From Salminus brasiliensis (taxonomy: Eukaryota; Chordata; Actinopteri; Characiformes; Bryconidae), in assembly GCF_030463535.1 (NCBI RefSeq), contig NC_132892.1, positions 33,782,932 through 33,846,931 on the forward strand: DNA of 64,000 nucleotides, read 5' to 3'. This document shows positions 1 through 64,000 of the stretch, piece by piece. The position numbers and the translations under genes were made by a program. Under the pieces are notes generated by a model. That model was not told the DNA's origin. It saw only the letters and a list, made by a program, of their open reading frames with translations, and ran no database searches. Position 1 is the stretch's first letter. The number at the start of each line of letters is the position of its first letter.

Positions 1-1371
1 TCTTGTTTGAGATTTCCCCCTATATGTTCTATCCTACTGTTTCGCGTGAGCGGACAGTTGATTAAAGCATTTTACTGCTATTTTTGTACTGTGTATAAGT
101 CTGTATATGATAAATAAAACTTTGAACTTCTATACTCCAACAGGCCAGAATAATGTCTGTGGCAACTGGTTAGTTATTACTGTATTTTTATTTATTTATT
201 TATTTATTTGTTCATATTTTGGCATGAAAATGCTCTGTCAAAGGTGGTGAAAGTGAACCTTTAAATGTATTTTGCTTGTAACACACAAGTTGAAAAGAAA
301 CAAGCTAATTTAGTCATATAGGCTATTAAGACTGCTGAAGTTAAAAGCTGCTAAATTAGTAAATGCTTATGTATTAATGCTCAATAACATAGTTGCATGG
401 TTTTAGAGGTAATTGAACTACTACCACTACACACACCACACACATTGCTACAGTCCTACAACAAGGCCTACTTAAAGCCCTCCTGGCCATGACATCCCAA
501 CCACATTGAATACCCTTGTGTGCCCAGTGTCCTTTTTTTGTAGACCAAAATATGATCAATCCATGTTATGAGACACACTTAATATGCAAATACTGCTTAA
601 AAAAAAGTTTAAAAAAATCCTTTATGAATTCATTTTAGAAGATTTGTAACAAATAGACACGTTACATAAAAAACTTAAAAAAAAACTAGCAAAGTATGGA
701 CTGTCTTTCATAAACTACTTCTTAATTCTAGTAATTTGCTAAATTGTATTGCTTTATTTTGTTTTTTCTGCATTGTAATGATGATTGAATCTGATCTGAC
801 GAATTTATTCCTGTTATTAGTCTCCCCACATGGGCAGAAAGATAGCCAGGTGGCCACAAATGGTCACCCCTAAGACGTAGGCTACCGCACGTCAACACAT
901 CTCAATATGGAAAAATGCACATATTTACCTATCCCACCTCCCCCATCCAGCCCTCCTCAACTCTATCACAGTCTTGCAAGATGTGTTGTGGTCTTAAAGA
1001 CAAAAAGACGCAAAAGGTGGTTACAGTACGTCTCTTCCTCTTTCCAGAGCAGAGAGGATATGGATATGATGATGGTGATGAAGATGATGTAACCAACCCA
1101 ATAACACAAACCTTTAGGGTTTTACATCTGTCATTGTTGAGTCATGTTTCTGTAGATCATGCGTAAACTCTATTAATACATTTCTTATTTCCAATAAGCC
1201 ATTCTGGTCTCGTTTTATTTTCCAGTTTTTGAAGCAAGCCTTCTAACAAAGGGCTTTCATTATTTTTAGACTACTTGTAGACTATTTCATCACTTCTCCA
1301 TGTAATCAGACAGTGATGTCTCATTGGAAAGCTAAATTTTGCACCTACGTGTTTCCTCTGTGATCCGTTTA
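1..1371. other. Left flank; possible 3' end of an upstream gene
   Basis: I see no gene that I can support here. An AATAAA at 113-118 in AT-rich sequence could be the poly(A) signal of a + strand gene lying left of the window; this is weak. A (TTTA)n tract sits at about 184-209. Around 1035-1090 a pyrimidine tract ending in CAG is followed by an acidic open frame (GYGYDDGDEDD), and a similar arrangement recurs at about 28515-28590. I cannot tie either to a gene model. Confidence 0.35.
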
Positions 1372-1399
1372 GTCAGTGACGCTAGTGGGAGGATCTGTG
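1372..1399 (+). promoter_or_regulatory. Shared promoter block, gene A
   Basis: A variant of the block GTCAGTGATGCTGATGGGAG that precedes most receptor starts in the window, here with GACGCTAGTGGGAGGATCTG. It lies about 140 bp upstream of the ATG at 1512. Recurrence at a similar distance before paralogues implies a promoter or 5' UTR role; no function is shown. Confidence 0.5.
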
Positions 1400-1511
1400 T
1401 GGTTTTGTCTTTGTGATAAATAATACAAAAAGAAGAATATACCAAACCACACCACAGTGGAGACAGAGACAGCCACATAGAGAGGAGATTAGAACTTCTG
1501 TGACCTTCGAA

Positions 1512-4500
1512 ATGAAAATAATCTTCTTCTTCTTCTTCTTCACGTTCTGCTTAATAAAAGGTCAGATATTCTGTTTTACTTTTATTTGAAACGTATTTAA
1601 TTAAAAAAATAGTTTTATTAAATGTATTTATTAATTTTATTTAAGCTAATTGTATAATACTTTATAATATAATAACAACATTAAGTATTAAAGTTGTCAT
1701 TGTGATCCTTTAGACAAGTGTTTCCCAGACCTGGTCCTTTAGAAGCCCCTGCTTTTCACATTTTCATGGTATTTTGCACACTACCTCCAACAACACTTTG
1801 GGAGCGGAGTAAAAACTAAAATGTGCAGGGTGGGGGTGGGCACTGATTTAGGTTATTGATGACAGGTATGGGAGACTGGTGAAGTAATTAGATTAGATAG
1901 GCAGGTTATTGTATTGCATTGTCCTGGAGGACCTGCCCTCTTTTGATAATGAGCTGACTAGCTGAATAAGGTAACACTAAAATGCTTCAGGACCAGGATT
2001 GGAAACCAGTGCTCTAGAGTACTGATGACAGGTTCAGCAGGTCCTGTGGTGATGTACTTTGATAGCTGCCCAGTGGTTGTATTTTTGTGCTATAAGCAAT
2101 GCAATTGCGCATAATTTTTGAGAAATATTTGAATACAGTTAAAAGTACAGTGTAAAAGTAAATGTGCAACATAATGTTAAATCTTGCGGTGTTTCTTCCC
2201 TTTGCTTTTAGCAAAATCATCTTCACAGCTCTTTGCAATCTTTTTATGACTGGTTTTAATAGATAGGAATAAGTAACACATTCTGAAACACTCTGGTCTT
2301 AAAAGTGACATTTTTATTTTCCTGAGGGAAGAAACACTGCAGGATTTAATTATGTCGCACATTTACTTTTACACTGTATTTGGGTTTCCATTCAAACATT
2401 TCTCAAAAATTATGTGCAATAGCGAAATTTTGGCAGAAAAGAAATAAGGTGTGTTTCCATCCACTAAAGTTCAGGACACAGGTTCAGAATTGACACAATT
2501 TGAGAGATTAGACTCAATCTTTGCTTTTAGCAAAATCATCTTCACAGCCCTTTGCAATCTTTTTATGGCTGGTTTGTTGTTTACAGTTCAGTTGTTCAAA
2601 TGTTGTTTGTTTCAGTGGCCCACCTAATGAGGGCTAAAAGATTTTAGATTAGCTACGAACAACTTTTCAGAATGTGGAAAGCATCTTTTAAAAAGCTGTG
2701 TATCATGTTCAGACCATCAGCAGGGCCAGTGGTTTCCTGTCACCGACCACACACGCCAACTAACAAGATAATCACGAATCATTTAATCGAAAACCCCTCT
2801 ACCACCACTCTTTTTTTCCCGTAAACTTTTGGCTTTAATAAATTTCTTCATTTCTTACCTCATTCTAGTATAAAAATCTTTTTGCGATATTTGGTGTAAT
2901 GCCTCCCTCTACTGGCCTTAGTGGGGAGCTCATGCTCAAATCATGGTCTCCAAAGTGCATGGGCTAAACTTCACCCCTCATCTCCAGCACACAGGAGCTT
3001 TTCTGATTTGGACTCCTCTTAAGCACCTCAGTTTAAAGTGTTCTCTCTGAAGTCACTGTGACGTGATCAATCCATGCACAGGTTTCTTTGCTTACTTTGT
3101 TGTTACTTTTGTTTTTGACCTTCTACTTAGATTATTGATTGCCCTGTGTTATACTTGTATATCTGTTTTCTGACCTCTTCCTGTCTCGAGAATGAGTATT
3201 ACTGTCGCCATTATAAAATACAGCCTGCCTCAACCCTTATGTTACATTTGGGTGTGTTTTTGGATTTTTTTTTACTTTTTTCATTTTTTTCTTTTGCACA
3301 TGTTTTTTTAAACCTGCTATTTTGCAGGTTGCACTTTAATTTCTTGACTCTTTATATATATATAGTGTATATATATTTTAATTCTCTATATTTTTAACTT
3401 ATCTGAGAAATGTTCACATTTGCAGCAAACAGCTGTAGAAAGAAATGTTTCAAATAGTTTAAGTCCTTGTGTGTTTATATGATTGACAGATGCTGTCAGT
3501 GAGAAAAGAGTAACTGCTGGTCTGGGACAGACTGTCTCGTTCAGCTGTGAATATGAAGACGATTACAAAAAATATCCCAAATTCTTCTGTAAATGGGAAG
3601 GCAGAACCTGTGCTAAAGTGATCAACAATGTACAGTCTCACAAAGGCAGGTTCTCCATCTCTGATGACAAGAGGTCTGAAGTTCTCAGAGTGAGAATCAG
3701 TGATGTGAGAGAAGAGGATGAAGGAGTTTATTACTGTAAAAGGTGGGAAGATGGAAAACAAGTCCCCTTCAAAAAGATTCATCTATATGTTACTGGTGAG
3801 ACATGTCCACTTACTGGGTGTATACGTGTGTGTATACTTTAACTCTTTGCTATGTGTAAGTTTTTTTCTTTCTATCAGTTAATAATTTGTCTATTGATGT
3901 ATGATTAATCACCTCTATCGGGATGTGGACAACCAGTAAAATTGACCACAACTTTAAAAGCAACAGCAGCAACCACCTCTAAAGAAGAACATGCAGGTGT
4001 GTCATAGTATAATTTTTTGACTAAATATATCTTTAAAAATGTTTGTTCCTCATTTTATTAAATGTTATTGCTGATGGATCACCCATTAGAACCACTTCAG
4101 CAGCACAAACAGCGTCACATCAGAACATTCCAGTAATAACCTTTCATTATATTTATATATTTATATATACACATTCAACACTGTAAACAAAATATAGTAT
4201 TAAAAATGATGTATTGCCATGTTACTATAGCTATATACTATATAGACCCTTATTAAAAGCAACCATATCCAGCTAAAGAACTCTTCAAGCATTCAAGTCT
4301 TTAAGCACTAGTTGTACTGGTTCTATACAGAACCTCTGCATTTATACAGGAAACTAAATGTTATGCAAAAGGTCAAGCCTAGTGCAACCCCAGTCAAACA
4401 GACACATGTGTAGTTAATGTGTGTGAAGTTTAGAGTCAAACCCGCTACAGAGACACATGTTATAGCATAATTACTGTTTATTTAGTTTATTTACCATGCT

Positions 4501-5930
4501 GTGAAAAATAAAGCATAGTAAAAAGTAAAAAGAAGTGGCACCTTAAATATATAATTTCCCCCTCTATTTTATCTGTTCATAAAATGCATACAATAAAGAA
4601 ATTGTGCTTAGAATGTGCAGGAAAATATTATATTTAAGTTTAGTTAATGTAGAGAATATGTTTACCTATATACACTTATAAAATACATAATTTAACCAAG
4701 CGTTCCCAAACTGCATTTTTTTTTTACTATATATACATCAAAAGTGTGATGACACCCATAAACAAATACGGAAATCTGTTCTTTCCAGGTTCAGCTCCAG
4801 GTTCCTCTGTTGTCATTACCACTGTGAGTGTCTGTGTGGTTCTGGTGCTGCTGATTGGAGGACTAACACTGATCCTTTACAGATTGAGATGCACCAAGAC
4901 ACAAGGTACTGCTTTGTCATACACACAAAACTGCAAGCTGTGGTAGTTTATGTTCTTCTTCAAATTTAATTGTATTTAATATCTTCTCATTCAATTAATT
5001 GTTTAAATTCCGTTATTATTTTCTGTTCATTTTTATTTTCTTTGTGTTCCACAGGTTCATTAAACAAGAAGCACGCAGAAAAGAATGATAAAGTGAGTAT
5101 ATTTTAGTCTGTGTATGTATGTGTATGCAATAAGTGTGAGGTTGTCAGCCCATATTAACCATAACATGATGAAAAGGACTCTCACATAATGCTTCATTAA
5201 AAACAGTGGGCCTTATTCACCAACCATTTTAAGAAGAAATGTCTTCTTAAAACATTGAAAAAAGGATGCAGAGTATAGAAAGAAGGTTCTGTCCGTATCC
5301 ATGTATAATTTTTTTTTTTTATTAAACCTTTAATTTAACCAGGCAAGTCATCAAGAACATGTTCTTATTTACAATGGCAGCCTAGCAAGCACCAGAAGCT
5401 AATTGAGTACACATACATACACATACATAAATAAACATACATACACATACATACATATAAAATGACAAACAAACAATCAGTGTTAAAACAGGTGCAAGAA
5501 TCAATACAAAAATCAAATCGCTCAAAAATGCGATTCTTGATAAGATAACGGCCTTTAGTGTGTCCAGGTGGCCATTGCTATCATCCCTGTCTTAAGCGCT
5601 AGTTGTACTGGTTCTATACAGCTGGTTCATGCATGTTCATTGTTTACCTTTCATGACACTGAAACATTCGTGAAATTGTGGCTACTGCTCCATTTCCCAT
5701 GCTACCTCTGATGCAGCTTGTATGCTACTTCGCAGGTCTCCACAAACCCTCCTTTCCAGAATATCTACAGTACAACACATCTGCCTGAACCCTCCACTGA
5801 TGCGGTCAAATACATCTCTGTGAACTTCAAGAAAAATTCACATTGTCAGACTGATGCTTCAGCTTGCTTCAGTAACAAGAAACCTTTTACTCAATATGTC
5901 ACTGTAAAATGCCACACAGATAAGAAATAA
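1512..5930 (+). CDS. CD300/CMRF35-like receptor A, single Ig domain, ITIM-like plus ITSM-like tail
   Basis: Spliced model: 1512-1560 signal peptide (MKIIFFFFFFTFCLIKG, poly-Phe), 3490-3795 Ig V domain, 3937-3996 Thr-rich stalk, 4789-4905 transmembrane, 5055-5092, 5736-5930 tail; 254 residues. All introns have GT-AG ends and the phases join. The Ig domain has the canonical pair (VSFSCEY and VYYCKR) and the extra CD300/pIgR-type pair (KFFCKW and RTCAK). The membrane segment has no charged residue in its core. The tail holds VKYISV (ITIM-like) and TQYVTV (ITSM-like), which suggests SH2-phosphatase recruitment and an inhibitory role at the leukocyte surface. The Ig exon is almost identical to that of gene D. 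A possible second stalk piece at about 4090-4132 is not in phase, so I left it out. A candidate ATTAAA lies at 6176-6181. Confidence 0.8.
2104..2421. mobile_element. Palindromic non-autonomous element in intron 1 of gene A
   Basis: Long imperfect inverted arms, about 2104-2200 and 2325-2421, are reverse complements (left arm includes ATAATTTTTGAGAAAT, right arm ATTTCTCAAAAATTAT). A piece of the interior (about 2206-2256) recurs directly at 2526-2576. No transposase is present, so this looks like a MITE or fold-back element; I cannot name the family. Confidence 0.6.
5296..5560. repeat. Interspersed repeat with (CATA)n tract
   Basis: Poly-T followed by an AACCTTTAATTTAACCAGGC-type sequence that resembles a repeat common in teleost genomes, then a tetranucleotide tract (about 5403-5455). 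It lies in the last intron of gene A. Family not assigned. Confidence 0.4.
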
Positions 5931-6254
5931 CCAAAGTGGGTTGTAGTATTTTTAAGTACTCATTTCCAAAACAAGTTTTTTTATACTACAGTAAATACCC
6001 TGTAAACACATGTGATTGTACCTGAGTGAGTTATACAATATGCTTTCATCTTCATCTTTAGAACATGTTATTTATGGAATGCTTATTCATGTTAGCTGTT
6101 TTCTACTAAAGGCCTGTAGACATTTAATAGCCAAATCATCAATTAGGATGTATCGATGTATGCTTTTTGAAAATGATTAAAGTCTTAATTAAAGTTCTGA
6201 GGTTCTGTTCTTTTCCAAAAGTAAGAGTTTGCCATGTACATTTTAAAAGACTTG

Positions 6255-6575
6255 AGCTGTGTTTGAACTGCGCCCTATTCACTATCCCCTACATGTGAAA
6301 CTCCAGGTCATTCTATGGAGCACTATTATGCGGAACAGAATTCCACTTAGTAGTGAACAATCTGGACATCTGACACTGGCAGTCTTCCTCAGAGAAGCTG
6401 TGGGTGAAACTTCAAACCAATTAACGTGATGAATTATGGGAAATCCATGTCTGCCAGGGTGCACTGTTTGGACCCTTCTCATTACGGTGCATTGGGAGTT
6501 TTTCGGACACCACTACAAATTAGCAAAACCTTAAAGTAGTGCACTGTATAGTGAATTTACAGTTTCAGACATATA
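6255..6575. mobile_element. Possible MITE downstream of gene A
   Basis: The ends GCGCCCTATTCACTATCC and (inverted) AATTCACTATACAGTGCAC look like the 'CCCTATTCACTATATAGTGC' class of fish DNA-transposon termini. No coding sequence inside. This is a tentative call on the ends alone. Confidence 0.35.
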
Positions 6576-6667
6576 TTGAAGACTTGTCTGTCCTTTTTGC
6601 AAAAAGCTAGGTGTTCACATTTGAAAAAGATGAAATCTGTATTAAGCATGGATCCATTTATGACATG

Positions 6668-7085
6668 ACTAGTCCCTGTAGACAAGTACTGACATTAGAA
6701 TAGGACTCTCTGGAGCAGATCAACATGAACCTATTGTCACCATTCTGCCTAATACCAGGCGTGGGCTAGAGGGGTATAACATAGAGCTGTGAAGCATTGG
6801 AAGAACTGTGTTCTCCGGAATGATAGTGGTGAAGCTCCATCCAGTATATCCAGATAAGTTAGGAAGTTGAGAATGATGAGGTGGGTGGTAATCGTTCAAC
6901 ATCTTGACCTTACCAACACTCTTATCACTGAATGCAATCAAATCATCACGACAATGCTCCAAAACCTAGTAGAAGGCCTTCTTCCCTGGACAGTAAAGAC
7001 AGTTACTCCAACACACTATTTTAATACCCTTGATTTCAGAAGAAATGAGCAGAGTGTCCCAATACTTTGGTCCATATAGTGTATA
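6668..7085 (-). mobile_element. Tc1/mariner-type MITE copy 1
   Basis: Member of a non-autonomous family found about a dozen times here. Full copies begin near CACTATATGGACAAAAGTAT and end near CATTTGGACATATAGTG, giving related inverted ends. The interior contains CTAGCCCACGCCTGGCATTA in one orientation. This copy is reversed and ends in TTTGGTCCATATAGTGTA. The end sequence resembles fish Tc1-like elements, hence the class; it has no transposase. Confidence 0.65.
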
Positions 7086-7278
7086 CTGTATATGCATGTG
7101 TATACTGATAATGATGGCTTTTCTACTCACAGTCCTCATGCTGGCCATGTTACAGAAGATACAGATGCAAATACCTTCCAACAACTCAATTTTAATTATC
7201 AACCCTAGAGGCATAATCCCTATATCATTCAGGGCTGTTCCCAGAGGATGGCACTATTTTCATGACTATTTTAATGTT

Positions 7279-7306
7279 GTCAGTGATGTTGGTGGGAGGA
7301 GCTGTG
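7279..7306 (+). promoter_or_regulatory. Shared promoter block, pseudogene B
   Basis: GTCAGTGATGTTGGTGGGAG matches the block before the intact paralogues and is followed at about 7332-7342 by AAAGAGGAACT, an ETS/PU.1-like sequence. It shows that B was once a full gene. Confidence 0.5.
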
Positions 7307-8411
7307 TAAGGTTGAGATACTGTAAGTAGTGAAAGAGGAACTAAACAGTGGAGAAAATGCAAGCAAAGACACACAGAGACGGGAGGCGCTACTTATAATG
7401 AAGATTAATGTAATTTTTCATTGAAGAAAATTACACACAATTTTGACAGGTGTAAAACTGAAGGCTCAGTGATTTTTCCTTTTCATTGTTCAGTCCAGTA
7501 AGCTGCTTTGATGTGATGGGCTACACTGGAAGTGTTATTATACTCTCTGATCTGAAGTGGGGGTTCAGGCAATAAAAGCACATTGGCAAGAAAAAAAACA
7601 GTGACTGCACTAATATCATACAAGACCACAGTGGACACTTTTTATTCATCATGGAAGATTAGAGTCAGCATGATGAGGCACAGTATGATTTTGGAGTTGG
7701 AAACCAGAAGATGGAAATAAATCTGAAGAAAGAGAAATTTGAGACATTATAACCTGTTTAAGCTATTTTGGCCGGAGTATCAAACATGATAAATGAATTG
7801 AGACACACAGAGCTTTCCATAAACACAATAAAGGACTTCACGTATTTTATGGTACCTTAAAATGGTGCAAATATGTATGAAAGATTATTTATTATTTAGA
7901 CTGTAAAATTTGTGAATGTGTACTTAAACATACTTGAATTAACTGAGTAAAATGTAATGTTTGGAGGCAAATCATTAAGGAGGGCACTGTACATTATTTG
8001 TCCACCTAAAACACACTCAGGCCTTGAGCACTATATAGCTGCTGAGGTAATGATTTGTAGTTTATACATGTTTATTTATATCATTGACTGATGCTTGTTG
8101 TGGGGAAACAAAGCTAATGAGCACTTACTTGGGCAAGACTGTCACCATCAACTGCAGCAATTGTTTTTTTCAAACTGGATGACTCTATGATCTCTAACAC
8201 TGAAACAAAGTCTCAGAAAGACAGATTTTCCATCTCAGATTTTCCACTCAGAATCAGTGATGTGAGAGAAAGTAATGGAGGAGTTTATACCTGTGGAGTG
8301 TGGAAGGAAACCCAAAGCTTGAGCTACAAGTTACTAGTGAGATACTTCATTATACCATTGCTTTATTATACACCGAAAAGACAAAAGTATTGGGACACAT
8401 GCTTATTCATT

Positions 8412-9595
<1,184 letters not shown>

Positions 9596-10150
9596 ATATA
9601 GACTAGACAAACAGTGTGTGACAGAGCCGAGGAAGTCACAGAGTCTGTGGGTGTGGGTTTGGCTAAGTATTTCAGCATAGTACTGTATGATGACATTCTC
9701 AGAGAGACACACACACAAAACACACTGCTGTCCAATGTATAATGTCTCAATTTTTAGTTTTCTTCAAAGTTTAAAGCCTATAGCTGCTCTGTGCACTGTG
9801 TAAATGATTCTGGATGACTGGACCAATAGAAATGCTCTAAATTATTTGAATATATTTTTCCATTCAGAGTTAAGAGCATTTTTGCCTTTTTGGAGATGCA
9901 TGTTTTTCATTGGACAGGGACGAAAAGAGAAGCATCTGTTTTTTAGTATGCATTATTGTGTGTATGTATCTTGTGTTTATATTTTATTGAAAATCACTTT
10001 AAGATAAGAACCTTCCAGTAAGATCTCAACGATTACTCAGAACTATTTTATTCTGTATTCATCTTAAATGTGTTCATGCAGACCTTTAGAGCTTTAGGCT
10101 CCACACCAGGAACTGATGCATTCCTGGTTAGATTGAGGAGGTATTTGTGG

Positions 10151-10153
<3 letters not shown>

Positions 10154-10182
<29 letters not shown>
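10154..10182. repeat. (TG)n microsatellite
   Basis: Dinucleotide tract about 30 bp upstream of the transmembrane exon of pseudogene B. Confidence 0.9.
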
Positions 10183-10184
<2 letters not shown>

Positions 10185-10361
10185 TAAAGTTGGTTTGTTC
10201 TTTCTGTCTCTCAGCTCCAGGTTTCTCTATTATCATCATCACTGTGAGTGTCTGTGTGGTTCTGCTGCTGATTGGAGGACTAACACTAGTCTTCTACAGA
10301 CTGAGATGTATCAATAAACAAGGTACTGCTCTCTCTCTCACACACACACACACACGCACAG

Positions 10362-10636
10362 TCACCATGCCTAATGCCAGGCGTGGGCTAGAGGGGTATA
10401 AAGCCCCCCAGCATTAAGCTGTGGAGCAGTGGAAGAACTGTGTTCTGTGGAATGATGGTGGTGGAGCTCCATCCAGCCATCCAACATTAATGTTGCTGAA
10501 TGCAGTTAAATTCTTACAGCAATGTTCCTCCAAAATCTAGTACAAAGTCTTCTTCCCTGGACAGTAGAGATAGTTACTCCAACAAAAGCAGAATAAACTC
10601 AATACCCTTGTTTTGAAAAGAAACAATAAATTAGCA
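10362..10636 (-). mobile_element. MITE copy 2, truncated
   Basis: Reversed, partial member of the window-wide family (CATGCCTAATGCCAGGCGTG near its start, then a copy of the AGTTACTCCAACAAAAGCAG segment). Terminal inverted repeats are not complete. Confidence 0.6.
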
Positions 10637-11247
10637 GATTAAGACAAGACAACCATATCTATGAATTAAGGAATATTATAATATTGAGGGCTTTTGGGCA
10701 TGTTTACTAAATTTAGAGTAACACAGATTAATTGGTTCATACTCATAAGTATATAGTGGGATCAGTTAATGTTTCTCTTATTTATGATAGGAATGTACTT
10801 TTAGGCAAAGTTTAGGTGTCATTTATATTATTATATTACATAAAACATCCCTTTTTTGTTTCATCATTACCTTTATACACTTATTATTATTATTATTATT
10901 ATTATAATACTTTACTATTGCTTTCTTTAATTGAGAGCATGAAGTTAATTCCTTATTTTAGAGCATAAACACTAAACTTCCCAACAGCTCTAAGGAAAAT
11001 ATATAGTTTAAAAATATCCAACCTATAACTGCTCTTTGGCTGCTGAAGATTATTTATGAAGGGCTAAATGGAATGTAGCACAAATTGTGCATAATTATGT
11101 GTAATTAAAAAAACTGTATGTCTGGATAGTGTCTGGATAATACAGTGAGGTCATTTCTTTGTTCATTGCAGTCATAGTACAGAGACAGCAGTCAACCACC
11201 AATTGATGAGACTTGATGAGCTGATCCTATGTGCAGTATGGTGTACT

Positions 11248-11336
11248 GTCAGTGATGCTAATGGGAGGAGTTGTGAAGTTTTGCAATCACGATTCAAGTA
11301 AAAACGGAAACAACTCCTCCAGATAGAAGAGGAAGT
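11248..11336 (+). promoter_or_regulatory. Shared promoter block and PU.1-like site, gene C
   Basis: GTCAGTGATGCTAATGGGAG at 11248 is the shared block, about 200 bp before the ATG at 11449. AGAGGAAGT at 11328-11336 matches the PU.1 (ETS) core. Together they suggest a myeloid promoter; this is inference from sequence only. Confidence 0.5.
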
Positions 11337-11448
11337 ACAGACGTACACACAAAGAGCTACAGCTGACGCAGGCTAAGAATGTTATTCTTCAGAGACTGAA
11401 AGACTGAAAGGCTTTTGGAAGGTGGATTGATTTTTTGTGAACTTCAAC

Positions 11449-14305
11449 ATGAAAATCTTCATCTTTTTCACTCTCTACCTGATTTCAGGTCAGATGAATT
11501 TCCCCACTGCGGGACTAATAAAGGAATATCTTATCTTATCTTATCTTAGATATTCTACTTTATGCTAATGATAATATGTCAGACACTGCAGTAGTTTTCT
11601 AGATTTGTTTTGTTTAATTTACAGTTTTTAATAGTTTTTAAATGCATGCAAAAAATGTAATGTGTTTGCCTAAAAATAATGACACAGCAAAGTATATTTA
11701 AAAAAAATGAAAATGTCATATTTTATATTCGCTATATTCGTTATATTGTTTTAATTGTTTCTGTCATGAGTGCCACAAATATACTTCTTTAGAAGGCTCA
11801 GTGAGGTTAAGTAAAGGTTTCCTTTTGATTGACAGGTTCAGGGTCCTGCTTTGATGTGATTGGTTATTCTGGAGGAACTGTCATTATACAATTTGATCTG
11901 TGGTGGTACTCATCCCACACTAAATACATTTGGAAAATTGACCAAACAAAGTGCATAAATAAAATACCTCCTGACTCCAGAAGTGATTGTGTTTATGATG
12001 GAAGATTCAAGCTTACTTCAAGTAAAACAGGACACTTGATGGTGTTCATCAGAGGACTGAACCCCCAGGATGCTGGAGTGTACAGGCTTCAAGTGGGGGA
12101 GATGCAGAGTAGTGAAGTGGAGTTAAAGATTATGAACAGTGAGTGATGATATCCTTTATCTTTGTTTTGTGTATTAAATATATATAACCTATGAATGCAG
12201 AATAACGGCACAGCTGATTCTGCTGTTCTGTAACTCAGGTGTTTCTTTATATGATTGACAGATGATTGCTGTGAGGGGACAAAAACACTGAGTGGTTCTC
12301 AGGGAGAGACGCTCACCATCAGCTGCAACTATCCAGAGCAGTTTCAGGATTACTATAAATCCTTATTTAAACTGGATGATCTTTCTATTACCGAGATCCT
12401 TAACACTGGAACAGGATCTCAGAGAGGCAGAATCTCCATCTCTGATGACAAAAGGTCTGAAGTTCTCAGAGTGAGAATCAGTGATGTGAGAGAAGATGAT
12501 GGAGGAGTTTATCCCTGTGGAGTGTTCATTGGAGAGGATATAGAGGGTTATTACACCTTCTTTACAGAGATTCAGCTTCAGGTCACTGGTGAGATACTAA
12601 ATATTTGCTTTATGACACTGTAACATTGCCCTTCCTTTTTGTTTTCACAACTGAGAATGTCATTTTACAACTCTGAGCTGTAAAAGACCAAAGCATATTT
12701 AAATACAAGACATTGCATTATCATAACTCTCATGTCAAGAAGTATTTACTTTATCTGCACTGTGAGTGAAAATGTGAGCATTTCTAATCAAATTTAGACC
12801 ACAGAGAATTAACAGAAGACAAAAAAGAGGGTCAGATGTAAGCATTAGCAAAGACACAAAATGTGCCATAATGTGTCCTAACATGACTCAATCAATCAAC
12901 GGAGGTTGCTTTCAGGCCATCAGTAAGCCCAGGGGAAAGGGGAAATTAAAGGTCAATTAAAGTTAAACATAATTTTAAATGATTTCAAGGTTGGTGTATT
13001 GTAATAGATAACAACACCACCTTCATGGCACACTGTTTTTGGGTAAGACTCCTTACTCTACATTCTCCTTCCTGTGTAACATGATTCAAATCTAAGTCAC
13101 TCTCGATAAGGACATTTACCACATGCCATACATACGTAAGATACTAGTAAATAAACTTAGCATATAAAATAGTATCTTGTGTTTAAATAAAACTATGTGA
13201 ATTATTTGTAATCAACTGCATTTCCAATATCCTCATATATTGAGCAATGACATCTTAAATGTAATTTGAGTTGTTTCATACATATTGGCTTTAAAAGTGA
13301 ACCGCAAACAGATTACTACTGACCAAGTACAAGTGTTTTAAATTATTAATCACATCAATACAACTTTTTTGTTTTTATTTTAAATCTATATTTTATGTGT
13401 TAATGAGGGTCACCCTTAATGTATTCCAAGTTTAAATAAAGTTCAAATTGAACATACATTAGGAAATCCAATTACTGAGCTAAAATCGATCGATCTTTAT
13501 CGTATTTTTTTCTTGGATTTTTAGACCTAGATCTAAGAAATCTGAGTATGAAACCACATACTCAACATAGTTTTTTAAGTGCATGTAAACACACCCACTG
13601 TATCTGTTCTTTCTGTTCTTAACCCCAGGTTCTTCTGCCATCACTGTGAGTGTCTGTGTGGTTCTGCTGCTGATTGGAATAACACTGATCTTGTTTTATG
13701 TGATACACAAGAAGAGACAAGGTACTGTTCACGCACTCACACACATTAAGGGTTCTTATTCTACGTGTCAAAGCTTGTTTCTGTGATCTGAAGACCTTTT
13801 GAAGACACTGACGTCATTTGATTTCATTTTTAACAGGTATCACTCTTTCATCCAGCATGGAGTTAAAAGACAATAAACCGGTGAGCAAATGTGTCAGTTG
13901 ATTAAAGTAGAACCCATAATACATCAAAAGAAAGGATAAATACAGGACACAGTTCCATGACTGACCTGTTGAAAAGGCTCAAATATGTCAAACAAAATGG
14001 TAAAATGTCTGTTTTTCTTCTACTGTCAGGTTCCTACAGTGGTCTCTGACAATGCAGAGATTAAACAACCTGAACATCTTCCTGATTCAGACATTGGAAT
14101 TTATGCAAAGGCATCAACACCGGCTAACAGCTCTGATAAACATCTCCACTCTACCGTGCAACCATCCAAAAACCGAGACCTCACCTACACCACTGTCAGT
14201 TTCCAGAAGAATCCAGGGTCTCCCACCCATGCCTCAGTCAATGTCAGTAAGGAGGAATCTGCTACTGAGTATGCCACTGTCAAACACCATGCAGGACTGG
14301 AATAG
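11449..14305 (+). CDS. CD300-like receptor C, two Ig domains, ITIM-like plus ITSM-like tail
   Basis: Exons 11449-11488 (MKIFIFFTLYLISG signal), 11836-12138 (D1), 12262-12588 (D2), 13629-13721 (transmembrane), 13837-13880, 14030-14305; 360 residues, phases consistent. D1 has V-domain features (GYSGGTVII, AGVY) but lacks the canonical cysteines: B strand has Phe (VIIQFD, codon 11892-11894), C strand Trp (KYIWKI), F strand Leu (VYRLQV). It keeps SCFDV, KCINK and DCVYD. D2 keeps TISCNY and VYPCGV but not the second CD300 pair. The tail has GIYAKA, LTYTTV (ITIM-like) and TEYATV (ITSM-like). No separate stalk exon is seen. Probably an inhibitory leukocyte receptor; ligand unknown. Confidence 0.85.
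12589..13628. other. Long intron of gene C
   Basis: Between the D2 and transmembrane exons. AT-rich, no supported coding sequence, no recognised transposon and no stalk exon that keeps phase 1. Confidence 0.6.
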
Positions 14306-14579
14306 CTTTAATTCACACTGAACTAACTGTAAATCAGCTTACTGTTAATTATACAAATACCAGTAATCAGTTATCTAGGATGGAAAAAGTAAAACATCTT
14401 GCTCTGTTGTTTTCAGTTGCAGTAAAGTAGTTTTTATTCAACCGAGCTAAGTCTGTTTATATCCTTCTAAATTCAAATTTTCCTATATTTGTGTCCAGTT
14501 TTATATGTGTATATGTTGATCCTGAGAAGTGTCATCTCAAGAAACTCAACAAGCTCTCACAGACACACTGTTAATGATT

Positions 14580-15346
14580 TGCTGTTACAGACACTGCTAT
14601 ACATATACTGTTATAGACATACTGTGACAGATATACTGTTACTGTTACAAATATACTGTACTATACATGCTGTTTCAGATATACTGTCACAGACATGTTA
14701 CAGGCACAGCATCACATATATACTGTTACAGACATACTGTTACAGATATACTCAACAAGCTCTCACAGACACACTGTTAACGATTTGCTGTTACAGACAC
14801 TGCTATACATATACTGTTACAGACATACTGTGACAGATATACTGTTACAGACACACTGTTACAGATATACTGTTACAGACATACTGTTACAGATATACTG
14901 TTATAGACACACTGTTACAGATATACAGTTATAGACATACTGCTACAGAAATACTGTTATAGACATACTGTTACAGACACACTGTTACAGATATGCTGTT
15001 ACAGATATACTGTTATAGACACACTGTCATAGACACACTGTTACAGATATACTGTTACAGACATACTGTTACAGACACATTTTTACAGATATGCTGTTAC
15101 AGATATACTGTTACAGACATACTGTTACAGATATACTGTAATAGACATGCTGTTTTGGATATACTGTCAGAGATATACTGTTACAAACATGTTGTTACAG
15201 GCACAGCCTTTCAGACATACTGTCACAGACATACTGTTACAAATATACTGTTACAGACACACTGTTACAAATATACTGTTACAGACACACTGCTACAGAT
15301 ATACTGTAACAGACACACTGGTACAGATATACTGTTATAGACACAA
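14580..15346. repeat. 14-bp minisatellite (ATACTGTTACAGAC)n
   Basis: About 50 imperfect copies of a 14-bp unit, with ATACTGTTACAGAC and ACACTGTTACAGAT as common forms. It starts about 275 bp after the stop of gene C. Because 14 is not a multiple of three, the open frames across it are artefacts of a repeat lacking stops. A longer segment (about 14548-14606) is repeated at about 14752-14810. Confidence 0.9.
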
Positions 15347-15486
15347 ACAGAGAGGGTATAGGGTCTAGGGTTTATGCTCTTTGGTGCTGTACCCAAACCA
15401 GTTTGTAAAGGTAAAGATGCACACATTCATCACTGTACTATGTACAACAAAATGTGTCCTTGTCTTTTACTCATCTGTGGTAGTGA

Positions 15487-15684
15487 ACACACACACTAGT
15501 GAACTGGAGGCAGTAAGCACACACACACAGATACAGGGAGGTGGGCAGCCAACTTTGAGAGCAGAGAGGGTAAAGGGCCTTGCTCAAGGGACCAACAGTG
15601 GCAGCTTGCAGAGCCCAGGTATCAAACCCACAACCTTATCATAAATAGCCCGGAGCTCTAATCGCTGAGCCACCACTGCCCCAA
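15487..15684 (-). mobile_element. tRNA-derived SINE, reversed
   Basis: The reverse complement begins GGGGCAGTGGTGGCTCAGCG and contains A-box-like (GGCTCAGCGATTAGAGC) and B-box-like (GTGGGTTTGATACC) sequence, then CTTGAGCAAGGCCC. The same head recurs at 16.5, 30.1, 35.2, 41.5, 50.9 and 57.6 kb. It is not a functional tRNA. Confidence 0.65.
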
Positions 15685-16365
15685 AGCAGGATGTTCCCTT
15701 ATGAGAATGCTGCAGGTTTAGAAGTTATACAGCACTCTAGAGGGCTCAGGATATAACCCTGGGGGACTCCAGTGCGGAGGGTGATGGTGGGTGATACGTT
15801 TGATTACCCACACTGCTTCTGGTCTGTCTGTCAGAACATTAGAGATCCACTTTTGAAAATCTACTTGTTCAATACCTTATTTATCACTGAGCAGCAAATA
15901 TACACACATAATTTATACAGAAATAACCCTTGACCTACACATTAACAGAGATCACATCAATAGCAGCCAGAAATAGGTGGCAAAAGTCATCTTTTCAGAG
16001 AAGAGATGTTGATTAGGTAATGACTATTGGCGTCACTGTGGGTCACAACACTACCACACATTGTAAGAAGAGATGTACTAAATTGTGCTGTTGTGTGATG
16101 CAACTATTAGTCACGGAACATAATTGCATCATATTCCACTGTAGTTTTTACATAATTGTTTTTCTGTAAATGATAAAAAATGAATACAAAAGAAAAGGCA
16201 CTGTTCAACTGGAAAGGACAATGAAATGAGTAAAGAGTAAAGTTTTAATTAATGACAGCTTGTGAAATATAACTCTCTATAGGCTCTCATCATCAGTTTA
16301 CAAGAATCAAATACATTACACAGGTTTAATCAGAAGAAAACAGTATCAGGCATTTGAACACGCTA
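15685..16365. other. Gene-less stretch between C and D
   Basis: No supported gene. Around 15740-15840 the text ATAACCCTGGGGGACTCCAG resembles a piece of the reverse-strand LINE at 58.8 kb (CCTGTGGGACTCCAGTACTG), so a decayed LINE fragment is possible. Confidence 0.4.
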
Positions 16366-16700
16366 TTTGGACAAATGTTTATGGACACCCCTTCTAATAA
16401 ATGAATTTAGCTACTTTAAGTTGCATCCATTGCTGACACAGGTGTGCAAATGCACACACACACACAGACAGTCTAGTCCCTGTAGAGAAGTACTGCCAAA
16501 AGAATAGAACTCTCTGGAGCAGATAAACATGAACCTATTGTGGTAGCTCAGGTGTTAGAGCACTGGGTTATTGATGACAGGGTTGTGGCTTCAATACCCA
16601 GGACCGGCCAAACTGCCACTGCTGCCCGGAGTGCTGCAGTGATACACACACCATATCAGTGTATGTGTCTGTTCACTGTAAATAGCGTAATGTAATGGAG
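16366..16700 (+). mobile_element. Composite: MITE fragment (reverse) joined to a SINE (forward)
   Basis: 16366-16536 is a reversed end fragment of the MITE family (GGACACCCCTTCTAATAAAT). It passes directly into a SINE head (GTAGCTCAGGTGTTAGAGCA, about 16540-16620). The pair sits just upstream of the gene D Ig exon, where a signal-peptide exon would be expected. Confidence 0.55.
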
Positions 16701-16850
16701 AGGACAGTTTAACCTCATTCTGCTGGAAACAACATAAAGGACATCAGATGAGGTTGAGCAGATGACTCTGCTGTACAGACACAAGGCTCTACACAGTGAC
16801 AGTGCTGCTGAACTGTATTTGAAGTCATTGTGTGTTTATATGATTGACAG

Positions 16851-18666
16851 ATGCTGTCAGTGAAAAAAGAGTAACTGCTGGTCTGGGACAGACTGTCTCG
16901 TTCAGCTGTGAATATGAAGACGATTACAAAAAATATCCCAAATTCTTCTGTAAATGGGAAGGCAGAACCTGTGCTAAAGTGATCAACAATGTACAGTCTC
17001 ACAAAGGCAGGTTCTCCATCTCTGATGACAAGAGGTCTGAAGTTCTCACATTGAGAATCAGTGATGTGAGAGAAGAGGATGAAGGAGTTTATTACTGTAA
17101 AAGGTGGGAAGATGGAAAACAAGTCCCCTTCAAAAAGATTCATCTACATGTTACTGGTGAGACATGTCCACTTACTATGTCTATATGTATGTGTGTGTGT
17201 AACCTAGTTTTGTCTCTGATTTCTTGCTTTATTTTATTTATTTCTATGAATGAGTGATTTCTAGTTTCATTTAAATGCATGTTTAATTTCCTCCACCATG
17301 ACGTAAACCACCAGTAAGGTCGACCACAACTATCAAGCTAATATCAAAAACTCACTGGAGCTCATCAACAGCACCAGCCACCATTGATGAAGAACATTAC
17401 GGTGTGGTTTTATTTATTAAACACTACATTTAAATATGATTTATATGATTTTACACTATATTTATATAGGATTGATATGATTATACACTATATGTCCAAA
17501 TATGTGTAGACACCCCTTCTAATAAATGCATTTAGCTACTTTAACTGAAAGCTTCATTTTCAGATTCATTTGAAGTAGTGTCCACAAACATTTGGACATA
17601 GAGTGTATGCCATAGGATGAGCAATGGTCTAATCATTGAGATGGTAATCAGATGAGCTGGTGGGTTCTTTCTGATATTGTTTCCAGCAGATTCCTCTGTC
17701 ATCATCATCATCATCATCATCACTGTCTGTGCAACTTTTCTGCTGATTGGAGGATTATCCACATTGTTCTGCAAACTGAGACGCAACAAGGCACAAGGTA
17801 TAGTGTTCACACACACACACACACACACACACTTGTGTTAATAGTGCAGGGGTATCTAATCTAACCCAGAGTGGCTCACACATGGTTTAAAACACTCAAG
17901 GTTCATAGAACCGATCACATAGACAGAGTGAAACCCAGCAGCTACATCGGTCCTTTCTGGATAAGATACACTCATAGTAAATATGTCTTAAGGACACTCC
18001 TGGTAAATGTTGCAGGATATAAAGTTGTGTAAGCATAAAACTGTACAAAGTCTCCCTCTACTGGAAGGATTGAGAACAATATATATGGCTCTGAGCATAT
18101 ATCTTTTTTTTTTTTAGACTCTGCCTTGACCAGCAGACTACGAGAAGCCCATAACAAAGTAAGTGAAACTCATCACAGTGAATCAGTTTGTAAACAAAAG
18201 ATTTATAAATGTATTATAAATAAATTCAAATGAACTACTAGAGAAAATGAACAAAGCAGGTGACTGTCTGTATATTTTAGACAATATACTTTTTATACTC
18301 TTGGAGTTACAGTATCTTCTTTAATCTTAATTGAATTTCACATAATTTATATGGTTTAAAACTGTGTCTTAATTTAATTTTGTTCATAATAAAACCATTA
18401 CACACAGAAAGCTAAGCTGTGTGTTTTGTGTTCAGGCTAATTATGATTATGAAAACGATCCACCTGGAAACCAGAAGAACCGCAACCTAAACACCAACAC
18501 CAACCAGTCAGATCCAGTCTACCAGAGTCTAGACCCCAACACCAACCAATCAGATTCAGTCTACCAGAGTCTAGACCCCAACACCAACCAATCAGATTCA
18601 GTCTATCAAACTTTAGGCCCTAGATTCATCAGATTTAACTTGTCTGAAATTGATCCGCTGGTCTGA
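16851..18666 (+). CDS. CD300-like receptor D, single Ig, ITIM repeats; signal exon not found
   Basis: Exons 16851-17156 (Ig), 17315-17401 (Ser/Thr stalk), 17687-17797 (transmembrane), 18118-18158, 18436-18666 (tail); phases agree. The Ig domain differs from that of gene A at only a few bases and keeps both disulfide pairs (VSFSCEY/VYYCKR, KFFCKW/RTCAK). The transmembrane segment starts with seven Ile coded by an ATC microsatellite. The tail begins ANYDYENDPP (YEN is a Grb2-type site) and has PVYQSL, SVYQSL and SVYQTL, the last two fitting the ITIM consensus. No signal-peptide exon or promoter block is visible back to gene C, so the gene may be 5'-truncated or use an unrecognised first exon. 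CDS start is therefore partial. Confidence 0.65.
17480..17612. mobile_element. Mini MITE, ends only
   Basis: Two inverted ends of the MITE family (CACTATATGTCCAAATATGT and CATTTGGACATAGAGTGTA) separated by little more than 60 bp: an internally deleted copy inside the gene D intron before the transmembrane exon. Confidence 0.6.
17700..17721 (+). repeat. Coding (ATC)n microsatellite in the gene D transmembrane exon
   Basis: Seven ATC codons in frame encode poly-Ile at the start of the membrane segment. Similar tracts occur in the transmembrane exons of F, G, H and I. Confidence 0.85.
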
Positions 18667-18837
18667 AAGTGGTGAATTGACAAAACCTCCAATAATGATG
18701 ACATTTGGAGGAACACACCTCCTCACAGTGAAAGACAACATTAAAGATAAAGTAAAGTTAATTTTGAACAGAAATTAAGTTTAAAATTATTTTATTTTGC
18801 TAAAAAATGAAGCAGATTTAGACTCACTGGTCACTCT

Positions 18838-19690
18838 ACATCTACAGAAGCCTGAGGCCTTGGTGTAGTCATGGATGATCAGTTATCGTTCTCAAGTCAT
18901 GTTGCAAATCTAACTCAGTCATGCAGATTCCTCCTGTACAACATCTAGAGATTTTGACCCTTCCTCTTTAGAGAGGCCACCCAGGTGCTCGTTCAGTCTC
19001 TTGTCATTTCAAGACTTGACCACTGCAGCTCTCTTCTGACTGGTCTCCCTCTGCGCACCATCAGGCCCCTGCAACTCATTCAGAACACAGCAGCATGGGT
19101 TGTCTTCAACCTTTCTAAGTTCAGCCATGTCACTCCACTGCTGCGTTCTCTCTTGACTGGCTTCCTGTAGCTGCTGCCCAGGTCTTCAGATTCAGACCCT
19201 GACTCTGGTCTTCAAAGCCAAGACTGGACCAGCCAGCCCCTCTGTAGCCCTTCCAGCTTCAAGTACGGCTCGGCTTGACCCGCCATCCTTTAAAATCCAC
19301 GGAAGACGAGCGTCCAGACTTGTTTCTGTCCTGCACTGAAGTGGTGGAACGAACTTCCCCTGGGTGTCCAAACAGCAGAGTCCAACACTCACGGTCCTCA
19401 AACCCAGACTGAAGACCCTCCTCTTCTGAGAGTACTTGGGTGAAGAGTAGAGTATTATGGTCTCTATATTGACTTGAGTCTAAGATTAGAGGATCTGAAT
19501 TTTTAGTCTATTCAAACTAAAAACTGTGTTTAATCTTACACTAACGGTTGCAGCTGTAACAACTGTCATTTCATGGGATCAATAAAGTATTTCTGATTCT
19601 GATTCTAGCTGAGGTTTTTCTTGAGTAAACAGTGAAGCACTTTTGTAAGTCGCTCTGGAGAAGAGCTAAACACTGTAAATGTAAATATAA
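18838..19690 (+). mobile_element. 5'-truncated L2-like LINE
   Basis: Broken frames read LGVVMDDQLSFSSHVANL, SLVISRLDHCSSLLTGLPL and RPLQLIQNTAAWVVFNL, which match the C-terminal part of the polyprotein of fish L2-type LINEs. It ends with GTAAGTCGCTCTGGAGAAGA and AAATGTAAAT, a 3' tail also seen, reversed, at 48.7 kb. Several stops; inactive. Confidence 0.75.
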
Positions 19691-20690
19691 GTGACTGTCT
19701 TCAAGTGTTATAGGAGTACAGTTTACTCTGACCTAATAGAACTTTTTGCTGAGTTCATGTTGCCCTTTTCCCACTCACTGGTGTGTCCTTTCTTGCCCAA
19801 CATTGATAGATGTTGTACTCTTATAATTTATGAAGATATTTCTGTCTGTTTTTTTCTAATGCAATTTTACAGAAATTTTAAACAAGTGCACTCATATTTG
19901 ATAACTTACAACATGCCCTTCATATTTATCATGCATTTATTTTTCTGGCCAATAGGTGGCAGTGTGTTCACTGAAAGTTTATTGAAAACCTTTGATATGA
20001 AGTTAAATCATAAGGGAAGAGAAAGCTGATCACAGATTAACTAAGAGGCAACATCTATACGTTTTGAAATGCACTGATTTATGATATGCTTTGCTAATGG
20101 ACCCTGAAGGTCTACAGGAGGGCTCATCAATTCAGGTCCTGGAAGGTCAGTTCCTTACTCAGTTTGGTATATTTCTTACTTAGACACACAGCTTCACCTG
20201 GTTATTAACTGCTGTTAAATAACTGCTGTTAAGTTTAATGAGGTATGTTTTAAGATGGACAAGACCCAAGCTGTGGTGGTCCTAGATTATTCATGAACTG
20301 ACAAACATCTTAAGGTTTAAGATTTGGCAGTGAGCAGTACAATCACATATTTCAGAAACCTTAATTTAGGCAGGGACAGTGATTATCTTTCTAAATTTCT
20401 TGAGGTCAACCATATTATTTCCTTTTTGCATTTTATTTTATGCCATAGTGCCAGATTGGTCTCAATACTCCACTAGATGGGGCCCATTTAATTTGTGGTG
20501 CTGGTAGGAGTGGCAGTGACTGGATAAAATATGACATATTCCAAAGAAAGAGGATCCAACTAAACCCGAAGGGAAGTGGAAACAAAAACATACACATACA
20601 AAAAGAGTCCAGTAACACAAAAATCAGTTCAATTCAAGAAGATCTTAAGACCATCTGGAAAAGTGAATTGAATTTCTGTGTAGCTTATTT
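19691..20690. other. Gene-less stretch before gene E
   Basis: No supported gene or RNA. A weak match to the promoter block (GTGGTGCTGGTAGGAGTGGC, about 20496-20515) lies roughly 200 bp before the gene E ATG. Confidence 0.4.
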
Positions 20691-20699
20691 CAGTTCAGG

Positions 20700-22351
20700 A
20701 TGAAGATTCTCCTCATCTTCACTCTCTACCAAGTCACAGGTGAGATATTTAACATAGGTTGCTGCCAATGGCTCAGTAAATGCAGCTTGTTTAAGAATGT
20801 TCCTTCAAGTTTTATTCAGAGAGCTCTGAAAGGCTCAAGAAACCAACAATTGCTTTTAATTGACTGTATTGAGTTGTGTCAATATTAGTGAAAGTGCAGC
20901 CTTAGGGATCAGTTTAAACTCATGAGCACTCATCCCTCAAAGCCACTTTTGGGCTAAAATAGCTTTGATCAATAAAAAATACAACTGTCAGATCATTATT
21001 TAAGCTAACGGTGATCTTCATAGCAAAAAAGACACTGTGATGAGCATGAAGACAGCACCGCATGGGGGCTGGGATGGGGGTTAGAACAGTCATGTGACTG
21101 ACAGGGGCCCTAAAAATGCATTAATTGAGTATTTTGAAGAATTGTTAGAATTGTGGGCCCCAGTGTAACATCTTTTCATGGGGCCCCTGCATGAAGATCA
21201 GGGTTGAAAATATACCCAGTATTAGTTAGGTCTTGGCTCCTAGGTGAAGACTAGCTGTCCTGTCAAGACCAAGTCTAAATAAAAACCAAGACCAAGATGA
21301 GATCAAGACTCCATAAAATAATTTTCATACTTGAATTAGTCATTAACTGCAGTCCGAATTTCTCAATCTTCCTAGATTGGTTGAGCTATTAAAGTAAGCT
21401 TTCACATAGTTTATTACATAGCTACACAATATGTCTAAATGTTTGTGGACACCCCTTCTAATTAATGCATTCTGCTACTTTATGTTACTCTAATTGCTGA
21501 CACAGAAGTGTCACAACTTGTCTAGTCCCTGTAAGGTATTGCCATATAGAATAGGACTCTCTGGAGCAGATTAACATGAACCTATTGGCTCCATGCCTAA
21601 TGCCAGGCATGGGCTAGAGGGGTATAAAGCCCCCCAGCATTGAGCTGTGGAGCAGTGATTCTGTATTCTCTGGAATGATGGTGGTGCTCCATCCAATACT
21701 TTTGGGATGAGTTGGGGATGAGGTGGGGTGGGCATCATCCAACATCCTGATCTCACTAAAGCTATTGCGGCTGAATGCAATCAAATCTTCACAGCAATGC
21801 CCCTCCAAAATCTACTAGAAAGCTGTGCTCCCTGGACAGTAGAGACCTCAACAAAAGCAGGATTAACTCTTTTAAATACCCTTGACTTGAAGAAACAGTG
21901 AATGAACAGGTGTCCCAAAACTTTTGTCCATATAGTGTAGCTGCTATATATTTCCCCAATAATTAATTTTGTTATGATTGTATGGTTGACAGATGCCTGG
22001 AGTATAGAGTTAGTGACTGCACTCCTGGGAGACACTGTAACTATCAGCTGTAACTATCCAGAGGAATTCAAGAACAAACCCAAGTTTTTAGCCAAAAGGC
22101 ACGATAACTCTTTTACAGAAGTGATCCAAACCACAGAGTTTCAGAAAGGCAGATTCTCCATCTTTGACGACAGAAAGTCCAACATTTTCACTGTAAACAT
22201 CAGTGATGTTAGAGAAGCTGATATAGGAGGTTATTCGTGTAATGGAAAGAGTGTAAAATTGACCACCTTCAGGAGGATTGATCTCCAGGTTGTTGGTAAG
22301 ATAATATTATATATATTTAGTAATATTGTATCCAGAATTTTTGAAGTACCA

Positions 22352-22447
<96 letters not shown>

Positions 22448-23625
22448 TATACACATGGTGGATACACCTAAATAAAACTGGAATGGTTGGTGATATTAAC
22501 GTCCTGTTATAAGTGGTCAGAAACTTGTAAATAACTCATGAAAGAATAAAGTTACATTAAAACCAAGCACATCATTGATTTGTTTTTTTTTAAATTCTCA
22601 ATAAGTTTGATGTGTGACATGACCCTCTTCCCATTGAAAAAAAGTTGGATCCAAAATGGCCGACTTCAAAATGGCCACCATGGTCACCACCCATCTTGAA
22701 AAGTTTTCCCCCTCCCATATACTAATGTGCCACAAGCAGGAAGGTAATATCACCAACCATTCCCATTTTATTTAGGTGTATCCATATAAATGGCCCACCA
22801 TATATATATATATATATATATTATGAATTGGAAAACACCCCTCTTAATGTTTGAATTCAGATGTTTGATTCAGTCCCATTCAGCCACAGGGGTATAAAAT
22901 CCAGCCTCTAGTCCTGCAGTCTGTCTTTCTTCCACACATCAGTGAAAGAACGGGAGGTTCTGAAGAGCTCACTGAACTCCAGCGTGGTTCTGGATGTAAT
23001 AGGAGACACCGCTGCACCAACAACAACAAGTCAGCTGGTGAAATCTCCTCCCTCCTAGATCTTCCTCCATCAGCTGTGAGGGGTATTATTACTGAACAGT
23101 GGAAGAATTTAGGAGGAACAGCTCACAGAGAACAGCTCAGCCACCGAGTGTCAGACCATTTTGCCGATTTTGCACAGTAATTGTGACGTAAAGGACTCTG
23201 AAGTTACTGTATACAGTAATATATATATTTTGACAGTTGTTTACTGTTAATATGGCACTGCAGTGAACTTATGGCAACTAAAATATTGCAGTGCAAATAT
23301 TGTATTTCACATTGTTTTTATCTTTAATGTTTGACCTTGTTTTTTATAAATGTTTAAATGTGTAAATTATTTAATTTAATGTTTTGTCATTTAAACAACA
23401 TTATAATAACCACCACCAGCAAGACCAACTACAACTAAGACACCAATGACAGCACCCTACAGGAGCACATCAGCAGAACCAGGGGTATTTGCATCTCATA
23501 AAGAAAAAATCAGTAAGAACTCATATTTATATATACTTTCATTTTATTGTTTATTCCTTCCTTCCTCAAATAAATAAATTAATGGGTATACATCTGTAAT
23601 ACTACTACTACTAATAATAATAATA

Positions 23626-23693
<68 letters not shown>

Positions 23694-23906
23694 TCTATAC
23701 TGTATGTACTGAATTATATGTGAGGTTGTGTTTGTGTTGTAAAGTTGTGAGTGATCGAAGTGGTGGATCTTTCTGTTCCTTTGTCTGTATTTCAATTCCA
23801 GGTTCCTCTGTTCTTAAAACAGTTGTATCAGTCTGTGTGGTTCTGCTGCTGATTGGGGGATCAGCAGTGGTTTTATATAGACTCAGATATCACAAGAGAC
23901 AAGGTA

Positions 23907-23945
<39 letters not shown>

Positions 23946-24502
23946 GAGTTTATGTGGGCTGGACTGTGGATTCACTTTTCAGACCATCACTTTATTGCTT
24001 AGAGATGAGCACTAGACCTTCCCCTAGAGGACGGTTGGAGAACAGCACCTATGGCACTGACTTTTTCTCATTTCTCTTTTTCTCTAGACTCTGACTCTTT
24101 AAGCCAACAAGCAATAAGAAAAAAAGTAAGTGAATTATCTCAGATGTAAAATTGCCATCAGAACTGTTGATTTCACCACTCTAAAAGTAACGCATGTGTC
24201 TTCCTCCCCATCCCGTATGTCTACCTTAAAGAGGTTGAATCTAAAGAGCTTATTGGCACTGTGTGTTTCTCTGATTTTAGGCAGATGGTGATAATGAAAA
24301 TGACCGACCAGACCAGAAAATGCACTTGGATCCAATCTATGAGATCATAGACCCCAACACCAACCAATCAGATTCAGTCTACCAAAGCCTAAACCCCAGC
24401 ACCAACCAATCAGATTCAGTCTACCAGAGCCTAAACCCCAGCACCAACCAATCAGATTCAGTCTACCAGAGCCTAAACCCAGACATTAACCAATCAGATT
24501 AA
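20700..24502 (+). CDS. CD300-like receptor E, single Ig, three ITIM repeats
   Basis: Exons 20700-20739 (MKILLIFTLYQVTG signal), 21993-22295 (Ig), 23420-23512 (stalk), 23802-23903 (transmembrane), 24088-24125, 24281-24502; 265 residues. The Ig has the canonical pair (TISCNY, GYSCNG) but not the second CD300 pair (KFLAKR). It keeps the family signature GRFSIFDD and ISDVREAD. The membrane segment is VVSVCVVLLLIGGSAVVLY with a Lys just outside. The tail has PIYEII and three SVYQSL motifs in a 42-bp repeat; the family YENDPP is changed to NENDRP, losing that Tyr. Decayed repeat units run on past the stop to about 24720. AATAAA lies at 24883-24888 and 25098-25103. Likely inhibitory. Confidence 0.82.
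21107..21192. repeat. Dispersed repeat shared with 51.9 kb
   Basis: GGGCCCTAAAAATGCATTAA through TTTTCATGGGGCCCCTG is close to the reverse complement of about 51836-51925. It is an unclassified interspersed repeat. Confidence 0.6.
21422..21944 (-). mobile_element. MITE copy, full length, in intron 1 of gene E
   Basis: Reversed copy with both ends (GTCTAAATGTTTGTGGACAC and TTTTGTCCATATAGTGTA). It ends about 48 bp before the Ig exon, close enough to abut the branch-point and acceptor region. Confidence 0.75.
22353..22438. repeat. (CT)n(AT)n compound microsatellite
   Basis: CT tract followed directly by a long AT tract just after the gene E Ig exon. The open frames across it on both strands are artefacts. 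Confidence 0.95.
22453..22799. mobile_element. MITE with about 55-bp inverted repeats in gene E intron
   Basis: The left end GGATACACCTAAATAAAACT and following sequence is repeated inverted at the right end (ATTTTATTTAGGTGTATCC), running about 55 bp. The interior holds AAAATGGCCGACTTCAAAAT. I recall this as a widespread fish DNA element, but cannot name it. Confidence 0.7.
22822..23165 (+). mobile_element. 5' fragment of a Tc1/mariner-like element
   Basis: The text around GGGGTATAAAATCCAGCC, AGTGAAAGAACGGGAGGTTC and CACTGAACTCCAGCGTGGTT matches the leader and first codons of a common fish Tc1/mariner family. No usable transposase frame remains. Confidence 0.55.
23634..23691. repeat. (AT)n microsatellite
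   Basis: Pure AT tract in the gene E intron before the transmembrane exon. Confidence 0.95.
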
Positions 24503-24720
24503 GTCTACTGAGGCTAAACCGCAACACCAACCAACCAGAGTCTAAACGGCAACTAGACAGATTCAGTCTGGCTTAGTTTTTAAATCCCTAAACCAAAACT
24601 CTACTAGAACTATTACATCAGGTCTACCAAAACCCAATTAAATTCTGTCTACAATCAGATTAAATCAGGCAGACCCTCAACCCCAATACCAGAGATTACT
24701 AGAGCAGACTCCAAACCAAA
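24352..24720 (+). repeat. 42-bp ITIM-coding minisatellite, gene E
   Basis: Unit encodes NPNTNQSDSVYQSL. Three good coding units are followed by a unit with a stop and then by decayed copies in the 3' UTR. Confidence 0.85.
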
Positions 24721-25302
24721 GCAATAGCATTCAATCATAAGGCCTTAGAGCAATAAACAACAACCAAAAAACAACAACAACAGTATTTTGCATTAAAGTT
24801 TGTCTTCTTTAATGCAATATTTTGTATTAATGTGCAAAGTGCAAAGTGATTACCTACATTTGGCTTGGCTTTCATCTGTGCTAATAAATCTCACTTTTAG
24901 TTTAGATTGATAATCATTTTATTTATGATTAATTAGTGACACAAATGCAGATGATTTGAAGGCAGTTTCATGTGATTCTAATCTCTTGTTTGTATTTTTT
25001 CTTATGTTTATTTCTTTTAAATTTTTACATTTCCTAATGTTTATCCAATGTTCATCTTTTTAATTTATCTATGTGTAATGTTTGTAATCAGATATGTAAT
25101 AAAACAATTGTAATATAACATACTGGGACTAGAGTTTGTTTTTTGCTGATCCACATTGATATATAGTGCATTCACTTTGAGATATGATTCATAAACTCAT
25201 CTCATCTTAAAACTTTAGGGGTTTAGGTTAACTTTAGGTTTTTCACTGTTACTAATAACCAAGCAAACACTGATTTATTCGAAAACAACCTTACTGGTGG
25301 CT

Positions 25303-25585
25303 ACACTATATGGACAAAAGTATTGGGACACCTGCTCATTTAATAGTTTGTTCCCAAATTAAGGGTATTGTCCTGATGTCTGATCACTATCCATCACTCC
25401 AGAGAACACTTCCACTTCTTCCACTGCTCCACAGCTCAATGATGGGAAGCTTTATACCCCTCTAGCCCACACCTGGCATTACTGGTGCCAATAGGTTCAT
25501 GTTTATCTGCTCTAGATAGTCCTATTCTATTGATAGTACATCTCTACAGGGACTAGACAAGCTGTGTGTGTGCATTTGCACATCT
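25303..25585 (+). mobile_element. MITE copy, forward, 3'-truncated
   Basis: Begins CACTATATGGACAAAAGTAT and runs through AGCCCACACCTGGCATTA to GACTAGACAAGCTGTGTG; the right end is missing. Confidence 0.7.
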
Positions 25586-26290
25586 GTTATCTAAACTTAG
25601 CATTTTACGTTTATGCTAGCCTCTATGCTTTAAATAATAAACATAGGCTAGCTAACAGCTCAGTGCTGAACATCATAGGTTCACAGCCTGTCCAGGGAGT
25701 ATTCCTGCATTGTGTCCAAAGATTACAAATGAATTCCAGATCTACCATGACCCTGAACAGGAAGCAACGGATAAGAAGATGGATGGACGAATGGTATTTC
25801 CCCCTTTGCCTGAAATATCCTCAAATAGACATTTCTCATTATCTTTGACCAGTCTCAGACATATGAGAAAGTTTTCCCCCTTCCTCCATGCAGAAATCTT
25901 TCAGATGTGTATGTTTTTTTCCTTCTGTTCTTCAACACTCACTTCAACCATCAATCAAGAGCAGACCAGACTAAACATCTGAGGTTTAATTCTACACAAT
26001 TGAATTTTATAAATGATTATTAAAGACATTTCTTCAGGTGTGTGAGTTTAGTTAGATTACCTCCATCTCTCAGTGTTGATCACATGAAGGTTTTCAAGGG
26101 GTTTCCCACTTTGTTTCCCATTTGATTGTAAAATAATATACACTTCTCATTACTATAACACTCTTCTGCAAGCCTTAGCTAAACTCTGACACAGCACTGA
26201 GAAGACAACACAATGAGACTAGAAGATGACATTGTACAGGACCAGACGAATCTCACTCAGAGCAGGATTGCAACAATTTAAGCATTTTAG

Positions 26291-26327
<37 letters not shown>

Positions 26328-26340
26328 TGAAAGTAAAGTA
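25586..26340. other. Gene-less stretch
   Basis: No supported gene. It ends in a (TTA)n tract (about 26292-26326). The open frames here match no family I recognise. Confidence 0.45.
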
Positions 26341-26935
26341 CCTGTTTGGCCTCTGCTTGGCATCCAGGGGCAGAGCATATTCCTCTCTTCTAAAGTGAGT
26401 TTCTTCTTGCTTTCTCAGGCTGAGAAAACCTGATCTCTTCCTTTAACCCCCTTTCTACAATACTGAACCGGTTTTAAAGCCTAATCAAATGTCTCCCTCT
26501 AGTGGTCAGATAGGCACCAACATCTACTGCCTTGATGTTTTCTCTTTCTTAGAGACTCACACCCAACAAAGAGAAACAAATAACAGAGTAAGTATAAAAT
26601 GCATGAACATCAAAACTCCAACATCAAAAAAACAAACTCTTGATTTAGTTTCACAGTAATCAAAAATCTAATTTTATTATATTTCTCAACCAATTTTAAC
26701 TCTATGTTGCTCTTATGTCAGGCTGCTGGTATTTCTGGAAATGATCTACTGGGAAACTAGAACACGAGCATCTTTCTCACTCTAAACCCCAACACCAACC
26801 AATCAGATTCAGTCTACCAGAGTCTAAACCCCAACACCAACCAATCAGATTCAGTCTCCCAGAGCCTAAACAACAACACTATCCAATCAGATTTAGTCTA
26901 CCAGAGGATAATCTCTAATAACAATAAATGAATAA
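26341..26935 (+). pseudogene. Tail-end fragment of a CD300-like receptor
   Basis: Three pieces align with the 3' half of F/G/H: the intron sequence TTTGGCCTCTGCTTGGCATC, a decayed juxtamembrane exon (about 26553-26587) with a shifted frame that hits TAA, and a tail exon from 26722 whose frame stops at TAG after GATCTACTGGGAAAC. It is followed by three 42-bp ITIM-repeat units. No Ig or transmembrane exons lie nearby, so this is a leftover of a deleted duplicate. Confidence 0.7.
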
Positions 26936-26962
26936 CAATCTACTTGAACTCTAATAACAATC

Positions 26963-27780
26963 CCCAAAGCTTCTGGGAGAATGTCCTATGGATAGATAGG
27001 ACAAAAATTGAACTTTTTGCCAAGGCACATCAGCTCTATGTTCACAGATGGAAAAATGAAGCATATCAAGAAAAAAAAAAACACTGTCCCAACTGTGAAA
27101 GATGGAGGAGGCTGTTATGTTCTGGGGCTGCTTTGTTGCATCTGACACAGGGTCCATTGAATCTGTGCAGGGTACAATGAAATCTCAAGACTATCAAGGG
27201 ATTCTAGAGAGAAATGTGCTGCCCAGTGTAAGAAAGCTTTGTCTCAGTCACAGGTCATGGGTCTTGCAACAGGATAATGACCCAAAACACACAGCTTAAT
27301 ACACCCAAGAATGGCTAAGAGGAAAACATTGGACTATTCTGAAGTGGCCTTCTATGAGCCCTGACCTAAATCCTATTGATCATCTTTGGAAGGAGCTAAA
27401 ACATGCTGTCTGGAAAAGACACCCTTCAAACCTGAGACAAGTGGAGCAGTTTGCTCTTGAGGAGTGGGCCAAAATACCTGCTGAGGGGTGCAGAAGTCTC
27501 ATTGACAGTTACAGGAATCGTTTGATTGCAGTGATTGCCTCAAAAGGTTGTGCAACAAAATATTAAGTTAAGGGTACCATCGTTTCTGTCCAGGCCGGTT
27601 TCATGAGTTCAATAATTCTGTTGAAGCATAGTTGAAAATCAATGTCTGACTTTCATTTGTTCATTTTCATAGCATTTTTATTTATTATTACTTTTGTCAG
27701 ATTCAGGTTATTTCTGTGACCATTGTGGGCTTTTCTTTCATTAACTGAGGGGTACCAACGATTTTGTCCACGTGTGCATT
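26963..27780 (+). mobile_element. Tc1-like transposon, 5'-truncated
   Basis: Frames read [11 protein letters not shown], the block DNDPKHTA and NPIDHLWKELKHAVWK (Asp in place of the usual catalytic Glu), ending in ASKGCATKY and a stop at about 27564. The 3' end carries GGGGTACCAACGATTTTGTC. Same family as the copy at 52.1 kb. The DNA-binding half is missing. Confidence 0.8.
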
Positions 27781-27832
27781 AAGCTATTTAGAAACTGATC
27801 TAAGTAACGGAATGTAATAAATTTAGCTTACT

Positions 27833-28142
27833 GTTATTGGAGTAACCATTTATACTGTCCAGGGGATCACCACCTTACCTCCCAAACTCTCCCCAAAGGT
27901 ATTGCATGGAGAACAATCCATCATTCCAGAGTTCCACTGCTCCTCAGCTTTATGCTGGGGGGCTTTATACCCATCTTGCCCACACCTGGCATTAGACATG
28001 GTCCCAATAGGTTCATGATGTTGATCTGCTCCAGAGAGTCCCATTCTATTGGAAGTACTTCTCTACAGGGACTTTGTCAGCAATGGGTAACTCAATGCAT
28101 TCATTAGAAGGGGTGTCCACAAACATTAAAACATATAGTGTG
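27833..28142 (+). mobile_element. MITE copy, 5'-truncated
   Basis: Matches the family from the TACTGTCCAGGGGATCACCA region to the right end AAACATATAGTGTG. Confidence 0.65.
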
Positions 28143-29160
28143 TATTTAAAATCCTTTAATTGGACAAAGAACCATGTAGTTGTTTGAATTGTCTTGGTTG
28201 TGTACAGCACCACTGCCTTGTAAAAAGAACCCTTGAGGCACTCCTAAGCAAAAAGAGCTTTGCTTAGGAGTGCAGGGTGTGGGGTTGGACCACAGAGCAG
28301 GACATTATTATTAATCTATTGTTAATTATTATTAATTTACTCAACACAGCTCACCAACTTTCAGGTCACTGATATATATTTTTTAAACAAATAAATATAT
28401 GATATATATTTTAAACAAAAAAATACAAGAACATGTATTTAGAAAGCAGTCAAGTATGAGTTACTAATCATACATGGGTGGAATAGGTCTAACAATAGGA
28501 ACCCCTATTTATGCTACTCCCTCTCTTCCTCTTTCTATAGAACAGAGGAGGTGGAGATGATGATAAGTGGTGATGTCACTGTAAGGCATCACACACTACC
28601 AGGACGAAAACTACTCTGTAACTATTACAACACACGTCTCAAAACATCAGCCCAATCAAACCTTCACTGATAAATCACCTGCCACATAACTGATAAACCT
28701 CCTGATAAACCTCCTGAAACATTTCCTGATACATCTTCTGATACAAGTCCTGACACACCTCCTGAAACGTGTCCTGATACACCACCTAAAACATCTCCTG
28801 GCACACCTCCTGACATACCTCCTGAACTCCTTTTAATTAATTTCAGTTTCTAGTGATCAGAATTGCTATCATTTACATTAAAAGCCACACAGATTTTTTG
28901 CTCAGAATCAAATTGGCTATCTTGATGGTTTATGTATGTCGCCTCCACAGAGGTGTTGAGAATGAGGAGACTGAACACTTAAAGGTAACAGTAACACAAT
29001 CTGCCTGTTTTTTCACTCTCACTGTTCTGATGTTGATCTTCATGCTGAATCTGTGTAGACAGATTCAACCATATCATCATGGTAATTTTATCATTCATCA
29101 CTGTTATGGTGCAGAAGCATTTCTGATAAATGGAACTCTTTTTATGTAATGTGGTGTGTG
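28143..29160. other. Spacer before gene F with a 12-bp coding-like repeat
   Basis: Mostly without supported genes. From about 28692 to 28829 a 12-bp unit (CCTGATACACCT type) repeats about eleven times and reads PDTP/PETx in frame. After it, a frame at 28853-29149 has a hydrophobic run (FFTLTVLMLIFMLNLC). I cannot connect either to exons of this family and do not call a gene. Confidence 0.4.
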
Positions 29161-29188
29161 GTCAGTGATGCTGATGGGAGGAGCTGTC
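29161..29188 (+). promoter_or_regulatory. Shared promoter block, gene F
   Basis: GTCAGTGATGCTGATGGGAG followed by GAGCTGTCGGG, 190 bp before the ATG. A (GA)n tract (about 29251-29281) lies between the block and the start. No GAGGAA site follows in this copy. Confidence 0.55.
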
Positions 29189-29245
29189 GGGTTGAGCTGT
29201 CGGCCACAAAAAACAAAAAAAACTAAAGTAGTAAAGGGAAAACTC

Positions 29246-29284
<39 letters not shown>

Positions 29285-29350
29285 TCATTTCATTCTGAGC
29301 ACATCTAAAGAGCTTTTGGAAAAGTGGATTGAATTTCTGTGGACTTCAGG

Positions 29351-31325
29351 ATGAAGATCTTCCTCATCTTCACCCTGTACATGATCTCAGGTCAGATGTT
29401 CCATTTTAAATCTACAGATATTCTACAGCTAATATGACGCCATTGGCCAGGTCAACAACATAAGAATAGAACAGACACCTGTGTTGTTAAGCGTCAACCT
29501 ACCCACTTACAGAGAGTAAGGCCAATTATGCTGTCTTGGGCTCGTCAGCACCGATAGCTGCATTAAAGGGAACTGAATTGAATTTGTTGGTGATCAGGGC
29601 AATACTTATATGGTTGCACCACTGAGCAGCAATAGTTACTTAGTTAAAAATGATCTTTAAAAAAATATTTAAATAGGTTTTGTAGTATTTCGACTGTGCA
29701 CAACTAAGTCAACATAAAGCACTAATAAACAAAATAACATATTAGTGTAATCCAAAAATTACTTGAAGCCTGATCATTTTCAAAAAATACTTATTAAAGT
29801 ATTTTAAAAATTATTAAGATTTATGGACAATAAACAACTTGTTAATATTTTAAAATAATTTAGTACCTGAAAATAATATCATGGCCTAGAGTTCCACCAC
29901 AGTTTTGTAATCTCCCTGATTTGACCCACCCATTTTACAAAGGATTCAATTCATTTGAGTGGAAACTAACTGAGCTCAGTGTTTGTCCTCTAGGACCAGA
30001 AAAAACAATCATGACAATTTACATTAACAATTAAACATTATTAACTTTGTATTTTTTTTCCATTGATGGCTAAGGTCGTCCATTAAAGGTTCAGTCATTT
30101 TGAGTTCAGGGGCAGTGGTGACTCAGCATATAGTGCTGGGTTATTGATCCAAGAGCTGTGGGTTCAATACCGGTGTCCGCAAAGTTGCCACTGTTTCGGC
30201 TTTCAGTAAGTTTCTAAAATCACAAGACTATGTAGAATTTGTGCCATAAAATAACAGCTTTGAGATCAGGTTGATGCTCTACTGACTGGTGCTATCTTTG
30301 CTACTTCGGGCTCAGTATCCTGCTCTTGCACTATGTAACTTTGGTAAAGCAGAAAGTGTCTCAAAGCATGAATTCCACTTTCCGACTGGAGGGGACGCCC
30401 AGGTGAAGGAAAAAACAAAACATTTGTGGCTTTAAAATTTGTCGCTCTGATCCAGGAATAACAAAAACATGTTGTACTGTAAAAATGTAGAATGTAAATA
30501 TAAGTATAATAGCAATAAAACCATATTTCTCTTCTCTAAATACTTCCTCTTGATTGGCAGGTTCTGGGTCCTGCTTTGATGTGGTTGGCTATTCAGGAAG
30601 AAGTATCATTATAGCATCTAATCTGAAGTGGTCTTCAGTCTTTAAAAAATACATTTTGAAGATTGACCAAAATAAGTGCATAAATAAAATACCCCCTGAT
30701 CCCAGAAGTGATTGTGTTTATGATGAAAGATTCATGCTGTACACTTCAAGTAAAACAGGACATTTGACAGTGTTTATCAGAGGTCTGAACCCACAGGATG
30801 ATGGAGTGTACAGGTTTGGAGTGGGGGCGTTGCAAAGTAGGGAAGTGGAGTTAAAGATTATGAACAGTGAGTGATGATATTCTTTCACCTTTCTCTTGTG
30901 TATTAAATATGTATAACCTATATCCAGTGTAACAGCACCACTGTTTGATTGATGTTCTATACCTCAGGTATTTCTTCATATGATTGACAGGTGATTGCTG
31001 TGGGGGGATAAAAACACTGAATTGTTCTCAAGGAGAGACGCTCACTATCAGCTGCAACTATCCAGAGCAGTTTCAGAATGACTATAAATCTTTTGTCAAA
31101 CTGGATGATCATTCCGCTAAAGTGATCCTTAACACTGGAACAGAGTCTCAGAAAGGCAGATTCTCCATTTCTAATGACAAAAGGTCTAAAGTTGTCAGTG
31201 TGAGAATCAGTGATGTGAGAGAAGATGATAGAGGAGTTTATTTCTGTGGAGTTTCCAAGGGAACGGGTTCAGTGCGTTATTACCCTCTCTTCACAGAGAT
31301 TCAGCTGCAGGTTACTGGTGAGATA

Positions 31326-31371
<46 letters not shown>

Positions 31372-33000
31372 GTAATCAGAACACATATGTGAACATATAC
31401 ACATTTGATATAAATAAATAAAAGTAAAAAAGTCTTTAAAATCATCTGTAATTAATAGAAAAGCTATTTTCTTTTGAGAAAAAGACAAATAGGATACCTT
31501 TTGCCCCAACATCTAAAATTACCACTTTTGTCTGAGATAACCTTAATTAGCCAGTCTCTGACATCAATGTGGAGAAAGTTCCTACTCCTCTATGCAGAAA
31601 TCTTTCATCTGGGTGATGTTTCAGCATGAGTTTAAGGACACACAGTCTCACATTTTTCTCAGGATGATATAATAAAGATGTAACTGTAGATTTTGTGATA
31701 AGAGAACTCCCTCTTTCATTTTGTATTCATGTTAAATATGTTCAGGTAGAATTTCAGAGCTTTAGGCTTGAGACTACGAACTGAAACAGATGTGAAACTG
31801 AAGCATATCTTGTTAGATTAAGTGTTTGTGGTCTGTCTCTCAGCTCCAGATTCCTCCGTCTTCATCATCATCATCATTGCTGTAAGTGTCAGTGTGATTC
31901 TACTGCTGATCTCAGCATTAACACTGATCTTCCACCGACACTGCAAGAGAAAGGGTACTGTATCATAATCTATTTTATTATTTATTTTCTTTTATTATTT
32001 TTATTTTAATCTGTATTGCTGCTAATGAATGTTGCCACTATCTGTAAATCACTTTGATCTGCCAGTATAAAACTGCTCTAGAAACAACAGTAGTTATTTA
32101 TGTCACAAAGTGGTACAGAAGTGATAATAACCCTTTTGGCCTGTAGGCAGCCCATAGGCTTTTTAAGGGGTTAATAATCTCAGGGCTGTTTTGTGGGTGG
32201 ACCTATGCTTGGGGTTTAAGTATTAGAACATGTTCCTTTCTTCTAAAAGGAGCTTACTTATTGCTTTCTCATGCTGTGTTTTAAAGTAAAGTAGCCTGGT
32301 TTCTTCCTTTAACCCCTTGCTACAATACTGCATATGTTTTAACAGGTTTTTTAAGAAAACCCACCTGTTTTTGTTCTACTTTTCCAGCAGGCTCAGACTC
32401 AATCAGTCAACAAAGACAAGTGAATAATACAGTAAGTGCAGAGGTTCTGTTCTCCACTCCACTAAAATATCAATACATACATAGAATAAACAAGCCATGC
32501 TCATGTGCATTTAGTAATTAGAGATAATTAAAGAAACTGAATAGCTGACTCTAACTGGTTCCTGATTACATCACTAATGGCCATTTCATGTTTTGTATAA
32601 ATAAATTATTTTCTAATTCCATTTTTAATTACTTTCAAATTACACCAGTTTCAAGTAATTTCTGTTGTCTAATTGTTTGACATTTCCTGATATGTACGCT
32701 GTATTCTGATTTCAGGCTGATGATTGTGAAGAAAATGATCTTTCAAGAAACCAGAACAGCATCAGCACAGCTGCATCCTCTTACACCCTAAATCCCAACA
32801 CTAACCAATCAGATTCAGTCTACCAAAGTCTAATCCCCAACATTAACCAATCAGATTCAGTGTACCAAAGTCTAATCCCCAACACTAACCAATCAGATTC
32901 AGTCTACCAAAGTCTAATCCTTGACACCAACCAATCAAATTTCAGATACCACAGCCTGAATTCAATACTACCCAATCAGATTCAAGGTACCAGAGTCTAA
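29351..33000 (+). CDS. CD300-like receptor F, two Ig domains, three ITIM repeats
   Basis: Exons 29351-29390 (MKIFLIFTLYMISG), 30561-30866 (D1), 30991-31317 (D2), 31844-31954 (transmembrane, poly-Ile from ATC codons), 32391-32431, 32716-33000; 369 residues, phases consistent. D1 is the cysteine-poor type: B-strand Ser (IIIASN), C-strand Leu (KYILKI), F-strand Phe (VYRFGV), with SCFDV, KCINK and DCVYD kept. D2 has TISCNY and VYFCGV plus an extra Cys (LNCSQG). The juxtamembrane exon has a CAGCAG acceptor that could give two forms. The tail starts ADDCEENDLS (the family YEND Tyr is lost) and has three SVYQSL ITIMs and a weak FRYHSL. A frame change then ends it at 33000, with more repeat copies left untranslated to about 33230. 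Likely inhibitory. Confidence 0.82.
30108..30200 (+). mobile_element. SINE fragment in intron 1 of gene F
   Basis: GGGCAGTGGTGACTCAGCAT then GCTGTGGGTTCAATACCGGT and AAAGTTGCCACTGTT: the tRNA-like head of the local SINE. Copies sit at the matching place in G and H. Confidence 0.65.
31326..31370. repeat. (TTA)n microsatellite
   Basis: Trinucleotide tract that starts eight bases after the donor of the gene F D2 exon. Confidence 0.95.
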
Positions 33001-33232
33001 ACTCTAAAACCAATGAGTCAGATTCAGTCTAACAGAGCCTAAAGTCCAACACCAAACAATTAGATGCAGTCTAACAGAGCCTGAATCAAGCACCAACCAA
33101 TCAGATTCAAGATACTAGAGCCTAAACCCCTACACCAACACATCGGATTCAGTCTACCAGAGTTTAAACCCCAACACCAACCAATCAGATTCAGTCTACC
33201 AAAGTCTAATCTCCAACACCAACTAATTCAAT
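32790..33232 (+). repeat. 42-bp ITIM-coding minisatellite, gene F, running into the 3' UTR
   Basis: Good units to about 32935, then a frame change and decayed units, then better units again at about 33130-33220 that are not translated. The array was once longer as coding sequence, or has grown after the stop. Confidence 0.8.
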
Positions 33233-33771
33233 CTACTATTTCTTATATTTAATGTATTTTTGTATTTTGTATAGTTTGCTTTGTTTTTACTAATGTTTTA
33301 CTGCTTAATCACAAATATAAACAAATGTTTAATAACACTGACAACTGAGTAACTTCTAATTTTTAGAAGTTTTGTTACTTAGCCCAACTGACACCAAATG
33401 TTGTCTCTCAATCAATGAACAGGTCCCACGCTACTGTATGTCCTGACTCTTATTTATTACTTGTATTAAAACTTGTATGTTCGTGTAATGTTATGTAAAG
33501 TTCATGTTGATATGCATGTATTCTGTATTTCACTTTTTATATCCGTGTTTTAATGTGATTGATTAACACCAAGGTTTTTCCCTTTATACCTGTGTTTGTG
33601 ACATTACAGTAAATCTGATTTGATTTGATTTTGATCTACTGCAGACTTCTCTGAGATGCTTCTGTATATCTCCACTGAATTAAATAATTAAATATTGTTC
33701 TGTGGTTTAAGATTATGTTTTAGCTATTAAACTTTATGCATTGTGGTACTGCTTAGAACGTCAAACTTCCA
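33233..33771. other. Spacer after gene F
   Basis: AT-rich 3' flank. No gene, RNA or recognised element. Confidence 0.5.
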
Positions 33772-34078
33772 AAAGTCCGGCATTTGTTGGAGTAACTGAC
33801 TCCAAGTAATGCTCTTGTCACTGAATGCAATTAAATAACCACAGCAATGCTCCTCCAAAATCTAGTAGAAAGTCTTCTACCCTGGACATTAGTGTTGGAT
33901 GTTCACCACCCCAAACAACATGCCAAAAGTATTGGATGGAGCACTATCCACCAATCCAGATAACACAGTGAAGTGTCCCACTGGTCCACAGCTCAATTCT
34001 GGGGGCTTTAAATCCCTCTAGCCCATGCATTAGGTTAATGTTTATCTGCTCCTAAGAGTCCTATTCTCATTCTCATTC
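33772..34078. mobile_element. Rearranged MITE copy
   Basis: The first part reads in the reverse sense of the family (GGAGTAACTGACTCCAAGTA onward) and the second part in the forward sense (ATGTTCACCACCCC to GGGGGCTTTAAATCCCTCTA), joined near 33890: two half-copies or an inversion. Confidence 0.55.
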
Positions 34079-34238
34079 CTACTTATTTGTAATGAATAGG
34101 AATGAGATCATCTGTGAAGGTGTTCTTTTTTAACATTGATATGTGATAGCTCTTCATGAGCTAACCACGTGGATCAAGAATGAAGCATTTCATCATTCAT
34201 GAACTCTCTCATGAACTTTCTATGTAATGTGGTGTGTG

Positions 34239-34266
34239 GTCAGTGATGCAGATAGAAGGAGCTGCC
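34239..34266 (+). promoter_or_regulatory. Shared promoter block, pseudogene G
   Basis: GTCAGTGATGCAGATAGAAG, about 188 bp before the altered start. The downstream ETS-like site is changed to AGAGGACC (GGAA lost). Confidence 0.5.
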
Positions 34267-35149
34267 GGGTTAAGCAACTCTAACACAAAATAAGAAAATA
34301 AGAAAGACCTGAATCAGAAAAAGAGGACCTTCAGTAGGACACACAGAGACAGAGCTACAAACATCATTTCATTCTGAGGACATCTGAAAAGCTTTTGGTA
34401 AGGTGGATAAAATCTCTGGAGTTCAGGTGCAGATCTTCCTCATCTTCACCCTTTACATGATCTCAGGTCAGATGTTCTATTTTAATTCTACAGATATTAT
34501 TTCTAATATGGCATCATTGATCAGGTCAACAGCATCAGAGTAGTACACTAACTGCTAAATCTATGTCGGCTAATAGAAACCTATGTTGTTAAGCGTCAAG
34601 CTACCAACAATGATATCCCTGGTTTAAACAATTGCTCAGTCTGATCACATGTGCTTCAGCTTGGCTGGAATAAAAATTGCATACACACTGACCCTTTGCA
34701 TAAGATTGGATACCCCTGCATTTTAAGTCAACAGATATCAAAATGTATAAATCAAGATATTAAGTAAAACACAGTTAATTGAAGACAATAAATAATTAAG
34801 ATTGGGCACCCCTGGCTTAAAGCATTAATAACTAAAAAGATTTAAAAACATAACTTTATAACTTTATAATTCATGTCTGAGTTCCAGAAACAATTAATAA
34901 TTAGAAAATATAACTTACTAGCTGAAAATAATTACATAGCACAGTTCCAGCAGAGTTTGATAATCTATCTGATGTGACCCTTCCAAAAAACATAAAAATG
35001 AACAGACAAACCAGATTACTGTGAGTGGGAAAACAACAAATGGTTCTCAGTGCTGGTTTTCCAGGACCACAAATGGAAAAAAAAATTATGGCAATTCATG
35101 TTAACAATGTAAAAAATATATTAATATTGGTTAGGAGGGTCTTCCATAA

Positions 35150-35200
35150 AAGGTTGAGTTGAGTTGTGGGTTCAATAACTGTGTCCAGAAAGTTGCCAAT
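35150..35200 (+). mobile_element. SINE remnant in intron 1 of G
   Basis: GAGTTGTGGGTTCAATAACT then GTCCAGAAAGTTGCCAATGC: a shortened match to the SINE piece in intron 1 of F and H. Confidence 0.5.
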
Positions 35201-37240
35201 GCTGTGCCCAAAAGTAACACTAGGTAGCATTGTTCCTTTAAAAAAACAACTTTAAGATCATTCTGACGATGTACTCACTGACACAGGAAATAGCATCTTT
35301 ATCTTGCTACTCCAGGCTCAGTACACTGCTGCTGCACTAAGTAGCTCTGGCTAAGCAAGGATAACGCTCATGATAACTGCATAAGTTTAAAGTCCTATAC
35401 GCTTTAAACGCTAGTGTAATTCCTGTAATTGTACTCTACCACCTCAGCCCACATGCTTCTTTACCTTTTAGTAATGGTTCAGCATCTCTAATGCAAAGTG
35501 TCTCCTTCTTTAAAGGTGGTGCAGAAAATGAATTCCTCTAAACCCAAGAGCAAGAAATAGCAGTTCTTACATAATGCTGTTTTATCTCTCTCTGATCCTG
35601 GATTGCTGTAGCATGACTGACCTAGTGCGCTTACAAAGAGAAGATAAAATAATAATAAAAAATTGTATAATAACAATAAAGGCATCTTTATCTTTATCTA
35701 AATACTTCCTCTTGATTGGCAGGTTCAGGGTCCTGCTTTGATGTGATTGGTTATTCTGGAGGAACTGTCATTATACAATTTGATCTGTGGTGGTCCTCAT
35801 CCCATACTAAATACATTTGGAAAATTGATCAAACTAAGTGCATAAATAAAATACCTCCTGACTCCAGAAGTGATTGTGTTTATGATACAAGATTCATATT
35901 GTACACTTCAAGTAAAACAGGACACTTGATGGTGCTCATCAGAGCACTGAAACCCCAGGATGCTGGAGTGTACATGTTTGGAGTGGGGGAGATGCAAAGT
36001 AGGGAAGTGGAGTTAAAGATTATGAACAGTGAGTGATGATATCCTTTATCCTTATTTTGTGTATTAAATATATATATATATAACCTATGAATCCAGAATA
36101 ACGGCACAGCTGATTCTGCTGTTCTGTAACTCAGGCGTTTCTTTATATGATTGACAGATGATTGCTGTGAGGGGACAAAAACACTGAGTGGTTCTCAGGG
36201 AGAGACGCTCACTACCAGCTGCAACTATCCAGAGCAGTTTCAGGATTACTATAAATCCTTATTTAAACTGGATGATCTTTCTATTACCGAGATCCTTAAC
36301 ACTGGAACAGGATCTCAGAGAGGCAGGTTCTCCATCTCTGATGACAGAAGCTCTTAAGTTCTCAGAGTGAGAATCAGTGATGTGAGAGAAGATGATGGAG
36401 GAGTTTATTCCTGTGGAGTGTTCATTGGAGAGGGTATAGAGGATTATTACACCTTATTTACAGAGATTCAGCTTCAGGTCACTGGTGAGATACATTATGT
36501 TTGTATCATGACACAAATTGCAATCTTTAAAATAAAGGTACTACAAATGGTTCTTCTGGAGATACCATAGAAGAACCTTTTTTGTTACATAAAGAACCAT
36601 GATTATCAGAGAAATGAATATGAGTGTAAAGAACCTTTGAGGTAAAGGTTCTTTGTCAATTTAATGGTCACATCTCAACAAAAATGTTTATGTAACTAAA
36701 AGTGGCTCAAAAGGATCACTCAAAGAACCCTAATAGCACCTCACATGCAGTCATGTAAAGAAATTAGAACACCTCATGTCAACCTTTTTCGAACATATTA
36801 AAACATCTGGAATTTTGATCTTCATGTGATCAATACTGAGTGATGGAGGTGATATAACTAAACTCACACAACTGAGGAAATGTCTTTAAACATCATTTAT
36901 AAAAATGGAAATTCACTAAAATGCAATATAAAGTTCTAGAGAGGAAACGGTTAGAACACTCTATGTCCAAGTAGCTGGTATGTTTCAGTGATATTACCTT
37001 CATCTCTCAGTGTTGTTCAAATGAGGATCCAATCAGATGTTTAATCCAGATGTTTAAATATGGTGAATAGTCCTATTTCATTTACATGAATATTCATTAC
37101 CATAGCACTCTTCTGTAAGCCTCGACTAAACTGTGACTCAGCACTGAGAAGACTACAGTAGAAGATTAGAAGACAATATTACTAAGAACCCAGAGAGCAG
37201 CAGCTTTTACTAGAACAAATTCTAATCAAATTTAATATTC

Positions 37241-37242
<2 letters not shown>

Positions 37243-37291
<49 letters not shown>
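37243..37291. repeat. (AT)n microsatellite
   Basis: Dinucleotide tract before the stalk exon of G. Confidence 0.95.
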
Positions 37292-37293
<2 letters not shown>

Positions 37294-37661
37294 GACTTTC
37301 AGTTTTCACTGTATCTTCCTACAGCAAGAACATCAGCAGCACCAACAACAGTCATCACCTCTGATGAAAAACCTTCCAGTAAGATCTTAGTCTTCACCTC
37401 TTTTATTCTGTATTATTGTTAAATGTGTTCAGGTGGAGCTTCAGAACTTTAGGCTCCACAACAGGAACTGGAACAGATGTGGAGCTGGAGTCTTTTCTTT
37501 CTTCGTTCCTTAATAGGTTCCTCTGTCATCATCATCATCATCATCACTGTGAGTGTCTGTGTTGTTCTGCTGCTGATTGGAGGATTCTCACTGATCTTCT
37601 ACAAACTAAAGAACCGAGGTACTATTACTCCCACCAGTGGCATAACAAGTCATCTGTTATT

Positions 37662-37663
<2 letters not shown>

Positions 37664-37708
<45 letters not shown>
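37664..37708. repeat. (TTA)n microsatellite
   Basis: Trinucleotide tract about 45 bp after the G transmembrane exon; another (AAT)n lies at about 38334-38368. Confidence 0.95.
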
Positions 37709-37709
<1 letters not shown>

Positions 37710-38332
37710 CCATTATCCAACATCTATGATTACATCAGTACACATGAGCAACAGTACAGTCTTATGTGGTGATATTGTGACTTGTTATTAATAAGTTATT
37801 TAAAGTAGTTCTGAACAAAGCAGGATGGGTGCCCCCTTGTGAGTCTTGGTTCCTCCCAAGGTTTCTACCTCCAGCTCACGGTCACTGTGCACACTGCTGT
37901 GCTCACTGGGGGTTTGCGTTTTGTTGATCTTTTTTCTTATTCCCAGATTCCTGTAAAGGGTCTATATAAATTAATTTGATTTGATTTAATTCGATTTTTA
38001 GAAGGAGTCTCTCACAGTCAAACAACAACTTATCAACAATTATCAACAATTCTAGCAAGATCCAATGCCATAGCCAAAAATACACTTACAGCGAAGGACA
38101 TTAGTACAGAACCCTGAAAGTATGGGAGGAAGAAAATAATGTTAGATAGATCCCAGAGGGAAAGTCAGGTCTTAGTACTTAGGAAGTACAGTGAAAAGCA
38201 AACAAAAGGAACAGCAAAGGAAGGTAAAGAGCAAACAGAAGGAAGATAAGAATAAGAATAAAATCAAACAGTTATTAAATTATAGTTAAAGTATAAAGTG
38301 TAGTATAAATATCATGTACATGACAGTGCAAT

Positions 38333-38370
<38 letters not shown>

Positions 38371-40153
38371 CTCTAAAGGGAAAACTTGTGTACATTGTAA
38401 TACTCTACCTCGTAGATGACACCAATGTACCTTTCACTATTATCTCCCTAAGCCCATTGTTCAGTTTTGTCCACTGTTCAGGGTTGCTGGATGTTGGGAG
38501 ACTGTTATTGGATCTATTTTACTGAAATTAGACACTTGTTCATTTTAATGCAGGATTCTAAAGGCATTCTTGTTGAGTATAAGAATATCTGTTGGTGAAT
38601 TATGAAACTGTGCTTTTTGTTTAGACTGTATAGCTGTTCATTTCCAGCTGTTCAGCTCCAATCCCAGATACCCGACCCAGCAGCCCTGAGCAATGGACAA
38701 TGGACTTAGATAAGATAAGAGTTAGTGGTGTATTAGTGCCCTCTATAGGGCTGGGTGGGTAACTTTCTTAGATTTTAAACATAAAGATGCACGTATTTGT
38801 CACTGTACAGTGTACACTATATTGTATTTTGGGGTGGGCTTATGCTTGGCCTCCAGAAGCTTTAAGTTTCAGAGGATGTTCCTCTCTGCAAAAAGGAGCT
38901 TCCCTCTTGCTTTCTCATTCTGTTCTTTAAGGACAGGTGTTTTCATGGGCATTAAGTTGCCTGGCTTCTTCCTTTAACCCCCTTTCTATGGTAATGTGCC
39001 TGTTTTAAGCCCCAATCAAAGGCCAATGCTAAGGTATTCTTCTAGTGGGGAGTTGGAGACCGAAATCTACTGCCTTGATCTTTTCTCTTTTACTCCAGGA
39101 TCGGGTTCAATCTGCCGACAAACGGGAAGAAATAACACTGTAAGTCTAAAATATACCAGTGTGTGAATTATTACCAAAAGCTTCTATCCACCACTGTAAA
39201 ATAGTCAATACACTGTCTGTTCATGAAATAAACAACCCTGCTTCTGTATATTTAGTCTATAATTACAGAAACTGAAAACTGATGGAATGTGCATAATTCT
39301 CTGACTGACTTAAAATGTTCTGGGAATTTTCTAATTACATATCATTTCTAATCTCCATTTCTAATGAGTTTTGTTTCTTTACAATCTCCTTAACTTAATC
39401 TGTACTGTGTGTCACTCTGATTTCAGGCTGATGGTGATTATGAAAATGATCCACCTAGAAAACAGATGAGCAACACCACAGGAGACTCAGTCTACCAGAG
39501 TCTAAATCCCAACACCAACCAATCAGATTCAACCTACCAAACTTTAGGCCCTAGAGTGAAAATATTTAAGTAATCAAATGTTGGTCTATATATCAATGAT
39601 TAGTACAAAGTCTTTGTGTAGAACAACCATCTGCAGTATTTTATATTTCATCAATAAAACAGATTATTTTGTACATTTATATGTTTTTCTTTCTCATATT
39701 AAAAACACAAGACATTTAATAGACATTTAATAGACATTAAATAGTCTTAACTTCATAACATCTTACTTAATGGAGCATACTAGTGGAAGTGATCCTCTGG
39801 CTCTACTGTGATTTATGAGAGTACATCTCACTCTCAGTTTCAGATTGATTGTCGGCTTTTTGCTTTGTTTTTACTAATGTTTACACAGTTAATGACAAAT
39901 AAGGAAGTGATACAATTAAGTAACTTCTAATTTCTTATGTTTTTTCTTATCCCAGCTAACACCAAAAGTATTATCTCTCAATACATAGTTTCCACACTAC
40001 TGTGAGTCCTGTCTCTCATTCATCAAACATGTCAGATCAGAAAAGAGAAATAACAATACGAAAGTGACTTCAGGCCTATTAAGCTATAAACTCATTAAAA
40101 TAACAGAATTTAAGGAGCTCAGAATTTATTTAACCTTATATGGAGTGTCTTAA

Positions 40154-40156
<3 letters not shown>

Positions 40157-40193
<37 letters not shown>
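40157..40193. repeat. (GA)n microsatellite
   Basis: Dinucleotide tract between G and H. Confidence 0.95.
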
Positions 40194-40197
<4 letters not shown>

Positions 40198-40227
40198 TAC
40201 ATCCCTGTATTGTCCCTGTTTCAAATA

Positions 40228-40642
40228 CATTGTATAGTCAGAAGTATTGGGACACCTGCTCGTTCACTGTTTCTTTTGAAATCAATGGTTTTAAAAAGAA
40301 GTTATTCTGCTTTTATTGGAGTAACTGTCTCAACTGTCCAGGAAGAAGGCTTTCTGGACCAGCATTTTGGTAACAATTTAATTGAGCGATAAGATTATTA
40401 GTGAGGTCAGGATGTTGGATGATCACTTCCCAACCTCATCCCAAAAGTACTGGATGGAGCTCCACCACCATCATTCCAGAGAACACCGTTCTTCCACTGC
40501 TCCACAGCTCAATGCTGGGGGGCCTTATACCCCTCTAGCCCACACCTGGCATTAGGCAGCAGGGTGCCAATAGGCTAATGTTTATTTGCTCCAGAGAGTC
40601 ATTAGAAGGGGTGTCCACAAACATTTGGACATATAGTGTAGG
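40228..40642 (+). mobile_element. MITE copy, forward, near full length
   Basis: From CAGAAGTATTGGGACACCTG to CATTTGGACATATAGTGTA, with the CTAGCCCACACCTGGCATTA core. Confidence 0.75.
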
Positions 40643-40776
40643 TCATTTAAATCTCCTTAAGACTGTTTGTTTAAATAACTTCCAGTTTAAGAAAGGATGA
40701 TATGTGACATCGCTTCATGAGAATAGAATGAAGCATTTCATCATTTATGAACTCTTTCTATGTAATGTGGTGTGTG

Positions 40777-40856
40777 GTCAGTGATGCTGATTGGAGGAGC
40801 TGTCGGGTTAAGCAACACCAAAAATAAGAAAGACCTGAATCAGAAAAGAGGAACTT
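40777..40856 (+). promoter_or_regulatory. Shared promoter block and ETS-like site, gene H
   Basis: GTCAGTGATGCTGATTGGAG at 40777, followed by AAAGAGGAACTT at about 40845-40856. It lies 178 bp before the ATG. The wider flank from TATGTAATGTGGTGTGTGGT onward is also shared with F and G. Confidence 0.55.
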
Positions 40857-40954
40857 CAGTTGGACACACAGAGACGGAGCTACAAACATCGTTTCATTCT
40901 GAAGACATCTAAAGAGCTTTTGGAAAGGTGGATCGAATTTCTGTGGAGTTCAGG

Positions 40955-43900
40955 ATGAAGATCTTCTTCATCTTCACCCTCTACATGATCTCAGGTCAGA
41001 TAATCTATTATTATTCTACATGTATCCTAGTGCTAATATGACGTCACTGGCCGGGTCTTCAAGCTCAGAGTAGAACGCTAGCTTCCATTTCGACTAACAG
41101 ACACCTTCATTGTTAGTCATTGAGCCATATCTTAAATATTTTTGCATGTTTTTACGCATTTAGATAAAGGATTTTACTCTATATGTTGACTTAGTCATGC
41201 ATTTTGAACATTGCTTGAAACTGAAAGTTTGTGTCTTATAGAAACAGTAATAATGTCGTACGGAGTTCCAGCACAATTTTGTAAAGTCCTTGATCCGGCT
41301 CTCCCGCTAAACCTAAAAACTTACAGACAAATCAGATTTATATCAGAAAGAAAAAAACAAAGCTGTGCTCAATGCAGGTGTTCCAGAACCAGAAAAAAAA
41401 CTATCATGGAAATTCATGGTCATGATTGAATAAATAATAACACTGTATTTACAATCATTTAATTGGTGGTGAGGCTTCAACTGAAGGCTCAACGAGGCTG
41501 AGTTTAGGGGCAGTGGTGGCTCAGCATAGAGTGCTGTATTATTGATGACACGGTTGTGGGTTCAATATCTGTGTCAGCTATGTTGCCACTGTTGGGCCTT
41601 TCAGCAAGTTCCTTAGCTCTCTATGATCCAGGGGTTCTGCAGCATGGCTGATCCAGTGCTCTGAAAAAGAGAAGCATTTTGTTGTATTGTAGAAGTGTGT
41701 AAATGATACATTTATTAGTATAATGACCATAAAGACTTCTTCCTATTTCCTCTTGATTGGCAGGTCCAGTGTCTTGTCTTAATGTGTCTGGCTTTTCTGG
41801 AGGAGGTGTTGTTATAGACTCTGATCTGGCATGGTCCTCATCCCATACTAAATACATTTGGAAAATTGACCAAAATAAGTGCATAAATAAAATACCTCCT
41901 GACTCCAGAAGTGATTGTGTTTATGATACAAGATTCATATTGTACACTTCAAGTAAAACAGGACACTTGATGGTGCTCATCAGAGCACTGAAACCCCAGG
42001 ATGCTGGAGTGTACATGTTTGGAGTGGGGGAGATGCAAAGTAGGGAAGTGGAGTTAAAGATTATGAACAGTGAGTGATGATATCCTTTATCCTTATTTTG
42101 TGTATTAAATATATATATATATAACCTATGAATCCAGAATAACGGCACAGCTGATTCTGCTGTTCTGTAACTCAGGTGTTTCTTTATATGATTGACAGAT
42201 GATTGCTGTGAGGGGACAAAAACACTGAGTGGTTCTCAGGGAGAGACGCTCGCCATCAGCTGCAACTATCCAGAGCAGTTTCAGAATTACTTTAAATTAT
42301 TTGTCAAACTGGATTATCTCTCTATTAGGGAGATCCTTAACACTGGAACAGGATCTCAGAGAGGCAGGTTCTCCATCTCTGATGACAGAAGCTCTAAACT
42401 TCTCAGAGTGAGAATCAGTGATGTGAGAGAAGATGATGGAGGAGTTTATTTCTGTGGAGTGTTCATTGGAAAGGTTTCAGAGGGTTACTACACCTTCTTC
42501 ACAGAGACTGAGCTACAGATTTCTGGTGAGATTGGTGAACATTATCAAGTATAACAAGTATCATGAGACAAACTATAATATTCTCCAGATGAGATTGAAT
42601 GAACGGTAGAGGAACATACACCCCATTGAAACCTTACACCTATTAAAACATCTGGAAATTTTATCTTCATGTGATCAATATGGAGTGATGATGGAGGTGA
42701 TATAACTAAACTCACACAACTGACGAAATGTCTTTAAACATTATTTCTAAAATGGAAACAATAGAAATGCCATGGAAATTTCTAAAAAGTTCTAAAAGGT
42801 TAGAACACCCTATGCCCAAATATCTGGTATGTTTCAGTGGTATTACCAGTTTAGTGGTAAATCAGATGTTTATTACAAATGTTTAAATATGCTAAACACT
42901 GTGTCCTACTTAATTTACTTTACTCTACAATAATATCCTTAACACTTTGTAGGCTTTGACTAAACTGTGTCTCAGCACTTAAAAGACTAGAGTTAAAGAT
43001 TAGAAGATGATATAACTAAGCTTTTACACATAACAGCTTTTAATAGACCAATTTTCTACATTCAACTTTAATATATATTTACACTATTCAGATTATAATT
43101 GCTTTTGAATTATTTTTTTCCACTTGATCTTCCTCCAGCAAGAACATCAGCAGCACCAACAACAGTCATCACCTCTGTTGAAGAACCTTCCAGTAAGAAC
43201 CTCTTTCATTCTATATTCATGTTAAATGTATTCAGGCGGAGCTTCAGAGCTTTAGGCTCCACACCAGGAAATGGAACAGAGCTGCAACAACAGCTGTATG
43301 TTCCTGGTTTGAGGAGGTGTTTGTGGTCATGCGTGATACATTTTATGATTGTTCTTTCTTTCTATCAGATACAGGTTTCTCTGTCATCATCACCATCATC
43401 ATCATTATCATCATCAGTGTGAGTGTCTGTGTGGTTCTGCTGCTGATTGGAAGACTAACACTGATCTTCTACAAACATTGCAAGAGACAAGGTACTATTA
43501 CTCCCACCAGTGGCATAACAAGTCATTGAGGTGCCTCCCTCAATCTGAGGCAACAGATCTAGCTGCAACAGGTCTAATTAACTTAAAGCCAAGGTCAGGG
43601 AAAACTTTTGCACATATCCCACTATGCCCTGTAGATGGCACCAATATGTATTTCACTATTATTTCCCTAAGCTTATTGTTCAGTTTTGTCCAGTGTTCAT
43701 GGGTGCTGGGCGTTGGAAAGTCTGTTTAATTTTAATACAGGTTTCAAAGGGTGCTCTGGTACAATATAAGAATCTCTGTTGGTGAAACTGTGTATTTTAT
43801 TTAGACCAACTTCAGAATAAAGTGCTATATAGCTGAGTAATTCGTTTGTATGGCGTACCTCTGAATAATCATAAAACCTAGGTCTTTTGAGTTTTTTTTA

Positions 43901-44874
43901 CCCATTATAACCCACATCACTTATTTGCCTCACTGAATTTATTTTGATGATCATCATACAATCAAACAATATGTATACAACAGGGTCTGTTTTATGTATC
44001 AAGACTCTCATACCCTCAAAATCGTATTAAGTCAAAAAGTGTTTTTATTACTAAAAAAGTATGCTATTAAAACTCCTAAACTTTATTTTTTCACTGATAT
44101 TATTTGTCTTTGTCTATTTGATTAATACTATGTTAATATGTGTTGCTGATAATGAATATTACCACAGTCTGTAAAAAATTCAAATCTGCTACCTCTATAA
44201 AAACTGCCCTAGAAACGAAGGTTATTATCATTAATAAAAGCATAGGTTTGTGAGTTGGAGGTTGTCCACCATCACCAGGGTTTTAATGCAGATTAATAAA
44301 GCCCCAATCAAAGGCCAATGCTAATGTGTTAAAGTTGGAAATCAATGTCTTGTGCACCAACCTTTTCTCGTTTTCTGCAGACTCGGATTCAATCTGCCGG
44401 CAAAGAGAAAGAAATAAAGTAAGTGTAAAATATATCAGTGTGTGAATTCTTACCAAAAGCTTCTATCCACTACTTTAAAATAATCAATATACTGTGTATA
44501 TAATCAACCCTGCTCATGTATATTTAGTCTATAATTACAGAAACTAAAAAAACTGATGGAATGTGCATCATTCTCTGACTGACATTAAATGTTATTTTTT
44601 GGAAATGTTGATTTAAATTTCTAATTACATATAATTTTGTTTTGTTTCTTTCCCATCTCTTAATCTGTGCTGTGTGCCACTCTGATTTCAGGCTGATGGT
44701 GATTATGAAAATGATCCACCAAGAAACCAGAACATAAGCATATTTGCAGTCTCTCACACCCTGAACCCCAACACCAATCAATTAGATTCACAATACCAGA
44801 ACCTAAACCTGAACAGCAACCAATCAGATTCAACATACCAAACTTTAGGCCCTAGATGGATAAGATTGAAGTGA
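40955..44874 (+). CDS. CD300-like receptor H, two Ig domains, two tail tyrosine motifs
   Basis: Exons 40955-40994 (MKIFFIFTLYMISG), 41764-42069 (D1), 42199-42525 (D2), 43139-43192 (stalk), 43369-43491 (transmembrane), 44381-44418, 44692-44874; 356 residues, phases consistent. D1 has no canonical Cys: B strand Ser (VVIDSD), C strand Trp (KYIWKI), F strand Phe (VYMFGV). From mid-D1 through the next intron it is almost the same as G. D2 has AISCNY and VYFCGV. The membrane segment is Ile-rich (ATC/ATT codons) and has Arg where paralogues have Gly (LLIGRLTLIF). The tail starts ADGDYENDPP and has SQYQNL and STYQTL, both of SxYxxL ITIM form. AATAAA is at 44905-44910. Mostly inhibitory features; the Arg could in principle allow adaptor pairing. 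Confidence 0.82.
41505..41660 (+). mobile_element. SINE in intron 1 of gene H
   Basis: GGGCAGTGGTGGCTCAGCAT, GTTGTGGGTTCAATATCTGT and ATGATCCAGGGGTTCTGCAG: the local tRNA-derived SINE at the same relative place as in F and G. Confidence 0.65.
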
Positions 44875-44992
44875 TTAAGGGTTGGTTGATATTCATGATT
44901 ATTAAATAAACTTCATGTAGAATTTTATCTGCAGTATTCTATAGTTTTTAAGGAGCATTGCTTTGATGTCATTTAATGTAAAACGCATTCAG

Positions 44993-45260
44993 AGAGGTCA
45001 AGATGTTGGATGTTCACCACCCCCCTCATCCCAAACTCCCCAAACTCATACCAAAAGTATTGGATTGAGCTCTTAATTTTGAGAACAGGAGCACGGTTCT
45101 CCATCTCTGAGAACAGAAGGTCTAAAATTGTCAGTGTGAGAATCAGTGATGTGGGAGATGATGATAGAGTTTGTTAATGTGGAGTGTGGTTTGTAATGAC
45201 TCAAGTCAGTGATTACTCTTTCTACTCAAAGATTCAACTACATTCAAATTCTAGCACACA
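44993..45260 (+). pseudogene. MITE scrap joined to an Ig D2 relic (I/J type)
   Basis: 44993-45072 is MITE sequence (GATGTTGGATGTTCACCACC). From about 45088 the text GGTTCTCCATCTCTGAGAAC, AATCAGTGATGTGGGAGATG and GTGGAGTGTGGTTTGTAATG aligns with the 3' half of the D2 exon of I and J. The F-strand region is broken (TTTGTTAATGTGGAGTG). No other exons remain. The downstream flank (about 45440-45850) resembles the flank after gene I, so a whole gene copy seems to have decayed here. Confidence 0.65.
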
Positions 45261-46240
45261 AGGAATCTGCAACTTCTAGCCTAGAACTGTGGATAGTTTA
45301 AAAGGTCTAATTAGAAAATGTGTAAATGGCACTATTTGAAAAAAAGTAATTGCTCATATATCACTAGCCCATTACTAATCATATGTGCATTACTAAAGCA
45401 TTTGCTTAATGCTCAAAATGTATGGGTCTGTGTGTCTGCCAAGCAGTGACAGTCCAACCACTCAATCAGCCATATAGACTATGTTTCTGGATAAGCATAA
45501 CCATCTGAGGGTGGATTTCTTCTCCTCAGTGTCCTGCCTTGACTGAGAGAAAACCTTAGTGTCCTGCATTGACTGAAAGAAACCACAAAATGTAATGAAA
45601 TAATAGATTAAACAGATCAAATTAATTCAAATTTCACAGGAAATGTGTAACATCCGCTGGCATGTCACATATTATTTTGTGTGACGGTATCATGTTGTAT
45701 AAATGTAGATTTTTTTTTTCTGAACCTGTAAAATATGCAAAACCTGCTAAGTTGAATCATGAATGAAATGTAAAATTATGCTTGAAAGATTAGGAAGAGT
45801 TGTATGAGATGCTGAAGGATATGGATTTTATCTGAACTTTCTATGCAGGTTTTGGACAAAGCCCATGGGAAGTGGTGAGAACCCAACACAAAGGAGAACC
45901 AAAAATCTCCACCACATTTTTAAACTTTGATATATCTACCCAGTATTATTCCAGTATTTAACCCATTGCTTTAGTATCAAACTGCATATTTTTTTATTCC
46001 ACTTTATATAAATAAATATGATATTTGAAATGTAATGTGTTATTATTTCTCTTATTATTTAAAGCAGCATTATGTAGCATTTCACCTTAAAATAAAAGCT
46101 TCAAATTATGCATGTACCTCTATGATGTACCTCTGACTTAGCTCTACTACTGTTGCTACTTCAGTCTCAGCATGCTGCTAACTGCAGTAAGTACTCTGAA
46201 AAAATGTTTTTGACATTTAACCTACAAACTATTTTGTAGT
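45261..46240. other. Spacer after the Ig relic
   Basis: No gene. Parts (CTGAGGGTGGATTTCT, GTGTCCTGCCTTGACTGAGA, ATATGCAAAACCTGCTAAGT, GGAAGAGTTGTATGAG) resemble the flank after gene I at about 51560-52080 in the same order. Confidence 0.5.
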
Positions 46241-46244
46241 ATGG

Positions 46245-46860
46245 CAACCTAACCCTGATCACAATCCTAAACTCAACTCAAAATCTAACACACCCTTACC
46301 CATGACCTAACCCTAACCCTGATCCTAAACCTAACCTTAACCTCAACCCATAAACTAACCCAGCCTTACTCACAACCTAACCCTCATCCTAATCCTAGCC
46401 CTGATCCTACTCCTATTCTTAAATCAATCCACAACCTAACCCTAACCCTGGTCCTAATCCTAAACTTAAAATCAACCCACAACCTAACCCTAACCCTGAT
46501 CCTAATTCTAACCTTAACCTCAACCCAAAACCTAACCCAGCTTTACCCACAATGTAACCCTAATCCTATCCTTAAATCAACCCAAAATCTAACCCACCCT
46601 TACCCACAGCCTAACCCTGATCTTAATCCTAACCTTATCCTCAACCCAAAACATAACCCAGCTTTACCCACAATCTAACCCTAATCCTATCCTTAAATCA
46701 ACCCAAAATCTAACCCACCCTTACCCACAACCTAACCCTAACCCTGGTCCTAATCATAAACTTAAAATCAACCCAAAACCTAACCCACCCTTACCCACAA
46801 CCTAACCCTGATCCCAACCTTAACCTCAACCCACAACCTAATCCTAATACATCCATACCA
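46245..46860. repeat. Degenerate telomere-like repeats (CCTAACCCTAAC type)
   Basis: About 600 bp of CCTAACCCTGATCCTAA variants, C-rich on the + strand. A shorter G-rich array (TTAGGGTT variants) lies at about 61592-61706. The copies are impure and internal, so this is an interstitial satellite and not a chromosome end. Confidence 0.75.
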
Positions 46861-47526
46861 GACTCTAAGCTTTTTGTGGAGAAGAAACTTGGTTATGAGA
46901 CTTTTAATGGTGGAATGGATGTGTCAGATGTTTTTGAGATCAGGTAGCCTAAGAGCTAACATAGCCAGTAACAGTAACAGTAACACCCACGGCTTTACCA
47001 GAGATGCATGACCAAGGCATTTCTCTGAGGAAGGATGTTCTGGTATTGGTTTCTCTGTCACATACATCTGAGAAGAGTAGATGTACAGATGTTAGGGTGG
47101 ATGTTTTAGATTTAGTCAAGCTTGAAAAGTGAAAAGGCCGAAAGCTTTAATTCCTTCAGGTTATACAAGTAGAGTAGAGTAATAAAAAAAACCTTGACCA
47201 CGACTCTCCTTGCTGCCATTTTATGGTACTGCATTGCTATGTGCTGCAAGCTACACTGCAATGGGAAAGAGAAACACTATAGAACCCAAATACCCAAATA
47301 AACCATTTGTACATTACATTTTAATAGATTATCTGGTGACATTTAGGCGATGACATCATCAGTTTGGTGTAGCAGTACCATTACCGGATAAATGTTCGTG
47401 TATGTGTGTGTGTATGTGTACAGTTAACTAGCTATGTGTGTTGGAGCACAAGCTAACTCCATTTGGTGAAGGCCGTCATTAATTTCTCACTTGCTAGCTA
47501 TAACGGATTTTAATGTTTTAAAATGA

Positions 47527-47590
<64 letters not shown>

Positions 47591-47850
47591 TTTACCATTC
47601 TTATTTTACAGTGTTACAATGAATGCAGTAATGCCTTTTAAATTAGTCTAACATTTGCTGTGATCAAAATATGATAGCATTTACATTGCTGTGATTATTA
47701 CTGTTGTAAAAATTACAGGATATTATAGTTACTGTAATTAAATGTACAGTAGGCATACTGTGAAATTTATTACAGCAACGAAATAGCCAATTGCTGCCAG
47801 CAGTGTACTGTACATCTCACAGTGTCTTTTCCACTGTGTGTAATTTGGTT
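46861..47850. other. Spacer before gene I
   Basis: No gene seen. It contains an (AT)n tract at about 47531-47587. Confidence 0.5.
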
Positions 47851-47854
47851 TGTG

Positions 47855-47914
47855 GTCAGTGATGCTGGTAAGTTAACCTGAGCAACTCTGACGCTTACCA
47901 GAGAAAGAGGAAAT
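47855..47914 (+). promoter_or_regulatory. Shared promoter block and ETS-like site, gene I
   Basis: GTCAGTGATGCTGGTAAG, lacking the GGGAGGAGC half, then AAAGAGGAAAT at about 47904-47914. It lies 164 bp before the ATG at 48019. The lead-in TAATTTGGTTTGTGGT is shared with gene J. Confidence 0.5.
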
Positions 47915-48018
47915 AAAAGCAGTACAATCTAAAAACGTACCCTAACACACAGAGAGCACCAGAGCAGCAGCAGAGACGACAACGTACTGGCTTTGTTGGA
48001 CCATTGGTGAATCTTAGG

Positions 48019-51000
48019 ATGAAAATCCTCCTCATCTTTACTCTTCACTTGATCTCAGGTCAGGAAGAACTTGATTACATATCCCTTTTATATACTGAGG
48101 ATACATTTCATTAGGTTCAACCATAAGAATTGATGTACAAAATCATGATGCAATGACAAACACAGACAAATAAGATCAGAGATTTTAGTAAGAAGATGAA
48201 GAACGACAATCTTCAATTTGATTGGCAGATCACGTGTGCTGCGTTGACTTGATTGGCTACTCAGGAGGGAGTGTTAACCTCTACTGCAAACACCATCAGT
48301 ATGGAATCAAAGAAAAATACTTTTGTGAGGTAAAAGAAAATCAGTGTGTAAATAAAACAGTGTCTAAAGCCCACAACAGATGGTATCATACAGAGAGACT
48401 TTCTCTGTTTGACTCTGGTGGAAGGAACTTTAATGGCACCTTAGTGGTGTTGTTCAAATCACTGAGTTTACAGGATGCTGGATCCTATCAGTGTGGAGAG
48501 ACTGGAGTGTGGAGTCATACTGTGAACCTGACGGTAAAAAGAGGTGAGAAAGTGTAAATTGAATAGAAAATGAGTACAATTAAATGTACACCGTGTGGAC
48601 AAACGTTTTGGGACACCTGCTCATTCATTGTTCCTTCTGAAATCAAGGGGATTGAAAAAGAATTTATCCTGCTTTTGCTAGAGTAACTGTCCGGGGGGGG
48701 TTATTTACATTTACATTTATGGCATTTAGCAGACGCTCTTATCCAGAGCGACTTACAAAGTGCTTTGCTATTTTCCCAAGAAAACCTTAGCTAGTTAGAA
48801 TAGGCTAATAATTCAAAAGATACCTCTAAGCTTATTTACCAGATTACCGTGAGAAAAGGAGTGCTGTGAAAATTTGATTGCATTCAGGGGCAAGATCATT
48901 ACTGAAGCCAGGGTGTTGGATGATTAACACCCTACCTTATCCCCAACTCTTCAGCTCATTCCCAAAAATTACTGGATGGAGCCCAATCATCACTCCTCTG
49001 CTCCACAGCTCAATGCCCCTCTAGCCCACGCCTGGCATTAGGCATAGTGCCAATATGTTCATGATGTTGATCTGCTCCAGAGTGTCCTATTCTATTGGCA
49101 GTACTTCAGCAATGGATGCAACTTAAAGTAGCTAAATGCATTCATTAAAATGGGTGTCCACAAATATTTGGACATATATGAGATATATAATAAAATGATG
49201 AACACTCATTATCATTTACTTGGGTTTATATATATAATACACAGATCCATGTTGCATGGGACCAAAGACTGTGACTGGTGTTCTGGGAGAGACCGTCACC
49301 ATCAACTGTTCCTATCCAGAGGAGATAAAGGGCAGGAGCAAGTACTTTTTCAAACACTCTACTCACGCTGTGATTGTAAAGACTGAGACAAAAAATAAAA
49401 GTGGCAGGTTCTCCATCTCTGATGACAGAAGGTCTAAAGTTGTTAGTGTGAGAATCAGTGATGTGAGAGAAGAAGATGGAGGGGTTTATTCCTGTGGAGT
49501 GTGGTTTGCAGTGGAACCAGTCAGTTACTACTCCTTCTACTCAGAGATTCGGCTACAGGTTACTGGTGAGATCTGAGATCTTTGTCACTAACTTTAATTT
49601 GAGAAAATAAATAGTGAGGAAATATTTTTCACTGTATATAATTAAAAAAATGTTTATGCCTCAGCTCCAGGTTCCTCTGTCATTATCATCATCATCATCT
49701 GTATGGTTCTGATGCTGATTGGAGGACTAGCACTGATCTTCTATAGACTGAGGAATCACAGTGGACAAGGTCCATTTCAGGCAAAGGAGCTGGTTTCAAG
49801 ATTCAAGGAACACAACCTCTAGTGGCTAACAGGGAGAAAACAGATCACTGAACCCATCATTTCCCCTTAGATCTGCTTTTCATTCCTGTCTGTGAACACA
49901 TCACACCTCCAAAATCTCTTTTCCAGAGAGACTTATCATCTAATCATGCCACCTGTTACTCCACAGATTCTTTCTGGTACTGCATCAGTGTTTGACCAGA
50001 CTGGGCATCAAACTTCTGTATCTGAATTGGGTGGTGGTGTCAACATTTTACCTTGATATGTGATTATGCCAACTATGCTTATTGGAAGTGAAATTATAAA
50101 CTCATGAAGACAATTAGCTGCTGTGAGGGTGGTCAAGTGTATTTACTCTTGAATAGGTTATTATAATCAGCTCCCATGAGTTTATCAGTCACTACCTGAG
50201 TTAGAGGTCAGCATCATTAGCCGGAGCTAGCCAGTATTACACACATTTCTCTGTTGGAGTGTAGTAATGGGGAATTGAGGAGACAGTAATGGAGTAATGG
50301 GGTGTTGAGGATTTGGGTGTGGAGTGATGGGGCATAGAGGAGATGATGGTCGAATAATGTGGCATTAAGAAGACAGAGGAGACATTGAGGATATGGCAGT
50401 GGAGTAATGGACTGTGAAGTATTTGGGAGTGGAGTAATTGGCATTGAGATGCTGGTGAAGTAATGAAGCATTTAGGCCTTGGAGGTGCAGTAATGGGGTG
50501 TTAAGATAATCGGGTGGGGTATTTGGATATTAAGGAGATGCAGAATTGGATTGTTGAGGAAATAGGGTAAAGTATTGGGGTGTTAAGGGTTTTCAGGAGA
50601 TGGGTGCTGTGATTGGAGAGCTGATACACATGCACTGATGCTATTGCTGATTTGTTTTTGTTACATATTCATTAATATATTCATATTCATTCATAACATA
50701 TTCATCTTTCAAATGAATAAGTAAATGGAGACCATATCTCTGAAAAAATCTTCTCTGTGTTTCTCTAGATTCCACCTCCAGAATAGATCAAGAAAGCACA
50801 ATGAACACAGTGAGTGCTAATTACTTTGGTATACTCAAATATTAAAAGTTACAATCACCTTTCCTCCAATAAACAAGCCAGGGCAGTGGTGGCACAGTGG
50901 TCAGAGCACTGCTTAAGTGAACACAGTGTTGTGGGTTTGCCTGTTGGGCCCTTGAACAAGGCCGTGACCTGTCTCTGAGTAGAATGTTGATGTACTTTAT

Positions 51001-51251
51001 CCAAGTCAAGACTGATTCAAGTTTAAAGCTAATTATATTGTATGTGCCTGTTAGTTCTATATAAACCCTTGTATTGCAGAGCATATTTAAATCATAACAT
51101 GTACATTGCAGAATATTTCTCTAATCTGCTGAACTTTGTGTGTGTGTGTTTCTTTTGATTTTAGGGTGATGATATTTATGAAAACGATCCACCTAGAAAT
51201 CTAAACATCAGCTTGGATCATACCTACCAGAACCTAAATCTGATAAATTAA
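48019..51251 (+). CDS. CD300/pIgR-like receptor I, two Ig domains, short tail
   Basis: Exons 48019-48058 (MKILLIFTLHLISG), 48229-48543 (D1), 49245-49565 (D2), 49665-49769 (transmembrane), 50769-50809, 51165-51251; 302 residues, phases consistent. D1 is a classic CD300/pIgR V domain with both pairs (VNLYCKH/SYQCGE and KYFCEV/NQCVNK) and N-glycosylation sequons (NKT, NGT, NLT). D2 has TINCSY and VYSCGV. The intron between D2 and the transmembrane exon is only 99 bp and there is no stalk exon. The membrane segment has Ile from ATC codons. The short tail has DIYENDPP (Grb2-type YEN) and HTYQNL, which is only ITIM-like. It has no 42-bp repeat, though a similar decayed text follows the stop. AATAAA is at 51339-51344. 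Signalling sign uncertain. Confidence 0.83.
48588..49180 (+). mobile_element. MITE copy carrying an L2 tail insert, in the intron between the Ig exons of gene I
   Basis: From GTGGACAAACGTTTTGGGAC to TATTTGGACATATATG. At about 48706-48775 it is interrupted by TTTAGCAGACGCTCTTATCC and neighbours, the reverse complement of the 3' tail seen at the end of the LINE at 19.65 kb. So it is a nested insertion. Confidence 0.65.
50255..50620. repeat. Degenerate G-rich minisatellite in a gene I intron
   Basis: Imperfect repetition of GGAGTAATGGGGTGTTGAGG-like units of variable length, G-rich on the + strand. It gives long reverse-strand open frames that are artefacts. Confidence 0.65.
50879..51070 (+). 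mobile_element. SINE copy in a gene I intron
   Basis: GGGCAGTGGTGGCACAGTGG, GTTGTGGGTTTGCC and GTTGGGCCCTTGAACAAGGC match the local SINE. Confidence 0.6.
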
Positions 51252-51835
51252 CAAAACAGCAACCAATCTAATGCCATCTATGGGAGTCTAAACCCCAACA
51301 TCAACCAATAGACAAATTCAGTTTAGCTTAAACTCCAAAATAAAGTACAAGAATGATCAGATTTTGAAATCCTAGCCATTTATGCCCTATATGCCAAATA
51401 TTGATGTATTAATAGTCAGACTTTGCAGAGAAATACACCTTTACGTTCACTGTGCCAAACAAAATTTCACTGGAAAAGTAGAGAAGTGTTATTGTTATTG
51501 TTAAAAAATATTCAAGGAGCTCAGAACTTATCCGCCTACTAGACATTGAAAAACCAACTAAACCAACCAGCCATAAAAAGTATGTTCTGGACAGCCCTAA
51601 CCAACTGAGGGTGAATTTCTAATCCTTGGTGACCTGCCTTGACCTCTGACAGAGCGGCACAGAGACTGGGTTTATGGCAATTCATTTGAAAGCTGCGATG
51701 GACTGTTCAGTTGAAGGACCCACTAAATATCATGTGTTGATGAAAAGACAGTTTTCAATTCATTACATCCTGTGGCTTATTTTATGCTATTTGTGTAATG
51801 ATATCATATTGTTTCAACAGGGGCATTTAGGGAAC

Positions 51836-51925
51836 AGGGGCTTTTGGGCCCCATGAAAAGATATAACACTGGGCCCCACAACCCTAACAATTCTACCAAA
51901 ATACTCAATTAATACATTCTTAGAG
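51836..51925. repeat. Dispersed repeat, partner of 21.1 kb
   Basis: TTTGGGCCCCATGAAAAGAT through ACTCAATTAATACATTCTTA is close to the reverse complement of 21107-21192. Confidence 0.6.
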
Positions 51926-52091
51926 CAGAGGTCAGTCACAACCTCTTAGAATCATTCTAACTTTTCACCTTACAATGTGCCTGTGTATCAGTGTATAACT
52001 GATCTGTGAAATATGCCAAACCTGATATATTTGATTGTTAATGGAATGTAAAATAATGCTACTTTGGGAGGAGTTGTATGTACAAATTACA

Positions 52092-53335
<1,244 letters not shown>

Positions 53336-53990
53336 TTTTTAATTAAGAAGAAAGATGGAGACTTAAGGCCATGCATTGACTACCAGGGCCTGAATGATAT
53401 GAAATAACAGCCGTCTTTCCCTAGTGCCACCTGCCATTGGACAGGTCAATAAATCACTGTTTTCACAAAACTGGAATCAATTAAATATTTCAAAGACATG
53501 CTAAACAGAAAGGTCATGTGTTTTATAGATGAAATTCTAGTTTATTCTTGTTCATTCAAGGTGCACATACAGCATGTTAAACTTGTTTACAGGAACATAA
53601 CCTGATTTTTCAGATACAAATGGACAACACTAAGGTGTCTGCAACACCACAGTAGCCCCAACCCATTGAGAAACAAATTTCTACTGCCAAATAATTCACA
53701 AGTTCAACAGCACTGCAGCTCATCTCACTCTTAGGAGGCAAACCAAATCCCTGAAGTGGACCGCGGAGGCCGTTGTGATGTTCAAGGCTCTAAAGAATCT
53801 TTTCTCCTTGGATCCAGTCCCATTTTGGGATTTGCTGCTCTGGTTATAATACTGCTCTTTTGGCCTTCAACCATTCTTGCTCTGCCTTCTACAACCCTTT
53901 TCTGGACTGTGTTTTTGTGCCCTATTGCCCGTTATTATTAAAGCTTGTACCTGGATCCCACAAACCTGCCTGGTTCTGCCTTATTACAAG
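53336..53990 (+). mobile_element. Ty3/gypsy LTR-retrotransposon remnant
   Basis: Broken frames contain KKDGDLRPCIDYQGLND, the conserved start of a gypsy reverse transcriptase, then a decayed FIDEILVYS where the active-site block should be, and a SLKW/ALKE-like RNase H entry. The stretch after about 53815, ending CTGCCTTATTACA, may be part of an LTR. Heavily deleted; no complete domain. Confidence 0.6.
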
Positions 53991-54196
53991 GGTCAGTTCT
54001 GCTTGTGGGCACTGGTATTTAAGGTTAAATAGAGTGCAAACAGTAACTGTAGCAGGCAGAAGCATTACAACCTAGCTAGTAGTTAACCAATATACTGGTT
54101 GAGGAATTCTGAATGTCTGACAGTCTATTATAAGAAAGGATCTTACTGGAAAGTACCCTTACACTCACTCTTTTTTTCCACTGTGTAATTTGGTTT

Positions 54197-54266
54197 GTGG
54201 TTGTGATGCTGGTGGGATGGGCTTCAGCACTGAGCAACTCTGACGATTAATAGTGGGAGAGGAAAT
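54197..54266 (+). promoter_or_regulatory. Shared promoter block and ETS-like site, gene J
   Basis: GTGGTTGTGATGCTGGTGGG, then GAGAGGAAATG at about 54256-54266, 162 bp before the ATG. It resembles the gene I version most. Confidence 0.5.
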
Positions 54267-54358
54267 GAAGTAGTGCAATCTAAAAAAACCCTCTCTAGAC
54301 ACAGCGCACTGGATATTACCAACGTCTTCTCTTTGTTTAACTATCAGTGAACCTAAAG

Positions 54359-57004
54359 ATGAAGGCCCTCCTTATCTTCACCCTTCACTTAATATCAGGT
54401 CAGTCATTTTTATAGACACTAATGTGACAGAACTTGATTGATTATTATTGGCTTAAATGTATTGGTATAACACAGACAGACTAGTAGTAATGGTGGAAAT
54501 GGATGATGCAGGGCTGCAGAAATGAAAGTATTCACTGACAAATAAGATCAGAGATTTTAGTAAGAAAACGAAGAATGACAATCTTCAATTTGATTGGCAG
54601 ATCAAGTGTTCTGCGTTGACTTGATTGGCTACTCCGGAGGGAGTGTAAACCTCTACTGCAAACACCATCAGTATGGAATCAAAGAAAAATACTTTTGTGA
54701 GGTAAAAGAAAATCAGTGTGTAAATAAAATAGTGTCTAAAGCCCAGAACGGATGGTATCATACAGAGGGACTTTCTCTGTTTGACTCTGGTGGAAGAAAC
54801 TTTAATGGCACCTTAGTGGTGATGTTCAAATCACTGAGTTTACAGGATGCTGGATCCTATCAGTGTGGAGAGACTGGAGTGTGGAGTCATACTGTGAACC
54901 TGACAGTGAAAATGGGTGAGAAAGTGTGAGTGAAAATGAATGAATGAAAATTAAATCTACAAAAATATACATATGTTAAATATGCATAAATGTAATATAC
55001 AGATCCATGTTTGGGGTCAAAAAAAGTGACTGCTTATCTGGGAGAAACCATCATCATCCGCTGTTCCTATTCTAAAGTGTTTGAGAACAGGGCCAAGTAC
55101 TTCTACAAACAGTCTACCGGGGCTGTGATTGTGAAGACTGAAACAAAAAATCAGACAGGCAGGTTCTCCATCTCTGATGACATAAAGTCTAAAGTGGTCA
55201 GTGTGAAAATCAGTGATGTGAGAAAAGAAGATGGAGGAGTTTATTACTGTGGGGTGTGGTTTGCAGTGGAACCAGTCAGTTACTTCTCCTTCTACTCAGA
55301 GATTCAACTACAGATTACCGGTGAGATCTGATTAATGTTTTAGACTAAGATTGATCTTTTTTTCATGTTCTATATTAAATAATAAAATATGCATTGCTTA
55401 TTTAGTTCCTTTTTTGTTTCTCTCAGCTCCAGGTTCCTCCACCTTCATGAGCGTCATCACCCCTGTGAGCACCTGTGTGGCTCTGCTTCTGATTGGAGGA
55501 CTGGCAGTGATCTTCTATAGACTGAGTTTTAAGAAGACACAAGGTACTTTACACACATAAACACTCTAGACACTTTTACATGCAGCCTAATACTCAGACT
55601 AATAGCTCAGTCAGAATAGACTAGTCTAATTGTGGTCATTCTTTTACATTCAGTTTGAACGTAGTGGGTAATCCTGTAAAATAAATCTGTTAGGTAAAAT
55701 AAAAATAAGCATGTAAACATTACTGTAAACATTAAGTATGTAAGTACAAGGCACCAGCAACACACATTATTACTGGAATAGGGACTCCCACGGTGTCCAT
55801 GGCATGTGGACTTCTCCATTCTCTTCCTTCACCAGTGCTTCGTCACTTGAAGCTACTGTGGACATGTGCCTTCATGGTATGTTCTGTGAGGATGAGATAA
55901 TCTTTTAAAAGAAAAAAAAGTTTTATAAAATAAGACAGAACTTCTGCAGTCTTCACTGCATTTCATCCAGCCAGCAGTATGTAGAGACAAGAAGGTCACT
56001 GTGTGTAATGGTCATGTTTGGGTTTTTGCTGGTGCTCACTTGCATTGCTTGCAGTTAGGACATGGTATTAGTTCATTATCAGCCCGTTCTTTTCGACAGA
56101 CTGGTTAGTCATAGCTCAGTACTCTTGGCTAATACCAGTGGTAAATTTAATGGCATCCTGTCTGTGTACAGAGTATGGGTCACTATGTATTCTATAAGTA
56201 TGTATCACTAATAAAATGTCCAATCAGATTGAGAGGTCGAAGCCAAACTTAACGTTTTGGTATAATGATAAAATGTATCTTTATTTTCAACAGAATCCTC
56301 CTTTTCACTGGACAGGACAGATATAGAAAACACTAAATCTGTGAGTACCTGATGTTCTCTTAGCATGTGCACAACAGACTCTTGACTTTTAGCTGACAGT
56401 TCATCTCTCTCTGCAGAATTCCTATGAAGACTTTCCAGATACAAGAGATAGTTCACTTTACTCTGTGGTCCAACTGCCCACAATAACCTCTGATCACCTT
56501 AAAACTATCTATGTCACTGCCCAACTACCCACAATCCCCTCTGATCCCCCTAATACTGTGGATGCCACTGACCAACTACCCACAATCACCTCTGATCCTC
56601 CTAAAACTATCTATGTCACTGCCCAACTACCCACAACCCCCTCTGATCACCCTAATATTGTATATGCCACTGCCCAACTACCCACAATCCCCTATGAACC
56701 CCCTAACACTATGGACACCACTGCCCAACTACCCACAACCCTCTCTGATCCCCCTCACACTGTGAATGCCACTGCCCAACTATCCACAACCCTCTCTGAT
56801 CCCCCTAATACTGTGTATACTACTTCCCAGCTACCCACAACCCCCTCTGATCACCCTAATACTATATATGTCACTGCCCAGATACCCACAATCCCCTCTG
56901 ATCCCCCTAATACTGTGTATACCACTGCCCAACTACCCACAACCACCCTCCGATCCCCCAAACACCAAGTACACCACTGCCCCCCTACCCGCAATCCCCT
57001 TTGA
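54359..57004 (+). CDS. CD300/pIgR-like receptor J, two Ig domains, 60-bp repeat tail
   Basis: Exons 54359-54398 (MKALLIFTLHLISG), 54601-54915 (D1), 55003-55320 (D2), 55427-55543 (transmembrane), 56294-56340, 56417-57004; 474 residues, phases consistent. D1 is almost identical to that of gene I, including the intron just upstream, and has both CD300 disulfide pairs. D2 has IIRCSY and VYYCGV. The membrane segment has a Pro (VITPVSTCVALLLIGGL). The long tail opens NSYEDFPD and SLYSVV (ITIM form) and then has about ten 20-residue repeats of the type TVYATAQLPTIPSDPPN. The Tyr is kept in about half the units and replaced by Asp or Asn in the others. A one-base shift relative to the repeat near 56945 ends the protein early at 57004. 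The repeat motif YxTAQL is not a standard ITIM. AATAAA is at 57538-57543. Confidence 0.82.
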
Positions 57005-57030
57005 TCCCCCAAAATGCCAAGTACACCATA
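56470..57030 (+). repeat. 60-bp coding minisatellite in the gene J tail
   Basis: Units of CTGCCCAACTACCCACAAT plus CCCCTCTGATCCCCCTAA in tandem, 60 bp each and in frame until about 56945. All three frames stay open, so overlapping frames are artefacts. Confidence 0.9.
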
Positions 57031-57605
57031 TGAAACGAGATTTATGTTTTTGTCTGTTTTTTTTTTTACTCATTTGACTGTAAAATTGGTAAAATCATAA
57101 ATTCCATATAAAAAAAGAACCTTTTTATTAAAAGCATTTTCTCTGTGCTTTATATATTTGTGGGTTTTTTTTCTTTGCTTCCTATTTTGCTGGGCACACC
57201 TTATCTATGCTAGCTATTTTTCATTGGCTACTAGCCTTTAACACGGGATCAGTTATATTTTACTAAATACATACAATGTATGTATGCCTGGTATATAGAG
57301 TTTTAGTATGTTAGCTTTCAGTCCTACATTAATCAGGGCACATAGAGCATGTCCTTTATTTTCTCAGTAAGTGTAGATTGATCTCAGGTCACCATGCCCA
57401 GGCTTATGTCCCGGCTCTACTAAAGAGACTTGTTAGTGTCCTATGAAACTGCTGTTTTTTTTTTGTTTGTTTGTTTTGTTTTTTTACAAAATTATTAAAA
57501 CATTGTGTTCTAAAATATTTTTATTTTTTATTTTATGAATAAAAATGTTAATATGGATTAATAAAAAGCTCTTGTGTCCCACTCTCCTGTTTTGTTCGGT
57601 CACTA
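57005..57605. other. 3' flank of gene J
   Basis: AT-rich 3' UTR and spacer with poly-T runs. No further gene. Confidence 0.5.
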
Positions 57606-57715
57606 GGACTAACCTTTAGGCAGTACTGGCTGCTAAGCTGCCATCGTTGGGGCTCTTGAGCAGGGCCCTTAACCCACACTGTAGCATGGCTAACCAGGCT
57701 AAAATAGTTTAAAAG
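57606..57715 (+). mobile_element. SINE fragment
   Basis: GGCAGTACTGGCTGCTAAGC, TTGAGCAGGGCCCTTAACCC and GTAGCATGGCTAACC resemble the body of the local SINE. Confidence 0.45.
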
Positions 57716-59245
57716 TATATTAACAATAAAGAATCAGAATCAGAATCAGAATCTCTTTATTTCACCAAGTATGTTACACATACAAGGAATTTGTCTTGGT
57801 GAGAGCAACACGTATGACAAGTAACAAAAAACACAGAACACAGTCTTAAACTAAAGGAAAATTACACTAAACAGTAAATAGGGTAGGGGATAAATTAAAA
57901 AAAGTAAAAAGTACTACAGGTAATAAAGAGATGATATTTACAGAAAGTTAAGAGCTGATATTTACAGAAATGAACATCTGTACAGTGTGCAAATAGACAG
58001 AGTGCAAAATAGCTGTTCAGTCCGGTTTGGTATAGTTCAGTTGTATGTTTTGAGGTTTACAGTGGGAGGTGTTCACTGTGGTTGAGGAGCGCTACAGCTT
58101 TGGGGAAGAAGCTGTTAGCATGACGTGTTGTGCTGGTTTTGATGGACCGCAGTCTTCTACCAGAGGGGAGTGTCTGGAAGAGGAGGTGTCCAGGATGTGA
58201 GGGGTCAGATGTAATCTTGCCAGCCCGCTTCCTCACCCTGCTGGTGTAGATCTGTTGAAGTGATGGCAGGTTACATCCTATGATCCTCTCTGCTGTCCTG
58301 ATGATGCGCTGGAGTTTGGTTCTTTCTTGTGAGGTGGAGGAACCAAACCAGATAGTTATGGAGGCTGTGATAATGGACTCGATGATCGCTGTGTAGAACT
58401 GGATCATCAGGGTCTGTGGCAGGTTGGATTTCTTGAGCTGTCTCAAGAAGAACATTCTTTGTTGAGCTTTCGTGATGATGGAGATGGTGTTTTTCTCCCA
58501 TTTCAAGTCTCTGGAGATGGTGGTGCCCATGACTCCACCATGGATACTGCAGTGTTGTTGATGTGGAGGGGGGGAAGGGGGTGGATTGCGTCGGAAGTCC
58601 ACCACCATCTCTACAGTCTTTTCTGTGTTTAGCAGCAGGTGGTTGTTGCTGCACCAGGACACCAGCTGCTCAATTTCCTTTCTGTAAGCAGACTCATCAC
58701 CGTTGGCTATGAGGCCCACCACAGTGGAGTCATCTGCAAATTTCAGGATCTTTACAGCTGGATCTTTGGAGACACAGTCATTAGTGTAGAGGCTGAAGAG
58801 AAGGGGTGAAAGAACAACCCTGTGGGACTCCAGTACTGAGTGTCCAGAGGTCTGAAGTGTGCTTCCCCAGCCGCACCTGCTGTCTTCTGTCTGTCAGAAA
58901 ATCCATGATCCACCGACACATGGAGTCTGGCACTGACAGCTGGGAGAGTTTGGCCTGAAGAAGCTGCGGCACAACAGTGTTAAAGGCCGAGTTAAAGTCC
59001 ACAAACAAAACCCTAGCATAGTTTCCATGGCTGTCGAGATGTTGCAGGATAAAGTGCAGGGTCAGGTTGACCACATCGTCGACAGACCTGTTTGCTCGGT
59101 ATGCAAACTGCAAGGGGTCCAGCAGGGGGTCTGTGATGGACTTCAGGTGGGCTAGGATCAGGCGTTCAAAGACCTTCATGACTACAAAGGTCAGGGCGAC
59201 AGGCCTGTAGTCATTCAGTCCAGTGCTGGCATCTTCTTCTACACC
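57716..59245 (-). mobile_element. LINE with reverse transcriptase, 5'-truncated, reverse strand
   Basis: On the - strand, frames at 59179-58781 and 58722-58057 give consecutive reverse transcriptase blocks: DPLQFAYRANRSVDDVV, LFVDFNSAFNTVVP, LSTGVPQGC, then (in the shift region) FADDSTVVG, and a C-terminal part ending FFPKAVALLNHS. It ends in a (GATTCT)n tail at 57.73-57.76 kb. A frameshift between the two frames and a missing 5' end make it inactive. It is a non-LTR element; I do not assign the clade firmly. Confidence 0.8.
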
Positions 59246-59506
59246 TTTGCATATAGCCTAGCATTGCTCCTTAGCCTCGTCCTCAGTTAATGTTTCCCTT
59301 TACTTTCTCATTCTAGTTTTCTTGACATTTCTTCTATGTATGTGAGTTTGCTGTTATGCTGGCCAGTGTCAAATATACCATATTTGTACAATCCCAGACT
59401 CCTGTTGTAAAACCTTCCATGATGGCATTTGGTTTACTAGAACATACACATTAGTCAGGATGTTGTGGGGTTGAAAACATCAAAATAAATTGGACAATCA
59501 CAGTCT

Positions 59507-59540
59507 GTGGTCTGTGATGCTGATGTGAAGGCTGTGAGGT
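59507..59540 (+). promoter_or_regulatory. Shared promoter block, gene K
   Basis: GTGGTCTGTGATGCTGATGT then AAGGCTGTGAGGTTAAG: a diverged copy about 200 bp before the ATG, spaced out by a (GA)n tract (about 59606-59660). Confidence 0.45.
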
Positions 59541-59601
59541 TAAGAAACTTTGACACCCACCAGACGAAGATGAAACACAGTGACGCAATCTAGACACAGA
59601 C

Positions 59602-59663
<62 letters not shown>

Positions 59664-59725
59664 CACAGTACCTTACAGAGAGCAGAACAACTTCTGAACT
59701 GAAAGAGCTGATAGTGAATCTCGGA

Positions 59726-62700
59726 ATGAAGATCATCCTCATCTTCATCTCCTTTTACCTGATCACAGGTCAGTTATTCTACTTTAATACAGTATGCTTT
59801 GTATGATCTGGCTTCTTAACCATGTAGAACTGTAGAAGAGAACTGATTTAGAGACAAATGGGTCAAAAATGTTAGTAAGAGTTAGTTAGTAGTTAGTAAT
59901 TAAAGTACCTTTAATTTGATTGGCAGGTCGATTGGACTGTGCTCATGTCATTGGCTACTTAGGAGGAAGTGTTATGATCTACTGTAAAGATCCTGGTTAT
60001 GGAAATCAGAAAAAATATTTTTGTAAGGAGGCAAGAGAAGGTCAGTGTGTGAATAAAACAGTGACTGAAGTCCAAGGCAAATGGGTTGATGCAGACAGAC
60101 TATCTCTGGGTGATGCACATGGAGAGAACTTTACTGGATTCCTAACAGTGATCTACAGACAGCTGAGTTTAGAAGATGCTGGATTATACCAGTGTGGAGA
60201 GTCTGGAGTGTGGAATCACACTGTAAACCTGACAGTGGCTACAGGTGATGGAATTTCCTAACTTTTAAAAGTTTACAACTGTGTAATTTGTAAAGTCAGT
60301 TTTCACACTGAACATGTACTTAACACACAGATCCAGGTTATTTGGGGCCAAAGACTGTGACTGGTTATTTGGGAGAGACCATCACCATCAGCTCTTCCTA
60401 TCCAGAGGAGTTTAAGGTATACAGCAAGTTGTTCTACAAGAAGTATGGTCAATATTTTACTGCGATGGTCAGCACCTCTGAGACTCAGAAAGCCAGATTT
60501 TCCATCTCTGAGGACAGGAGGTCTAAAGTGGTTAGTGTGAACATCAGTGATGTGAGACAAGATGATGAAGGAGTTTTTTTTTGGGGAATGGTGAAGGGAG
60601 GGAATTCGGTCGAATATTTCTCCCTCTACTCAAAGATTTGGCTACACACAACCAACAGGGACACTTTACCAGCTCCAACAGCAACCACACCTGAAAAACA
60701 ACAGTTCAGTAAGTCATTTTCCAGAACCTCCACTATCTGTCACTATGTCTGACCCTTCCTTTACTGTCTATTTACTGTCCTTTACTTACATCAGCTGATC
60801 TGGATCTCATGGTCTCGGTAAATCTATTGGCAGAGCTGACTAACCTATGGATCCACACGAGTACCAGATCAGCAGAATCTAAGAAAGGACTTAGTATACA
60901 GTCGGTGGTTAGTGGTTGGCAGTAGCCTGACCTAAACACTGCCTCACTGAGCTCCACAATATTTTATTATTTGACAGTTTGGTACCTTCTGAGAGTGTAG
61001 GAACTAAACTCTTACTAAAGCTGCCAGAGGCGTGGCTCCTTTCAGATATCTTTCTTTTACTTTGTGACTCATATTTGACATCACTTAAAGCCCACACAAG
61101 CTTCTCTTTAAGTTCAGAAAACCTGTAAAAATCTTTTTCCACAGGATGTGATGAAACATTCACCAACATGTCAATTCACCCATGATTGATATAATCTAGG
61201 GTTGTTGTTAAGGTAAAAAGCACTAGAATTTTTACAGATGCTGGGGAGACATGATGGATTCAATGAGATCTATTAGTAAAAGTATCAAAGTATGGCTTAA
61301 GTGTACAGCCTGGGGTTCTGTGGTTTAGCTCTCCACTCTGCACCATGTGCTTAAATGTAAGTAAAGCTGGAGGGCAGTAAATGAATATAGACTCAATATA
61401 GGAAATATACTGACATTGTCTTTGGAGTGGTCCTTTTTTGGATTAAATAAACACTCATTAGATGCTCAGTAAAATCTCTGCACCATCTTAGAAATGGAGC
61501 AGAATCTGAATTTTCGGTAGATTAGCATTCTACTGAATTCAGATGTTCTTCACTTTATTTGTCCAAGTTCAGATCTGTAGACATTCACCTGAGTTGGGTT
61601 AGGTTTTGGGTTGAGGTTAAGGTTAGGATTAGGATCAGGGTTAAGGTTAGGTTTTGGGTTGGGGTTAAGGTTGGGATTAGGGGTTAGGTTGTGGGTTAGG
61701 CAGGGCGAGGATATAAGGTCTACTTAATGTAACAGATAAACAGTAAATTTACTGCATGTCATTAAAGCATCAACAGAACATCTTTAGGACCTTTTTCTCA
61801 GTGTACTTAGGTGCTGCACTTATCTGCTATTGATGTGTTACTGATAGTCTGTTAAGAGTTTATTCATCTTCTATAAAGGACCACTCCAGATAAAGTACAA
61901 TCAAATTTATGTACAGTATATAGCGGCCATGTATGCAAAATGCTTGTTCATGTCTCCAGGGTCCTCATTCATCACTGTGAGTGTCTGTGTGGTTCTGCTG
62001 CTGGTTGGAGGACTGATACTGATCCTCTACAAACTAAGATCCAACAAGATAGAAGGTACTGCTCTCTCAGCTCTCTCTCTTGCAACAGGGCAAATATTTC
62101 ATGACCTTTTGATTAGATCTACTTCGTTACTCAGAACCGGCAACATGATTCATTTCAGGGGTGGTTTTTCAGATAAAAGGGTTTGATAACCATCTGTTTG
62201 AAAGGTAGTAAAGTGGTCTCTTAAACTGATTCAATGTGCAGTTTACTGTCATTTTTCCAACCCTGAAATACACTATATTGTCAAAAGTATTGGGACACTG
62301 GTTCGTTCATTGTTTTTTTTTTTTTTCTGAAATCAAGTGGGATTAAAAAGAGCTGATCCTGCTTTTGTTGGAGTAACTGTCTCTACTGTCCAGAGAAGAA
62401 GACTTTCTACTAGATTTTGGAGCCGCATTGGATTGCAAGGATTTGTTGGATAATCACCACCCCACCTCATCCCAAAAGTAATGGATGGAGCATCACCCTC
62501 ATTCCAAAGAACACAGTTCTTCCACTGCTCCACAGCCCAATGCTGGGGGGCTTTGTACCCCTCTAGCCCACACCTGGCATTAGGCAGCATGGTGACAATA
62601 GGTTCATGTTCATAGACAGGGTTCTGTGATTTAGGGCTCAAATAGTCAAGTGATAGTTGATTGCGATTGTACAAAGATGTCAGAGTCTGGCTGGAAAATT

Positions 62701-63389
62701 GAACATAAAGGTTTGGTACTTCTTTCGACACTACACACTCAAATGTTGGTGGACACCCCTTCTAATAAAGGCATTCAGCTGTTTTAAGTTGTACCCATTG
62801 CTGATACAGATGTGCCTACACACATACACACACAGCTTGTCTAGTCCCTGTAGAGAAGTACTGCCAATAGAACAGAAGGATTCTATGGAACATGTATCTA
62901 TGGACCAATTGGCACCATGCTGCCTAATGCCAGGCGTGGGCTAGAAGGGCATAAAGCCCCCCAGCATTGAAGAGCTGTGGAGCAGTGGAAGAACTGTGTT
63001 CTCTGGAATGATGGTGGAGCTCCATTCAATACATTTGTGATGAGTGGTGGAGTTGGAAATGAGATGGTGTGGCAATCATCCAACATCCTGCCCTCACTAA
63101 TGCTCTTGTCGTTGAATGCAATCAAATCCTCACAGCAATGCCCCTTCAAAATCCAGTGCATTGCCTTCTTCTCTGGACAGTAGAGACAGTTACTCCAACA
63201 AAAGCAAGAGAAACTTTTTAACCTTCTTGATTTCAGAAGAAATAATGAATTAGTCTGTGTTTTTTACTTTTACTATGTTCAGGGCATTAATAACCAATAA
63301 TAACCACATCCAGTTCTGACACTGTGTCTGTGTGTTTAATAGGGTCCACAGTTTCACTGATCGAGAAAGACGTGGACAACAGTTATGCT
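59726..63389 (+). CDS. CD300/pIgR-like receptor K, two Ig domains (partial, runs off the window)
   Basis: Exons 59726-59768 (MKIILIFISFYLITG), 59927-60244 (D1), 60331-60708 (D2 plus stalk), 61960-62055 (transmembrane), 63343-63389; the tail exon lies beyond 64000 or is unrecognised. D1 has both CD300 pairs (VMIYCKD/YQCGES, KYFCKE/GQCVNK). D2 has lost both canonical cysteines: Ser at 60393-60395 (TISSSY; paralogues TINCSY) and Trp at 60582-60584 (VFFWGM; paralogues VYSCGV). The CC after its first residues (DPCC in I) is also gone (DPGY). The D2 exon is longer than in paralogues and runs on into Thr/Pro-rich stalk (PAPTATTPEK) without the usual donor. The membrane segment is ITVSVCVVLLLVGGLILILY. 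Signalling type unknown without the tail. Confidence 0.75.
60709..61959. other. Intron of gene K with telomere-like G-rich array
   Basis: No gene. TTAGGTTTTGGGTTGAGG-type repeats at about 61592-61706 are the reverse-orientation counterpart of the 46.2-46.9 kb array. Confidence 0.6.
62268..62625 (+). mobile_element. MITE copy, forward, 3'-truncated, in gene K intron
   Basis: Starts CACTATATTGTCAAAAGTAT and includes AGCCCACACCTGGCATTA; it stops after TAGGTTCATGTTC. Confidence 0.7.
62726..63245 (-). mobile_element. MITE copy, reverse, facing the previous one
   Basis: Begins CACTCAAATGTTGGTGGACA, contains TGCCTAATGCCAGGCGTGGG and ends near TTGATTTCAGAAGAAATAAT. With the copy at 62268 it forms a large inverted pair inside the intron. 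Confidence 0.7.
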
Positions 63390-64000
63390 GTGAGTACATG
63401 TGTGGGTTTGTGTATTACAGTCTGTATTGTAAGCATTGAGACACATTCTACTCATATTATTTATAAAACTGACACATCAGCCTAAACAGCCCACATGTCT
63501 ATGGAAAACCACAAAATATGTTTCTCTGCATTATGCTTGTGTCCTCGAGGAGTAAAAGTGAGGGATACTAAGGATATTTTATCTTAGATTAGCTATTCTG
63601 CTTGATCTACTAAAGTGTGGACAACTAGCTGCAGTTTTGAGTGGATTTTTACTTGCACACTCTTTACAAAAGGCATTGGTTATATATTTTTACCCATGGC
63701 ATTTTGATGACCCAATTACACCACTTATGGACAAATTTGTGTAGGCGGTTCCATATAGAAATTCAGTTCTGTATTGTACCCAATAGGGTTCAACATTACA
63801 ACTCAAACTTACTATCCCCTAAGGCAGATGAATCCTTGGAGACCCCCCAAACTCAATAGAAACAATGAAATTAAGGAAAAAAATAAGTAAAAGTTATTTT
63901 GGAAAATTGCTCTTTATGTGTAATAACAATGGCGTATAGACAAAAACAGAAGTAGGCCTACACATGGTGTCATGGTTATGGTTGTATGGACCATGCTGGA
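63390..64000. other. Right edge, intron of gene K
   Basis: AT-rich. I searched for a phase-0 tail exon and found none that I could support. Confidence 0.5.

Follow-up and report, generated by a model that had tools for sequence, protein, structure and literature searches.

Receptor genes and their tail exons

The 64,000 nucleotides of Salminus brasiliensis analyzed here, hereafter the window, are part of a 1.2-Mb cluster in the fish's own genome. Five pIgR/CD300-like receptor genes of the window (D-H) carry, in their terminal cytoplasmic exon, a 42-bp unit encoding NPNTNQSDSVYQSL. With conserved splice sites ahead of them, the units of D-H lie in phase 0 in spliced models, which bears out an earlier sequence-only reading that the unit is in frame and encodes tail. 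The interval 18436-44874 runs from the first base of the last exon of D to the last base of the H stop codon (Table 1).

All seven Ig frames tested matched the V-set, five of them above the curated cut-off. Among solved chains, compared for genes D and H only, pIgR came first (2.5e-29 for D, 5.2e-15 for H), CD300F/CLM-1 followed (1.3e-8 and 2e-7) and antibody V domains ranked in between, so that the closest V-set relatives by sequence are pIgR and CD300. An extra cysteine pair is present in the V-set of A, I and J (CX6C) and of K (CX7C). The exon phases and the CX6C pair agree with the published description of the first Ig domain of NILT3.

The tail of D reads PVYQSL, SVYQSL, SVYQTL (2 strict ITIMs), that of E three SVYQSL with PIYEII 14 residues upstream (3 strict), and that of F three SVYQSL and FRYHSL (3 strict), while G and H have 2 strict ITIMs each. 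The copy numbers read previously, i.e., three in D (one as PVYQSL), three in E, three and a weak one in F, two in G and two diverged in H, are thus the same in the spliced tails. The ITIM form, which that reading saw in SVYQSL, holds for most units, the exceptions being the first of D, with P at -2, and the fourth of F (FRYHSL). A sixth tail, that of gene I, is a decayed version of the same exon without any strict ITIM; like the stop-bearing fourth unit of E, the six units of F beyond its frameshift and the three-copy orphan array at 26.8 kb, it did not figure in the earlier reading. In D, G, H and I the tail exon retains YEN at its start. Upstream, D yielded no leader resembling those of the family, and the start codon position in the leader of G reads GTG. 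The orphan tail exon is accompanied by a Cyt1-like piece near 26.55 kb, and a reading of the open frames between gene E and this exon noticed no Ig or transmembrane (TM) frame. The tail of gene J holds an unrelated 51-bp in-frame array whose unit lacks an ITIM.

Table 1. Exons and repeat units of the receptor tails in the window.
Feature	Positions	Strand	Basis or remark
Gene D TM exon, phase 1 to 1	17690..17797	+	flanked by AG and GT, hydrophobic run without charged residues
Gene D Cyt1 exon, phase 1 to 0	18118..18158	+	polypyrimidine-AG, GTAAGT donor
Gene D terminal Cyt2 exon: YEND and 3 units (18490-18615)	18436..18666	+	42-mer scan, spliced tail
Gene E TM exon	23802..23903	+	spliced model
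Gene E Cyt1 exon	24088..24125	+	GTAAGT donor
Gene E Cyt2 exon: PIYEII and 3 units (24350-24475), TAA stop inside unit 4	24281..24502	+	scan, spliced tail
Gene E unit 4 (with stop codon) and degraded untranslated units behind it	24476..24580	+	42-mer scan
Orphan Cyt2-type exon: in-frame TAG, 3 units (26785-26910)	26722..26910	+	42-mer scan
Gene F TM exon	31850..31954	+	spliced model
Gene F Cyt1 exon, alternative start 32388	32391..32431	+	GTAAGT donor
Gene F Cyt2 exon: 3 canonical units and FRYHSL (32791-32958), then frameshift and stop	32716..33000	+	scan, spliced tail
Gene F six further units with two 41-bp steps, beyond the stop or out of frame	32958..33208	+	42-mer scan
Gene G TM exon	37517..37618	+	spliced model
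Gene G Cyt1 exon	39099..39139	+	splice/phase model
Gene G Cyt2 exon: SVYQSL, STYQTL	39427..39573	+	spliced tail
Gene H TM exon, one Arg inside hydrophobic run	43375..43491	+	spliced model
Gene H Cyt1 exon	44381..44418	+	splice/phase model
Gene H Cyt2 exon: SQYQNL, STYQTL	44692..44874	+	spliced tail
Gene I Cyt2 exon: YEND and HTYQNL ahead of a stop, followed by decayed units	51165..51251	+	decayed version of the exon

The 42-bp repeat

Tandem Repeats Finder (TRF) reported period-42 arrays at 18487-18605, 24351-24539, 26781-26906 and 32794-33227 with scores of 203 to 414, whereas the top score at periods of at least 20 in 20 first-order Markov surrogates was 57; the TRF list for the window does not include the two-unit arrays of G and H. 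In a 42-mer scan of both strands, all matches of at least 29/42 bases lay on the forward strand, inside homologous tail exons or directly downstream, and two minus-strand matches scored 24, the chance level. The scan and the surrogates rule out a chance origin of the arrays, and a dispersed satellite that landed in exons is ruled out for the window because good matches are confined to the homologous tail exons and their immediate downstream sequence. The arrays are head-to-tail copies of one unit, as in a minisatellite, and copy number varies between paralogues within one assembly. Several other tandem arrays also occur in the window.

The expectation that slippage would add or remove whole motifs fails at 41-bp steps, e.g., in F, where such a step shifts the frame ahead of the six extra units. 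The repeat had no match in plasmids (queried with one F region), viral contigs, prokaryote genomes or solved structures, and searches among open-licence PMC papers listed no description of an ITIM-encoding minisatellite. SVYQ repeats of a similar kind probably exist in predicted cyprinid proteins in public databases.

Motif number across the genome

Outside the window, 29 tail regions were examined together with its own 7. The 26 tail exons with an acceptor translate 1 to 15 YxxΦ motifs each, and 0 to 13 strict ITIMs (0 in gene I), i.e., motifs of the form (S/I/V/L)xYxx(I/V/L) in the cytoplasmic tail, the consensus being the one cited in PMC4810170 and PMC8631942. The difference in copy number between paralogues described earlier is therefore confirmed, over a wider range than that of the window. 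These counts exclude L009, an orphan array on another contig with no receptor exon in about 9 kb upstream, and L018, whose frame is unclear; in L010 the start of Cyt2 was placed at the AG immediately before the open frame. For the tails with 15 and 9 motifs, the search for a TM exon gave no convincing candidate. One 94%-identical gene pair carries four versus three YQSL units, with a frame lesion before the array in the second gene.

Most arrays might belong to decaying genes, copy number then reflecting relaxed constraint or pseudogenisation. The orphan array at 26.8 kb, the stop in I, the frameshift in F, the GTG in the leader of G and the 10/36 tail regions to which no open tail exon was assigned all point this way, but 26 tail exons are open behind an AG acceptor and one largely complete gene (L012: leader-like segment, two Ig exons, TM, Cyt1 and tail) retains 8 intact strict ITIMs, and we consider general decay unlikely.

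Retention of the tyrosine

Units were compared according to whether they are translated. Those that contain the stop codon of their own tail were excluded, and so were those that precede a tail exon or run out of frame within it. The untranslated class includes the units of loci without an assigned tail exon (L015, L019, L035, L036, L037, L039, L040) and of the window's orphan exon; the stop-free comparison also drops units with an in-frame stop. The tyrosine is retained in 91/96 translated versus 43/66 stop-free untranslated units (p = 1.2e-6), a p-value that is too small, as are the others on retention, since units are related by descent; moreover, 43 of these 66 untranslated units come from loci without a recognized tail exon, so some of them could be translated. 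The excess persists when set against the whole of the remaining amino-acid changes (p = 1.5e-4), and also against the stop-free units lying past the own stop of an open tail, which keep the tyrosine in 17/23 cases (p = 0.0067 against the 91/96). It is significant at thresholds of 24 and 26 of 33 bases and not among near-consensus units (at least 28/33 bases; p = 0.074 and 0.14). In the window alone the test is weak: YxxΦ is present in 14/14 translated and 6/10 untranslated units (p = 0.02) and a strict ITIM in 12/14 and 6/10 (p = 0.19). In the array of gene J, Y occurs in 6/9 full units, compared with 14/14 in D-H (p = 0.047).

Among ITIM positions, the tyrosine alone clearly stands out. The Ser at -2 is changed in 16/96 translated and 15/66 untranslated units (p = 0.42) and the Leu at +3 in 20/96 and 18/66 (p = 0.35), while the two Gln positions differ weakly (p = 0.02 each). 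Nonsynonymous to synonymous ratios show no difference overall (0.40 versus 0.45, p = 0.51; 72 translated and 47 untranslated units).

These figures bear on the possibility of a neutral coding minisatellite, in which slippage or unequal exchange expands the array, one or two motifs signal and additional copies are passengers, tolerated because the array sits at a disordered C-terminus. The equal substitution ratios and the -2 and +3 positions, no better kept when translated, fit such a history, as do the untranslated distal units of E and F, the other tandem arrays of the window and gene J, whose array implies that in-frame tail expansion occurs without ITIM selection. On the other hand, among the 11 core codons the one for Y shows the fewest changes in translated units (5/96, the next being changed in 16), against 23/66 in stop-free untranslated ones, and it is nearly constant even in long translated arrays (15/16, 8/9 and 7/7). 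Neutral expansion keeps a real, if minority, share of our belief.

The same positions bear on endocytosis. YQSL fits the YxxΦ motif of AP-2 sorting, and the units could serve mainly as such signals, setting surface level. The clear excess retention of Y, unmatched at the -2 position of the ITIM, would suit this role, but the +3 position, which AP-2 also requires, is no better kept in translated units. One or two AP-2 signals are normally enough, so this reading gives no reason for long arrays, and we regard it as improbable.

Turnover of the arrays

With one of two near-identical loci (L029) left out, the nearest neighbor of a unit lies in the same gene for 32% of units, against a permuted mean of 6% and a maximum of 14% in 1000 permutations. 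Identical unit pairs number 6/263 within genes versus 0/4015 between genes, which indicates local duplication. Measured as mean distance, within-gene similarity fell short of significance (p = 0.14; 72 units, 33 bp each). In the window, within-gene similarity was absent across all 24 units (p = 0.63) and present among the nine canonical ones (p = 0.007).

Comparison with known receptors

Coding minisatellites of this type have a precedent in the 48-bp exon VNTR of human DRD4, which is polymorphic and multiplies short binding motifs in the cytoplasmic part of a receptor, although receptor class and motif differ from those of the window genes. The tails of mammalian CD300 are not known to hold such a repeat.

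A similar gene organization is seen in the Atlantic salmon NILT genes (Ssa-NILT1-6), which in the sections of PMC3022915 consulted form a cluster of V-set receptor genes, each with one or two Ig exons, a Cyt1 exon of phase 1 to 0, several ITIMs per tail (4-5 in salmon) in a phase-0 last exon, and pseudogenes and transposable elements between genes. Unlike the tails reported here, those sections describe no tandem repeat unit and give 1-5 ITIMs, against up to 13 strict or 15 relaxed; they also compare NILT with NKp44/TREM, whereas the window domains tested (D and H) match pIgR/CD300 first among solved chains. CD300/CMRF35-like and pIgR-like molecules such as carp SITR share the clustered V-set with the extra CX6C pair, and some zebrafish families are transmembrane, but SITR itself is soluble and without ITIMs according to the extracts of PMC3031540. 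The catfish IpLITRs, likewise teleost receptors with ITIMs, reportedly bind SHP-1 and SHP-2 and have a membrane-proximal YxN site for Grb2, comparable to the YEN of D, G, H and I; their tandem ITIMs are 22 residues apart, in contrast to the 14-residue array here (PMC4810170, in part). Chicken BG, as far as the excerpts of PMC4046983 go, is likewise an immune multigene family whose cytoplasmic tails are repetitive and differ in length, with ITIMs involved; however, its repeats are separate 21-nt heptad exons and its ITIMs lie in intron sequence, possibly retained, outside the repeat unit.

A repeat-borne series of tyrosine motifs

We propose that a coding minisatellite sets how many ITIM-type tyrosine motifs the tails carry, and at what spacing, in clustered teleost-type pIgR/CD300-like receptors (probability about 0.63). 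Each 42-bp unit would supply one phosphorylatable ITIM-type YxxL at a pitch of 14 residues. Its tyrosine would be phosphorylated by Src-family kinases and would recruit tandem-SH2 phosphatases, probably SHP-2 in preference to SHP-1, given the polar Gln at pY+1; a polar pY+1 is poor for SHP1 in the relevant passage of PMC8631942. Copy number may thereby tune inhibitory strength, as we infer from sequence, and may set geometry besides dose. Neighboring motifs stand 14 residues apart and a third copy creates the first 28-residue pair, near the spacing of PD-1 (25) and PECAM-1 (22); for SHP2, linkers of about 40 Å are given as optimal in the part of PMC10231330 consulted. As the array lies in the last exon, at the protein end, frameshifts and stops inside it merely shift distal motifs into the 3' UTR, and the number of translated motifs is hence set by array length and the first lesion.

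The repeats might instead make the receptors activating, working as ITAM-like pairs (YxxL-x10-YxxL) or as multivalent docking sites for Syk. A canonical ITAM (YxxL/I-x6-8-YxxL/I) is ruled out by the x10 spacing throughout D-H, where the 6-8 spacing occurs in none, but adjacent motifs fit a relaxed YxxL-x6-12-YxxL. Syk binds the tandem ITIMs of PECAM-1, and the ITIM-bearing IpLITR 1.1b signals stimulation, as recounted in portions of PMC4810170. The Arg within the TM run of H and a Lys near the start of the TM exon of E could pair with an adaptor, but the runs of D, F and G hold no charged residue, and activation seems to us an unlikely main role.

More speculatively, ITIM number under the proposed coding minisatellite might be an evolvable digital dial from two to about fifteen motifs, on which the third copy opens the first SHP-2-bridging pair, long arrays form multivalent phosphatase scaffolds, and repeat-mediated exchange and stops move the setting between paralogues and individuals; we hold this extension to be possible but doubtful.

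Multi-ITIM teleost receptors are already known, and the minisatellite-borne tails are a variation on them. The effect of ITIM number and spacing on inhibitory strength is usually studied by engineering. The paralogues offer a natural series on one repeat pitch (2, 3, 4, 6, 8, 9 and 15 motifs), which together with the 94%-identical pair, one member bearing a frame lesion before the array, would make dose and geometry directly testable. They also suggest that mutation could quickly alter the signaling of an immune gene family while leaving the ectodomain unchanged.

Receptor genes and their tail exons

Read from its open frames, the plus strand of the window is a series of immunoglobulin-domain receptor genes, A to K. 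All seven Ig frames tested matched Pfam V-set; F Ig1 and G Ig1 did so weakly, the other five exceeding the curated cut-off. For D and H, the two genes compared with solved chains, the top matches were the polymeric immunoglobulin receptor, with antibody V domains ranking between it and CD300F/CLM-1. Genes D to I carry, between the transmembrane (TM) and last exons, a short cytoplasmic exon (Cyt1) of 38-41 bp (2 modulo 3; 44 bp in an alternative reading of F), with GTAAGT or GTGAGT as donor. The last exon (Cyt2) has an AG immediately 5', is in phase 0 and typically reads ADGDYENDPP. Splicing TM, Cyt1 and Cyt2 in silico yielded uninterrupted tails for D, E, F, G and H, with the 42-bp arrays inside them. 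The same exon plan has been reported for the NILTs of salmon, where a phase-0 exon carries the ITIMs (PMC3022915).

Two pairs of receptors, A/D and C/G, have similar Ig regions and different tails (Table), a pattern suggestive of swapped tails or of converted ectodomains between paired receptors. The start codon of gene G has apparently been lost.

Table. Coordinates of features in the window and of one orphan array outside it
Position	Feature	Remarks
3455-3953 vs 16816-17331	A/D pair	88% across Ig region; A tail ends in ITIM + ITSM-like pair VKYISV/TQYVTV, D in 42-bp repeat
11819-12618 vs 35706-36514	C/G pair	94-95% across two Ig exons; C tail ends in ITIM + ITSM-like pair LTYTTV/TEYATV, G in 42-bp repeat
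8341-9373; 26932-27566; 52229-52895; 58057-59257	Frames we take to resemble Tc1-type transposase fragments and reverse transcriptase	Reverse transcriptase-like frame on minus strand; transposase-like frame at 8341-9373 between gene B Ig and TM exons
14559-15343	14-bp minisatellite	56 copies
46292-46841; 61596-61700	Two telomere-like arrays	Degenerate CCTAAC and GGGTTA, opposite orientations
26785-26910	Three-unit array in orphan tail exon	Exon has in-frame TAG
32791-33208	Gene F array	Higher-order period 125 bp
34427	Gene G leader	GTGCAG where F and H have ATGAAG
56470-57010	Gene J minisatellite	
C27:27107500-27114000, 2854-3786	Orphan array L009	~22 units, of which 19 share a frame with steps of 42 and 39 bp; ~9 kb of upstream sequence yielded no receptor exon

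Extent of the 42-bp repeat

The copy numbers of the 42-bp unit (AACCCCAACACCAACCAATCAGATTCAGTCTACCAGAGTCTA) given in the sequence-only reading were confirmed: three in D, three in E, three plus a weak one in F, two in G and two in H, with 2, 3, 3, 2 and 2 strict ITIMs, (S/I/V/L)xYxx(I/V/L), respectively. In E, PIYEII stands one 14-residue pitch upstream of the array and the stop falls within the fourth unit. The array of F has ten units in total, of which the six distal ones add no motifs because the frame is shifted by a 41-bp step behind unit four; since its higher-order period consists of two 42-bp steps and one 41-bp step, block duplication there shifts the frame. The terminus YQTLGPR is common to D, G and H and absent from E and F, and the tail of gene I is decayed. 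The sequence-only reading had overlooked the six distal units of F, the stop in E, the orphan array at 26785-26910 and the tail of I.

A search of the same genome placed the window at C15:33.78-33.85 Mb of the 1.07-Gb assembly. A double-unit query gave at least 48 matches, at C15 33.19-34.43 Mb and one place on C27, and a tail-exon query at least 80, two weak ones on C11 included. Among the 36 tail regions examined (29 fetched and seven window tail exons, with five upstream stretches fetched as well), 26 have an open tail exon after AG (20 fetched, six in the window), with 1 to 15 translated YxxΦ (the relaxed motif) and 0 to 13 strict ITIMs per tail; no open tail exon was assigned in the other 10. 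Translated YxxΦ number 15, 9, 8, 6 and 4 in loci L010 to L014, in that order. L012 further shows a leader-like segment, two Ig exons, an uncharged TM exon and a Cyt1 exon. L010 has an Ig match and L011 three, each with a Cyt1-like exon; a search for the TM exon found none in L010 and no convincing one in L011. A plan of three motifs (YQNL, SVYQSL, SVYHSL in one example) recurs in several tails, and we infer that it lies near the ancestral state. The ITIM-repeat observation is genuine and wider in extent than first described.

Retention of the tyrosine

Untranslated units, lying past stops, in orphan exons or at loci where no tail exon was recognised, served as the control set. The tyrosine is retained in 91/96 translated vs 61/109 untranslated units (p = 3.5e-11), a correlative signal, because units share descent while the p-values treat them as independent. 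As a stop at the Y codon by itself ends the frame, the test was repeated without stop-bearing units, giving 91/96 vs 43/66 (p = 1.2e-6); set against every other amino-acid change, the excess has p = 1.5e-4. Removal of L019, which holds duplicated decayed units, left p = 6.7e-5 and 0.0033, respectively. Compared with translated units, the difference appears both past the stop of open tails (Y in 17/23, p = 0.0067) and at loci to which no tail exon was assigned (26/43, p = 1.3e-6). It is significant at cut-offs of 24 and 26 bases and not among near-consensus units alone (at least 28/33 bases; p = 0.074 and 0.14).

The overall nonsynonymous to synonymous ratio is the same in translated and untranslated units (0.40 vs 0.45, p = 0.51; 72 vs 47 units). 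Codon by codon, a strong difference is found at the tyrosine only; at the two Gln it is weak (p = 0.02 each), and ITIM positions -2 and +3 show none (p = 0.42 and 0.35), so that the signal concerns the tyrosine, not the whole ITIM consensus.

The rival reading, in which the arrays are neutral coding minisatellites, finds its main support in gene J, our internal control, where about ten copies of a 51-bp unit (QLPTIPSDPPNTVYATA) form a second in-frame tail minisatellite behind a phase-0 AG. The context of its tyrosine, closing with A or S, is not an ITIM; the tyrosine is kept in 6/9 full translated units and lost in three, and the last part is read in a different frame. In-frame tail repeats therefore arise in the window without ITIM selection.

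How the arrays change

Identical translated 42-mers occur in 6/263 within-gene pairs vs 0/4015 between-gene pairs, the latter count leaving out one of two near-identical loci. For 32% of units the nearest relative belongs to their own gene, vs 6% after permutation, and mean differences are 9.8 for adjacent units, 11.4 for other same-gene pairs and 12.3 between genes; mean distance within vs between genes is not significantly different (p = 0.14, 72 units of 33 bp). L014 and L015 share 94% identity across 3.3 kb, and their similarity stops inside the array, where L014 has one extra YQSL unit; L015 carries a frame lesion ahead of its array. Their difference fits repeat-mediated exchange. Steps are of 42 bp in translated arrays (one of 39 in L010) and also of 41, 43, 38, 36 and 35 bp in untranslated stretches, a contrast partly built into what defines a frame.

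Implications for signalling

ITIM fits most units; a canonical ITAM, also considered, fits none of D-H, with x10 between YxxL. The optimum for SHP2 activation is a pair of motifs with a linker of ~40 Å (PMC10231330), and PD-1 uses Y223 and Y248 (PMC7078208). Neighbouring units here are spaced by 14 residues and alternate units by 28, compared with 22 between the PECAM-1 motifs (PMC4810170). From these spacings, a good bidentate site would first arise with the third copy, and genes with two copies, G and H among them, would differ in kind as well as in degree. Polar residues at pY+1 count against SHP1 (PMC8631942, which names S, T, K and D as polar or charged residues and does not include Gln); this points to SHP-2 as the putative partner of the units. 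Adaptor pairing may be possible for H and E, via an Arg in the TM run of H and a Lys near that of E.

The proposal that copy number tunes inhibitory strength gains codon-level support for the tyrosine and none for the -2 and +3 positions. Tuning by the copy number of putative inhibitory motifs is plausible, and we place the receptors with the 42-bp repeat among the multi-ITIM teleost receptor families, as a variant of these.
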